This document shows, piece by piece, positions 1-64,000 of a DNA stretch of 64,000 nucleotides (position 1 is its first letter; each line of letters begins with the position of its first letter). Where the stretch lies: contig CALSFV010000153.1 of assembly GCA_943737045.1 (NCBI GenBank), forward strand, positions 27,262 to 91,261. Direction: 5' to 3'. The notes under the pieces were generated by a model. The model saw nothing but the letters and a program-made list of their open reading frames with translations. It had not been told where the DNA came from and made no database searches. Source of the DNA: Parapristionchus giblindavisi. Lineage: Eukaryota; Nematoda; Chromadorea; Rhabditida; Diplogasteridae. Position numbers and translations under genes: made by a program.

Positions 1-149
1 GAAAATGTATGCAAATCAAGTGGTACACTGTGAGTATATTAGGATCTTGGTTATCTTCGATTCACCATATCTACTCAGGTGTTTGAATCCATGCATGATT
101 CAAGTAAAATTCTTGCAATAAATGGCATGATCTAGCATGTAATACAGTG

Positions 150-701
150 ATGCACTTAAGCCTTTTCAATACGAAGAACGCTTTCCTCGCGACGTTGATT
201 CCCGGAGGCACAGCCCTGGCTGGAGCCGCTTTCCATATGACGAATAAGCAGACGGTCGACTGGTGGGAGGTTAGTGGACATTAGATCTTTGATCTTTGAT
301 CTCTATCACTAGGACGAGAGCTTGCAAATTTTGAGAAAGTTTTGGTGTTTATCTAATTTCTTCTATAACATGATATGTCATTCTTGGTCGTCTTCGGTGA
401 AGTTGTCAGCAGTGGGAAATTTCGCATTATTGTCGTCTTTATCTGCTTTTATTTGCTCGGAGACTGATTTTTTATGAGGGAAAAGGGGTTTTATTTCCTT
501 GATAGGAAATCTAGTAGATTAAAAAAGAATGTAACTTGTCCAATGATGATTTTCCCCGACCGCCGTCCACCATCCAATTACAGAAGCTCCGTAAGCCCAC
601 ATGGATCACTCCCAATGTGATCAAGGCCTCGTCTGTCGTAGACCTCGTCAGTGTGGCGCCCGTCGGATACGCCAGCTATCTGTGCTACAAGCACGGAGGA
701 G
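150..701 (+). pseudogene. tspo-1: tspo-1 5' fragment (coding exons 1 and 2)
   Basis: Translocator protein, a five-helix mitochondrial outer-membrane protein of the TspO/MBR family that binds porphyrins and sterols. Exon 1 (150-269, 40 codons) starts at an ATG two bases after a TACAG acceptor-like site. It reads through a first hydrophobic helix (FLATLIPGGTALAGAAF) to TVDWWE and ends in phase 0 before GTTAGT. Exon 2 (584-701) reads KLRKPTWITPN, the family's P-x-W-x-x-P signature after helix 1, then GYASYLCYKHGG of helix 2. The donor is GTACGG. No third exon (the N-W-x-W helix) follows. The intron runs into a 33-bp minisatellite, then a mariner relic, then inverted sequence, so the gene is cut off here. 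Family assignment is firm; an intact gene elsewhere is likely. Confidence 0.8.
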
Positions 702-702
702 G

Positions 703-912
703 TACGGTAGCTTATTTGGTGATGGAACTGAGGAGTACGGTAGTTTATTTGATGATTGAACTGAGGAGTACGGTAGTTTATTTGATGATTGAACTGAGGA
801 GTAGGGTAGTTTATTTGATGAGTGAACTGAGGAGTACGGTAGTTTATTTGATGATTGAACTGAGGAGGTACGGTAGTTTATTTGATAAATTAAACTGTGG
901 AAAACGGTAGTT
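703..912 (+). repeat. 33-bp minisatellite in tspo intron 2
   Basis: About six imperfect copies of a 33-bp unit beginning TACGGTAGTTTATTTGATGA and ending in CTGAGGAG lie directly after the exon 2 donor. Because 33 is a multiple of three the array is open (YLMIELRSTVV repeated), but this is a by-product of the unit length. Fragments of the same array lie at 18,545-18,640 and, inverted, at 32,930-33,010. It was therefore part of the ancestral tspo intron. Confidence 0.85.
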
Positions 913-1170
913 TATTTGATTATTAGCGTCTCATAGTCTCTCACACGCAAATATTAGGTTGAGTCATAAGTCTTGTCGCATTTTGGAGGGGTATGTTTGT
1001 GCCATCACTGCTCAGTCGTACGTTATCAATTACCCCGTCCGTTCTGGCACTAAATAAGTCACTACTACTACTATTTGAGCGTACTAGTGAATTGTGCCTA
1101 CGTCGAGTCTAGTAGCTGAAACGCCTCTTCAATTCGTTCCCAGTTTTGTGCACATATGAGACGTCATGTT

Positions 1171-1890
1171 GTTTTCTTCCTATTCTAGCTCAAACATCCC
1201 GATGTCCACATCCGTATGGCGGTAGTATACAACACTAAGGCCCCTAGTACGCGCACTGTGCAACATTGGTTCAAACCCTTCGAAGAAGGGAGTACGACGT
1301 CAAAGGTCCGGACGGCCCCCGAGCTGGACTTGGACGTGCTGGAGCATCACGTACAAGCGGACCCCTATGCTACCACCCGTGATATGGCTACGAGTCTTAG
1401 GGCAAGCTAACCCACCATCGTTGGTTGCCTACAGGATCTTGACAAGGTCCAGAATTTGGGTCGATGGTTACCCCTCCGACTGTCGGACAAGCAGAAGTGA
1501 AACCGTGCGGACCCGTGTCTGAAGTTAATTTCGTACGCTCGTACAACGGCTTGGATCGACGGGATCATGACTGGAGATGAAAAGTGGATCCCTTACGACA
1601 ACGTAGTCCTCCGGGCTCAGTGGATCGATCGAGATGAGCAGTCCAATTTCATCGCAAAATCCGAACTTCACCAGAAAAAGATCATGCTGTCTGAATGGTG
1701 GGGCAGAGGCGGTTTGCTGCATTGGGAGCTGCTCGCTCAGGGGTCGGCTATTATGGTCGCGGTATACTCTCGCCAACTACAGACCCTGAAGTCCAAGGAC
1801 CCCTCCGTTCCCTGGCTGCTCGACCGGATTCACTTCCAGCACGACAACGCCCGACCCCATGTGGCAAGGACGATCAAAAAGGCCCCTTAA
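1171..1890 (+). mobile_element. Mariner transposase relic in tspo intron
   Basis: Decayed mariner-type transposase. The N-terminal helix-turn-helix part (STRTVQHWFKPFEEG, near 1,243-1,290) resembles the TVQ-WF-F-EG motif of the family. It is followed by in-frame stops at 1,408 and 1,498. After that come MTGDEKWIPYDN (from 1,567, first catalytic D) and HDNARPH (second catalytic D, near 1,840). The third acid and the 3' end are missing: at about 1,890 the sequence passes directly into an AT-rich repeat. No terminal inverted repeat was recognised. A second, 5'-truncated copy of exactly this relic lies at 5,897-6,479, mirrored at 7,709-8,291. Confidence 0.85.
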
Positions 1891-2735
1891 AGTCCGAAAA
1901 TTTCAAAATTTTTCAAGTTTGAAATGTTTTCATTTATACGGCTTATTGTGAAGTACTAATGATGTGAATAATATTCAGCTAATGCTCAATGGCTGATCTC
2001 TCCTTTCAACCATTTTTTGAAAATTTTCGTGCTGAATGCGTGCTAAAAATCAAAATTGTGCTTGAATCGGTTTCCAACTTGCTTTCTGTAACATTCTGTC
2101 ATAGTACTTTACAATGTACATAATCAATATGAAATTCGTTTATTTTCGAAAATTCAGTTTTTTTTTGCCATGACCAATGGGGTCATGGAAATCGATTTTT
2201 CAAAAGTGAGCCGAATGCTGGGATTTCTGTTCTACTATGTTTACTCGTCATGAAACTTCACATAATCATTGTCATTTGCTCGTTGTCACAGCATTCGAGT
2301 CGACAAACTGCAATATTTCAAAAATTTTCCGAAAAAGTAGGAACTTAAATTGAATTTTTTTGAATTTTCAAAAATAAACGATTTTCATATTGATTATGCA
2401 CATTGCAAAGTACTATGACAGAATGTTACAGAGAGCCAGTTGGAAACCGATTCAAACACAATTCTGATTTTTCGCACGCAATCAGAATGAAAATTTTCGA
2501 AAAAATGGTTAAAAGGAGAGATCAGCCATTGAGCATTGGCTGAATATTATTCACATCATTAGTACTTCACAACAAGCTACATAAATGGAAACATTTAAAA
2601 CTTGAGAAATTTTGAAATTTTCGACCATGACCCCGGGGTCATGAAAATCGAAATTTTCAAATTGATCCAAGTGATGGGCTTCTTGTGTCATTTTACTCGT
2701 CTCACCTCTAAACTTTGTGTAGGCCACAATTCCGC
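1891..2735. repeat. AT-rich dispersed repeat with a GACCCCGGGGTC palindrome
   Basis: AT-rich non-coding repeat containing self-complementary blocks. The stretches near 1,905-2,160 and 2,380-2,600 are inverted copies of each other, and the 18-bp perfect palindrome CATGACCCCGGGGTCATG lies at 2,625-2,642. Related sequence recurs at 6,480-7,690, 23,820-23,935, 24,466-24,605, 27,245-27,370 and 61,575-62,105. It looks like a foldback or MITE family. No target-site duplication could be defined. Confidence 0.6.
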
Positions 2736-2946
2736 ACCAATCGTTTGGAAAATACAGCATTTGTTCGGGAAAACCATCGATGACGAACCTTCGATCGAAA
2801 AATTCGAGAACTGGGTCTATCGTGAAAAACCCAATTTTAAGTGAAATGGATGCAGAATTGCTTAGGCTACAATACCTGGTCGAAAAACTCTGGAGCAAAC
2901 TACAACAAGGGATGATTTGTCCGAAAAAACCAAAATTTTGAGCCAA

Positions 2947-3268
2947 AAAAGAGGTTTAGGAATCTACGCACATACGATGCTAATAGTGAATTAGCAAGGT
3001 CTGTGCACCCTAGACGCATCGCAAATGATATTTGGAATTTATCTCAACAATTTGAGAAATTATGATTTTTAAACGTTTTTGCACTTAAATTAATTTTTCT
3101 AATAGCCTGAGGGCACAAACAGGAAATTTCTGCTGTTTTGTGTAATAAGGGCCGATGACACTCCTAACACCCAAGTATGGACCCCCAGCTCTCATTGCTA
3201 GCGCACGCGTCCGGGGGGTGGTCAGTATGATCGAGTCTTAGGGAACAGGCCTCTTAATCATTCACTCC
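2947..3268. other. No gene; cluster-specific flanking repeat
   Basis: No coding sequence is seen. This stretch (GGGCACAAACAGGAAATTTC, TAATAAGGGCCG, AAGTATGGACCCCCAG) recurs mirrored at 10,920-11,240, and again at 23,240-23,560 and, inverted, at 28,865-29,010. It travels with smn exon 7 or tspo exon 5, and is probably an old 3' flank of the duplicated unit. Confidence 0.6.
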
Positions 3269-5045
3269 TCATAGATCCTTCACGGGATCATTCTCCTTTT
3301 TGATCTGACGGATCATGTAAAGATAGAAGGCAGTCCACACCGCGTACTGAATCACCCAGTAACCCGCTGGTTTGTGGATCTGAAAGGAGAACATCAAAGA
3401 TCAAAGATCAACGATCAAAGACCAAAGACTAGAGATAACTGATCAATGTTTTCATATCAACTATCGATAACCTTTTTGGAAACCTTATTCCATGTAGATT
3501 CGCGTCAAGAAATCAAAATTAGAGAAAAATGGATTATGGTTAAGTGGTTCCCTTGTGAATTAATAATCAATATCTTAGATTCCTTACAGGAGCCCTGGAT
3601 GATCAGAAGGCGCGCCTCCGCTTCCGCCCATGCTCCGCCTCGACGCGCGTCCATTGCCGCGTTTCCGCGACGTCGACGCTACGATCGGCTCCTAACACGA
3701 AATATGATCAAATTGGAAATACGATTACGGTATCAATCGATAATCAACCAATCAATCAATACCTGCGGTGCGACAATCGTATTATCAGATTCTCCATCTT
3801 CGACGTAATCTTCCTCTCTGAAATCGAACAAAATATAAAAAAATATTCTGATTTTCTGATGTTAATCAATCAATAGAATTTTCCTAAATAAAATCAATAC
3901 ACTAACGGGTACAAGTCAGCGAAGGCAACGCTCTCGACATTCTCGTAGAAGTCAAAGCACACCTCGGCCGTGCCTGCTGCAGTGTCTACTCGCTGAAATC
4001 GATTGATATCGATCGATAACGAATAGATTACGGTATAAATGAGCAACGACTCACACGGATGACCGCAGGATACAGTAGATCCTCGTAGGGAGCGGTGCAA
4101 CGATCACCAATCGACCACTGAAACATATCCCCGCCTTCATTGTGTCAAAGAGTAAAAAATAAATAAATAATAATGACTTGTTAGAAATGCATCACAATTA
4201 AACCACCACCTTCATTGTCGAGAGAAAACGAACACTTGCGTCAAATTTAAGAACAAATTGGCGAAACAAAGTGTTGATTTTCGTCTTATTGTGTATTTTT
4301 ATTTTCTAAAGTGTTTTTACTTTAATGATGGTAGATTTTAATAAAACACAATAATCAATTAATGTGACAAACTTGAACACCCTTCGCTTCCTTAGCATTT
4401 TTGACAGAAGCAGCACCTTTTCCTGACCGTGCACCGATCGAATTCTGAATCAATAATTCGATAAAATCAATCAATAATTCAACTAAATCAATCAATAAAT
4501 CAATAACTAACATAGGCACTCGAGATGCTCTCTTCGTACATGCGAATGAGCGCTGTGTCGTCCCAGACCTCAGCCATATCAGACACGTTCGCTGAATCCT
4601 GCAACGAATCCTATTGATCATACGGTAGATCGATTAATCAATTGTCTTGAGGATCCAATCGTAATGTCATCAGTATTTGTACACATATAGTCGGTCTTCG
4701 TGCCTTATATCGAAAGCATTCTAATCATACATTTTCATACACTCATAAGGCGAGGATCGGCTCCACTAAATAGGCTCTTTTTTCCTAAATCGTCCCAACA
4801 TATTTCGAAATGACCAATTATACAAAAAATCTGTGAATCTGATCTATTTCTAGTCTGTTGTAATTTGTGAGGGCTCCGAAAATATATGATTCTAATGATT
4901 TATAAGGGGTCCGATATTGCTTCGAAATCGAAGAAAGATGAACCCCTACGTCAGTTATGAACAAGTTGAGACATTAATTCAACGTCTTTCAGATAACAAA
5001 AAATCACGAACAAAATACACCAACCCTTGTGAACACATTCGACAT
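3269..5045 (-). pseudogene. smn-1: smn-1 exons 1-7 joined to tspo exon 5 (left palindrome arm)
   Basis: Survival motor neuron protein, the core of the snRNP assembly complex, here chimeric. Exons on the minus strand: 5,045-5,025 (MSNVFTR), 4,598-4,512 (MAEVWDDTALIRMYEES, Gemin2-binding), 4,444-4,373 (GARSGKGAA linker), 4,117-4,055 and 3,992-3,907 (Tudor: WSIGDRCTAPYEDLLYPAVI, then TAEVCFDFYENV), 3,817-3,763 (acidic EEDYVEDGESD), 3,691-3,588 (basic SRKRGNGRASRR). The next acceptor belongs to tspo exon 5 (3,379-3,269, IHKPAGYWVIQYAVW to stop). Exon 7 has lost 7 nt relative to the copy at 34,539-34,649, so it ends in phase 2. Splicing to tspo would then stop after a few codons. Without that deletion the join would be in frame. 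The YG-box exon is absent. Confidence 0.85.
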
Positions 5046-5809
5046 CTTCGCTCTTTCTACAGTACTCTTCTGTTGAACTACAGTATCCTCAACTTCGACT
5101 ACAGTATCCCCTTCGGCTCCTACAGTATCCGAGTTCTGAGAACTTCCTTTCTGGAGCAGACCAATTAGCGTGGCAATAAACACTTTCGACTGAAATCGAA
5201 TCAATCGATAACCACATCTGATGTACCGTATTCCATTCAACCTTGTTCCATATAAAGTACGGTAGTCGTAGTCTGCTAACGACATCTTGGCACAACGAAC
5301 AATCGATAAATGATGATTTATTCAATACAAAATAATAATAATAATAAATCATTGTACAAAAGCATCCACCATTCACATCTCAAGCGGAAAGGAAGGGTTA
5401 CGGTATCGTAACCTAGAGACTATACAAATCAATCGATACTCAATAGAGTTACAAAATGAGGTACGAAAGAGTGGTTTTCTAATTAAAGGGAAAAGAAGAT
5501 ACTGAGGTAAGAAGATGGAAAACTTGTGGTTGGTTGTTAAAAATCAATATTAGAAAATGAAAATCATAATTAGTACAAAAAGGGGGCGGAGTCGAGGGAT
5601 GATGGCAATCGTGGTTGTTGAAATAGTAACATAGGAGGACGGAACGTGATGAGTGAAACTGAAAATGTATGCAAATCAAGTGGTACACTGTGAGTATATT
5701 AGGATCTTGGTTATCTTCGATTCACCATATCTACTCAGGTGTTTGAATCCATGCATGATTCAAGTAAAATTCTTGCAATAAATGGCATGATCTAGCATGT
5801 AATACAGTG
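5046..5809. promoter_or_regulatory. Divergent smn-1 / tspo-1 intergenic region
   Basis: About 765 bp separate the smn ATG (minus, 5,045) from the tspo ATG (plus, 5,810). On the smn side four TACTGTA heptamers lie exactly 21 bp apart just upstream of the ATG. A TTTCAG at about 140 nt upstream could be a trans-splice (SL) acceptor. On the tspo side a TACAG precedes the ATG by two bases. An alternative reading is an in-frame N-terminal extension of SMN beginning MSLADYDYRTLYGT at 5,285, which stays open in every copy. Both the shared promoter and the SL sites are inferences. Confidence 0.5.
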
Positions 5810-5896
5810 ATGCACTTAAGCCTTTTCAATACGAAGAACGCTTTCCTCGCGACGTTGATTCCCGGAGGCACAGCCCTGGCTGGAGCCGCTTTCCAT
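5810..5896 (+). pseudogene. tspo-1: tspo exon 1 fragment joined to mariner relic
   Basis: Identical to 150-236 (ATG to AGAAFH). It is then joined directly to the mariner relic at the position equivalent to 1,308, which removes 1,071 bp (end of exon 1, exon 2, the minisatellite and the transposase N-terminus). One base (T) is shared at the junction, consistent with end joining. The preceding 149 bp match window positions 1-149. Confidence 0.85.
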
Positions 5897-6479
5897 CCGG
5901 ACGGCCCCCGAGCTGGACTTGGACGTGCTGGAGCATCACGTACAAGCGGACCCCTATGCTACCACCCGTGATATGGCTACGAGTCTTAGGGCAAGCTAAC
6001 CCACCATCGTTGGTTGCCTACAGGATCTTGACAAGGTCCAGAATTTGGGTCGATGGTTACCCCTCCGACTGTCGGACAAGCAGAAGTGAAACCGTGCGGA
6101 CCCGTGTCTGAAGTTAATTTCGTACGCTCGTACAACGGCTTGGATCGACGGGATCATGACTGGAGATGAAAAGTGGATCCCTTACGACAACGTAGTCCTC
6201 CGGGCTCAGTGGATCGATCGAGATGAGCAGTCCAATTTCATCGCAAAATCCGAACTTCACCAGAAAAAGATCATGCTGTCTGAATGGTGGGGCAGAGGCG
6301 GTTTGCTGCATTGGGAGCTGCTCGCTCAGGGGTCGGCTATTATGGTCGCGGTATACTCTCGCCAACTACAGACCCTGAAGTCCAAGGACCCCTCCGTTCC
6401 CTGGCTGCTCGACCGGATTCACTTCCAGCACGACAACGCCCGACCCCATGTGGCAAGGACGATCAAAAAGGCCCCTTAA
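5897..6479 (+). mobile_element. Truncated mariner relic, second copy
   Basis: Same sequence as 1,308-1,890 with a constant offset of 4,589. It keeps the stops and the TGDEKW and HDNARPH blocks and lacks the N-terminal domain. The direct copy continues to 6,918 (equivalent of 2,329), where the palindrome turns round. Confidence 0.85.
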
Positions 6480-7708
6480 AGTCCGAAAATTTCAAAATTT
6501 TTCAAGTTTGAAATGTTTTCATTTATACGGCTTATTGTGAAGTACTAATGATGTGAATAATATTCAGCTAATGCTCAATGGCTGATCTCTCCTTTCAACC
6601 ATTTTTTGAAAATTTTCGTGCTGAATGCGTGCTAAAAATCAAAATTGTGCTTGAATCGGTTTCCAACTTGCTTTCTGTAACATTCTGTCATAGTACTTTA
6701 CAATGTACATAATCAATATGAAATTCGTTTATTTTCGAAAATTCAGTTTTTTTTTGCCATGACCAATGGGGTCATGGAAATCGATTTTTCAAAAGTGAGC
6801 CGAATGCTGGGATTTCTGTTCTACTATGTTTACTCGTCATGAAACTTCACATAATCATTGTCATTTGCTCGTTGTCACAGCATTCGAGTCGACAAACTGC
6901 AATATTTCAAAAATTTTCAGCCCATCACTTGGATCAATTTGAAAATTTCGATTTTCATGACCCCGGGGTCATGGTCGAAAATTTCAAAATTTCTCAAGTT
7001 TGAAATGTTTCCATTTATGTAGCTTGTTGTGAAGTACTAATGATGTGAATAATATTCAGCCAATGCTCAATGGCTGATCTCTCCTTTTAACCATTTTTTC
7101 GAAAATTTTCATTCTGATTGCGTGCGAAAAATCAGAATTGTGTTTGAATCGGTTTCCAACTGGCTCTCTGTAACATTCTGTCATAGTACTTTGCAATGTG
7201 CATAATCAATATGAAAATCGTTTATTTTTGAAAATTCAAAAAAATTCAATTTAAGTTCCTACTTTTTCGGAAAATTTTTGAAATATTGCAGTTTGTCGAC
7301 TCGAATGCTGTGACAACGAGCAAATGACAATGATTATGTGAAGTTTCATGACGAGTAAACATAGTAGAACAGAAATCCCAGCATTCGGCTCACTTTTGAA
7401 AAATCGATTTCCATGACCCCATTGGTCATGGCAAAAAAAAACTGAATTTTCGAAAATAAACGAATTTCATATTGATTATGTACATTGTAAAGTACTATGA
7501 CAGAATGTTACAGAAAGCAAGTTGGAAACCGATTCAAGCACAATTTTGATTTTTAGCACGCATTCAGCACGAAAATTTTCAAAAAATGGTTGAAAGGAGA
7601 GATCAGCCATTGAGCATTAGCTGAATATTATTCACATCATTAGTACTTCACAATAAGCCGTATAAATGAAAACATTTCAAACTTGAAAAATTTTGAAATT
7701 TTCGGACT
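6480..7708. repeat. Palindrome centre made of the AT-rich repeat
   Basis: No coding sequence. The left side (to 6,918) and the right side (from 7,270) are the inner ends of the palindrome arms. The spacer carries the palindrome CATGACCCCGGGGTCATG near 6,957. The spacer is the natural continuation of the right arm only, which marks the turn-round point at 6,918/6,919. Confidence 0.8.
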
Positions 7709-8291
7709 TTAAGGGGCCTTTTTGATCGTCCTTGCCACATGGGGTCGGGCGTTGTCGTGCTGGAAGTGAATCCGGTCGAGCAGCCAGGGAACGGAGGGGT
7801 CCTTGGACTTCAGGGTCTGTAGTTGGCGAGAGTATACCGCGACCATAATAGCCGACCCCTGAGCGAGCAGCTCCCAATGCAGCAAACCGCCTCTGCCCCA
7901 CCATTCAGACAGCATGATCTTTTTCTGGTGAAGTTCGGATTTTGCGATGAAATTGGACTGCTCATCTCGATCGATCCACTGAGCCCGGAGGACTACGTTG
8001 TCGTAAGGGATCCACTTTTCATCTCCAGTCATGATCCCGTCGATCCAAGCCGTTGTACGAGCGTACGAAATTAACTTCAGACACGGGTCCGCACGGTTTC
8101 ACTTCTGCTTGTCCGACAGTCGGAGGGGTAACCATCGACCCAAATTCTGGACCTTGTCAAGATCCTGTAGGCAACCAACGATGGTGGGTTAGCTTGCCCT
8201 AAGACTCGTAGCCATATCACGGGTGGTAGCATAGGGGTCCGCTTGTACGTGATGCTCCAGCACGTCCAAGTCCAGCTCGGGGGCCGTCCGG
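7709..8291 (-). mobile_element. Truncated mariner relic, mirrored copy
   Basis: Exact mirror of 5,897-6,479 within the palindrome, with the same stops and the same two catalytic-D blocks on the minus strand. It is not an independent insertion. Confidence 0.85.
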
Positions 8292-8378
8292 ATGGAAAGC
8301 GGCTCCAGCCAGGGCTGTGCCTCCGGGAATCAACGTCGCGAGGAAAGCGTTCTTCGTATTGAAAAGGCTTAAGTGCAT
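8292..8378 (-). pseudogene. tspo-1: tspo exon 1 fragment, mirrored
   Basis: Mirror of 5,810-5,896: ATG at 8,378 reading leftwards through FLATLIPGG to AGAAFH, then the mariner junction. Confidence 0.8.
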
Positions 8379-9142
8379 CACTGTATTACATGCTAGATCA
8401 TGCCATTTATTGCAAGAATTTTACTTGAATCATGCATGGATTCAAACACCTGAGTAGATATGGTGAATCGAAGATAACCAAGATCCTAATATACTCACAG
8501 TGTACCACTTGATTTGCATACATTTTCAGTTTCACTCATCACGTTCCGTCCTCCTATGTTACTATTTCAACAACCACGATTGCCATCATCCCTCGACTCC
8601 GCCCCCTTTTTGTACTAATTATGATTTTCATTTTCTAATATTGATTTTTAACAACCAACCACAAGTTTTCCATCTTCTTACCTCAGTATCTTCTTTTCCC
8701 TTTAATTAGAAAACCACTCTTTCGTACCTCATTTTGTAACTCTATTGAGTATCGATTGATTTGTATAGTCTCTAGGTTACGATACCGTAACCCTTCCTTT
8801 CCGCTTGAGATGTGAATGGTGGATGCTTTTGTACAATGATTTATTATTATTATTATTTTGTATTGAATAAATCATCATTTATCGATTGTTCGTTGTGCCA
8901 AGATGTCGTTAGCAGACTACGACTACCGTACTTTATATGGAACAAGGTTGAATGGAATACGGTACATCAGATGTGGTTATCGATTGATTCGATTTCAGTC
9001 GAAAGTGTTTATTGCCACGCTAATTGGTCTGCTCCAGAAAGGAAGTTCTCAGAACTCGGATACTGTAGGAGCCGAAGGGGATACTGTAGTCGAAGTTGAG
9101 GATACTGTAGTTCAACAGAAGAGTACTGTAGAAAGAGCGAAG
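8379..9142. promoter_or_regulatory. Mirrored divergent smn/tspo intergenic region
   Basis: Mirror of 5,046-5,809. The four TACTGTA heptamers start at 9,061, 9,082, 9,103 and 9,124, exactly 21 bp apart. They encode the heptads DTVGAEG, DTVVEVE, DTVVQQK and STVERAK in frame with the smn ATG. The possible SL acceptor GATTTCAG ends at about 9,000. Confidence 0.5.
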
Positions 9143-10916
9143 ATGTCGAATGTGTTCACAAGGGTTGGTGTATTTTGTTCGTGATTTTTTGTTATCTGAA
9201 AGACGTTGAATTAATGTCTCAACTTGTTCATAACTGACGTAGGGGTTCATCTTTCTTCGATTTCGAAGCAATATCGGACCCCTTATAAATCATTAGAATC
9301 ATATATTTTCGGAGCCCTCACAAATTACAACAGACTAGAAATAGATCAGATTCACAGATTTTTTGTATAATTGGTCATTTCGAAATATGTTGGGACGATT
9401 TAGGAAAAAAGAGCCTATTTAGTGGAGCCGATCCTCGCCTTATGAGTGTATGAAAATGTATGATTAGAATGCTTTCGATATAAGGCACGAAGACCGACTA
9501 TATGTGTACAAATACTGATGACATTACGATTGGATCCTCAAGACAATTGATTAATCGATCTACCGTATGATCAATAGGATTCGTTGCAGGATTCAGCGAA
9601 CGTGTCTGATATGGCTGAGGTCTGGGACGACACAGCGCTCATTCGCATGTACGAAGAGAGCATCTCGAGTGCCTATGTTAGTTATTGATTTATTGATTGA
9701 TTTAGTTGAATTATTGATTGATTTTATCGAATTATTGATTCAGAATTCGATCGGTGCACGGTCAGGAAAAGGTGCTGCTTCTGTCAAAAATGCTAAGGAA
9801 GCGAAGGGTGTTCAAGTTTGTCACATTAATTGATTATTGTGTTTTATTAAAATCTACCATCATTAAAGTAAAAACACTTTAGAAAATAAAAATACACAAT
9901 AAGACGAAAATCAACACTTTGTTTCGCCAATTTGTTCTTAAATTTGACGCAAGTGTTCGTTTTCTCTCGACAATGAAGGTGGTGGTTTAATTGTGATGCA
10001 TTTCTAACAAGTCATTATTATTTATTTATTTTTTACTCTTTGACACAATGAAGGCGGGGATATGTTTCAGTGGTCGATTGGTGATCGTTGCACCGCTCCC
10101 TACGAGGATCTACTGTATCCTGCGGTCATCCGTGTGAGTCGTTGCTCATTTATACCGTAATCTATTCGTTATCGATCGATATCAATCGATTTCAGCGAGT
10201 AGACACTGCAGCAGGCACGGCCGAGGTGTGCTTTGACTTCTACGAGAATGTCGAGAGCGTTGCCTTCGCTGACTTGTACCCGTTAGTGTATTGATTTTAT
10301 TTAGGAAAATTCTATTGATTGATTAACATCAGAAAATCAGAATATTTTTTTATATTTTGTTCGATTTCAGAGAGGAAGATTACGTCGAAGATGGAGAATC
10401 TGATAATACGATTGTCGCACCGCAGGTATTGATTGATTGGTTGATTATCGATTGATACCGTAATCGTATTTCCAATTTGATCATATTTCGTGTTAGGAGC
10501 CGATCGTAGCGTCGACGTCGCGGAAACGCGGCAATGGACGCGCGTCGAGGCGGAGCATGGGCGGAAGCGGAGGCGCGCCTTCTGATCATCCAGGGCTCCT
10601 GTAAGGAATCTAAGATATTGATTATTAATTCACAAGGGAACCACTTAACCATAATCCATTTTTCTCTAATTTTGATTTCTTGACGCGAATCTACATGGAA
10701 TAAGGTTTCCAAAAAGGTTATCGATAGTTGATATGAAAACATTGATCAGTTATCTCTAGTCTTTGGTCTTTGATCGTTGATCTTTGATCTTTGATGTTCT
10801 TTCAGATCCACAAACCAGCGGGTTACTGGGTGATTCAGTACGCGGTGTGGACTGCCTTCTATCTTTACATGATCCGTCAGATCAAAAAGGAGAATGATCC
10901 CGTGAAGGATCTATGA
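9143..10916 (+). pseudogene. smn-1: smn-1 exons 1-7 joined to tspo exon 5 (right palindrome arm)
   Basis: Mirror of the left-arm chimera. Exons: 9,143-9,163, 9,590-9,676, 9,744-9,815, 10,071-10,133, 10,196-10,281, 10,371-10,425, 10,497-10,600 (smn), then 10,806-10,916 (tspo exon 5, 36 codons plus stop). Donors and acceptors are canonical (GTTAGT, GTGAGT, TTTCAG, TTAG). The 7-nt deletion near 10,580 (GATCATCCAGGG instead of GATCACGGATCATTCCGGG) puts the smn-tspo junction out of frame. The tspo exon has changes (GYWVIQYAVWTAF) against the 19.9-kb copy (GYWMIPYAVWTGF). The 3' YG-box exon and the terminal exon are missing, so SMN self-association would be lost. Confidence 0.85.
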
Positions 10917-11449
10917 GGAGTGAATGATTAAGAGGCCTGTTCCCTAAGACTCGATCATACTGACCACCCCCCGGACGCGTGCGCTAGCAATGAGAGCTGG
11001 GGGTCCATACTTGGGTGTTAGGAGTGTCATCGGCCCTTATTACACAAAACAGCAGAAATTTCCTGTTTGTGCCCTCAGGCTATTAGAAAAATTAATTTAA
11101 GTGCAAAAACGTTTAAAAATCATAATTTCTCAAATTGTTGAGATAAATTCCAAATATCATTTGCGATGCGTCTAGGGTGCACAGACCTTGCTAATTCACT
11201 ATTAGCATCGTATGTGCGTAGATTCCTAAACCTCTTTTTTGGCTCAAAATTTTGGTTTTTTCGGACAAATCATCCCTTGTTGTAGTTTGCTCCAGAGTTT
11301 TTCGACCAGGTATTGTAGCCTAAGCAATTCTGCATCCATTTCACTTAAAATTGGGTTTTTCACGATAGACCCAGTTCTCGAATTTTTCGATCGAAGGTTC
11401 GTCATCGATGGTTTTCCCGAACAAATGCTGTATTTTCCAAACGATTGGT

Positions 11450-12439
11450 TAGAAGTCAAAGCACACCTCGGCTGTGCCTGCTACAGTGTCTACTCGCTGA
11501 AATCGATTGATATCGATCTTATTGATTGATTTTTTCATTTAATAAACATCTAGTTTACTTCATCTACTATTGGCTTGATATGAATGAATTGATTAAATAA
11601 ACATAGAGATACTAACTGTGGTCGAATCTATCGATAGCGAATAGATTACGGTATAAATGGGCAATTACTCACTCGGATGACCGCAGGATACAGTAGATCC
11701 TCGTAGGGAGCAGTGCAACGATCACCAATCGACCACTGAAAACATACTCATTACCCATATCACTGTCAAATCACAATTATTTCATTTTCAAGATCGTAGA
11801 TAAATTATTACTATTATACCCCCCCCCCCCGCCTTTATTGTGTCAAAGAACAAAAAAATAGTAAAGACTTGTTAGAAATGCATCACAATTAAACCTGTGT
11901 CAAATTTGCGAAAATATCGGCGAAACAAAATGTTGATCATCGCCTTTTTTATTTGAGTGATGACAGATTTTAATAAAACACAATAATCACTAAATGTGGC
12001 TAACATGAACACCCTTCGCTTCCTTAATTTTTTTCACCGGAGCAGCACCTCTTCCTGACCGTGCACCGATCGAATCCTGAATCAATAATTCGATAAAATC
12101 AATCAGTAATTCATCTTAATCAATCAAATCAATCAATAATTCATCTTAATCAATTAAATAAATCAATAAATCAATAACTAACATAGGCACTCGAGATGCT
12201 CTCTTCGTACATTCGAATGAGCGCTGTGTCGTCCCAGACCTCAGCCATATCAGACGCGTTCGCTGAATCCTGCAACGAATTCTATTCATCATACAGTAGA
12301 TCGACGGTAGATCTGAGAAATCGAAGAAAGATGAGGCAACGTCAGTTATGAACACGTTGAAACAACAAATCACCGTCTTTAAAATAAAATGAAGAAACCA
12401 CAAACAAAATGCACCCACCCTTGTGAAGACATTCGACAT
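11450..12439 (-). pseudogene. smn-1: smn-1 exons 1-5, truncated at the palindrome edge
   Basis: Third smn copy. Exons: 12,439-12,419 (MSNVFTR), 12,269-12,183 (DMAEVWDDTALIRMYEES), 12,076-12,005 (linker; last codon CAT instead of CAA/CAG), 11,735-11,673 (intact first Tudor exon), and 11,496 to about 11,450, where exon 5 breaks off after CFDF into the outer edge of the palindrome. Intron 4 carries extra sequence with a C10 tract at 11,821. The fragment is truncated and cannot encode a full Tudor domain. Confidence 0.85.
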
Positions 12440-13130
12440 CTTCGCTCTTTCTACAGTAATCTTCTGTTCAACTACAGTATCCTCAACTTCCACTACAGTA
12501 TCCCCTTCGGCTCCTACAGTATCCGAGTTCTGCGAACTTCCTTTCTGAAGCAGACCAACTAGAGTGGCAATAAACACTTTCGACTGAAATCGAATCAATC
12601 GATAACCACATCTGATGTACCGTATTCCATTCAAACTTGTTCCATATAAAGTACGGTAGTCGCAGTCTGCTAACGACATTTTGGCACAATGAACAATCAA
12701 TAAATGATGCTTTATTCAATACAAAAATAATAATAATAACTCATTGTACAAAAGCTTCCACCATTCACATCTCAAGCGGAAAGGAAGGGTTACGGTATCG
12801 TACCCTAGGAACTATACAAATCAATCGATACTCAATAGAGTTACAAAACGAAGTACGGAGGAGTGGCTTTCTAATTAAAGGTGAAAAAGAAGATACTGAG
12901 GTAAGAAGATGGATATCTTTTGGTTGGTTGTTAAAAATCAATATAAGAAAATGAAAATCTTAATTAGTACAAAAAGGGGGCGGAGTCGAGGGATGATGGC
13001 AATCGTGGTTGTTGAATCGGAAGCAGAGGAGGGCGAAACGAGATGAGTGAAACTGAAAAATATATGCAAATCAAGTGGTACACTGTCAATATATTATGAT
13101 CATCTCCATCTTAGATTCATCATTATCTTA
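12440..13130 (-). promoter_or_regulatory. Upstream region of smn copy 3
   Basis: Homologous to the smn side of the divergent intergenic region, including the TACTGTA heptamer block (third heptamer changed to TACAGTAATC on the plus strand) and the conserved ATTTGCATA tract near 13,065. It is followed by unrelated sequence, so no tspo gene is paired with this copy. Confidence 0.5.
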
Positions 13131-13284
13131 CATTCCAGGTAAACAAAAAAACAAGAACAACAAAAATAGGAACGAAAAAATCATTCTCTCATTATTGTCG
13201 TCCCCCATTTGCATCATTGCTAAATCTCGCTTGCTTATCGTCTCATTCCATAAGTTTATTCATTTTCACTGTCAGCTCTCACTA

Positions 13285-13726
13285 GGGAATGGTTTTTGTG
13301 ATGGTTCAAATTACGGTTAGTGACCTACATAACGATAATCAGTATGGTCGACTTAGTAAGAATCAACTTTCAAAAGTTGCGATTTATCGATTTTTTGAAC
13401 GAAACCCGTCGCATATCCGCCGCACGAAAGACAGCCAAAAAGATTTTTTGGACTTGATTTCCATTGAAACAGCAATTTTTTTGCTGGAACTACCATGCAG
13501 ACATAAAATGTTGTCGGGGGAATCTAACTCATGTTCAAAAAGTGAAAGAACACAAAAAATGCAACTTTTTGGCTGTCTTTCGTGCGGCGGATATGCGACT
13601 GGTTTCGTTCAAAAAATCGATAAATCGCAACTTTTGAATGTTGATTCTTACTAAGTCGACCATGCTGATTATCGCTATATACATAGGTCACTAACCATAA
13701 TTTCAACCATCACAAAAACCATTCCC
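13285..13726. mobile_element. Foldback MITE with TA target duplication
   Basis: 442-bp element with terminal inverted repeats of roughly 150 bp beginning GGGAATGGTTTTTGTGATGG. It is flanked by TA on both sides (13,283-13,284 and 13,727-13,728). The arms carry a few substitutions (for example CTACATAACG against CTATGTATA...). Long reading frames on both strands are a by-product of the palindrome. A Tc1/mariner-type non-autonomous element is the likely class. Confidence 0.75.
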
Positions 13727-13739
13727 TAGTCAATGTTTA

Positions 13740-14640
13740 TCGTTAAGTATAAGTAAATAAATAAACAATAATCACTTATATCTTTTCCAATCACTCGATC
13801 ACACTTATAAGGCGATACCTTCAGACACTATCATTCTCCTCTACCTGCCCGCACGTTTCATGTTCCATCATCAAGTCAAGAAACGATTTAGTATTCGCTC
13901 AACCAATATTCAGAGTCTTTACTCCTCCACCACTAGCTTATCAACAGTTCGACCAGCCCTCTAATTTATGGTGTGCGTTTTCGCAAATTCAAATAATATT
14001 GTAATTAAAAATTTAAAACAAAACGAAAGAAACTGAACAGAAAAGATATCCATCTTCTTACCTCAGTATCTTCTTTTTCACCTTTAATTAGAAAGCCACT
14101 CCTTCGTACTTCGTTTTGTAATTCTATTGAGTATCGATTGATTTGTATAGTTCCTAGGTTACGGTACCGTAACCCCTTCCTTTCCGCTTGAGATGTGAAT
14201 GGTGGAAGCTTTTGCACTGTCGCGGGAGAGATAGAGAAAGCGAAATTAAAATTAAATTTTAAAAAAAATTTTTAATTTAAATCGCATATCCAACACCCGC
14301 CATGCTCAAGTAACAGTTCAAGCACTAATCATCATCGAAACATTCTAAAGACGATCTGGTAACTGTCCCTCCCAAATCAATCAAATTCAAATTAATCCAA
14401 ATCTAGTGCACTTCCTACGAGAGCTTGTTGTGCAAAAGTGAGTCCATCGGTAGGTATTAAAGGCACACCCCAAACTAATCTCCACTCTAGCAACGCACTC
14501 TCGTAGACAAAGTTCAAAGATCAACCTCATCAGCACAACGATCAGCACGGTCTTATGCTGATTATTCAATCTATGCCCCGGAGCGAAATTGCATGGTTTG
14601 ATATCTCGACTTTGTTACCTATATTTCTTTTTTTGTCATT
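13740..14640. other. Mosaic of non-coding tspo/smn fragments
   Basis: No coding exon is seen. 13,850-13,960 matches the tspo 3' flank (inverted relative to about 20,390-20,450). 14,040-14,215 matches the smn upstream region in plus orientation. It switches abruptly at about 14,218 (CTGTCGCGGGAGAGA) into tspo intron 3-type sequence also found at 19,430, 30,630 and 32,050. A degraded hairpin repeat lies at 14,450-14,530. The switches are rearrangement junctions. Confidence 0.55.
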
Positions 14641-14867
14641 TGTAACATGATAAAGTAAATTAAAGAAGGGGATCCACGAGTTTTTTCGTGTCTAAACTGG
14701 CCAGGCAGAACTATAGATCACATCGACCTGTATCCCAGAACAATTTTATCTAAAACTATTAAAAAAACTTAATACCGTAATCCGAGCTCAAAGTTTGATA
14801 TTACACCAAGAAATCCTCAGGGAACGCGCGCAATTTCAAATATGAAAGACAAATGTATTGATAATTG

Positions 14868-14936
14868 CAAACGGGAATCGAACCCGCGTGGCGCGGTTAA
14901 AAGAGCCGACTACTAACAGCTGAGCTACACGCTCTA
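14868..14936 (-). other. tRNA-like sequence (probable SINE head or pseudo-tRNA)
   Basis: On the minus strand TAGCTCAGCTG resembles an internal A box and GGTTCGATTCC is a perfect B box. The T arm pairs (GCGGG/CCCGT). The putative acceptor strands (GAGCGTG and TTGCAAT) do not pair and the anticodon arm is poor, so this is not a convincing functional tRNA. A related fragment at 58,448-58,498 (GCGTAGCTCAGTTGTTAGTAG) suggests a dispersed tRNA-derived family. Confidence 0.55.
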
Positions 14937-15317
14937 TGCGCTCAATCTCTCAATTCTAATAGAGAATAGAGTGCCACTTCCCACCTCCCACGTTAGCCAT
15001 GACAATAGTTCACCATAAATCTCCTGGTCCGCCTTCTTTAAATCAATATACATGTACGAGAATCACAAGAATTTTTTATCCACAGAAAACCAACAGATAA
15101 AATGAACGAACCGAGGTCAGAGATTTTACAACAAATAAAGACTAATATTTTTTTTCAGAAAAAAGATCGATTCAAATCTTTTTATCAAACAACGTAGAAC
15201 AAACTGTCAAAATTTCGTCCATTTGAAATCAAATAAGGGCTTTATAACAATTAGTACTGGAATGATTGGACGAAATTGATGATGGGAAAGATGATGAACT
15301 TTGATCTTTGTTCCTGC
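14937..15317. other. smn 3' flank, no gene
   Basis: No reading frame of note. It matches the sequence downstream of the smn terminal exon seen at 29,850-30,110, 33,250-33,480 and 43,280-43,560 (AAAAGATCGATTCAAATC, CAACGTAGAACAAA), in minus orientation. A GATCTTTG repeat lies at its right end. Confidence 0.5.
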
Positions 15318-15858
15318 TTACTTGTGACCTCTGAGATCCTGCATCGCCTGAAAATCAATGCCAATGAATTTTGCACAATGCGAATACCAGTCCTACGATT
15401 CAGTGCCGCACTAAATCAACACCAATCTTTCTGACTCAATAACTGCATCTTGCTCGACAGTCAGCGGTGCTTGGTACTCTCATTAGCACTGGTGTGCCAC
15501 TAGCAACTGGTATGCTTCACCTGATAGTATCCAGTGTGGTAGCCGCTCATGTACCAGCTCATCAGCATTAAGTTTAGATGATACATTTTAATAAAACTCA
15601 ATAATCAATCAATGTGGCTAACCTGAACACCCTTAGCTTCCTTAGCATTTTTTGACCGCAGCAGCACCTCTTCCTGACCGTTCACCGATCGAATCCTGAA
15701 CCAATAAGTCGATAAAATCAATCAATAATTCATCTAAATCAATAACATCAATCAATAAATCAATAAATAACATAGGCACTCGAGATGCTCTGTTCGTACA
15801 TGCGAATGAGCGCTGTGTCGTCCCAGATCTCAGCCATATCAGACGCTTTCGCGGAATC
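15318..15858 (-). pseudogene. smn-1: smn-1 fragment: exons 2, 3, partial YG box, terminal exon
   Basis: Reading leftwards: exon 2 (15,858-15,772, MAEIWDDTALIRMYEQS) and exon 3 (15,695-15,623) with one extra T in a T-run, which shifts the frame. Intron 3 is then fused at about 15,570 to the middle of the YG-box exon (15,569-15,521, [16 protein letters not shown]). The terminal exon follows (15,347-15,318, AMQDLRGHK and TAA). The Tudor, acidic and basic exons are deleted. The order is collinear, so a simple internal deletion explains it. Confidence 0.85.
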
Positions 15859-16374
15859 CTGCAACGAATTCTATTGATCATACGGTAGATCGATTAATCA
15901 ATAATCGTGTAGTCTAATCGTAATGTCATCAGTATTTCTACACATATAGTCGGGTTTGGTGTCTCATATCTTAAGATTTTTTCCTCTATTTACTAGGAGT
16001 ACATCGAAGAAAGATGAGACAATATCAGTTATGAACAAGTAGAAACAGTAAATTTTAATTTAATTTAATTTAATTTATCATACATCAAAAAGATGCGACA
16101 ACATTTGAGAGAACAAGCAAATTAAATGAGAGCATTTGGGGGTAAAAAAAACGAGGGGGGGTACGGGGGGAGAGAAGGGGAAGTGTAGCTCATAAATGGA
16201 CTCTATTATGTATCAAAGATCAAACTGCGATCATTGATAGGTTAGGTTGGCAAGGCCTAGCGGGCAAATCAACGTCTTTCAGATGACAAACAAAATTGCA
16301 TCTTTCTCGACAAGTCAGCGATGTTTGATAATCTCACCAGCACTGGTATGCCACTAGCAACTGGTATACTTCAC
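15859..16374. other. Low-complexity sequence and smn intron remnants
   Basis: Intron 1-like smn sequence runs to about 16,060, followed by an ATTTA-rich run (16,060-16,080), an A/G-rich stretch with G runs (16,135-16,180), and sequence resembling the smn 3' flank before the YG exon. No gene is seen. Confidence 0.4.
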
Positions 16375-17090
16375 CTGATAGTATCCAGTGTGGTAGCCGC
16401 TCATGTACCAGCTCATCAGCATGCTCGACGAGGCGTCATCCTCACTCGGACGTGGTAGACCAGCGAATGAAGGAGGAGGGGGCGGGGCCAGTGAGGGAAT
16501 CTGAAAATGGAGATTATTGATTGATTCATAGATTATCGATTGATTCATAGATTATTGATTGATTCATTAATATTGATTCAAACTGTATGAAAGATATTCA
16601 CTAATATCCAATCGATTATTCAAAAGCACACCCCGAGCTAATTTGAAACTCTCCGCTATGGCAATACTCTCTCGTTTTCTATGTTTATGTTGCCATAGCG
16701 GAGAGTAAAATTATCTCGGGGAGTGCATTTAATGTCGCATATGCGTGAACATCATAATCTTTATCACATCTGCACATTGGTGCGGTGGGTCATGACAGGG
16801 GGTTCTTCATAGATTAATGGGTTACAATTCTTTCTTCTATTCATCGGTTCATCGATCGTGTATGCCTTGATGGTTTTTCAATATCTGCGTTTACTACGAA
16901 GTAGAATCCAGAAAATAATCCATTACAAATAGAAATGAACAACCCACGTAGCAGTAGATGCTTCGTCCGAAGTGGCTGCATGAAGACATCATATTGAACA
17001 CAATTAACACAATAAGAAACGAAGAAATAATCGATATCTAGTATTCCTTACAGGAGCCCGGAATGATCCATGATCAGAAGGCGCGCCTCA
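16375..17090 (-). pseudogene. smn-1: smn-1 fragment: complete YG-box exon and partial exon 7
   Basis: The YG-box exon (16,500-16,375, 42 codons) is complete: [19 protein letters not shown] then [13 protein letters not shown], the self-association motif. It is the only complete YG-box exon in the window that still has a canonical TTTTCAG acceptor. Upstream on the minus strand, intron 7 holds a palindromic hairpin (16,620-16,735). A 39-nt tail of exon 7 (17,090-17,052) then breaks into unrelated sequence. No terminal exon follows directly. Confidence 0.85.
16620..16738. repeat. Short palindromic hairpin MITE (TTAA type), intron 7
   Basis: About 115 bp, almost fully self-complementary. The left arm runs AAAGCACACCCCGAGC then AACTCTCCGCTATGGC; the right arm has GCCATAGCGGAGAGT and CTCGGGGAGTGC, ending ATTTAATG. 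Copies occupy the same intron position at 34,345 and 44,848, so insertion preceded smn duplication. Others lie at 14,450, 30,340, 32,285, 52,110 and 52,540. Confidence 0.7.
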
Positions 17091-17188
17091 TATAAGATGA
17101 ATAATAAGGGGCCAATACTAGAACCTTGAGGAACTCCTGATACAATAGGTGCAGGAGGAGAAAAGGTGTGTGAGTACAAGCAAGACCC

Positions 17189-17980
17189 ATATTAACCTCC
17201 AGACTAATTGATTAGACGACCGTTATGATGTCACGCGACCACCCGCGCCGCACTTCCCTCTATATTGCAGCGGAGTTACACACCTCTGGCGTCTCCAATG
17301 ACTCTGTTCCGACTGTCAAGAGATGCCTGAATGCTGCAGACCTTCGTGGCAGTCGAGTAGACATCAATACCCTGAATACCGAGTGAATGGATACAACTAC
17401 TTTTGCGCTGAGCGCACCCCAGATCATGGCCACATTTCCGCCTCGCTTAAAAGTCGATAATTGGTATTTTTATTGGTGCCGACTACCTTAAGATCTCCCC
17501 AAATACTTTATACCATCACCTTTGAACGATAGAATCTTACTCTCAAAGGTCCACAGCGCATTTTTCAAATATTGAGGAGTCCAGTGGAGGCGCTCCTTAC
17601 CAGATGTTACTCAAGTCTTCTTATTCTTCATAGAAACAAAGGGCTTGGAAGCTATCCGACAGCCACGAAGGTCAGCAGCATTCAGGCATCTCTTGACAGT
17701 CGGAACAGAGTCATTGGAGACGCCAGAGGTGTGTAACTCCGCTGCAATGTCGATGGAAGTGCGGCGCGGGTGGTCGCGTGACATCATAACGGTCGTCTAA
17801 TCAATTAGTCTGGAGGTTAATATGGGTCTTGCTTGTACCACAGAATAATAAACATTCCCAGAAATCGTATCGAGCTTCTGGAGCCTTGTTATAGTGGATA
17901 AAGAAGTGCTGAACTGCTTGGAGAGTTGGTTGTGATTCATCACCTGTGTACGACTCTGAATATGCCCCACCGCTGTCAGC
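17189..17980. mobile_element. Decayed, internally inverted Tc1-like element
   Basis: Two inverted copies (about 17,189-17,355 and 17,660-17,830) of the same transposase piece flank a shorter centre. The plus copy reads HPRRTSLYIAAELHTSG then VPTVKRCLNAADLRG, resembling the second helix-turn-helix (Tc3/Tc1 type). The minus copy extends further upstream (SKQFSTSLSTITRLQKL). No catalytic DDE block or terminal repeat is seen. This is a dead fragment duplicated head to head. Confidence 0.55.
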
Positions 17981-19650
17981 ATTAATTGATTGAAAGGTTT
18001 ATTTCACTAAATTTTAGTTAAAAATGATCGATGTTCTTAATTTTGTAGTGCTGAACTCTTCGTAACTTATTTCTGTTTAATTATTGCTGTTCATTTTTGC
18101 AACTGTGAATTGTTGATTTTAGTGATTTTTGATAAAGAGCTAATAAATTACCGGATTTCTGAAATTCTTGAAAAACCAAATCAGTATCGTTATTCTAATA
18201 CCTTGAGGATCATGTATTCCAAATTTCATCCCATTTCGATCAGCACAACAAAAGATATCGCGAACAAACACCAACGTGAAATCTTTTTGAGCGCTACTGT
18301 ATGTGGTTTCAAATGAACGAATTTTGGCATTTCGTTCTACGTTGTTTAATCAAAAATTCGAATCGAATAAATCTTTCCTTCAGTATATGTTTACAAATTT
18401 AAATTAGTCTTCTTTTTTGTAATCTCTCTGACTTCGGTTCGTTTATTTTCTTTGTTGGAGTTGTGAGGATAAAGATTCAATGTTTGTGATGTTTGTGGAT
18501 AAATATTGATTTAATTTACTTTATCATGTTACAAATGACAAGAAGAAGCGGACTACGGTAGTTTACCTGATGATTAAACTGCGGAGTACTGTAGTTTCAT
18601 TGGGTACGGTAGTCATTGTGATAAATGCATCTTGCTACTTTCGTTTCCTGCGATTTTTACTTTTCTTCTGTTTTACAATTATATCGAGATTGCATGGACA
18701 GTGCTGTTCCGTTGACAAATTGTGATTGATATAGAAATGAATAACTAATTGTGATTGATATAGAAATGAAATCTACGATGATCCCAACGATTGTGAGTCC
18801 CACACCGATTATTTGGATTACGGTAACTATTCCCATTACAGTACGTCGTCCGGTAGTGCCTGTAGTCGCCGTAACCAACAAGCCCATGTCCCACGGTTCG
18901 ATAAGACCGACAAAGTAAGGATACGGTAGTCGTGCTGATCTACCGTAACCTTTGAAGTCTACTGTCATTGTATTTCCTGTTCCATGCTCACGATCTCATT
19001 GTTGTTTGCTATTGCGTTCCTTCACAATTTAACTAATGGTTCTTCTTACTTATTAGAATAGTTAGAATATTTAATCTCACGTATATGATGCATGTTTGTA
19101 CATTGTGACCCCTTGGTCGATTATTGATTATCGATTGATTGTATCGTATTGTAATAAATGTGTGTGCGCATTGATGCGATGCATTGGACAAGTGCCATTA
19201 ACGACCTTTTATCGGGCTCGTAATGATTTCTACTACTCAATCAAAGCACTCCTAAGCCTTGGCCGGAAATGCGTTGTTGTTTTTGTAGTCCATCTGTAAA
19301 GTGGCAAATGACAGAATACCGTAACCTAACGGCACCGCCATCGCAAACGAACTTTTGTGACGGGCGCGACCTTGGGTTCCCTGAGATCGGCGGCGGCTAC
19401 GGGAGCTGGTTAAAATGTCTCTCACCGACTCTCCCGCGACATTCGCTCAGCAACCCACTCACAAATATGCATAATAGATTAACTCAATTTGCTCCGAATT
19501 TCATACCGTTGAGAAACAAACAAATGAATGTCCATATTGGTCCGCAAACACAATTATTAGCACAATCATACCTTATACCTTTTGGAATCATATTCGACGA
19601 TATCTCTCGATAATCAATCAATAATGTACTAATCATATTGACTATTGCAG
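17981..19650. other. smn 3' flank and tspo intron debris
   Basis: 18,290-18,540 matches the smn downstream region. 18,541-18,640 is debris of the tspo minisatellite. A minus-strand frame at 18,968-18,657 (YGRSARLPYPYFVGLIEPW...) is open for 103 codons, but I do not recognise it and it contains intron-like TACCGTAA motifs. 19,100-19,650 resembles tspo intron 3 as found at 30,600-30,860. No tspo exon 3 could be identified anywhere in this stretch. Confidence 0.45.
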
Positions 19651-20031
19651 CTCTCGCGTAACATGTGGCTCGTAAGCGCCACTGCAGTTGCTGCAGCTGT
19701 CGCCTTCTTCAAGGTACGGTAGATTATGATCCTGAATGGATTATTGTTTTATCGATTTATTGATTAATAATTGGAATTTATTGATTGAATTTGATTACGA
19801 TTAAGGCGTAATTTTTACTGATTGGGCTAGTTCACTATAGAAGTTGTCGATAATTGATATTAAAACATTGATCAGTTATCTCTAGTCTTTTATCTTTGAT
19901 CTTTGATCTTCTCCTTTCAGATCCACAAACCAGCGGGTTACTGGATGATTCCGTACGCGGTGTGGACTGGCTTCTATCTTTACATGATCCGTCAGATCAA
20001 AAAGGAGAATGATCCCGTGAAGGATCTATGA
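19651..20031 (+). pseudogene. tspo-1: tspo-1 exons 4 and 5 (3' half)
   Basis: Exon 4 (19,651-19,713) reads LSRNMWLVSATAVAAAVAFFK, helix 4 of the translocator protein, after TTGCAG and before GTACGG. Exon 5 (19,921-20,031) reads IHKPAGYWMIPYAVWTGFYL then YMIRQIKKENDPVKDL and TGA: helix 5 and the cytosolic tail, matching the family pattern (hydrophobic PY-WL-F then a basic end). Both exons are intact. The 5' half (exons 1-3) is not upstream; that region holds an smn 3' flank. This is a 3' gene fragment, unless exon 3 and the 5' exons lie in sequence I failed to recognise. Confidence 0.75.
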
Positions 20032-20700
20032 GGAGTGAATGATTAATTGGAAAAGACTGAATGAAGAGGTTGTGAATCAATGTGAATGTTGAAGTTTGAT
20101 CATTTGATAGAGCGCATAGCCGTTTTTGGTTAGATGATGAAACATGAATCGTGTGGGTGGTCATGCGCGGGTTGGGTTCCGAGTTGGGTTTTCGAGTTGG
20201 GTTTGAGCGAGTTGACTGAGTGGATGAGAGAGCATAAGAAGGTTGGACGGATGGGTTACTTGTGTTTCGTTTGTCTCTTGTCAATGATTTTTTTAAATAA
20301 CTACAATTCGTGATAAAGCTCACCATAGGCAAGAAGACTGGTCCAATTTTTGATAAACGAGTGGTTAAGGAGGTTGGCTTACTGCAACGGTGTTGATTGA
20401 TACTGACTATTGGTTGAGCGAATACGAAATCTTTTTTGTCTTGATGATGGAACATGAAACGTGCAGTGTACCCATAGGTCGAATAGCTAGGTTATCGGTT
20501 TTCAAAATCCGGTCAGGTTTTTTTTTTCTCATTAATAAAATTTTTGGCACATTTGGCTCAAATCTGGCCAGGTTTTTCGATTTTTGTGAAATTTTGGCTC
20601 AAAATCCGGTCATTTTTTCGATTTTTGGATATTTTGGCTCAAAATCCGGTCAGGCTTGGTACTTTCTAACATACTTTTCGACCTATGAGTGTACCACTTG
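20032..20700. other. tspo 3' flank with a small repeat insertion
   Basis: 20,032-20,465 is the tspo downstream region, found inverted at 36,430-36,830. Between about 20,467 and 20,695 an insertion contains three or four copies of TTTTGGCTCAAAATCCGGTC separated by T-rich spacers. It has short inverted ends CATAGGTCGAA / TTCGACCTATG, flanked on both sides by GTGTAC. No convincing gene. Confidence 0.5.
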
Positions 20701-21331
20701 ATTTGCATACATTTTTCAGTTTCACTCTCATCTCGCCCCCCTCCTCTGCTTCCGATTCAACAACCACCATTGCCATCATCCCTCGATTCCGCCCCCTTTT
20801 TGTACTAATTAAGATTTGCATTTTCTAATATTGATTTTTAACAACCAACCAAAAGTTATCCATCTTCTTACCTCAGTATCTTTTTTTCCTCTTATATTAG
20901 AATGCCACTCCTTCGTACCTCGTTTTGTAACTCTATTGAGTATCGATTGATTTGTATAGTTCCTAGGTTACGATACCGTAACCCTTCCTTTCCGCTTGAG
21001 ATGTGAATGGTGGAAGCTTTTGTACAATGAGTTATTATTATTATTTTTGCATTGAATAAAGCATCATTTATTGATTGTTCGTTGTACCAAGATGTCGTTA
21101 GCACACTGCGACTATCGTACTTTATATGGAACAAGGTTGAATGGAATACGGTACATCAGATGGGGTTATCGATTGATTCGATTTCAGTCGAAAGTGTTTA
21201 TTGCCACGCTAGTTGGTCTGCTCCAGAAAGGAAGTTCGCAGAACTCGGATACTGTAGGAGCCGAAGGGGATACTGTAGTAGAAGTTGAGGATACTGTAGT
21301 TGAGCTGAAGAGTACTGTAGAAAGAGCGGAG
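20701..21331 (+). promoter_or_regulatory. Upstream region of smn copy 6
   Basis: Homologous to the smn side of the divergent promoter, with a possible SL acceptor GATTTCAG ending near 21,187 and TACTGTA heptamers before the ATG. It begins after the tspo 3' flank insertion, so here smn is downstream of a tspo 3' end instead of head to head. Confidence 0.5.
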
Positions 21332-22251
21332 ATGTCGAACGTCTTCACAAGGGTGGGTGCATTTTGTTTGTGGTATCTTATTGTTATCTGAAAGTCGCTG
21401 ATTTGCTGTTTCATCTTGTTCATAACTGACATTGTCTCATCTTTATTTGATTGTTCTCTTTTGCCCATTGCAATCATAAGATATGAGACACCAAACACGG
21501 CTACATGTGTAGAGTCTACTGATATCTTTACGACTGGACCACACGACTATTGATTGATTGATCTACCGTATGATCAATAGAATTCGTTGCAGGATTCCGC
21601 GAACGCGTCGGATATGGCTGAGATCTGGGACGACACAACGCTCATTCGAATGTACGAACAGAGCATCTCGAGTGCCTATGTTAGTTATTGATTTATTGAT
21701 TGATTTGATTGATTAAGATGAATTATTGATTGATTGTATCGAATTATTGATTCAGGATTCGATCGGTGCACGGTCTGGAAGAGGCGCTGCTTCGGTCAAA
21801 AATGCTAACGAAACGAAAGGCGTTCAAGTTAGCGAAATTGATTGTTTATTCTTTTTTATTGAAAACAATCATCACTAAAATATTTGTTTTTATTAAAATT
21901 TATTATCTCTAAATTTATTCTGTTTTTTTAAAAAATTAAAGTCTATTATAAAATTTTAAAAAAGACGAAAATCAACACTTTGCTTCGTCGATTTTTTTCA
22001 CAAAATTTGGCACGTCTGTTCGTTTTCTCTCCCGATGAAAGTTTGTTGCTTTTTCAGTGGTCGATTGGTGATCGTTGCACCGCTCCCTACGAGGATCTGC
22101 TGTACCCTGCGGTCATCCGAGTGAGTCATTGCCCATTTATACCGTAATATATTCGTTATCTTTAGATTTTAAAACAGCTAGTTCGTTATCGATAGTCATA
22201 AACGTATGCTTGGTTGGTATCTGTATATTTATGACGATTCCAATTGTGTGA

Positions 22252-22392
22252 TATTATAGTATGTAGCGCGCAAAAGTAACTTACTTTATACTTACTTGTT
22301 ACTTACTTTTTCATTACATTCTCATGAAATAGCAAAACAGTAACAAAGATGCATAAAGTTACTTTTTCGCGCTACTTACTATAATATAATAT
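22252..22392. mobile_element. Small inverted-repeat MITE in smn intron 4
   Basis: About 140 bp with inverted ends, TAGTATGTAGCGCGCAAAAG at the left and CTTTTTCGCGCTACTTACTA at the right, inside intron 4 of this smn copy only. TA flanks both ends in a TA-rich context, so the target duplication is uncertain. Confidence 0.55.
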
Positions 22393-22634
22393 TACCCTGC
22401 AAAACTGCTGAATACATACATCAATTAAATGAGAGAGAAAAATAAAATCAATAAGATCAATATCAATCGATTTCAGCGAGTAGACACTGCAGCAGGAACG
22501 GCCGAAGTGTGCTTTGACTTCTACGAGAATGTCGAGACCGTTGCCCTCGCTGACTTGTACCCGTTAATGTATTGATTATATTTAGGGACATTTTATTGAT
22601 TGATTAACATCAGAAAAACAATCAGTATTGACCA

Positions 22635-22905
22635 TATAAAATACACTTGTTTATTTGGTACGAGAGTAGCCAATCACTCCCACAAGAGAATTTCTTGTTT
22701 TGCATGGTTCAGAAACTATGCCGATCTCGTTTATATATAATATAGAGCGCGGCGATCTCAGCCGGGTTAGAGAGAGGCAGCGGAGAGACAATCGAGAGGC
22801 GGGGCGAGATGTAGAAGCTACATCTCGCCCGCCGCTCGATTGTGACTTCCGTTCGTTAGCACCATTTGTCATTTTCTTATGCAAGTACATTTTATACGCA
22901 CAATA
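22635..22905. repeat. Intron 5 insertion with a strong 26-bp hairpin
   Basis: Private insertion in intron 5. At 22,788-22,844 two arms starting ACAATCGAG and ending CTCGATTGT pair over about 25 bp with one mismatch and one bulge, closing on a 3-nt loop. The outer ends (TATAAAATACACTTG and CAAGTACATTTTATA) are weakly inverted, so a small MITE is the simplest explanation. The tiny loop argues against a microRNA precursor. Confidence 0.5.
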
Positions 22906-23152
22906 TATATTTTTCGATTTCAGAGAGGAAGATTACGTCGAAGATGGGGAATCTGATAATACGATTGTCGCACCGCAGGTATTGATTGATTGGTTGATTA
23001 TCGATTGATACCGTAATCCAATTGATCATATGTCGTGCTAGGAGCCGATCGTTGCGTCGACGTCGCGGAAACGCGGCAATGGACGCGCGTAGGGGCGGAG
23101 TATGGGCGAAAGCGGAGACGCGCCTTCTGATCACGGATCATTCCGGACTCCT

Positions 23153-23935
23153 GTAGGGAATCTGAGATATTGATTATTTCTTAGTTTGTTTCTGGTCTTA
23201 TTGCCGGAAATGTGTTGTGATATGATCACGCCTATGCAACGTTAGACTCGATCATATTCGACCACCCCCGGACACGTTGCTCTAGCAATGAGAACTGGGG
23301 GTCCATACTTGGGTATTAGGAGTGTCACCGGCCCTTATTACACAAAACAGTAGAAATTTCCTGTTTGTGCCCTCAGGCTATAAGAAAAATTAATTTAAGT
23401 GCGAAAACGTTTAAAAATCATAATTTCTCAAATTGTTGAGATGATGTCTAAATATCATTTGCGATGCGTCTAGGGTGCACAGACCTTGCTAATTCACTAT
23501 TAGCATCGAATGCGCGTTGATTCCTAAACCACTTTTTTGCCTCAAAATTTTGGTTTTTTTTCTAATCATCGCTTGTTGTAGATTGCTGCAGAGTTTTCCG
23601 ACCAGGTATTGTAGCCTAAGCAATTCTGCATCGATTTCACTTAAAACTAACTAGGTTCTCCACGTTAGACCCAGTTGTCGAATTTTTCGCTCGAAGTTCC
23701 GTTATCGATGGTTTTCCCGAACAAATGTATTTTCCAAACGATGGATGCGGAATTGTGCTCTACTCAAAGTTTCGAGGTTAGGCGAGTAAATTGACACAAG
23801 AAGCCCATCGCTTGGATCAATTTGAAAATTTCGATTTTCACGACCCGGGGGTCATGGTACGAAAATTTCAAAATTTCTCAAGTTTGAAATGTTTTCATTT
23901 ATGTGGCTTATTGTGAAGCACTAATGATGTGAATA
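23153..23935. other. Cluster-specific 3' repeat, no gene
   Basis: Same family as 2,947-3,268 followed by the AT-rich repeat, more diverged than the palindrome copies (for example AACTAGGTTCTCCACG replacing AATTGGGTTTTTCACG). No coding potential is seen. Confidence 0.55.
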
Positions 23936-24463
23936 CAGTACAGCCCGGTCGTGTTTTGTACACATTCTTCTTCGCATTTGGACGCATCATTTATTTTCTT
24001 TGTGCATGATTATTTTTGAATTCTCAAAGTCTTAATCATGAGTTTCCGTGATAAAAAGTTCTTTTAATGACTAAAGAAACCGAAACAAAATTTTTATTAA
24101 TGAGAAAAAAACAATTAAAAGACAAATCACACAGGTCCGAAAATGATGGGTACTCTAAATTTTAAATTAGGTCTTACGGTGATCGTGCGATCGATAAGCA
24201 AATATACAGTATACTTTTCCAATAAATTAATAGTCACCATTTTCGGACCAGTGTGATTTGCCTTTTAATTGTTTTTTCTCATTAATAAAATTTTTGTTTC
24301 GGTTTCTTTGGTCATTAAAAGAACTTTTTATCACGGAAACTCATGATTAAGACTTTGAGAATTCAAAAATATTCATACACAAAGAAAATAAATGATGCGT
24401 CCAAATGCGCCCCGCAGCGGAGCGCAGCAAAGAATGTGTACAAAACACGACCGGGCTGTACTG
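23936..24463. mobile_element. 528-bp foldback MITE with TA target duplication
   Basis: Terminal inverted repeats begin CAGTACAGCCCGGTCGTGTT and extend about 200 bp, with a 15-bp insertion in the right arm. TA duplications at 23,934-23,935 and 24,464-24,465 restore GTGAATAATATTCAG, the uninterrupted sequence of the host repeat. This is a clean Tc1/mariner-type insertion without a transposase. Confidence 0.85.
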
Positions 24464-24605
24464 TAATATTCAGCCAATGCTCAATGGCTAATCTATCTTT
24501 TTTTCGAACATTTCCGTTCTGAATGCGTGCGAAAAATCAGAATTGTGATTGAATCGGTTTCCAACTTGCTTTCTGTAACATTCCGTCATAGTATTTTACA
24601 ATTGC

Positions 24606-27107
24606 CAAGCCATTGCCTGTAAGATATCTCGTACAGCATCTTCTACAGTAATCCTCTGCGCTGTCTACCGTAGTCCCACTTGTATTATCGATTCTTTTCT
24701 TGAGTGCCTAGAATGGCTAAATCAATTGTACCTTAGTAATATTTGTCCAATCATTATAACTGGGGATTTCAACTGTAAGGAAGTAGATTGGCCATCTTTA
24801 TCCGTTCCTTCTCTTTCTATATCACATCCATCATCAGCCCTCCTTCACTTCTCTATCTCTTCATCTCTTACACAATTGATTATCGATCCAACTAGAGGCA
24901 ACCATATCCTTGATCTACTCTTAACTTCTCATCCTTCCATAATATCATCCTCATTTGTAGAAGCTCCTCTCCCATCTTTAGATCATTCTATTGTACGCTT
25001 TAGTATAGCCACCTCTCTCACGAAACCTAAACCATGTAAGCGCCGCAACTATGCAAATGTAGACTGGAACCTTGTAAATTTCGAAATAGACTCGATTGAT
25101 TGGAATTCTCTGTTCTCAAATCACACTGATGCCACCTTAATCTATACTATTTTTGTGGACACAATATCATCTATTATTGATCGCAACGTACCCTATAGAT
25201 CGGTATCCAACAAACTCCTTAAATTTTCGCCCAAAGCTCGTAGACTTCTGTCAAAATGTAGGTCTCTTTACAGAATGCGCACATCTATAGGTTTATCACC
25301 TTATCTCCACGCTAGCTCTGCTCTTAGAAAGTGCATTAAACAAACTCGTAAGAATAAAGAAAAATCTTTATTACGATCTCGTAATCTTCGCTCATTCTAT
25401 GCATATTCTAGTTCAAAGATCAAAGATCAATCTCTTTCGCTTCCTACTCTTGTATCTCCTGATGGTTCGCATTGCACCACAGACCATTTAAAGGCTAATG
25501 AATTGGCTCGTCATTTCTTGCAATCATTTAATAGCAATTCTTATCGTACTCCTGATACTTTCTCGCTCTCTTCCAATAGAACCATTGACTATATAGACAT
25601 CCACCCCATTACGGTATCTAAACTTTTGCGCTCTTTGCCTACTCGTAACTCCTCCTCTCCCGATAACATACCATATGTATTTCTTAAGCGCACCTCAGAC
25701 CATATATGTGTCCCTCTTACCATTATTTACAATCGGTTTCTTTTGCACGGATCTTCACCTTCATCTTGGCAAACTGCCAATGTCAAAGGCATATACAAGC
25801 GAAAGGGGCCTAAAAACAATGCCTCGTCCTATCGACCAATCTCACTTACGTGTTCTACATCAAAAGTATTTGAAAGGATAGTTGTCGCTGCACTTTGGCA
25901 GCATCTAATCGATAACAAACTAGTCTCCCCTTGTCAACATGGTTTTACGCCAAATCGATCTTGTGTTTCTGCCATACTCTCCTCTTTCTCCCATTGGTAC
26001 CCTGCTTTAGACAAAAACAAGTTCATATCAGTAGCATTCATTGATTTCTCGAAAGCTTTTGATTCAATTCCTATTGATCTACTTCTACATAAATGTTCGC
26101 TTTTGGGTGTTAAAGGGTCTCTCCTTAATTGGATTCGTTCATTTCTTACCAATCGATCTCAATCTGTTATTGTAGGGGATACCGTATCCCAGCCTTTCAA
26201 TGTACTATCAGGAGTTCCACAGGGTAGTTGTCTCGGTCCACTGCTTTTCTGCATGTACATTAGTGATCTACCACATGTACTCCCATCTACAGTACACTGT
26301 GTTATCTATGCAGATGACGTCAAACTTTACTCTATATCTGATACATCCGCCCTCCAAACAGCTCTTTCCGCATTGCAAATATGGTCATCTCAATGGGGTT
26401 TATCTATCTCACTTTCCAAAACAGTCATTATGCGCATTGGAAATAGTCATCCAGATATCGATTTCTTGATCAATAACACTCCCCTTCCTGTAGTGAAGCA
26501 ATTCACTGATCTTGGCGTCACCTACAGTAATACTCTTTGCTTTTCATCTCACATTCAATCCATAGTCGCTAGAGCCAAAGCTAGATGTTCATACATCTAC
26601 CGTATTTTCTCCTCGAAAAATCCTATCTTGTACGCTCGCATGTTCTCCTTATATGTTAGGCCTATACTAGAGTATACTTGCGAAATATGGTCTCCTCGCG
26701 AACAATATCTTATCGACCTCATAGAGAAAGTTCAAAGATCATTTACTCGTAGTATATATGCTAAATGTGGTCTCACTCCTACCTCTTATTCCAATCGATT
26801 ATCACACCTGAACCTTGATCTCCTTGAGCAAAGACGCACCCTTATAGACTTGAGTTTCACTTATAAAGTAGTGCATGGACTAGTTAGTATAGACAATCCC
26901 TCCTTTCTTTTATCATCACCCTCTAGAATTTCGCGTAGACATAATTATATTCTTCGTAAGCACCCCTGTAGATCCACTCGTTTCTCTCATTTCTTGTCAA
27001 ACCGCATTGTTAACGTTTGGAACTCTCTTCCCAATAGCTCGATTATATGTCCTAATCCAAAATCGTTTAGTAATTCTATCAAATCAATTATATGTAGCTC
27101 TTCTTAA
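24606..27107 (+). CDS. 5'-truncated non-LTR retrotransposon (LINE) polyprotein
   Basis: Target-primed retrotransposon ORF, about 834 codons, open from the 5' truncation point near 24,606 with no start of its own. The first ~120 residues are the C-terminal part of an EEP endonuclease (AVYRSPT, IIITGDFNCKEVDW, NHILDLLLTSHP, LPSLDHSIVRF). The reverse transcriptase follows, with FIDFSKAFDSIPIDLL, LSGVPQGSCLGPLLF and the catalytic YADDVKLYS. The C-terminus has the thumb-like RRTLIDLSFTYKVVHGLVS region and no RNase H. It resembles the Jockey/CR1 group. The 3' end is AATAAAG plus a TTA microsatellite (27,222-27,246). The frame has no stop, so insertion is recent. No target duplication is evident; the flanks belong to opposite arms of an inverted repeat. 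Confidence 0.9.
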   Translation, partial: QAIACKISRTASSTVILCAVYRSPTCIIDSFLECLEWLNQLYLSNICPIIITGDFNCKEVDWPSLSVPSLSISHPSSALLHFSISSSLTQLIIDPTRGNHILDLLLTSHPSIISSSFVEAPLPSLDHSIVRFSIATSLTKPKPCKRRNYANVDWNLVNFEIDSIDWNSLFSNHTDATLIYTIFVDTISSIIDRNVPYRSVSNKLLKFSPKARRLLSKCRSLYRMRTSIGLSPYLHASSALRKCIKQTRKNKEKSLLRSRNLRSFYAYSSSKIKDQSLSLPTLVSPDGSHCTTDHLKANELARHFLQSFNSNSYRTPDTFSLSSNRTIDYIDIHPITVSKLLRSLPTRNSSSPDNIPYVFLKRTSDHICVPLTIIYNRFLLHGSSPSSWQTANVKGIYKRKGPKNNASSYRPISLTCSTSKVFERIVVAALWQHLIDNKLVSPCQHGFTPNRSCVSAILSSFSHWYPALDKNKFISVAFIDFSKAFDSIPIDLLLHKCSLLGVKGSLLNWIRSFLTNRSQSVIVGDTVSQPFNVLSGVPQGSCLGPLLFCMYISDLPHVLPSTVHCVIYADDVKLYSISDTSALQTALSALQIWSSQWGLSISLSKTVIMRIGNSHPDIDFLINNTPLPVVKQFTDLGVTYSNTLCFSSHIQSIVARAKARCSYIYRIFSSKNPILYARMFSLYVRPILEYTCEIWSPREQYLIDLIEKVQRSFTRSIYAKCGLTPTSYSNRLSHLNLDLLEQRRTLIDLSFTYKVVHGLVSIDNPSFLLSSPSRISRRHNYILRKHPCRSTRFSHFLSNRIVNVWNSLPNSSIICPNPKSFSNSIKSIICSSS

Positions 27108-28059
27108 CTTTTTCGATGTCCACTACTATACTTATGCTACCCCGTTGTGGCATAGTAAATTATGTATCCAACCATTTTTCTTGTTTGTGTCCTATGTATT
27201 GTTAATTACGTACCAGCATAATAAAGTTATTATTATTATTATTATGACAGGTCATGAAAATCGAAATTTTCAAATTGATCCAAGTGATGGGCTTCTTGTG
27301 TCATTTTACTCGTCTCACCTCGAAACTTTGTGTAGACCACAATTCCGCACAAATCGTTTGGTAAATGCAGCATTTGTTCGGGAAAACCATCGATAACGGA
27401 AGTTCGAGCGAAAAATTCGACAAATGGGTCTAACGTGGAGAACCTAGTTAGTTTTAAGTGAAATCGATGCAGAATTGCTTATGCTACAATACCTGGTCGG
27501 AAAACTCTGCAGCAATCTACAACAAGCGATGATTAGAAAAAAAACCAAAATTTTGAGGCAAAAAAGTGGTTTAGGAATCAACGCGCATTCGATGCTAATA
27601 GTGAATTAGCAAGGTCTGTGCACCCTAGACGCATCGCAAATGATATTTAGACTTCATCTCAACAATTTGAGAAATTCTGATTACATACTTACTTACACAG
27701 ATAAGCATTTTACTTTACTGGGCACTTAGGATCCTCATTTTTTGATAACGACATGACATTAGCGATATAAGTCGATTACGCAACTAAAAAAAGGGGGTCA
27801 TTTATCAAAATTCCGAGAAAAAAGCACAAAACCAATTCGGAGGATTACCGTAATCCAAAATTTCTTTTTTTTCGATTTTCCAGCGGGGAGTTTACACCCT
27901 TTTCTCCAAACACTACATCCAGAACTTGCCGGAGACTTGTGCGGTCACTTTGAGCTCGAACATGACCCAATTGGTCGCTTCCTGGCGCCACCATAACAAT
28001 GGCGCCGTATATCACGGCACACCATAAATGCGGCAACGCTGTGCCTGTTCCAAATTTGC
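27108..28059. other. LINE 3' tail, right palindrome arm and an unidentified insert
   Basis: 27,108-27,246 is the LINE 3' UTR with its TTA repeat. 27,247-27,690 is the AT-rich and 3' repeat in inverted orientation. From about 27,690 a foreign insert begins. A minus-strand frame at 28,036-27,845 (LWCAVIYGAIVMVAPGSDQL) is open for 63 codons and not recognised. Confidence 0.45.
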
Positions 28060-28712
28060 CGTTAACGCAAACTGACTTTATTTTTCAAACTGTGGTGTTT
28101 GTTACTTGCTTTGATAACTTGACGCGATAAACAATTCTAGAATATTTTCAGCTACCCTAACCCATATACCGTACCACATTAACGCAAACTCACTTTATTT
28201 TTCAAACTTGCAATAAAAATTCCGTGCTTGGAACTTACCTGGGTACCTCAACGAGACAAATTTTTCTAGATCATTTTCAGCTACCTTAACCCATCTGCCG
28301 TAGTACTATGTTAACGCAAACTGACTTTATTTTTCAAACTTGCGTTATAAATTCCGTGATTGCTCCATTCTTGTGTAAAACGAAATGACAATTTTTTCTA
28401 GACCATTTTCAGCTACCGTAGCCTACATACAATACCACGTTAACGTGAACTGACTTTATTTTTCAAACTTGCAATGAAAATTCCGTGATTGGTCTCGGCT
28501 TAGGTAAATGGACAAGACAAACTTTTTTAGAATATTTTCAGCTACCGTAACCCACATACCGTAATCCTACCGTACCAAATTCGTACTTTCTTTCAAACTT
28601 ACGATTAAAATTCCGTGCTTGGTACTTCCTTGGGTTTGTCGACAAGACAAATTTTTCTAGACCATTTTCAGCTACCGTAAACCAAATACCGTACCCCTAC
28701 CGTACCAAATTC
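28060..28712 (+). repeat. About five tandem copies of a ~130-bp unit
   Basis: Each unit starts TTAACGCAAACTGACTTTAT, continues with TTTTCAAACTTGC and AAAATTCCGTG, has a variable middle, and ends CATTTTCAGCTACCGTAACC plus TACCGTA. Units begin near 28,062, 28,178, 28,310, 28,440 and 28,578. The middle 40 bp diverge while the flanks stay conserved, unlike a simple satellite. Confidence 0.8.
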
Positions 28713-28803
28713 AATTAAAATGGCCAAAAAGTATTGGGATAACGTAGCTGAGATGGAGTGGAGCTCCATCCCAACGATTATAATACAAATGCGCAAAACT
28801 CTC
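28713..28803 (+). mobile_element. Tc1-like transposase C-terminal remnant
   Basis: A short open stretch reading KYWDNVAEMEWSSIPTIII then QMRKTL and a stop. It resembles the end of Tc1/mariner-superfamily transposases (W-x-x-IP followed by the final basic helix). Nothing else of the element is seen next to it, apart from possible terminal sequence to about 28,830. Confidence 0.45.
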
Positions 28804-29094
28804 TGAGGCGCGAACGTAGTTCGCGCTAGTTTTTAATCGTTTTCGCACTTAAATCAATTTTTCTTATAGCCTGAGGGCACAAACAGGAAATTTCTACTGT
28901 TTTGTGTAATAAGGGCCGGTGACACTCCTAATACCCAAGTATGGACCCCCAGTTCTCATTGCTAGCGCAACGTGTCCGGAGGTGGTCGAATATGATCGAG
29001 TCTAACGTTGCATAGGCGTGATCATATCACAACACATTTCCGGCAATAAGACCAGAAACAAACTAAGAAATAATCAATATCTCAGATTCCCTAC

Positions 29095-29293
29095 AGGAGT
29101 CCGGAATGATCCGTGATCAGAAGGCGCGTCTCCGCTTTCGCCCATACTCCGCCTCGACGCGCGTCCATTGCCGCGTTTCCGCGACGTCGACGCAACGATC
29201 GGCTCCTAGCACGACATATGATCAATTGGATTACGGTATCAATCGATAATCAACCAATCAATCAATACCTGCGGTGCGGCAATCGTATTATCA
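29095..29293 (-). pseudogene. smn-1: smn-1 exon 7 and partial exon 6, inverted
   Basis: Exon 7 (29,205-29,095, 111 nt, full length, no nonsense codon) and the 3' part of exon 6 (29,293-29,269, ending VAAPQ). Exon 6 is cut at about 29,293 and joined to the YG-box exon of the opposite strand. This is the outer end of the second inverted duplication. Confidence 0.85.
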
Positions 29294-29743
29294 CATGCCC
29301 CCTCCTCCTTCATTCGCTGGTCTACCACGTCGGGGTGAGGATGATGCCTTGTCGAGCATGCTGATGAGCTGGTACATGAGCGGCTACCACACTGGATACT
29401 ATCAGGTAAAGCATACCAGTTGCTAGTCGCATACCAGTGCTAGTGAGATTATCAAACACCACTGATTTGTCGAGCAAGATGCTGTAATCAAGCTCAAGTT
29501 AAAAAGCTGGCAAGGACTTATTTTTTACGGAACCCCAGAGAGATTAATGAATAAAGGGCTAATTTAGAAATTACAAAAAAAACGAACATTGATTGACATA
29601 AAAATATAACACGTTAAAATATTGTTGAATTGGCGCATGTGTTGATTCAGTGCAGCAAGAAATCATCAGACTGAAATAGACCTTGGCCAAAATTCATTCG
29701 CAATGATTTTCAGGCGATGCAGGATCTCAGAGGCAACAAGTAG
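29294..29743 (+). pseudogene. smn-1: smn-1 YG-box exon (5'-truncated) and terminal exon
   Basis: 29,294-29,405 encodes [19 protein letters not shown] then [13 protein letters not shown], missing only the first few codons and its acceptor because of the inversion junction. The donor GTAAAG is kept. The terminal exon (29,714-29,743, AMQDLRGNK then TAG) has a TTTTCAG acceptor and is intact. Confidence 0.85.
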
Positions 29744-30862
29744 ACAGGAACAAAGATCAAAGATCAAAGATCTTCATCTTTCCCTTCATCAATCGTCTAA
29801 TCATTCCAGTTCTATTCGCGTATATCGCTAAATTATTATATTATCAAGCCCATATGTGGTTTCAAATTGACTAATTTTGGCAGTTTGTTCTACGTTTTTT
29901 TGATAAAAAGTTTTGAATCGATTAAAACCCTTCCTTCAGTAAATTAAAAAAATTAAATTAGTCTTGTTAGTCAAAAATTAGTCAAATTAAATTTTGTAAT
30001 CTCTTTGATTTCGGATGGTTCATTTTCTCAGTTGGATTTCTGTGGATAAACGTTTACTGTGATGTTCGTACATGAAAATTGATTAAATTTACTTTATCAT
30101 GATAACAACTGACAAGAAGAGAAACATAGGAAACAAACTTGTGATACCGGACTAGGAAATTTCGCTCTTTGCCTTTGGTCTCGCACATTCTTATACTGAT
30201 AAGGTTGATCTTTGATCTTTGGTCTTTGATCTATCTAACCTCTTGAACGAATGAATCGGTGTGACATCGAAACCGTTACGCATCATCATCATCACTTTCT
30301 CTTATTATTATTTGTTACGCTCTCTAAACAAAGGAAGTGAGAGAGCATTGCCAGAGCGGAGAGTTTCAAATTAGCTCGGGCTGTGCCTTTAATCCCCAAA
30401 ATATACTAACTTTTGCACAATCAGCTCTCGTGGGAAATGCGCTAGGTTTGGTTTAATTTTTTCAATGTGAATTTGATTGAGCAGCTATGGTCGTCATTAT
30501 CGTCTTTAGAATGCTTCAACGATCATTTGTGCTTGAGCTGTTACGCGAACATTGCGGGTTGTGCATATGGGAGTACTTTAAAAGAATTTAATTTTAATTT
30601 CTCTCTCTCTCTCTCTCTGACTTTCCCGCGACATTCGCGCAGCAGCCCACGCACAAATAAGCACAATAGATCAATCCAATTTGATGATTTTCAATTTGAT
30701 TGGTGCTAAACAAACAAAGAATTGTCCATATTGGTCCCGCAAACACAATTATTGTCACAAACAGACCTTATACCGTTTGGTATCACATTTGACGAGATCT
30801 CGATAATCAATCAATAATCTACTAATCAATCAATAATCTATTAATCATATTGTCTATTGCAG
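29744..30862. other. smn 3' flank, hairpin half and tspo intron 3
   Basis: 29,744-30,240 is the smn downstream region with GATCAAA and TTTGATC repeats. 30,340-30,400 is the right half of the palindromic hairpin repeat. 30,600-30,862 is tspo intron 3 with a (TC)n run at 30,600. Here smn runs tail-to-head into a tspo 3' fragment on the same strand. No gene is seen. Confidence 0.5.
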
Positions 30863-31379
30863 CTCTCGCGTAACATGTGGCTCGTAAGCGGCACTGCAGT
30901 TGCTGCAACTGTCGCCTTCTTCAAGGTACGGTAGATGATGATCCTGAACAGGGCTGTGCGGCAGGGCTGTCCTGAACAGGGCTGTGTGCCGGTTTTTCAT
31001 TGCCGAAATTGCCGAAAATATTTTTTCGGCAATTGCCGGTTTGCCGAATTACCGAAAATTTGCCTTGCCGCACAGCCTTGATCCTGAATGGATTATTCGT
31101 TAATCGATATATTGATTGACAATACGAATTTATTTATAGGATTTGATTGCGATTAAGGCGTATTTTTTACTGATTGGGCTAGTTCACTATAGAAGTTGTC
31201 GATAATTGATATCAAAACATTGATCAGTTGTCTCTGGTCTTTGGTCTGTGATCTTTGATCGTTGATCTTTGATCTTCGCCTTTCAGATCCACAAACCAGC
31301 GGGTTACTGGATGATTCCGTATGCGGTGTGGACTGGCTTCTATCTTTACCTGATCCGTCAGATCAAAAAAGGAGAATGA
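30863..31379 (+). pseudogene. tspo-1: tspo-1 exons 4 and 5 with frameshift
   Basis: Exon 4 (30,863-30,925) reads LSRNMWLVSGTAVAATVAFFK. Exon 5 starts at 31,287 with IHKPAGYWMIPYAVWTGFYL. One extra A in the A-run at 31,365-31,370 changes QIKKENDPVKDL into QIKKGE and a stop at 31,377-31,379. The intron contains a 132-bp hAT-type insertion. Helix 5 remains; only the tail is lost. Confidence 0.8.
30949..31080. mobile_element. 132-bp hAT-type MITE with 8-bp target duplication
   Basis: Flanked by the direct 8-bp duplication ATCCTGAA (30,941-30,948 and 31,081-31,088). The ends are CAGGGCTGTGCGGCA and TGCCGCACAGCCTTG, and the core has repeated GCCGAAA / TTTCGGCAA blocks. The 8-bp duplication and CAGGG terminus fit the hAT superfamily. 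The same element, cut short, is in the inverted copy at about 31,632-31,735. Confidence 0.85.
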
Positions 31380-31749
31380 TCCCGTGAAGGATCTATGAGG
31401 GGTGATTGATTAATTGGAAGAGAATGAATGAGGAGGTTGGTTTCTCATGCCCTTTGTTAAAGTGTGATCAATCAGTTGACAGAGCGCATAGCCGTTTTTG
31501 GTTTGGCGATGAAACATGAATCATGCGGGTTGCCATGTGCGCATTGGGTTCTGGAGAACGACTTTCACAAGGACTTTTAAATGAGTGGATGAGAGAGCGG
31601 CTGTTTGGTTACTTCCTTTTTCCAAACCGACAATAGCCGAAAAAATATTTTCGGCAATTTCGGCAATTTCGGCAATGAAAAACCGGCACACAGTCCTGTT
31701 CAGGACAGCCCTGCCGCACAGCCCTGTTCAGGATCATAATCTACCGTAC
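31380..31749. other. Inverted junction between two tspo fragments
   Basis: 31,380-31,615 is tspo 3' flank in plus orientation. At about 31,618 it meets the truncated hAT MITE belonging to the minus-strand tspo copy, so two tspo fragments lie tail to tail. No gene. Confidence 0.5.
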
Positions 31750-31812
31750 CTTGAAGAAGGCGACAGCTGCAGCGACATCAGTGCCGCTTACGAGATACAT
31801 GTTACGCGAGAG
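31750..31812 (-). pseudogene. tspo-1: tspo-1 exon 4, inverted copy
   Basis: 63 nt reading LSRNMYLVSGTDVAAAVAFFK, with W-to-Y and A-to-D changes relative to the 19.65-kb copy. Splice sites are kept (CAG acceptor, GTACGG donor). Exon 5 is missing; the hAT MITE in the following intron is truncated. Confidence 0.8.
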
Positions 31813-32929
31813 CTGAAATAGTCAATATGATTAGTAGATTATTGATTGATTGATATGACGTCAAGATATCATCGAATCGATTGGCACAATCAAGATTTGA
31901 TACCAAAAGGTAAACGGTCTGGTTGTGCTAATAATTGTGTTTACGGGACCAATATGTACATTTATTTGTTTGTTTCGCACCGCGATGGATTCTATAACAA
32001 ATTTAATTGATCTATTGTGCATATTTGTGTGTGAGTTGCAGCGCGAATGTCGCGGGAGAATTAGAGAAAGCGAAGTTAAAATTAAACTCGTTTAATGTAC
32101 TCCCATATGCACCACCCGCCATGTTCGTGTAACAGTTCAAACACTAATCATCATCGAAACATTCCAAAAACGATATTGAATGTCCCGGTCAATCAAATTC
32201 AAATTGAACAAATTAAGCCAAACATAGCACACTACCCGTTAGAGCTAAACGTGGAAAAGTTAGTCTGGCGAGGAGAGGGGTATTAAAGTCACACCCCGAG
32301 CAAATTTGAAACGCTCCGCTCTGGCAATGCTCTTTCACTTCCTTTGTTTACGAGAGAGCGTAGCCAGAGCGGAGAGTTTCAAATTGGCCCGGGGCATGCC
32401 TTTAAAGGTAAAAAATGAAACATACACAGCCCAGGTTCTTCTTCTTTACGAGAGGAATACACGAGGCGACAAATACGAGTTTGGAACCTTAGAGGGCGAG
32501 TGCGAGCCGAGTGTCGTTGTAGTCGAAACCATGGAATAAGTATATTTTTAAAATAATTTAAATAATAATGGTGTAAATATTCCAAATGGAGCATTATATA
32601 CTTTTTGTAATCTAACTCAATGAGGGGTGCTACTGAAGATGGCCAGCCCCATTGACTTTTGAGGTTCACTGTCTAGAACCGAATGACCGAAGCAGTGAAT
32701 CTCGCCGCTACGAATAACTACTTTTGGTTCGCTAATAACCAATTACATGAGTACAATTGCGTATTTATGATATTATTAGGATCTATATCTATTCCAATTA
32801 TTCAATACCATAGTGCATGGGACAGTAGCATTGTCTACCCAATCTTAATCTAATTGTAAGGGATACAGCAGAAACGTAAAAATCACAGGTAACAAGGTTA
32901 GCAAAAGATGCATCTCTCGCAGTGACTAC
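31813..32929. other. tspo intron 3 (inverted), hairpin MITE and unassigned sequence
   Basis: 31,813-32,280 is tspo intron 3 in minus orientation. The palindromic hairpin (32,285-32,405) has TTAA at both ends (GTATTAAAG and CCTTTAAAG). 32,410-32,930 shows no gene I recognise. Confidence 0.5.
32285..32407. repeat. Palindromic hairpin MITE, TTAA-flanked
   Basis: The left arm contains CACACCCCGAGC and CGCTCCGCTCTGGCAATGC. The right arm contains AGCCAGAGCGGAGAGTTTC and CCCGGGGCATGCC. TTAA lies at each outer edge. This is the best example in the window of the roughly 115-bp family. Confidence 0.75.
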
Positions 32930-33056
32930 TGTATCCAATGAAACCACCGTACACTTCAGTTCAATCATCAAATAAACTACCGTACTCCTCAGTTGAATCG
33001 TCAAACAACCGTACCTCCTCAGTGCTTGTAGCACAGATAGCTGGCGTATCCGACGG
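32930..33056 (-). pseudogene. tspo-1: tspo exon 2 tail and minisatellite fragment
   Basis: Minus strand from about 33,056: VGYASYLCYKH of tspo exon 2, then TGA where the 5' copy has GGA, then the GTACGG donor and three units of the 33-bp minisatellite (to about 32,930). The 5' part of the exon is replaced by unrelated sequence. Confidence 0.75.
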
Positions 33057-33560
33057 TAATCAAGGGGGATTCTTGTTCTCAAACGTTTAGAATGGCATTA
33101 CAGAAGCAAAAATAATAATAAGAAGAAAGTGATGACGATGATGATGATGCGCAACTTTTAGAAGTTAGAAAGATCAAAGATCAGAGATGATAATTCAGTA
33201 CATGTCCTGGAGAGAAATTACCTAGTTTGATTTCTCGACTTTGTTTCCTTCTTGTCATTTTTAACATGATAAAGTAAACTTAATCAATTTTCATGTGCGA
33301 ACATCACAGTAAACTTTTATGCACAGAAATTCAACAAAGAAAACGAATCAACCAAAATCAGAGAGATTACAAAAATAAAGATTAAAATTTTTAGAAAAAA
33401 GATCGATTCAAGTCTTTTTATCAAACAACGTGAAACAAAATGCCAAATTCGTGAAACCAAATATGGGCTTGATAAAAATTTAGCAATAAACATGAGTAGA
33501 ACTGGAATGATTGGACGATTGATGAAGGTGAAAAAAATGATCTTTGATCTTTGTTCCTGC
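33057..33560. other. Downstream region of the full smn copy
   Basis: 33,160-33,560 is the conserved smn 3' flank in minus orientation (GATCGATTCAAGTC, AATGATTGGACGATTGATG and a GATCTTTG repeat just after the stop). A (GAT)n-rich run lies near 33,130. No gene. Confidence 0.5.
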
Positions 33561-35781
33561 CTACTTGTTACCTCTGAGATCCTGCATCGCCTGAAAATAA
33601 TTGCGAATCAGTTTTGGAAAAGATCAATTTCAGTTTGATGATTTATTGCTGCACTAAATCAACACGTGCGCCAATTCAACAAGTTTTTTATGCCAAACAA
33701 TATTCGTCCAATATCTAAATTTCTCATTTCATTCATTAGTTTTCTGTCAATAATAAGTCATTGCATCTTTATGACTCAACAATTGCATCTTTCCCGACAA
33801 GTCAACGGTGTTTGGTACTCTCACTAGCAACTGGTATGCCACTAGCAACTGGTATGCTTTACCTGATAGTATCCAGTGTGGTAGCCACTCATGTACCAGC
33901 TCATCAGCATGCTCGACAAGGCGTCATCCTCACTCGGACGTGGAAGACCAGCGAATGAAGGAGGAGGGGGCGGGGCCAGTGAGGGAATATGAAAATAGAG
34001 ATTATTGATTGATAGATCAGCGAATGAAGGAGGAGGGGGCGGGGCCAATGATGGAATATGAAAATAGAGATTATTGATTGATAGATCAGCGAATGAAGGA
34101 GGAGGGGGCGGGGCCAATGATGGAATATGAAAATAGAGATTATTGATTGATAGATCAGCGAATGAAGGAGGAGGGGGCGGGGCCAATGATGGAATATGAA
34201 AATAGAGATTATTGATTGATAGATCAGCGAATGAAGGAGGAGGGGGCGGGGCCAATGATGGAATATGAAAATAGAGATTATTGATTGATACACAAATATT
34301 GATTCAAAGTGTACATTGACAGAGATTCGATCAATTATTTTAAAGGAACACCCCGGAGATAATCTGAAGCTCTTCGATCTGGCAATGCTCTCTTGCTTTT
34401 CTACGAGTGTTGCCAGATCTGAGAGTAGTTCTGGTTCGCCTTTAATGTTGCATATGTGTAAACGTCATTTTTGAAAGACATTTCCTGTTATAAGACAAGA
34501 AAGAAACGAAGAAATAATCAAAATGGAAGATTCCTTACAGGAGCCCGGAATGATCCGTGATCAGAAGGCGCGCCTCCGCTTCCGCCCATGCTCCGCCTCG
34601 ACGCGCGTCCATTGCCGCGTTTCCGCGACGTCGACGCAACGATCGGCTCCTAGCACGAAATATGATCAATTGGATTACGGTATCAATCGATAATCAACCA
34701 ATTAATCAATACCTGCGGTGCGACAATCGTATTATCAGATTCCCCATCTTCAACGTAATCTTCCTCTCTGAAATCGAAAAAAATAGACTAATTTTCTGGT
34801 GTTAATCAATCAATAAAATGTGCCTAAATATAATCAATACACTAACGGGTACAAGTCAGCGAGGGCAACGGTCTCGACATTCTCGTAGAAGTCAAAGCAC
34901 ACCTCGGCTGTGCCTGCTGCAGTGTCTACTCGCTGAAATCGATTGATATCGATCTTATTGATTTATTTTACTCATTTAATAAACATCTAGTTTCCTTCAT
35001 CTACTGTTTGCTTGATATAAATAAATTGATTAAATAAATATACAGATACCAACCAAGTATAAGTTTACGACTATCTATACCAAACTAATTATGGAAGAAT
35101 CGATCGATAGTGAACAGATTACGGTACAAATGGGCAACGACTCACTCGGATTACTGCAGGGTACAGAAGATCCTCGTAGGGAGCGGTGCAACGATCACCA
35201 ATCGACCACTGAAAGACAAATTTAGTGAATCAATAGGCGTCGAGTTGATTTTGGTCACTTTAAAAATATTTTGATTTTCGTCATTTTAAAAATAGTGATG
35301 ATAGATTTTAATAAAACACAATAATCAATCAATGTGGCTAACCTGAACACCCTTCGCTTCCTTAGCATTTTTGACCGGAGCAGCACCTCTTCCTGACCGT
35401 GCACCGATCGAATCCTGAATCAATAATTCGTTAAAATCAATCAATAATTCATCTTAATCAATCAAATCAATCAATAATTTATTTTAATCAATCAATAATT
35501 CAACATAGTCAATCAATAACTAACATAGGCACTTGAGATGCTCTCTTCGTACATTCGAATGAGCGCTGTGTCGTCCCAGATCTCAGCCATATCCGATGCG
35601 TTCGCGGAATCCTGAAACGAATTCTATTGATCATACGGTAGATCGACGGTAGATCTGAGAAATCGAAGAAAGATGAGGCAACGTCAGTTATGAACAAGTT
35701 GAAACAGCAAATCAACGTCTTTCAGATAACAAGAAGATATCACAAACAAAATGCACCCACCCTTGTGAAGACATTCGACAT
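33561..35781 (-). CDS. smn-1: smn-1, most complete copy (all nine coding exons)
   Basis: Survival motor neuron protein. It oligomerises, binds Gemin2 and uses its Tudor domain to bind dimethylarginine tails of Sm proteins during snRNP assembly. Exons (minus): 35,781-35,761, 35,611-35,525, 35,414-35,343, 35,208-35,146, 34,932-34,847, 34,767-34,713, 34,649-34,539, 33,988-33,863, 33,590-33,561. Joined they give 216 codons and TAG, every phase matching. Layout: WDDTALI at 19-25, Tudor at about 61-110, acidic 110-128, basic SRKRGNGRASRR in exon 7, proline-rich 166-185, YG box [12 protein letters not shown] at 195-206, tail AMQDLRGNK. Defect: the YG-box exon is preceded by TTTTCAT instead of TTTTCAG, and no AG occurs across the adjoining 69-bp array, so normal splicing of that exon is doubtful. 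Skipping it would join exon 7 to the last exon in frame, giving an SMN without a YG box. Confidence 0.85.
33989..34264 (-). repeat. 69-bp tandem array of smn YG-exon 5' end, 4 units
   Basis: Boundaries at 33,988, 34,057, 34,126, 34,195 and 34,264 give four exact 69-bp steps. Each unit has about 35 bp of exon ([14 protein letters not shown]) plus the last 34 bp of the preceding intron (SINNLYFH when read through). With 69 = 3 x 23 there is no stop in the SMN frame, so the array is open into the YG box. The AG acceptor is AT in every unit. Confidence 0.92.
34343..34452. repeat. Palindromic hairpin MITE in smn intron 7
   Basis: Same intron position as at 16,620 and 44,848. Arms TTTAAAGGAACACCCCGGAG / GGTTCGCCTTTAATG and GATCTGGCAATGCTCTCTTG / GAGTGTTGCCAGATC. 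TTAA lies at both ends. Confidence 0.7.
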
Positions 35782-36430
35782 CTTCGCTCTTTCTACAGTA
35801 CTCTTCTGCTCAACTACAGTATCCTCAACTTCTACTACAGTATCGCCTTCGGCTCCTACAGTATCCGAGTTCTGCGAACTTCCTTTCTGGAGCAGACCAA
35901 CTAGCGTGGCAATAAACACTTTCGACTGAAATCGAATCAATCGATAACCACATCTGATGTACCGTAATCCATTCAAACTTGTTCCATATAAAGTACGGTA
36001 GTCGCAGTCTGCTAACGACATCTTGGCACAACGAACAATCGATAAATGATGATTTATTCAATACAAAAATAATAATAATAATAACTCATTGTACAAAAGC
36101 TTCCACCATTCACATCTCAAGCGGAAAGGAAGGGGTTACGGTATCGTAACCTAGGAACTATACAAATCAATCGATACTCAATAGAGTTACAAAACGAGGT
36201 ACGAGGGAGGGCTTTCTACTTAAAGGGAAAAGAAGATAACTTTTGGTTGGTTGTTAAAAATCAATATTAGAAAATGAAAATCTTAATTAGTACAAAAAGG
36301 GGGCAGTCGAGGGATGATGGCAATCGTGGTTGTTGAATCGGAAGCAGACGAGGACGGAACGAGATGAGAGTGAAAATGAAAAATGTATGCAAATCAAGTG
36401 GTACACTGTTAATGTATTATGATATTTCAA
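35782..36430 (-). promoter_or_regulatory. Upstream region of the full smn copy
   Basis: TACAGTA (TACTGTA on the gene strand) begins at 35,794, 35,815, 35,836 and 35,857, again exactly 21 bp apart. A possible SL acceptor CTGAAATC (GATTTCAG) lies near 35,930. The N-terminal extension frame (start at 36,021) is open here too. Further up, the region passes into a tspo 3' flank at about 36,430, so the divergent arrangement with tspo is lost. Confidence 0.5.
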
Positions 36431-36830
36431 TCCGCACGCTTCATATTCCATCATCAAGACAAAAAAGATTTCGTATTCGCTCAATCAATAGTCAGTATCA
36501 ATGAACACCGTTGCAGTAAAACAAGCTCCTTCACCACTCGTTTATCAAAAATTGGACCAGTCTTCTTGCTTATAGTGAGCTTTATCGCGAATTTAGTTAT
36601 TTTTTTAAATTAATTCATTGACAAGACACAAACAAAACGCGAGTAACCAAACCTTCTAACGTTCTTATCGCTCTCTCATCGATTCATTCGCAAGTCCTTA
36701 ACCAAGCCAGTCGCCAGAACCCAACTCACACATGACACCCGCACGATTCATGTTTCATCATCAAGCCAAAAACGGTATGCGCTCTATCAAATGATCTATC
36801 TCTCACTCTCCTAAAAATCATTCGTTCACT
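36431..36830. other. tspo 3' flank, inverted
   Basis: Matches 20,032-20,460 reversed (CATCATCAAGACAAAAAAGA, TTGGACCAGTCTTCTTGC). No gene. Confidence 0.5.
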
Positions 36831-37646
36831 CCCCTTTTTGATCTGAAGGATCATGTGAAGATAGAAGCCAGTCCACACCGCGTACGGAATCATCCAGTAA
36901 CCCGCAGGCTTGTGGATCTGAAAGGAGAAAGTAAAAGATCAAAGACCAAAGACTAGAGATCAATGTTTTAATACCAAATATCGACAACATTTACAAGGGA
37001 AGTCTGGTTGGCCGGTCCCGGACTTTGGGATGGGACATATACCATTCGATAGGTATCCGAAAAAGAAGACTTTTGACCATTTTGGGAGAATGCCCCGGGC
37101 GCAGAATTATTTGCATATTTCTACGGATTTTCGCTCTTCAATGAAACACATTCTCTGTGAGATCGAAAGCAAGCAGTGGTGAATAAGAGTGGTAAACAAG
37201 ACAAGCAATGGTGAACATGAAAATATTTCTTTTCTTTTTACTGATAAGAGGATGGTCTATATATCTTTTGCTTGCAAATACGATTCCCGCACAAGCTATC
37301 TCACAGAGACTGTGTTTCATTGTAGGGCGAAAATCCTGAGAAATATGCAAATAACTCTGCGCCCAGGGGCATTCTGTCAACATAAAAAGTCTTCTTTTTT
37401 CGGATACCTATCGAATGGTAAATGTCCCATCCCGAAGTCCGGGACCGGCCAACCTGACTTTCCTTGTTAGTAATGCAAATAGTGAAAAATGGCACCTTAA
37501 TCGTACAATATAATAATAAATTCCCATTGTTAATCAATAAATCGATAAATCAATAATCCATTCAGGATCAGAATCTACCGTACCTTGAAGAAGGCGACAG
37601 CTGCAGCAACTGCAGTGTCGTTTACGAGATACATGTTACGTGAGAG
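36831..37646 (-). pseudogene. tspo-1: tspo-1 exons 4 and 5, inverted, damaged
   Basis: Exon 4 (37,646-37,584) reads LSRNMYLVNDTAVAAAVAFFK. Exon 5 starts at 36,917 with IHKPAGYWMIPYAVWTGFYL, then HMILQIKKGSERM. The normal ENDPVKDL tail and stop are removed by a deletion. The intron between them contains a 460-bp foldback element. Confidence 0.8.
37000..37470. mobile_element. Foldback MITE in tspo intron 4
   Basis: Inverted arms of about 160 bp: GGAAGTCTGGTTGGCCGGTC at the left, GACCGGCCAACCTGACTTTC at the right, with GCCCCGGGCGCAGA / CTGCGCCCAGGGGC inside. No clear target duplication. Sequence inside the arms resembles the 57.2- and 60.5-kb arms (ATACCATTCGATAG), so the families may be related. 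Confidence 0.7.
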
Positions 37647-37907
37647 CTGAAATAGTCAATATGATTAGTAGATTATTGATTGATTTATTGATAATCGAGA
37701 TATCGTCGAATATGGTACCAAAAGGAATAAGGTCTGGTTTTGCTAATAATTGTTTACGGGACCAATAGGGACATTTTTTTGTTTGTTTACAACATGTATC
37801 AAATGCGGAGCAAATTGAATTGTCTATTGTGCATATGAGAGACTATCTGAGAGGACTCACATATGAGAGGAAATAGCAAAAAATAAATTTCTCTGTTTGA
37901 TGTGGAA

Positions 37908-39607
37908 TATAATAGTGCACTGCAGGCGACCTCAGCCGTGCATATGAGAAAGTTTTATTTTGTGTCTGAAGGTTACTGTAAGAGAAAATGTTCGGTAGGT
38001 CAAAAAAATTATTTCGGTTCCCATGCATCGGATCGACTCGGGAGTGGTACCAATCGATTCCTCGAGCGAATACAAGCAACTTTTACTCCGATCACTTTTT
38101 ACTCAGGACTTCGAAGAATCGAGATATTACGAAAATAAACTTTTGAACGTTAATTACTATGCGACGGTTCTCTAGGAGGAAGAAATTAAAATTGCTTAAA
38201 TCGTTCTACATTTAATAACCTACCTTATATTTAAATATGAAGGCGAACAAACCTGGTCAAATTTGGTTGCAAAAGCAAAATATGACAGCAACTCGGTAAA
38301 AAAGTCACTTCACGATCCTTCGTGTGCTTGTCATACTGTAAACACCTGTCTGTTTTCACGGCTCTATGCCCGAACTCCCCCTATAGGTTTAATTTATTTC
38401 GTTTTTACATGTTTTTTACTTAATATTAAAACACACAATAGTGGGAAAACATTTGAAAACAGAATAAATTTAGCAAAAATAAACCTATTAACGGGGCCGG
38501 GTATAGAGCCGTGAATAAGACAATATGATCTGGCGTTTGAATCCATGCATGATTCAAGTAAAATTTGTGCAATTAATGACATGATCTAGCATGGAAAATA
38601 CTCGAATCATGCATGGGTTATCCGTGATCATGCGTGGATTTTGAGACTCCATGCAAGATCACGGAAAATCTATACACGATCACGAAGAACCCATGTATGA
38701 TATCGAACCGTGGATATCCCATGAATGATCATGCATTTAATGTCAAATCATGCATGATTATACTCGTATCCGCGATCATGCATGAATTTCAACACCAGAG
38801 TGACAAGGCACCAAAATAATATCGTGAAGTAGTCTTAGACTGAGTCACTGTCATATTTTGCGTTCAAATATAAACTTGGCCTCGTTTGTTAGTCTTCATA
38901 TTTTAATATAAGGTTTGGTATTAGATGTAGAACGATTTAGGCATATTTATTTTCTTCCCTTTTTAAAAAGGTTCTATAGCAATTGGTGCCCTGTCATATT
39001 TTCTTATTCACAGTTCTATACCCGGCACCAATAATTGGTTTATTCTTGCTCAATTTATTCCGTTTTTAAATGTTTTCCCCCTATTGTGTGTTTTAATTTT
39101 AAGTAAAAAAAACATGTAAAAACGAAATAAATTAAACCTATAGGGGGAGTCCGGGCATAGAGCCGTGAAAACAGACAGGTGTTTACAGTATGACAAGCAT
39201 ACGAAGGATCGTGAAGTGACTTTTTTACCGAGTTGCTGTCATATTTTGCTTTCGCAACCAAATTTGACCAGGTTTGTTTGCCTTCATATTTAAATATAAG
39301 GTAGGTTATTAAATGTAGAACGATTTAAGCAAATTTAATTTCTTCCTCCTAGAGAACCGTCGCATAGTAATTAACGTTCAAAAGTTTATTTTCGTAATAT
39401 CTCGCTTCTTCGAAGTACTGAGTAGAAAGTGATCGGAGTAAAAGTTGCTTGTATTCGCTCGAGGAATCGATTGGTACCACTCCCGAGTCGATCCGATGCT
39501 TGGGAACCGAACTAATTTTTTTGACCTACATTTTCTCTTACAGTAACCTTCAGACACAAAATCAAACTTTCTCATATGCACGGCTGAGGTCGCCTGCAGT
39601 GCACTAT
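37908..39607. mobile_element. 1.7-kb palindromic element
   Basis: Arms of about 620 bp (37,908-38,530 and 38,990-39,607) begin AATAGTGCACTGCAGGCGAC. The arms have diverged by small indels, so they are not recent. The centre (38,520-38,820) holds repeated CATGCATGAT/ATCATGCATG motifs also found upstream of tspo (about 80-150). Frames such as that at 38,263-38,514 are palindromic by-products. Confidence 0.8.
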
Positions 39608-39610
39608 TAA

Positions 39611-41101
39611 GACACCGGCTCAGTAAGATTCCAGGTAGTGCCGGACATCGACCTCACCGATTTGGCTCAAAATATTTTTGTGGACACCCCCATGGCCCCC
39701 TATCACAAAATGGGTATTCATTTGGGCTGGGTCCTTGAAACACAGATGTGGCGGGTTCTCGAAATATGAAAACTCGATTTTCGCCAAAAATAAGTGGAGC
39801 GACCTAGGTCCAATATTAGTGTGGAATAATTACATATATGCCTATGCAACAAAAACTCGCTATTGGACGGTCCGGACATCCGATCGCAAACTGATTTTTT
39901 TACCTCCTCAAAACATTCTAAATTTTATTAAAATTTTAAAACAAAAAACGGCAGCCCAATTTTAGCCTCATTTTATAGAGCAAAAAATTCCGCATCGAAT
40001 AAGGCAAAAAAATCAAAAATCGATCGACCCGTGTTTTGAGATAAATGAACCTGAAGATGACCCGAAAATATTTTTGTTTTCAAACCCCCTCATGTTTGTA
40101 CTCATATTTAAGAGCTCGTCGAGTAGAACAACTTTCATGTTGAACGTTTTGTCTGAAACTCATGTACAAGAGAAATACATCTTTATTCATTCTTTTATTT
40201 ATTCTCACAGTTTTTCAGTCAATTTAGAGTAAATAGAAAGTAAAATATTGTTTGTGCACAAAGTGATTACGCCTATATTGTAGAACTCAAAAATCCATAC
40301 TTAATTAGTTGTTTCACGAAAAAAAATTGTTGACCCCTATGCTGAAAAACATGGCCTCTAAAGTGGTCATGAAAAAAAAGTTGTCGAAACCTTGCCATGT
40401 TTATACTCATTTTAAAGAACTCGTCAAGCACATCATTTGTCATGTTGGTCGTATTCTATGAAAGTCGTTTGTTCTCAAGATACAAGCGATACAAAATATT
40501 TGGGTTCCAATAAATCTTAATTCATGTATTTCTCTTGTACATGAGTTTCAGACAAAACGTTCAACATGAAAGTTGTTCTACTCGACGAGCTCTTAAATAT
40601 GAGTACAAACATGAGGGGGTTTGAAAACAAAAATATTTTCGGGCCATCTTCAGGTTCATTTATCTCAAAACACGGGTCGATCGATTTTTGATTTTTTTGC
40701 CTTATACGATGCGGAATTTTTTGCTCTATAAAATGAGGCTAAAATTGGGCTGCCGTTTTTTGTTTTAAAATTTTAATTAAATTTAGAATGTTTTGAGGAG
40801 GTAAAAAAATCAGTTTGCGATCGGATATCCGGACCGTCCAATAGCGAGTTTTTGTTAAATAGGCATATATGTAATTATTCCACACTAATATTGGACCTAG
40901 GTCACTCCACTTTTTTAGTCGAAAATCGAGTTTTCAAATTTCGAGAACCCGCCACATCTGTGTTTCAAGGATACAGCCCAAATGAATACCCATTTTGTGA
41001 TAGGGGGCATGGGGGTATCCACAAAAAAATTTTGAGCCAAATCGGTGAGGTCGATGTCCGGGGTCAGTGGCTCAACCCTCGAATCTTACTGAGCCGGTGT
41101 C
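39611..41101. mobile_element. 1.5-kb palindromic element with TTAA duplication
   Basis: TTAA at 39,607-39,610 and 41,102-41,105 flanks inverted ends GACACCGGCTCAGTAAGATT. Arms are about 550 bp, the centre about 370 bp. There is no transposase. TTAA duplication suggests mobilisation by a piggyBac-type enzyme, as proposed for palindromic TTAA MITEs. It lies directly against the preceding 1.7-kb palindrome. Confidence 0.85.
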
Positions 41102-41105
41102 TTAA

Positions 41106-41860
41106 AATTAAACGGTGCAATGTTGAGTTGGAACATTTTTCCTGTAACTTCATTTATCGGACCATTTTTATTGGATCACCGTTCAGGGAACAATTTGTTT
41201 CAGAATGATGTTCTGGGAATCCTTCATTTTGGACCGCTCATCTCGGATGATTTCTTTCGGAATGACCAGCTCGGAATTATGCATTTCAGAAATTATTCTT
41301 TCAAAAACCTCATCTCGGAACTTTTTTTCTGGAACTCTTTCAATGAAACTATGGTTCTGGAACCTCTTATATCTTTCACACATTTTATTCATTCATATCA
41401 GTACCGCGTTTCTCCAAAACGCATATTATATCAAATTATATTATATTATATTGTACCACCGATTCCTACAGCGAGAGACATGAGATTTATGAGGAGATAA
41501 GCGCCAAACAAACAAATGAGAATGAAAATGGGTATGCAAATGAGCTGCAAATGAGAAATTACCATCACCAATAAGATCAAAAATTCAACAAACATCAGTT
41601 TTCGGAGATCACTTTCCAACACGAAAGTTCCGATAAAAAAGTTCCCAAAACATAGTTCCGAAAAAAAAGTTCCGAAACGTGGTTTCCAATATTATAATTA
41701 CGAAATGAAAATTCCACCCCTTTCATTCCAATAAAAACTTTCCCCAAATAGCGGTGTCCGAATGAATAGTTTTGAAGTGAAGTTCTTTTTAAAAAGTACC
41801 CAACTAGAAGTTTCGAAATACAGTGTTCCATGAAAAATGTTCCAACTCAACATTGCACCA
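41106..41860. repeat. Foldback element built of degenerate TTCGGAA repeats
   Basis: The ends GGTGCAATGTTGAGTTGGAA and TTCCAACTCAACATTGCACC are inverted. The interior has irregular repeats of TTCGGAA/TTCTGGAA with 15-25 bp spacing, turning to the complementary TTCCGAA after about 41,580. The same style of repeat fills 54,735-56,706. Confidence 0.65.
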
Positions 41861-42010
41861 ATTAAACCCTTTTAATGTAATCCCATGTGCATTAAACCCT
41901 TTTAATGTAATCCCATGTGCACTACCCGCCATGTTCGCGCAACAGCTCAAGCACAAATCATCATCGACACATTCTAAAGACGATATAGAAGCGATTGAAT
42001 GTAGTATTAT
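41861..42010. other. tspo intron 3 fragment with a 32-bp duplication
   Basis: TTAAACCCTTTTAATGTAAT then CCCATGTGCA occurs twice in tandem, followed by tspo intron 3-type sequence (CCCGCCATGTTCGCGCAAC). It is interrupted at 42,010 by a foldback element. Confidence 0.5.
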
Positions 42011-43001
42011 GAGGCCGTTTATGTAAGAGTCGAACAAGGGTTGGCACAGGCCAAAAATTTTGATACCCTCAAAACTTGTGTATAGGGGTTATCGACCATG
42101 CTGATGAAGATAGGCATATTCATTTTGGCTCCAATGGTCCCGCAACGCCTGGGCGGGATTACGGTAAGATCACGTTTTCAGGCCATTCTCGGTTCATGGT
42201 AGAGCTAGAGGTATGAAAATTGGGCTCCTAGGACAGAATTCGATGGCGATGATGGCTGTCTACTTCATTAGTTTTGAAAATTTTCCAAAATGTCGTATAG
42301 TGGAAATTTTGATGGAGACGTTTGCGCCCCAGACGAGTATGACAGTTCGAACCGGCGTGACGAGAGGATCACAACGATGTACTATGAGCCATTATCTCCG
42401 TCGGGAAAGCTTTCATTGTCTCTTTATAGTGATCTGCGTCAGCATCAGGAGTTGTTTACGTCTCAATGCCGCGCGCTCCCGCTCCACTCTCATTTCCGCA
42501 CGCTCTCTCGCCACTCTAGTGAGTGCGAGATAGCGTGCGGAATTGAGAGACGCCTCTTGCAAGGCGCACTTCACTATATCGAGACAATGAAATCTTTCCC
42601 GACGGAAATAATATCTCATAATACATCGTTGTGATCCTCTCGTCACGCCGGTTCGAACTGTCATACTCGTCTGGGGCGCAAACGTCTCCATCAAAATTCT
42701 ACTATTCGACCTTTTGGAAAATTTTCAAAACAAATGAAGTAGACAGCCATCATCGCCATCGAATTCTCTCCTAGGAGCCCAATTTTCACACCTCTAGCTC
42801 TACCATGGACCGAGAAAGGCCTGAAAACGTGATCTTACCGTAATCCCGCCCAGGCGTTGCGGGACCACTGGAGCCAAAATGACTATGCCTATCTTCATCA
42901 GGATGGTCGATAACCCCCATACACAAGTTTTGAGGGCATCAGAATTTTTGGCCTGTGCCAACCCTCTCACAGATTTGCCCGACTCTTACACAAACGGCCT
43001 C
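42011..43001. mobile_element. TTAT-flanked foldback family, complete copy
   Basis: 991 bp, almost entirely two inverted arms of about 490 bp starting GAGGCCGTTTATGTAAGAGT. Direct TTAT at 42,007-42,010 and 43,002-43,005. The centre contains GCGCGCTCC... and GAGTGCGAGATAGCGTGCGG. Related copies lie at 47,727-48,123 (internally deleted) and from 63,024 to beyond the window. Confidence 0.85.
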
Positions 43002-43637
43002 TTATCAACATAACAAAAAAATAATAATAAGAAAGTTACAATCGAACGACTGAATTATTGATATTGAAGACTATACATAACAAAAATATTAATAAGAAGG
43101 AAGTGATGATGATGATGTAAAACGGTTTTGATGCCCCATCGATTCATTCTTTTATTCTAAAGGTTAGAAAGATCAAAGACCAAAGATCCATCCTAATCAG
43201 CTTGTTTTCAACTAATGTCAAACGACCTTATGTTCATTATTCAATCTGTCTTATAGCGAAATTGCACAGTTTGCCTTATTTTTATTCTTGTCACTTTTTA
43301 AACATCATAAAGTAAATTAAATGCATATTCATCTACGAACATCACAGTGAATTTTTATCAACAGAAATCCAACAGAGAAAATGAATTAACTGAAGTCAGA
43401 TATTACAAACATAAAAACTAATTTTAAATTTTTGAATAAAAAAAAGATTGACGAAAAGGTTTTGATCGATTCAAGTCTTTTTATCAAACAACCTAGAACA
43501 AAATGCCAAAATTCGTCCAAGCGAAACCAAATACGGCCTTGATAAAAATTTGCGAGATACGTCAATAGAAATGGAATGATTGGACGATAGGTGAAGAGAA
43601 AGATCTTTGATCTTTGATCTTTGATCTTTTTTCCTGC
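43002..43637. other. smn 3' flank, inverted
   Basis: Conserved smn downstream region in minus orientation (TTGATCGATTCAAGTC, AATGATTGGACGAT and a GATCTTTG triple repeat at 43,600-43,627). No gene. Confidence 0.5.
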
Positions 43638-44061
43638 CTACTTGTTGCCTCACAGATCCTGCATCGCCTGAAAATAATTGCGAATGAATTTTTGTCGAGG
43701 CGAATTTCAGCCCGATGATTTCGTGCTGCACTAAATCAAAACCTGTGCCAATTCAACACGTGTTTTGTTTTTACGTCAATCACTGTTCGTCTAATTTCTA
43801 AATTTCTCCTTTCACTCAAAAATCTCAATATTATTCAGTCAACAATAATTCTTCTCAACATTTGCATCTTGCTCGACAAGTCAGCCGTGTTTGATAATCT
43901 CACTAGCACTGGTATGCCACTAGCAACTGGTATGCTTCACCTGATAGTATCCAGTATGGTAGCCGCTCATGTACCATCAGCATGCTCGACAAGGCGTCAT
44001 CCTCACTCGGACGTGGAAGACCAGCGAATGAAGGAGGAGGGGGCGGGGCCAGTGAGGGAAT

Positions 44062-44757
44062 ATGAAAATGGAGATTATTGATTGATAGACCAGCGAATGA
44101 AGGAGGAGGGGGCGGGGCCAGTGAGGGAATATGAAAATAGAGATTATTGATTGATAGACCATCGAATGAAGGAGGAGCGGGCGGGGCCAGTGAGGGAATA
44201 TGAAAATAGAGATTATTGATTGATAGACCATCGAATGAAGGAGGAGCGGGCGGGGCCAGTGAGGGAATATGAAAATAGAGATTATTGATTGATAGACCAG
44301 CGAATGAAGGAGGAGGGGGCGGGGCCAGTGAGGGAATATGAAAATAGAGATTATTGATTGATAGACCAGCGAATGAAGGAGGAGGGGGCGGGGCCAGTGA
44401 GGGAATATGAAAAAAGAGATTATTGATTGATAGACCATCGAATGAAGGAGGAGCGGGCGGGGCCAGTGAGGGAATATGAAAATAGAGATTATTGATTGAT
44501 AGACCAGCGAATGAAGGAGGAGGGGGCGGGGCCAGTGAGGGAATATGAAAATAGAGATTATTGATTGATAGACCATCGAATGAAGGAGGAGGGGGCGGGG
44601 CCAGTGAGGGAATATGAATATGAAAATAGAGATTATTGATTGATAGACCATCGAATGAAGGAGGAGCGGGCGGGGCCAGTGAGGGAATATGAAAATAGAG
44701 ATTATTGATTGATAGACCATCGAATGAAGGAGGAGGGGGCGGGGCCAGTGAGGGAAT
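44062..44757 (-). repeat. 69-bp tandem array of smn YG-exon 5' end, 10 units
   Basis: Ten extra units follow the exon; nine are 69 bp and one has a 6-bp duplication (GAATAT). Units come in at least two types (CCAGCG...GGAGGGGG and CCATCG...GGAGCGGG) in a mixed order, which suggests multi-unit duplication steps. As in the 34-kb array, both the SMN frame and a second frame stay open. Confidence 0.92.
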
Positions 44758-44847
44758 ATGAAAATAGAGATTATTGATTGATTCATTAATATTGATTCAA
44801 AGTGTATATTTACAGATATTTACAAATATTCGATCTATTATTTTAAA

Positions 44848-44962
44848 GGCACGCCCCGGAGCTAATTTGCAACAGTCCGATCTGGCAATGCTCTCTCGTT
44901 TTCTTTGACTACGAGAGGGTGTTGTCAGATCAGGGAATAAAATTAGCTCGGGTGTTCAATGT
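44848..44962. repeat. Palindromic hairpin MITE in smn intron 7 (decayed)
   Basis: Arms TTTAAAGGCACGCCCCGGAG and TTAGCTCGGGTGTTCAATG, with GATCTGGCAATGCTCTCTCG / GAGAGGGTGTTGTCAGATC inside. Same position as in the other smn copies. Confidence 0.65.
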
Positions 44963-45734
44963 TACATATGCGTGAACTTCATATTGTAACACATTTCCCG
45001 CAATAATACTAGCAATAAATGTAAATAATAATCAATATCTTGTATTCCTTACCGGAGCCCGGAATGATCCGTGATCAGAGGGCGCGCCTCCGCTTCCGCC
45101 CATGCTCCGCCTCGACGCGCGTCCATTGCCGCGTTTCCGCGACGTCGACGCTACGCTCGGCTCCTAGCACGACATATGATCAATTGGATTACGGTATCAA
45201 TCGATAATCAACCAATCAATCAATACCTGCGATGCGACAATCGTATTATCAGATTCCCCATCTTCGACGTAATCTTCCTCTCTGAAATCGAAAAAAATAT
45301 ACTTATTTTCTGGTGTTAATCAATCAATAAAATGTCCCTAAAAATAATCAATACACTAACGGGTACAAGTCAGCGAGGGCAACGCTCTCGACATTCTCGT
45401 AGAAGTCAAAGCACACCTCGGCCGTGCCTGGTGCAGTGTCTACTCGCTGAAATGGATTGATATCGATCGTATTGATTGATTTTTTTTTCATTTAATAAAA
45501 AATACAGATACCAATCAAGTCCCTAGCAAAATTATTCTTCTCTTAAAGATAAGGGAAATCCATCAATGATATCCTCACCTATGAGGGAAGAATTGCGTAA
45601 TGATATGCTGTGAGGGAATTTTTGCTCTGAGTACATTTACAAATTATGGTAGAATCAATCGATAATGAATAGATTACGGTATAAATTAGCAATGACTCAC
45701 TCGGATGACCGCAGGATACAGTAGATCCTCATAG

Positions 45735-46422
45735 CAGGGATGGGCGAAAAAGATTTGTCGTGTTCGTTTTTTTTTTCGTTTTTTTTCGACCCCTGACGAA
45801 AAATAGTTCGATCGAAAAAATTTTCGTCTTTCTCTGAAATTTTTCGAGTTTTACACTACATATTCGGGGAGTTCAAAAACAACGAAATAAAGGGGAAACG
45901 GGATGTTCAACTATAAAAAAAGGTACTTTCGAAAGAATTTAAAATCTTTTTTTTTCATACTGTATGTTTTCCACTCGAGAAATGATCTAGTTCTTACTGT
46001 ATTTTCACTTTTTTCTGAATCGATGACGAATGTTTTGTGGTTTACGAATTTACGAACATCTATCAGATGCAGGAAAAATTCATATGACCCTTCCCTGGAA
46101 GTATGGAAGCAGGGAGATTTTCTCTACTGCGGAAAACTCGCCTCTCTCATTCCTATTACGAATCGCTGATTTTTCTCAATGTCAATATTCCTCTCATGGG
46201 TTTCGTTTGAGGTCGAATTTACTTTTCTTATTGTTTCTTCCTCTTCCATATTTTGCCTAAAATAAAGAATGACTTTCGAGCTCAACGATTTTAACATTCT
46301 GAATTGCTTTAACAGTTAAATTGATTTTTTTTCTCGTTTTTTTTCGATTTTTTTTTCGAGGTTTTGAAACGAAAATTTTTCGTTTCGATTTTTTTTCGTC
46401 CGATCATGTTCGCCCATCCCTG
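45735..46422. mobile_element. Non-autonomous hAT-type element interrupting smn exon 4
   Basis: 688 bp with ends CAGGGATGGGCGAA and TTCGCCCATCCCTG, a terminus common in hAT elements. The interior is rich in TTTTTTCG runs with no transposase domain I can recognise. The flanks (CCTCATAG left, CTGGTAGG right) are not a clean 8-bp duplication, and smn sequence does not resume on the right, so a deletion followed insertion. Confidence 0.75.
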
Positions 46423-46732
46423 CTGGTAGGTCAAATGTATCGCCCCTCTCCTATACTTCTTATGCCACATAGGCTTGTCTTGTCTTTAAGCTTCTTTCAC
46501 AGTAAAAGAGGTTAGAAGAGTCAAATAAAAAATAATTTTTTTATCCAATGTTATTATTGTTTATTACATCATTAATTATTATTAAGCATTACATACATAT
46601 AACAGATAAATGGGACAACATGAGGGGGGATCGGTTGTTGTGGGGTTTGGTGTTATGTATATTTGGGTATTTGGTTGGACATAGCAATAAGCAAACTGGA
46701 GATCGGGAATGGCTATTACTGATATTGATTTG
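46423..46732. other. Intergenic, no gene seen
   Basis: Marks the end of the smn/tspo cluster; sequence from here is not repeated in the cluster. It precedes the stop codon of the minus-strand ZYG-11-like gene. Its AT-rich end may hold that gene's polyadenylation signal. Confidence 0.4.
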
Positions 46733-49700
46733 TTAATTTGCTGATCCATTCTCCTTCTTCTCTTTGAGTATTTGAGAAATACGAGTATACAATTCTTTCA
46801 TTTTCTCATTCTTCAGTAATCTGTTGGATTCGAGAGCCTCGAAGCGTTCCATAACTTCTTCGACTCCTTCCGAATATAAAATACTGCAAAAACAAAAGAT
46901 TAAAGGCACACACTAAGCTCATTTGAAACTCTCTGCTCCGACGATTGTTTTTTTTACTAGTATTAACAAAATAAAATAAAAACAACAAAAATAATAATAT
47001 ATTTACTTTATGTAATCACAATCGTTGATCGTGGAAAGACAAGCGATAGTTAAGGAGTAGAGGGCGAACATTTGAACTCCGGGATAGTTAGTGTTAAATA
47101 GGAGATCAAAGAATGGAGTGAATGTACTGCAATAGATTTTAATTAATCATGACTAACGATAAAGCTGCTAATTGCAAAATACTACACAGGTTTTAAATAG
47201 TAAATAAATAGGTCTGAAATATAGCACTTCATATGTATTTTGATCTTTATTTCCTTTCCTGACTATGATGAACTCTTAACACTGAGAAAAAAATGTGAAA
47301 CACCACAATCAACAACTTAAAGAGACGGAACTAAATCACTCCCACATTGCTTTTTCCATTCATTATTCCTGTTTTAACAGACGGATAAACAAATAAAATA
47401 AATAAACAAAATACCGAAAGATTCTGCTGGTGCAATGTATACTCATTCGAAGTTCTTCAACGGGACAGCTTTCCATATGGTTTTCCTGAAACTTTTCACT
47501 GTTTGTCATGTGTACTTGAAAGATCAAAGATCAAAGATATCTGACCAAAAAACGACCAGTCATCTGTCGGTATTGCAGGGTATAGGAAAGTAGCGGTGAT
47601 GAAATCAAAAGGACAGAATGCCCAGGACGAGATAAAGGTTTTGACGAGTCGGAATTCTCATCCACATCATTCTAAAGAATTCTGTGATTAAGTAATTTGC
47701 AATTAATCTCTTATTGAATGTTTTATAGGTCGTTTGCATTAGAGTCGTGCAAATCTGGAGGAGGGTTGGCACAGACCAAAAATTTCGATACCCTAAAAAC
47801 GTGTGTATAAAGGCTACCGACCCCGCTGACGAAGATGGACATAGCCATTTTGGCCCCAGTGGAATTTTAGGAATATTTTCAAAATAAATGAAGTAGACAG
47901 CCGTTATTGCCATCGAATTCGGGACCATGAGCCCAATTTTCATCCCCCTAGCGCAACCATGAAAACGTGTTTATACCGTAACCCGCCCAGGCATTGTGGG
48001 ACCACCGGGGCCAAAATGAATAAGCCCATCTTCATCAGCGGGGTCGATAACCCCTATACACAAGTTTTTTTTTAAATTTTTGGAGTGTGCCAACCATTGT
48101 TCGACTCTTACGCAAACGAACTCTTATGTTATCAAATATCGTATATCGAAAAATCATTGGATTATGATTCGTTTGAATGGTTCTAGCTAATCAACGGCGA
48201 TTATGACCGAATGAGGCATTTTTGTTCATATTCTTTCTTCTCATAGTTTTTCTTTCTCTCTAATCTAGTTAGTCCTCGAGAATCCAAAATATTGCGTTTT
48301 CGCAAACTTAAGTTTAAACATAATTTAAAGGAAAAGCAGAGCAGAAGGCGAAACCGAGAAACAGAAGCATTTATTAATTTTTGAATCAGCATGATTTTAT
48401 GAAACCTCAATATGTTAGCATGATTCTCGCGAACTAACTAGATTACAAGGAAAGAAAAACTGAAAATAAAAATAGGAACAAAATGCCTCAATCGGTTATA
48501 ATCGACTTTGATTGGCTAGAATGATTCAGAATTGTTCAAACGAATCATGATCCAATGATTTTTCGATGTATGATGCTTGAGTAAGACTCGACTAACAAGG
48601 GTCTTTTATGTCTCAGTGAGACTTTTGAAAGAGTATTTTTCCTCGATAGGTATAGGTTAAATATTATGGGAGCCAAAAATTAGCTGTTGCCATGCACTTT
48701 CAGATTTTTTATAATAAATTTTAATTTTGTGAAAATGCAATTTTCAAGTGCGCATTTCACGGCTCTTTCAGGGGCTCCTTATTTCATATACTGTTTGTCG
48801 CCTAAGTTTTGTGATTTTTTTTCAACATTTTTCAAAAAAAATTACAAAATTAAATTAATTATATAAAATCTGAAAGTGCATGGCAGAAGCTAATTTTTTG
48901 GCTCCTATCATCTTTTTCCTATACCTATCGAGGAAAAATACTCATATTCAAAAGACTAACAATAAGAAGACTTCCCTTGTAAGTGCCGGCACAGTGAAAA
49001 ATAATCAAATTTTGGGGATCGGGGATCTCAAAGGTGCTGAAGATGATGGCGATGTTCATTTTGCACCTAGAACCACCTTTGAGGCCAGATAACCTCGTCT
49101 TGAAATCGCGTGTATAGTCTTTCTCGTCAAACGATTATGCTAAAAATTCAAATAGGCAGTAATTCAAATTTTTTAAATTTCAGAAAATTTTTCTTGAAAA
49201 AATAATTAGACTGGCTTAATCGCCATAAAATTCTGCCTCGAAGGAAAAATAGTCTGCGAATTTTAGCTTCATCGTGTGACGAGAAATAACTAAAAACGCG
49301 ATTTCAACGCGACTTCGTCTAGTCTCAACGGTGGCTCTAGGCGCAAAATGAACTTGACCATCGTTATAAGCACCTTTGATATGAGAACCCCGATCTCCTA
49401 AATTTGATTTTTTCATTGTGCCAGAATTCAATGATTTGAGTTGATTCTTACGCAAACGGTCTCATATTATGTTTGCATTATTATTAATAATATTTCCATT
49501 TATTTTTCTATGTGTTTTGAAAAGGTGAAAAGAATGAGAAGGAGAAAAGAGTACATGAAAGAGCTCTGGTTTTGATTTGATATTATGAGACGACATTTTG
49601 AAAATTATTTTCTTAAATCTTCCATAGGTGGGCTTACACGAATAAATCGGGACAAATGATGCTGACAAGAGCTTCATGGTTCTCTGGCATAATCGCAACT

Positions 49701-52700
49701 TTGTATACTGTCAATAGAATCTGAAAATTCGTGCTAAAATACAAAAATAATTATGAAAATAAGGAAAATGAAAGAAATTGAAGGAATAATAATTTAAACA
49801 TGTACGCAACTATTACGGTAAATAACTTACGAGTTCATCCGATGGGTGGACGATCGGCCCATCACGTACCATTCTGAACAGAAGTTCAAGGCCCTGGTTC
49901 CGAACAAATTGGAAAGACGATTCAGCCGATAAATCTACAATAGACATGCAGGAATTTAAATATAACAAGTTTCTTTTCCAAAACATTATATATGATTTAA
50001 ATGAGAAGTCCCGCATAACCCTGGCGCGCAACTTTAGGGAATATAAATTTCCAAATTACTTGCAGTAAGATCTGATTTTGAGTCTTTCAAAATATTAAAG
50101 CACGGCCAAAATGTGTTACTAAGTGAATTGCAAAAAAAAATCAAATGCACTGTCCTATATGTAGAATAACTTTAGCTATCTTTACATCTTCACACTTTGT
50201 TCGCGAAAATATTTGATGAACTCCGCCTTTAAAGAAGGGGAGCTAGGATATTTGTAGATTGTACTATTATCATAAAGAATGTTTAATATCTTAGCCGTCT
50301 TTAATATCAATATTTAATTTGAGTTGCCGAACCGAAATCGTGTAAAGCAACGGAGCGCCATCACTATTATATTGATTTCATCACTTAATTATTCATGATT
50401 TTTGATGGATAAACAAACAAATAAACAAAGAAATAAATATAAATGGAAAATTACTTAGCAGATCGCAGATCGGATCGAGGAAATAAGAAGATTCTACATT
50501 GATCGTAGTGATAAAATGCTTGATTGATTATCAAGATCATAAGCCTTTCATCAGTTAGGTACGATAAGGCTTTGGGTTTGATTCTCAGGATGTGTCCAAC
50601 TTGATTAAGGATAGAATGCAAGCTGAATACAATCTTGATTATTATATGGGCGATCGTTTCGGCAACGGATCATACATCGTTTGGGAGATGGCCTATAGCA
50701 ACAAAAGGTGTGTCATTGTTGTTAGCAGGAGTGTACGGTATTGGGCTATCGCTACCATCAATAATCGCGACCTTTTTCAGTCTACCCATGATTCTCAAAC
50801 ATGACCCCGGGTTGACAATGACCGAAGTCGAAAAATTCATGATGGCCGGAGACCAAATACTATTTGCAATTATATCAAAAGCGAGTCAACTTTTATGTTT
50901 CTCAATACCGTAACCCGAACTACTCGTAAAGGACGCACCGGGATTTGCCGTGAGCTACGCCACAATACTATAGGGTAGGATGGTTCCGGTTACGGTATCA
51001 AGTAAAATAAAAGATGGCTCACTGTTGATATAATAGCAAACGTATTTCGGCCATCATGAATTTTTCAATTTCGGTCATTCTCAACCATGAACCCCGTGTC
51101 ATGGATCGACTCTAAAAATCAGTTCGCGATTACTGATGGCAATTTTTCAGCTTTTGTGGCTATAGGCCATCCTCCAAACGATTTATGATCCGTTGCCGAG
51201 ACGATCGCCCCCCCCCCCTGATTATATTCTTTGAAATGAAGAGAAAGTATATATATTGCTAGTGTCGCGAACAGTCTTCCTTTTGCCGCGCTACCCGGAC
51301 AGCCGCGTTGGTCTCCTGACTTTTGCTTTGGCCCTTCGCTTACGAAATGCGAAGAGAATAGGAGAAGACGAATAAGCCATTCACTATGTGCATTTCAAGA
51401 GAATAAATTACGCCGAGAACAAACAAGCCCTAATATGGACAACAGATTTTTCAACTTTCCTTTCTTGTTATTTCTTTATTTATTTCATCAAATTACATTT
51501 CTAATAAGTAACTCATAGGGGAAACAGGTGAGGGAATTACACGCACAAAAGGAAGACTGCGGGATGCGGGATAATACAGGTAAAGTGACTTACAGCTCGA
51601 CATTTTTATGCTCCAGTGTATGATTCAAAGAATGGAACATAATCGATCTATGTCAAATGAGCAGTGTTCCCGAAGATTGGTTGCCAGCAGTAAGCAACTC
51701 TAAATTAATATAATAGATTTTATATAGGACAGAGTTTTTGATTTTTTTTTGCAATTCTTGTCAAGCAAAAAAAAATGGCAGAATAATTCTTCACTTTGTT
51801 TGCGGTGTTCATCGCACACAAAAGACCGGGAAGAGAAAAAAGTCGAGAACATAGTGAAAATGATTTTTGCCATTTTTTTTGCTTGACAAGAATTGCAGAA
51901 ATTTTCAAATACTGTCCTATATGTTGATGGAAAGCCATGAGAGAATTATCATTAATCGAATTAATAAAATATCAATTACTTTTTCCAGTATACTTATTAT
52001 TCCTCGGCCTTCAGCAATGTTCAGACAGCGTTCAAAGCATAAGTAGAACGGTTTTAACACTCTCCAGCAGACTGAGCTGTTTATTCCTGTGAGATTATAG
52101 ATCATTAATGTGACACAAACTTGAAATTCTCCGCTCTGGCCACACTCTTTCGCTTTATTTGTCTACGAGAGATGCGGAGAGTAATAATTTATCGGTGTAT
52201 TTTAAGCAAATTGCCAATGACCTCTTCAAATAACTAAATTAAAGAAGGGGACCCGTGAGTTGGCATGACTGACTCCCGCCACGATAAGCATGTTGGCTAT
52301 TGTTTATATTATATGGTAATTGGCGTAAGGGATAATGAGAAAATACGACGCGAGCTACATTCATTTGAAGTTGACAATAAAAATTGCATAGATATGCAAA
52401 ATTCACCAAACAAAATTTGAAAAAGTTGTTTTCGCACATAGTTAAGGCATATTTAACAATTATCATTAAAAACGGAGGCCAAAAATTTTTTCCTGTCGAA
52501 AGGTTTCATAAACTTTTACAAGAGATCCGTGTTGAAGTCACATCCTGAGTTAATTTGAGTTTCGGCTTCGGCAACACTCTCTAAGAAGGCGAGAGAGCAT
52601 TGTCAGAGAGTATAGTTTCAAATTAGCTCGGGGTGAACCTTTAAAGTAAGCTTCAAGACAGTGACGTATTTTTTGAACGTATTTCGTATTTCTTAAAAGG

Positions 52701-55700
52701 CGTTCTCGCTAAGACCGCAAGCAAAGTGGCACAGTTGGTGAAAATCGTTTCTGTGCGCTCAAACTTGACAGATGGAGTGCCTAGGGGTGGGATACACTTC
52801 AGCCAAAAAATTGGACTCCAGATGTGATCTTTGATCTTTGATCTCGCGAAAAATAAAGTTGAGATTTTCCTATCTTGTTTATATACCATTCGAAAGAGCG
52901 CAAAAAGTTATGCTAGAATGTAAATTTTCGTTTTTTCTCCTATAACAAATCACAGTCCTACTCAATTTTTCTCTCTCTTACCCTCTTTCAAACGTGAACA
53001 TCGATTGGTTGAGCTTGTCCGAATCTGGAACCGTACTAATGGTTTGCCCCCAAATGAGGCTTGTTCGCAGGCATGCATGGCTTAATCTTTTATCTGAGCA
53101 TATCACCGCTGGCAGGATCAACCAGGTAACTGTCATACGACACAGTCGTACATTTGCATGCCCCGATGTAGTGTTTCTAAACAATCCTAAAGGAATCCTA
53201 AAGGAGAAAGGGCGTGTGACGGACACATAAACAAACAAACAGACGTGACCTTTCATTTTATAGAATAAAGTAACTCTCTCGAGCTATTCAGCGATCGTGA
53301 CTTTATAGTAGAATCAAGAACTCGTCATTTGCATACTTTATCAGCTAAATATGTCAAGAAAACCACTTTCTTAAGGTCATACACATTGGCAAAAGCCTTG
53401 GGCAGCATTGGAAAGCCAGCGAAAAATCAGCAAAAAAACATTGTCCTGGGGTGGGGTTCGAACCCACCCTAGGAAAATGAGCAAGATCGGGCGATAGCGT
53501 TGGCTTAAAAGTGATATTCCGACAAAATCGATTTTTCTCAATTAATTTTTATTAAATTCTACATGAAATTTGCTACAAGATAGCGTCAGTGGAATTCCCC
53601 CGAGATTATTGTAAAGTGTTGATTTATTTTTTTAAAGATTGAAAACGTCCAAAAAATTGGTTTTTCGCTCATTACGGGAGCTATACTAGACCTAGAACTC
53701 TGCAAATTTACATTCTAGCATAACTTTTTGCGCTCTTTCGAATGGTATATAACAAGATAGGAAAATCTCAACTTTATTTTTCGCGAGATCAAAGATCAAA
53801 GATCACATTTGGAGTCCAATTTTTTGGCTGAAGTGTATCCCACCCCTAGGCACTCCATCTGTCAAGTTTGAGCGCATAGAAACGATTTTCACCAACTGTG
53901 CCACCTTCCATCCCGTTCACTGCATTCTTACCGAGAACGCCTTTTAAAAGTAGAGTTTCAGTTTTGAAATACCAGAGTAGATAGGAGCTTACGAATTCAA
54001 CAATTTGATGAAATACATGGCATTGTTTAAGACAAGATGATCACGAGGTTGCCTCATTACATCCAGGCATGCTTCAACGCAGGCATTCACTTTCGATGGA
54101 TCAATAGGTTCACATTCATTAAACTGTAATTATTAGTATTATTATTTTTAGTATTATTGTTGTTTTTATTATTATTGTTATTATTATGATTATTGTTATT
54201 ATTATTAATATTATTGTTAATAATTACCGCCATGAGAGACGGAAAATTGTTTCGCCAATTTCATCATCATATCTGTTTTGCTTAATGTAGTAATTCAGAG
54301 TACTCAAGGAGGTTGAAGCACTCCGATAATTACAAATCTGAACACTCTCCTTTATCCAAGGATATAAGGAAAAATCATGCCAGTCGAGCTGCGTTCCTAA
54401 AAGCCAGATTGGAATTTGGAGAAAAATGATAAACAAACACGCGAAACGATGGAGAGTAAAAGTCAGAGTCAGAGTCACTAACCTATGAGGCACACGGTCT
54501 GCATCCTGTCGTGTCTTTCCATAATGATCTTCATATGCTCAACATCAATCGAACTCTGCTCTATATCTACATCAGAAATGTCGATACATGCGAGTTTAGG
54601 CCATGGCGAAGCTTTTTTCTTGAGTATTCTCTCACAAATTATTGATGTTAAATTGATCCTGAAAGCACAATCATCTCTTCTGCATTTCGAATGTCTGCGC
54701 TAGACACGTAGTCTGAAAACGTCACTCAACAATAGGATGAGAACCGATGAATGATCACCGAGTGGATGAGAACTATTTGAGAGACAAGCGCTAGTGAATA
54801 GAGGTGATATGACATTTCGGAAAAAATTGGGAAAATAGTAAATGGGAGAAATCCAAATGAAAAAAAAACACTCTTTGGGAAAGCCAATTTCGGAAAAGGG
54901 TATTTCGGAAAGTTTTGTTTCGGAAATTCGGTTCCTGAAACACATTTCAGAAATTGTTTTTCGGAAATTCGGTTCCGGAAAAGGAGACATCGGAAGGCAC
55001 TTTCTGGTTTTTGGCCCGGGGAGAATTTGCATTAATCATTCACCACTCGCCATTTCTTAATTAGTTTCTATTTCTCCATTGAGCTGTCTAAATGCGATGT
55101 AAAATGTGTAAATACCGACCCTGCCTTTACGGAATGAGAAGCCAAAATGAAGAATTGCTCTCTCTAATTTCGCACTCTCTAGTTCAAATCCTAATAAAAT
55201 TTAATATAATTACAAATATCTATAAAAGCCGTCTTCCTCCTTCTTCGTTTCAGTCCAGTGCTCTCCCATTTCGAGGAGAGGGCGGGGAGCACGGGCCCCC
55301 ATTGGACTGCCCTCCCTAAAATGGGAGGGCATGCCTTCCCCTATCAGGGGAGCAGTTCTGCAAATGCAGAACTTATGTAAATTACCACGGGCCAAAAAAC
55401 AGGAAAGTTCCCATCGGAAAAATTTCCTTGCGCAAAACGCTTGTCGAAATTCAAATTAAATCAAATCAAATCATATATTCCTGTGTAAGAAAGGTACGGA
55501 GATGGAAACCTATTGCCGAATTTACTCTATTTTCAAAAAGCGCGCCCTTCTCTGCAATGGCCTGATAGTTCATTCATGTTTAATGCGATCAATAAGCTAA
55601 ATCAGCATAAAATAAATCGTGTACTGAATGTAGAATAACTTTTGCTACCTTTCTGTCTTCAGAGTTTGTTCACGAAAATATTCGTGGGACACCACCTTTA

Positions 55701-56934
55701 AATTACCTGTCGGCCTTTCGGTTTGATTGATCTAGTAAACGTGGTTTATGTTAATTTGCTTAATGCATGATCGAAGTTAGGCAAAAATATGTAATATCAG
55801 CAAAAGGAAAAAAATTAAAATGTAAAATATTTTTAAAAAAAGGGTCATGAATCTATTTTACTATAAAACTATCCGGAGTCAAACAATATATTTTTTACAT
55901 GGCAGCACTCAGACAGACAAATTAATCGATACTTATTTTATTTATTTTTATTTTATTACATATTTTTGAGAAATTTATTTGTGGAGAAAACCTCGAGGGA
56001 ACATCAGAGAACACTTACTTTGTTACTTAGCAATATATACTAATTACTCTCGCTCGCATTGTTTTCAGATAGCCCTCGGAACGTAAAACCGAGGGTACCG
56101 AGGGTACTATCTGAGAAAACTCATCAAATGATTTTTTTGGTATTGACTAAAAAGAATTTGCCTGTTTTATGTATGATAATTACAGGCTCCACGGCCGAAG
56201 TGCACTGGCACTTGGAAATTCCTTCTAATTGAAAATACAGGAGGTGTGTTTGGTGTGGATTCGCGACGTTTACTAATAGCTATTATTTTGATTCCAATCG
56301 ATTCGGAAGTGGACGTAATCGAATCTTTCGCAAATTCTTAGAAACTCTTGTCAACGATCAGTCGGGATGTGCTCAACACTACAGCTGAACACGTGTGTTT
56401 TTGCTCTAGGAAAATTTTCTACGAAAAGTATCCTTTTCCGGAGAAAAATTCCGAAATACACTTTTCCATAATCGAAATAAACTATCCGCAATGATCCTTT
56501 TCCGGAATTGACTTTCTTGAAAAAAACTTTCTGAGATGTCCTTCTCCGAGATCGGTTTTCCCAGTGGCTACTTGTCCAGTTGGATTTTCCGAAATGTCCT
56601 TTTCAGAAAAAATCGTTTCCCAAACGGTATTTCCACAATATTTCGAGATGCTTATCGCCAGAATAGACAAGTGTGCAAATAGTTCTCATTCATCGGTTCT
56701 CATCCGACCTAATGCCCTAAAAACATTAGCATACCCATAGTTGGTGGCCTTTCCAACATCAAGGACTCTAAGATCCTTTAGACTGGCTAAAGTGTCTGTT
56801 AACTCTTCCACATTCATGCTTAATTTAAGTTCATAAAGTCCAAGCTTCATCAATTGCTTGGATTGAATGAGACAAGATATATTAAAAAGTAGAGGGCATG
56901 AAGAGACGTCGAGCTGGAGAAGTTGAGGAAGTCC
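46733..56934 (-). CDS. ZYG-11/ZER-1-like Cullin-2 adaptor, partial, possibly decaying
   Basis: Substrate-receptor family (LRRs then armadillo-like repeats) of CUL2 ubiquitin ligases. Supported exons (minus): 56,934 to about 56,712 (LRR: GLPQLLQLDVSSCPLLF, LKDLRVLDVG), 54,699-54,483 (FRINLTSIICERILKKK, LACIDISDVD), 54,396-54,228 (GTQLDWHDFSLYPWIKES), 54,123-53,993 (EPIDPSKVNACVEACLDVM), 52,086-51,980 (CLNIAEGRGIISILEK), 49,934-49,831 (SSFQFVRNQGLELLFRMV), 49,720-49,640, 47,485-47,415, 47,126-47,007 (TFTPFFDLLFNTNYPGVQMF), 46,883-46,733 (EGVEEVMERFEAL to TAA). The C-terminal exons match the vertebrate ZYG11 PFF-LL...PGVQ...EEG block, and the last three phases fit. Phases do not fit at 54,228/54,123 or 53,993/52,086, and the start lies upstream or is lost. 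Introns are filled with palindromic elements. Confidence 0.7.
47727..48123. mobile_element. TTAT-flanked foldback family, deleted copy
   Basis: Ends AGGTCGTTTGCATTAGAGTC and GACTCTTACGCAAACGAACT, with TTAT at 47,723-47,726 and 48,124-48,127. It keeps the outer arms of the 42-kb element (GGTTGGCACA, CCCGCCCAGGCATTG) but has lost most of the centre. Lies in an intron of the ZYG-11-like gene. Confidence 0.8.
48128..48960. mobile_element. Two adjacent foldback elements
   Basis: 48,140-48,573 has inverted ends AAAAATCATTGGATTATGAT / ATCATGATCCAATGATTTTT and GCCTCA...TTGATTGG inner pairing. 48,610-48,958 has CAGTGAGACTTTTGAAAGAG / TCAAAAGACTAAC outer ends and GCCATGCACTTTCAGATTTT / AAAATCTGAAAGTGCATGGC inner pairing. 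No coding capacity. Confidence 0.65.
48961..49460. mobile_element. Foldback element in ZYG-11-like intron
   Basis: Inverted halves: CAAATTTTGGGGATCGGGGA ... TTTTGCACCTAGAACCAC on the left, GTGGCTCTAGGCGCAAAATG ... GATCTCCTAAATTTG on the right. The outer right end CTTACGCAAACGGTCTCATA resembles the TTAT foldback family terminus. Confidence 0.6.
49935..50640. other. ZYG-11-like intron, no exon identified
   Basis: AT-rich, with a CTGTCCTATATGTAGAATAA segment (50,152) shared with the 51,722 element and with 55,630. No exon carrying the phase-1 end needed by the exon at 49,934 was recognised. Confidence 0.4.
50645..51207. mobile_element. Foldback MITE
   Basis: Inverted ends GCGATCGTTTCGGCAACGGA / TCCGTTGCCGAGACGATCGC, with TTTGGGAGATGGCCTATAGC / GCTATAGGCCATCCTCCAAA inside. 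The right end adjoins a C9 run. Inner CATGACCCCGGG sequence links it to the AT-rich repeat family. Confidence 0.7.
51208..51719. other. ZYG-11-like intron, no gene seen
   Basis: No exon recognised. It contains a C-rich start, a GCGCTACCCGGACAGCCGCG stretch and AT-rich sequence. Confidence 0.35.
51722..51924. mobile_element. 200-bp inverted-repeat MITE
   Basis: Ends TATAGGACAG / CTGTCCTATA with inner GCAATTCTTGTCAAGCAAAA / TTTTGCTTGACAAGAATTGC pairing. Probable TA-type insertion in an AT-rich context. Confidence 0.7.
52110..52205. repeat. Palindromic hairpin repeat (decayed)
   Basis: GAAATTCTCCGCTCTGGCC ... CGAGAGATGCGGAGAGTAAT: a degraded member of the roughly 115-bp TTAA hairpin family, just upstream of the exon at 52,086. 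A second member lies at 52,540-52,648 (GAAGTCACATCCTGAG / AGCTCGGGGTGAACC). Confidence 0.6.
52230..52650. other. Intronic repeat shared with 61.5 kb
   Basis: 52,235-52,345 (AAGAAGGGGACCCGTGAGTT ... ATTGGCGTAAGGGATAATG) is inverted at about 61,490-61,595. It is followed by unassigned sequence and the hairpin at 52,540. No exon. Confidence 0.45.
52660..53960. mobile_element. 1.3-kb palindromic element with tRNA-like core
   Basis: Arms 52,680-52,935 and 53,700-53,950 are inverted copies (GGAGTGCCTAGGGGTGGGAT, GGAAAATCTCAACTTTATTT, GATCTTTG repeat). The same design and related sequence (CTAGG, ACACTTCAG, ATACCATTCGA) occur in the arms of the 57-60.7-kb element. At 53,450-53,510 a GGTTCGAACCC B-box-like T arm is present. 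Confidence 0.7.
54735..56706. mobile_element. 2-kb foldback element with TTTCGGAA arrays inside the ZYG-11-like gene
   Basis: Ends GGATGAGAACCGATGAATGA and TCATTCATCGGTTCTCATCC are inverted. The left interior has repeated TTTCGGAAA (54,810-55,000), the right interior the complement TTCCGAAA/TTTTCCGGA (56,410-56,640). The centre is AT-rich with no gene recognised, apart from GGGCGGGGAGCACGGGCCCC (55,280-55,300) and its partly inverted neighbour. It separates the LRR exon at 56.9 kb from that at 54.7 kb. Confidence 0.65.
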
Positions 56935-57090
56935 CTGAAGAAAATTTGAAATTTTCGACATTTAAGAGAGAGAAACCTTTGTCAAATAGTGTAACCTAAT
57001 CAACAGCCCCGAAATCTTTTCGAGATATTGTGTTTTCGAATTATAGATTTTTCAAAGCATTTACTATAGTATTTACTACTGTCATCGTGT
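56935..57090. other. Upstream of the last visible ZYG-11-like exon
   Basis: TTCTTCAG acceptor, then intron sequence that runs into the 57.1-kb palindromic element. No further 5' exon was found to the right. Confidence 0.4.
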
Positions 57091-57895
57091 TGCATCTTTG
57101 TTTAAAACGCGTTCTCCATAAGGGCGGAGGGGGTATGGCACAATGTTTCAAAATGATCCTAGGCGACTCATATTTGATGGTTGGAGTCCCTAGGGGACGT
57201 ATACACTTCAGTCAAAAAATTTACCCAAATTATCGATTTTTGATCTACAAAAGTCGAAAAATCAAAGTGTGATTTCCATGGCATGTTATATACCATTCGA
57301 TAGAGGATCAAAAGTTTATATAAGAATGCCAAGTTTCATAAGTTTTCATCTCTCCGTTTTCGAGATAATTCCGATTATCCGATTTTGGACTTGATTTTTT
57401 TTGTTTTGATCTCATGGCTTACTATGTTAACCTTATTTCCCATTCCTGGATCTTTGATATGTTATGTAAAAATGGATGGGCTATCCGAATATCACACTCA
57501 TTTGAACATCCTGCATGACAGTCATAGTGATATCTTGTAAAATCTAACGTCCATTTTAACGCCCAAACGCCGACGCAGGTTCGAATCCGGGTTTAGGCTT
57601 GGATTTTTGCAAATTTGTTTTCGGCTCAAATGTTATTTTAAATTATTTTTATGTGTTTTAGCGTGTGTTCACTGGTTCATTGTACGAAATAACCATAATT
57701 ATTTTCAAAAAATTGCGAATAACGCATTGTAACGCTTCGTAGTGTTTACAAAACGAAGCGAAGAATGTGTATCAATGCCATTACCCATTATCTCTCTTGT
57801 GTCAGTTATCTATTGGAATGCGAAAAAAATCCAGATGGTTCAAGGATGTTCAAAACTGAAAAGAGACTCACTGCACGACAAATAAATTCATACTA

Positions 57896-59702
57896 CAGGG
57901 TGCGGCAGAATTATGGAAACACGATCTTTGATCTCCCCTGACCACATGTTTTGAGTAAACATGTTCAACATATAATATTTTATCAACAACTATCATATCA
58001 ACAACAATCTGTGTTAACTTCTCAATTCTGCTTCCTTTCGCGTCAATAACTAGCTTCAAACCAGGGCCTTGCCAAAAAATTTTTTCGACCAAAAAATTTT
58101 TTGTTTGGGTCTAACAAAAAAAATTTCTCACCAAACAAAAAAAAACCAAAAACAAAAAAACAAAAAAAAACAATAAAATTATTTTTTCCCACTTTTCCGA
58201 GAAAATTTTAACTTTATCTCGTGTTGGTCTTCCTTCAAATAACAAATACTCTTAATTGAGAGTAAAAATTCTAAAAATTAACAACTAAATCAAAGATAGA
58301 AGCTAAATTCGCTATTGATTCGTTGTCGGCAGAATTTTATTGATTGGTCAAAGAAAGGAAATCTGGAAATTGTGGTGCGCTATTATCATGAAGATCGTGG
58401 GACCAATTATGTGACATTCTGTTCTCTATTAGATTCGAGAGTCGAAAGCGTAGCTCAGTTGTTAGTAGTCAGCGCTTGTAGCCGTGCCACGCATTTTTTT
58501 ACATTTCTCTATATATTCATCTTTAAAATTCGAAAAGGCGCGTTGTCCCTTGCATTCCCTTGGTGCAAAAACGAACATTCAGCTCGGATTACGGTATTCC
58601 GGGGCATCAATAATTTTCCAGAAAATTAGTTTTATATTTATTGAGATATCTATAGTCCTGGCGGTCAGTTTGATCACGAAAAAACTTAGGGCCCCCCTTC
58701 TTTAAAACTGTTTCGTAATATTACAGTTCCCAAAATTATCTTAAAAAGTAAAATATAACCAACAAAACTGATCACAAACTAACTTTTCAAGCAAATCTGT
58801 GTTTATTTTCTATATCCGTATTTTTTTTGCAGAAAAACCAAACAAAAAAATACCAAACAAAAAATTCTCAAAAACCCAAAAAAAAACCCAAACTACAAAA
58901 AAAAACCAAACAAAAAATCACAGCCCTGCTTCAAACGGTATTGGTGAAAACGACGGTGGCGGAATGGTATTTTAGGTCGATTCTTTCCCGTTCCCGGAGA
59001 ACGGCCTTCTGAGCGACTCCAGATTCGAGTTGGGACGAGCACAGGTATTGCTCTCAAGAACGGTTCACACAAAATGGTCGAGGGGGTTGAGATATGAGAA
59101 TAGGAGGCCATTTCGAAGAGCCGGTGAAGGAGTGAAAGCAGGGTCTTGAGCCTGACATTCACAGTTTTTGCCTTGTGAGCCGGTGCCGAATCTTTCTTTA
59201 AGCTCCAATGCATGTTTCCAAAGTTGCGCGTGGCCAGGGTCCAGACACTTCATTTGGATCTCTTCCAGGTTGTTATCCTAGTTCAACTTGGCTCCAGGAT
59301 CAACGAAAACCCGGAGATTCCAGCCCATGGCATAGATTTCAGTCCAAACCATGATGTTCCGAGGAAGAGAGCCTCGATTCAACTCTCATCCGCTTCTTAG
59401 GAGTCCTCTATTAATATCCTATCATTTCGGGGTTGTACACTTGTTCCACTGTGAGCAACGTCTCCTCAGAGAAAGCGTCACCTTGCGTTCCGCCGACGCA
59501 GTGCAAGCCAGACGGACAGGCATCTATTCAAGGGCGTGTCATTGCACTGTATGAAAAGCAATCACCACCAAATTCAGATACGAGATGCTCATAATAGTCA
59601 ACTTCATGAAATTATTTCGAGAGCGCCGGGGAAACGCACAAAATGATCAAAAACCACTGCTAAATGCAGGGGGTCGTGTTTCCATAATTCTGCCGCACCC
59701 TG
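57896..59702 (-). mobile_element. Degenerate mariner (MaT-like) with perfect 29-bp ends and TA duplication
   Basis: Ends CAGGGTGCGGCAGAATTATG... are identical over 29 bp, with TA at 57,894-57,895 and 59,703-59,704. Minus-strand transposase remnants: KKDSAPAHKAKTV (second catalytic D region, about 59,200-59,150) and, in another frame, LNPLDHFV then TVLESNTCARPNSNLESL (third D region, about 59,090-59,010). Frameshifts and an internal hAT insertion leave it inactive; without the hAT only about 930 bp remain. Confidence 0.8.
58062..58928. mobile_element. 867-bp hAT-type element with 8-bp duplication inside the mariner
   Basis: CTTCAAAC is directly repeated at 58,054-58,061 and 58,929-58,936. Ends are CAGGGCCTTG and CACAGCCCTG. 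Subterminal regions are made of CAAACAAAAAA / TTTTTTGTTTGG tracts. The interior has a tRNA-like fragment at 58,448-58,498 and no transposase. Confidence 0.85.
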
Positions 59703-60720
59703 TACAGTCGTATCAAGGCTGCTAGAGCAACCGCAGCAGTCAACGTCGAAAGCAGAAGAAAGCAGCTTGGAACAAGAGCCAGACGATCAGCCGAACATAT
59801 GGTGGAACTAAATTATGATGAAGAGTGGAAGAAAATATTGAATGAAATGGATGACAACGAGACTGGCGATTATGATGACGAAGAGTTGATCACAGATGAT
59901 GATATTATTGTAATGTCCATCAGAAACAATATGGATGAAATCTTTAATACTCAAGAGGATATCGAAGTAATGGAAGGATAATGTGAAAGTCATGAATGTG
60001 ATTAATTTCTGCAGATTAACTATGTTTTGCATAAACCAGATGTCAATTGATACTTTTGTTTGCGGCATATATAAGTTGAAAGTTTTAAAAAAATTTCTGA
60101 AAATGTTTTTGGTTATTTCGTACAACGAACCAGTGAAAAGACGTTAAAACACTTTAAAAAATAATTTAAAATAACATTTGAGCCGAAAACAAATTTGCAA
60201 AAATCCAAGCCTGGACCCGGATTCGAACCTGCGTCGGCGTTTGGGTGTTAAAATGGACGTTAGATTTTACAAGATATCACTATGGCTGTCATGCAGGATG
60301 TTCAAATTAGTGTGATATTCGGATAGCCCATCCATTTTTACATAACATATTAAAGATCCAGGAATATAAGGTTAACATAGTAAGCCATGAGATCAAAACA
60401 AAAAAAAACAAGTCCAAAATCGGAAAATCGGAATTTTCTCGAACACGGAGAGATGAAAACTTATGAAACTTGGTATTCTTATATAACTTTTGATCCTCTA
60501 TGGAACGGTATATAACATGCCATGGAAATCACACTTTGATTTTTCGACTTTTGTAGATCAAAAATCGATAATTTGGGTCAATTTTTTGACTGAAGTGTAT
60601 ACGTCCCCTAGGGACTCCTACCATCAAATATGAGTCGCCTAGGATGATTTTGAAACATTGTGCCATGCTCCCGCCGACGCGACTCCGCTGTAAGGGAGAA
60701 TGCGTTTTAAGAGACCGGAT

Positions 60721-61570
60721 CTGTAAGACTCGACCATTTCGGCAGATTTCCAGACATCGCGCCAAGAATGTTGATTCAGGCCACTCCACTTTATGGGTGT
60801 AGGGTACCTTGGGCCCTGATTACAAAATGGCACCCAAAGTGACCCTAGCAGTGGAAAGTGGCGTACCAGGTGGGCGCCAAGTTGGAAAAATCGATTTCAT
60901 ATTTTTTCAATCAAACAAGCTAGAGTCCAAATTTCGTCGGCATTGTGTTAGGCATGCCCAATGTGCACATAAACACTATTGAGATTGGTTTTAAGCAATT
61001 CCTAGGCTGATTTTTTACTCGAATTTTCGGGTTTCTCGATTTCTCGGCATCTCAATTTCAATTCCGCAAAAGTTCTCTAGTATATCCATGGAGCCCAACT
61101 ACTAGTGCATGTACCCCTGCAAGGTGGAAATCGATCTTGGATTGCGCGTGTCGGAAAAAATCGGCTCCAACTCGACTCAGAATCGTTATCTCATGATTTT
61201 TTGTATTTTCAAAACGATTAGTGCGGAATTGTGGTCTACTCAAAGTTTAGAGTTGAGACGAGTAAATGACACAAGAAGCCCATCACTTGGATTAAAGATG
61301 GAGACCCACGAGTTTTTTCGTAATAAGACTGTTCGGATAGTATTATAGAGATTCATCACACGAATCGAAAGGCATATCTGATATTGATTCCCGATATGTT
61401 TAAAGCTCACTATGCGCATTGAAAGTATAACTTCCAAGGCATGTAGAGAGGTGCTCATCGAATTTGCATACTTTCTCTCTCATTTTCTCATTATCCCTTA
61501 CGCCAATTACCATATAATATAAACAATAGCCAGCATGCTTATCGTGGCGGGAGTCAGTCATGCCAACTCA
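60721..61570. other. Repeat fragments, no gene recognised
   Basis: 60,740-61,260 is unassigned. 61,195-61,290 resembles 23,750-23,820 (TGCGGAATTGTGGTCTACTC). 61,293-61,320 resembles 14,672-14,695 (CCACGAGTTTTTTCG). 61,490-61,595 is the inverted copy of 52,235-52,345. Small open frames on both strands show no domain. Confidence 0.45.
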
Positions 61571-61574
61571 TGGG

Positions 61575-62105
61575 TCCCCTTCTTTAATTTGAAAATTTCG
61601 ATTTTCACGACCTGTTTTGTTTGAAATGTTTTCATTTATGTGGCTTATTGTGAAGTACTTATGATGTGAATAATATTCAGCCAATGCTCAATGGCGGATC
61701 TCTCCTTTCAACCATTTTTTCGAAAATTTTCGTTCTGAATGCTTGCGAAAAATCAGAATTGTGTTTGAATCGATTTCCAACTTGCTTTCTGTAACATTCT
61801 GTCATAGTACTTTGCAATGTACATAATCAATATGAAAATCGTTTATTTTCGAAAATTCAAAAATTCAATTTGAGTGCCTACTTTTCGGCAAATTTCTGAA
61901 ATATTGCAGTTTGTCGACTCGAATGATGCGACAATGAGCAAATGACAATGACAATGTGAAGTTGCATGATGAGTAGAACTGAAATCCTGGCATTCTGCTC
62001 TTTTGAAAAAAAATCGATTTCCATGACCCCGGGGTCATGGTAAAAAAATATGAATTTTCCAAAATTAACGATTTTCATATTGATTATGTACATTGCAAAG
62101 TACTT
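61575..62105. repeat. AT-rich repeat family copy
   Basis: Homologous to 6,940-7,500 in the same orientation, with the palindrome CATGACCCCGGGGTCATG at 62,022-62,039. Ends abruptly at TTGCAAAGTACTTACAAGGG. Confidence 0.65.
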
Positions 62106-62339
62106 ACAAGGGGACTCTGTCGGCTCGTTTTGGCCATATGGGATGGCAATATCATGACTAGATTAAGGTCTCGATGGTGATTACGAATCTTTTTTAGGGC
62201 TGCCTAGACGACCTGAGTTTCGAGAAAATCGATATTGAAAAAAAGGGTCGACTCGAAAATTTCGGGTGGTAATACACAAACATTTCGTATGAGTTGGTGA
62301 ACACATCTATCAACCTTCGAAGGCACGACGTGTGTGGTG

Positions 62340-63020
62340 TAGTGATAAGGTGTCCACGTTATCTTTTGACTGTTACTGGTTCGATCCCTCTTGAAGTACT
62401 TTTCTTTTGCTGATTTTGTTGATGTCAAAATCGAAAGATTAAAACGTGCTGCTGTGATTATGAAAGTCAGAAAAGATAACACATTTTATCTTATCAGTAA
62501 GTGCGACAATAAAATGATCAAAACAAAAGCGATTTTCACATCATGGACACACAATCAGTGAACAAGAAGAACAATGCTCTCCAGTATCTTCTCCATCCCA
62601 TGTCCCATCCGAATCCTTGTCATCGTCGACCTCATCTACGTCCAACTCCTCGTCCTCGTCGTAGAATATCTGGTCCTCCGCTGCTGCTCGTAGCTTGTAG
62701 ATGATCACTTTGAGCAAACTTCCTATCTTCTCGAGTGACGTCAGAAAGATCTAGCGATGGAGGGTAGACTTCTGCCAGAAGAGCAACGATGATTGAAGGA
62801 GTGATAGTCATGAGATATGTTGAATAAGATGCACAAAAGCCTTTTAACGATATACAAAAGCGCGCGAGAAAGGATCAATGAGCGAATAAAGTCGATCGAT
62901 AACGATCTACCCAGACAAATAAGCATGAATGTTTGATCTTGACATCAACAAAAATCAGCAAAAGAAGAGTGCTGCAAGAGGGATCGAACCAGTAACAGTC
63001 AAAAGGTAACGCGGACACCT
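62340..63020. repeat. Inverted tRNA-derived (SINE-like) arms around a stray exon
   Basis: Left arm 62,338-62,445: TGTGGTGTAGTGATAAGGTG (A-box-like), TTACTGGTTCGATCCCTC (B box), then GATTTTGTTGATGTCAA. Right arm 62,932-63,020 is its reverse complement, ending GGACACCTTAT where the next foldback element is inserted. The arms look like two tRNA-derived SINE copies head to head, enclosing about 490 bp of other DNA. Confidence 0.65.
62541..62750 (-). pseudogene. Orphan exon with acidic tract
   Basis: After a CGCTAG acceptor-like site (62,750/62,751) the minus strand is open for 69 codons to TGA (62,543-62,541): IFLTSLEKIGSLLKVIIYKL, then RAAAEDQIFYDEDEELDVDE and a further D-rich run, ending CSSCSLIVCP. 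Amphipathic helix plus acidic loop recalls HEAT-repeat karyopherins, but the match is too short to assign. It probably entered with the flanking inverted repeats. Confidence 0.4.
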
Positions 63021-63023
63021 TAT

Positions 63024-64000
63024 GAGGCCGTTTGCGTAAGAGTCGAACAAGGGTTGGCACAGCCCAAAAATTTTAATACCCTCAAAACTTGTGTACAGGG
63101 GTTATCGACCTCGCCGATGAAGATGTGCATAGTCATTTTGGCTCTAGTAGTCCCGCAACGCCTGGGGCGTGATAACGGTATAATCACGTTTTCAAGCCGT
63201 TCTCGGTCCATGGTAGAGCTAGAGGTATGAAAATTGGGCTCCTGGGACAGAATTCGATGGCGATGATGGCTGTCTACTGCATTTGTTTTGAAAATTTTCC
63301 AAAAGTCGACAATTGGAAATTTTGATTGAGAAGGTTGCGAGCCTAGCGAGTATGACAGTTCGAACCGGCGTGGCGAGAGGATTCCAATGATATATTTTTA
63401 GCTCTTTTCTCCGTCGAGAAAGCTTTCATTGGCTAGATATAGTGATCTGCGTCAACATTAGGAGTTGTTTACGTCTCAATGCCGCGCGCTCCCTCGCCAC
63501 TCTCTCATTTCCGCACGCTCTCTCGCCACTCTCGAGAGTGCGAGATAGCGTGCGGAATTGAGAGAGTCCTCTTGCAAGGCGCACATCATTATATCGAGCC
63601 AATGAAACATTTCTCGACGGAGATAAGGGATCAAAATACATCGTTGGAATCCTCTCACCACGCCGGTTCGAACTGTCATACTCGCTAGGCTCGCAACCTT
63701 CTCAATCAATATTTCCAGTTGTCGACTTTTGGGAAGTTTTCAAAACAAATGAAGTAGACAGCCATCATCGCCATCGAATTCTGTCCCAGGAGCCCAATTT
63801 TCATACCTCTAGCTCAACCACGGATCGAGAACGGCTTGAAAACGTGATGTTACCGTAATCCCGCCCAGGCGTTGCGGGACCACTGGAGCCAAAATGACTA
63901 TGTACATCTTCATCAGCGAGGTCGATAACCCTTATACACAAGTTTTGAGGGTATTAAAATTTTTGGCCTGTGCCAACCCTCCCCCAGATTTGTCCGACTC
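63024..64000. mobile_element. TTAT-flanked foldback family, third copy (runs off the end)
   Basis: Starts GAGGCCGTTTGCGTAAGAGT after TTAT (63,020-63,023) and mirrors itself around about 63,530. The last bases (AGATTTGTCCGACTC) are within roughly 25 bp of the expected right end. Similar throughout to 42,011-43,001, with the inner GCACGCTCTCTCGCC / GAGAGTGCGAGATAGCGTGC hairpin. Confidence 0.85.

Follow-up and report, generated by a model that had tools for sequence, protein, structure and literature searches.

SMN is an essential protein, and its gene is single-copy in model invertebrates. The locus described here raises the question of how exons of smn-1 and tspo-1 came to be intermixed many times in the nematode Parapristionchus giblindavisi. 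A preliminary description of the window (the whole stretch of 64,000 nucleotides that was analyzed, part of contig C153) had reported exons of both genes, with introns, scrambled in both orientations over positions 1-46 kb, and nine smn chains and eleven tspo pieces (ten in that description) were found there. One of the chains (21292-29783, plus strand) consists of two real pieces at 21.3-23.2 kb and 29.3-29.8 kb. The tspo count was obtained by tblastn after removal of low-scoring matches, of low-complexity matches and of matches between tspo exon Tb and another frame of the YG-box exon. The "nine-copy cluster" of the preliminary description has to be abandoned, since the window is the disordered margin of a larger smn/tspo array on three contigs, with at least 33 YG-box exons among the matches listed by the protein-level search.

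The identity of the two genes is not a matter of chance, because their Pfam matches lie above the curated cut-offs. An smn copy on contig C37 gave E-values of 8.7e-12 (SMN_YG-box), 6.8e-9 (SMN_G2-BD) and 6.5e-7 (SMN_Tudor), and window copy I scored similarly. Both encode the Gemin2-binding helix, the Tudor domain and the YG box in that order (PF20636, PF06003, PF20635). The array protein also matched SMN chains of the PDB, and its nearest relatives among the best 120 of 573 matches were Pristionchus proteins (50-53% identity), with which it has the exon boundary RAP|IPSLAP in common. Three joined tspo pieces matched TspO_MBR (PF03073) at 1.1e-11. The genome contains 351 exact SL1 leader exons, which identifies it as that of a nematode; the Rfam SL1 model gave no match among the 50 of 54441 candidates scored. 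In all chains read, each of the 212 pairs of neighboring exons is separated by an intron. Introns, splice sites and flanks were all copied, so that the smn/tspo block was duplicated and rearranged at the DNA level and not by retroposition, as had already been proposed.

The window begins with the upstream flank (1-236, minus strand) of an smn copy that adjoins it on the left (-4068 to -575) and possesses all nine exons; this flank recurs with 100% identity at 5661-5896 and 8292-8527. Exon chaining identified copy B at 3577-5085 (minus strand; S1-S7, S7 frameshifted near its end) and, together with repeat comparison, its palindromic twin B' at 9103-10611 (plus strand). Thus, two of the nine copies previously regarded as separate are the arms of one near-perfect palindrome. 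Copy C (11450-12479, minus) comprises S1-S4 and about half of S5 and is cut exactly at the palindrome edge. Copy D (15285-15869, minus) retains S2, a frameshifted S3, part of S9 and an S10 with an internal deletion, while copy E (16363-17089, minus) retains S9, preceded by a CAG acceptor, together with the end of S7. Copy F (21292-23152, plus; S1-S7, stop in S7) is followed by a LINE at 24579-27107 (Pfam RVT_1, 8.9e-37). Copy G (29083-29307, minus) comprises S7 and part of S6, and copy H (29298-29783, plus) part of S9 and S10; the segment 29297-30958, which holds copy H, is 97.4% identical to C37 119230-120870. Copy I (33538-35821, minus) has nine exons, an open frame and canonical splice sites except for the S9 acceptor, which is CAT. 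Copy J (43609-45734, minus) contains part of S4 and S5-S10, a CAT acceptor and a frameshift in S9. Hence, there is no fully canonical smn copy in the window, and copy I fails at one acceptor. The right limit of 46.4 kb holds for C153 but not for the array, which extends on C37 and C381; the flank at 54200-58400 lies outside the array and recurs almost unchanged close to the heads of both C153 and C381 (positions 4954-9156 in each).

The first tspo exon, Ta (LRKPTWITPN...GYASYLCYKHGGG), was located at 575-703 (plus strand) by tblastn and by the TspO_MBR match of the joined exons; 33-bp tandem repeats (696-924, TRF) follow it. Exon Tc lies beside smn copies B (3296-3379) and B' (10806-10889). 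Exons Tb and Tc occur together at 19651-20004 and 30863-31376 (both plus) and at 36831-37646 (minus; Tb 37584-37646, Tc 36831-36917), an inverted Tb at 31750-31812 (minus) and a Ta fragment with a stop at 33013-33054 (minus). In the sequence read, tspo is present as exon pieces only, and the tspo search of the genome revealed two places on C381 with three exons in order. In C. elegans, smn-1 (C41G7.1) presumably has tspo-1 (C41G7.3) nearby. The suggested origin from one ancestral head-to-head pair applies only to the first tspo exon, which is oriented away from the neighboring smn in the window (575) and on C37 (108.3, 159.3 and 262.6 kb). However, on C37 the final two exons of tspo are mostly co-directional with smn, and on C381 three tspo exons in order precede an smn copy of the same orientation.

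A search of the genome for further smn and tspo sequences, as recommended in the preliminary description, listed matches on C37, C381 and C153 only, within 251 Mb. This holds for 144 of 144 smn matches at the DNA level, for all matches listed of the 158 found at the protein level and for 76 of 76 tspo matches (93 of 93 candidates scored). As the two smn searches scored 40 of 254 and 150 of 203 candidates, respectively, an smn copy elsewhere in the genome is conceivable. The Pfam profiles PF06003, PF03073 and PF04938 (Gemin2) matched nothing in the genome, which is not evidence of absence because short exons divide the domains between them and the controls for PF06003 and PF04938 were silent as well. 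C37, a single contig of 919 kb, harbors 23 of the 33 listed YG-box exons in an array of about 270 kb that is chiefly head-to-tail (24 of 27 chains with at least three exons are on the plus strand). Inverted, truncated and element-interrupted smn copies are interspersed among its direct repeats. Divergence from copy I ranges from 2 to 30 per cent, forming a series of ages. The chains read cover the window and portions of C37 and C381, largely below 240 kb on C37 and a minor part of C381.

From these data, the smn-1/tspo-1 neighborhood probably underwent a lineage-specific tandem amplification in this diplogastrid nematode, and the window would be the rearranged edge of the resulting array, in which a minority of copies is intact. 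We infer that unequal exchange between direct repeats enlarged the array and that inverted-repeat elements, the kind of sequence in which the palindrome centre sits, were sites of replication-based inverted duplication. A single SMN protein of 216 aa would be supplied by the minority of intact copies while the remainder decays.

The strongest competitor, to which we assign slightly less than an even chance, regards the array as a graveyard of pseudogenes with one or few functional smn genes, in which neither copy number nor splice variants play a role. It overlaps with the amplification reading, which adds old functional lineages and splice classes. Only three of the 15 nine-exon chains read have canonical splice sites throughout (C37:86513-90976, C37:144617-146988 and C381:101725-105414); the other twelve show splice-site defects, stops or frameshifts, and 34 of all 49 chains lack part of the exon set. 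Since the young copy sets are nearer neutrality (0.48 and 0.54; single pairs, with few changes, 0.24-1.20), many of the copies are just decaying, and the fragmentation of tspo in all sequence read fits this as well. On the other hand, 31 pooled copies gave a pS of 0.123 and a pN of 0.029 (pooled dN/dS 0.22), and the deep lineages, CAT-acceptor copies included, show pN/pS values of about 0.1-0.3. As their coding divergence is constrained, the old lineages were functional during much of their history. Unusual conservation was also seen in a block of 300-odd bases upstream of S1 (35782-36100, minus strand, in copy I), which is 93-97% identical among 24 copies, while identity falls to 83-87% beyond it. 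An upstream in-frame ORF is open in most of these 24 copies, and a coding extension of exon 1 was considered. It was rejected because stops interrupt the ORF in four copies, among them the clean copy C37:144617, and two further copies either carry it out of frame or have it replaced; the ORF is more likely a 5' leader than coding. The residues upstream of exon 1 resemble the N-terminus of Pristionchus proteins annotated as "partial".

Rather improbable is the alternative that the contigs are alternative haplotypes or mis-joins of a modest cluster and that the palindrome arose from reads folded back on themselves. The palindrome (2736-11449) has arms at 2736-6918 and 7270-11449, each containing smn exons S1-S7 and tspo exon Tc, which differ by no mismatch and three gaps in 4183 positions. 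Its centre (6918/6919) lies beside a mariner/inverted-repeat element; a mariner Transposase_1 domain (Pfam, query 1501-1887) has equivalent readings at 6090-6479 and 7709-8098. In the sequence examined, the junctions at the centre and at the right edge each occur once. Inverted copies that differ by indels only could have arisen very recently or could be artefacts of assembly. C153 and C381 gave equal scores to the query at 5-9 kb and are 98% alike at 20.5-22.2 kb, and the tail of C153 repeats its own head. Because left-flank sequence is common to both, C153 and C381 could be two haplotypes, and the copy number may be inflated accordingly. The concern about the assembly voiced in the preliminary description is justified in these two respects. 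By contrast, the predominance of C37 among the listed YG-box exons is hard to reconcile with a modest cluster, and the divergence between its copies is far above haplotype divergence or consensus error. Moreover, a scrambled copy recurs on C37 in diverged form: at 96, 222 and 280 kb, S1-S4 are inverted against S5-S10, with a coding divergence of 0.8-2%, and two of these copies match by 97.8% over 4.9 kb. Since the rearranged copies are themselves duplicated, scrambling is not due to assembly error alone. Two further palindromes on C37 (61-71 and 180-202 kb) were rejected as smn inverted repeats and belong to a long-TIR element family found on many contigs. Capture of smn and tspo by a mobile element with subsequent spread is highly improbable, for although mariner, LINE, inverted-repeat and large long-TIR elements lie among the copies, the listed smn and tspo pieces are confined to three contigs, unlike the long-TIR element with its relatives on many, and the copied blocks have no common ends that could be seen.

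A second feature that sets the copies apart is the acceptor of the YG-box exon S9, a one-letter change from AG to AT being present in about half of the readable exons (11 AG, 13 AT). In copy I, the CAT acceptor and the proline-rich start of S9 are part of an in-frame 69-bp tandem repeat of five units (33945-34290, minus strand), and the same unit occurs eleven times at 44018-44782 (minus; both TRF). No alternative in-frame upstream AG was found by eye in copy I or in C37:57843. The CAT copies are most likely hypomorphs, judging from their splice sites. They may still include the YG-box exon at a reduced rate, which is possible because C. elegans uses some non-AG acceptors; skipping would be in frame and would remove the YG box. 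In C. elegans, acceptors other than AG can function (Aroian 1993, as cited in PMC10946897 and PMC4991786), yet the cases described are AA and AC rather than AT, and one of them yields mostly mis-spliced transcripts (PMC4991786). The pN/pS of the YG exon is 0.08 in the AG and AT classes alike, and the labels switch four and six times on two trees; this similarity could result from gene conversion instead of selection. It is doubtful that the array is a natural counterpart, with many copies, of the human SMN1/SMN2 pair, in which selection keeps the weak-acceptor copies, even tandem-repeated ones, so that copy number and splicing would tune SMN dose or a YG-less isoform.

In human SMN2, exon 7 is skipped, the underlying change being an exonic C-to-T. 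The parallel to human SMN1/SMN2 drawn in the preliminary description is loose in structure: in place of the two human genes in a 500-kb inverted duplication at 5q13, the nematode has tens of copies and pieces, most of them in direct orientation. A closer resemblance, absent from that description, lies in the variation of the YG-box exon acceptor, since in both systems copies differ at a splice signal affecting a C-terminal exon. However, the human change is within exon 7, whereas in the nematode it is AG or AT in the acceptor before the exon carrying the whole YG box, as read from sequence alone. Both systems also place several smn copies in a duplicated region next to pseudogenes (for the human locus, PMC4785180). 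Ordinary tandem arrays formed by unequal exchange likewise contain direct repeats that range in age, incomplete copies and local inversions. The nematode array differs from them in that the gene amplified, which acts in snRNP assembly, is essential and present once in model invertebrates, and in that no smn copy was found outside the array among the matches listed. C. elegans and Drosophila possess one smn gene each (PMC2965752). Pristionchus and C. elegans smn-1 encode the same protein with Gemin2-binding, Tudor and YG-box regions, but three Pristionchus species have one SMN entry each among the best 120 of 573 matches; as entries are clusters at 90% identity, near-identical copies in Pristionchus are conceivable. 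The literature searched on smn/tspo or SMN copy number, of which subscription papers formed a small part, contained no description of an smn array in an invertebrate.

In human disease, the number of SMN copies and the splicing of the C-terminal exon are decisive. If the amplification reading is true, a nematode of the Pristionchus family with tens of smn genes and pieces would permit direct tests of how SMN copy number is tolerated or used, and the array would let the natural use of non-AG acceptors be tested.

A nine-exon smn gene model was read from the minus strand at window positions 33.2-36.6 kb and confirmed on a clean copy at C37:144617-146988 (contig C37), in which all junctions are GT...AG. 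Its exons, labelled S1 to S10 without S8, comprise 21, 87, 72, 63, 86, 55, 111, 126 and 30 bases and encode 216 amino acids plus a stop. Pfam searches revealed the Gemin2-binding, Tudor and YG-box domains of SMN above cut-off both in this copy and in copy I of the window; S9 holds a proline-rich stretch and the YG box. The tspo gene consists of three exon pieces which, when joined, matched TspO_MBR (1.1e-11, Pfam) and also translocator protein chains of solved structure.

The preliminary description had reported nine smn copies or fragments and ten tspo pieces in both orientations. A census leaving out low-scoring, low-complexity and other-frame hits reproduced the nine smn chains but yielded eleven tspo pieces (575-45734, both orientations), and the self-comparison that had been proposed revealed densely packed direct and inverted repeats over 1-46 kb. 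Every smn copy in the window carries at least one lesion. Copy I (33538-35821, minus strand) comes closest to intact: every exon is open and all splice sites are canonical save the S9 acceptor, which reads CAT, not CAG. Copies B (3577-5085, minus strand) and B' (9103-10611, plus strand) lie in the arms (2736-6918 and 7270-11449) of a palindrome. The arms align over 4183 bases with three gaps and without a single mismatch; the centre (6918/6919) adjoins an inverted-repeat/mariner element. Copy A, immediately left of the window, is the same as B over 2431 bases save one gap. Mariner transposase fragments sharing one reading were detected at three places, 1501-1890 (Transposase_1), 6090-6479 and 7709-8098, the last two in the palindrome arms. 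By domain search, a LINE whose long open reading frame contains endonuclease and reverse transcriptase domains (24579-27107, plus strand) separates the parts of smn copy F/H.

The window is the terminal 64 kb of contig C153 (91,261 bases), the genome comprising 251.4 Mb in 703 contigs. All 144 matches of a whole-genome search with 2.5 kb of copy I lie on C37, C381 or C153 (40 of 254 first-look candidates scored). The joined SMN protein gave 158, those listed lying on the same contigs (150 of 203 candidates scored), as did all 76 matches to tspo exons (93 of 93 scored). Among the matches listed there are at least 33 YG-box exons (C37 23, C381 5, C153 5) and at least 32 Gemin2-binding exons (21, 4 and 7, respectively). 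On C37 the matches span 34.8 to 303.6 kb. The sequence read for chain counts (C37:30-240 kb, three more C37 loci, two C381 loci and C153:17-91 kb) contains 49 smn chains, some with partial exons and one (F + H) spanning the LINE; five or more exons are present in 31 and all nine in 15. On C37, 24 of the 27 chains that contain at least three exons lie on the plus strand; most of the array thus runs head-to-tail, the window being a scrambled portion of it. The cluster is real and bigger than initially described. On C381, three tspo exons occur in order on the minus strand at 107148-109269 and again at 94368-96198; these are possibly complete tspo genes. C37 also harbors large elements (61292-71177 and 180539-201619) whose inverted repeats extend over kilobases (99.8-99.99%) and which have relatives on many other contigs.

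Full-length exons, canonical splice sites and a frame open to the stop occur together in three of the 15 chains with nine exons: C37:86513-90976, whose intron 4 carries an inverted-repeat insertion, C37:144617-146988 and C381:101725-105414. The S9 acceptor is the sole fault in three further chains (C37:57843, C37:154175 and window copy I). C37:134565 has a bad S9 acceptor and no stop, C37:162028 two bad acceptors and C37:110980 a bad S2 acceptor; in the remainder, exons are partial, the frame is broken by frameshifts or stops, or other sites are bad.

The acceptor could be read for 24 S9 exons and is AG in 11 and AT in 13. Values of pS/pN for S9 were 0.122/0.0093 in the AG and 0.097/0.0082 in the AT class. 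On the coding tree, with 21 labelled copies, the label changed four times (19 of 1000 shuffles gave as few or fewer), and on the S9 plus intron tree, with 24 labelled, six times (80 of 1000), indicating that the acceptor state is inherited in part and has in part been reshuffled, through conversion or recurrent change. In copies I and J (43609-45734, minus strand), the acceptor together with the S9 start is tandemly repeated in frame as a 69-bp unit, present 5 and 11 times, respectively; this was found in 2 of 13 AT and 0 of 11 AG exons, numbers too small to claim an association. Passages in PMC10946897 and PMC4991786 describe that C. elegans is able to use non-AG acceptors (AA and AC cases), and for one mutant acceptor a passage in the latter reports mostly mis-spliced transcripts. 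As S9 has 126 bases, its skipping would be in frame, with loss of the YG box. CAT copies could be either working hypomorphs or dead copies.

The nearest SMN proteins among the matches listed (120 of 573) were those of Pristionchus fissidentatus (53%) and P. pacificus (50%), both over the whole query; P. mayeri SMN was also close, with a local match of 15% only, followed by Haemonchus (41%) and Caenorhabditis (33-38%). A diplogastrid origin of the genome is thus probable. A 15-residue stretch spanning the S7/S9 junction is kept in Pristionchus. Three Pristionchus species have one SMN entry apiece among the matches listed, entries being 90% clusters. Upstream of S1, at window 35782-35930 (minus strand) and homologous places, an in-frame leader without its own ATG follows TTTCAG and encodes residues resembling the N-terminus of Pristionchus 'partial' SMN proteins. 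Exact matches to the SL1 leader exon numbered 351 in the genome (reversed control 0); among the matches listed, a regular array with a spacing of ~1.17 kb lies at C145:26-83 kb.

Is the scrambling an assembly error? At three C37 places (96, 222 and 280 kb), S1-S4 are inverted relative to S5-S10. Two of these match by 97.8% over 4.9 kb, and the coding sequences of all three are 0.8-2% apart. The rearranged copy was itself duplicated and then diverged, which is hard to explain by misassembly. For the window, 19 stretches were tested, some of whose points may be no true breakpoints: five (16530, 17050, 20046, 31079 and 36432) have a diverged C37 match across the tested point, one (33200) a weak C37 match (67%), five match solely elsewhere in C153, two of these solely in the palindromic twin, and eight, including the palindrome centre and right edge, have no match. 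C153 and C381 have a common stretch at 4954-9156 of both (4.2 kb tested, equal scores) and match by 98% at ~20.5-22.2 kb, directly ahead of their arrays. The common stretch recurs, shifted by 76.5 kb, in the right flank of the window; if this shift continues to the contig end, the head of C153 is repeated in its last 14.7 kb. The contigs may be neighbours in an unresolved repeat or may represent two haplotypes; summing copies over them therefore does not give a haploid number. A Zer-1-like leucine-rich repeat ORF lies in the right flank (56686-56961, minus strand), within a stretch also present near the C153 and C381 heads.

Other copies are 70 to 98% identical to copy I. Pooling the 31 copies that have at least 250 coding bases gave a pS of 0.123, a pN of 0.029 and a dN/dS of 0.22, constraint being strongest in S4 (0.05) and S9 (0.09) and weakest in S7 (0.52). 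Copy I and the clean C37 copy differ by 21 synonymous and 9 non-synonymous changes (ratio 0.13). Young copy sets gave ratios of 0.48 and 0.54, as expected for decaying copies, and single pairs, with few changes, 0.24 to 1.20. The identity range and the coding constraint argue that the array is old and that its deep lineages were working genes for much of their history. Most likely, smn and tspo underwent an old, lineage-specific amplification that is fed by a few intact copies while many others decay.
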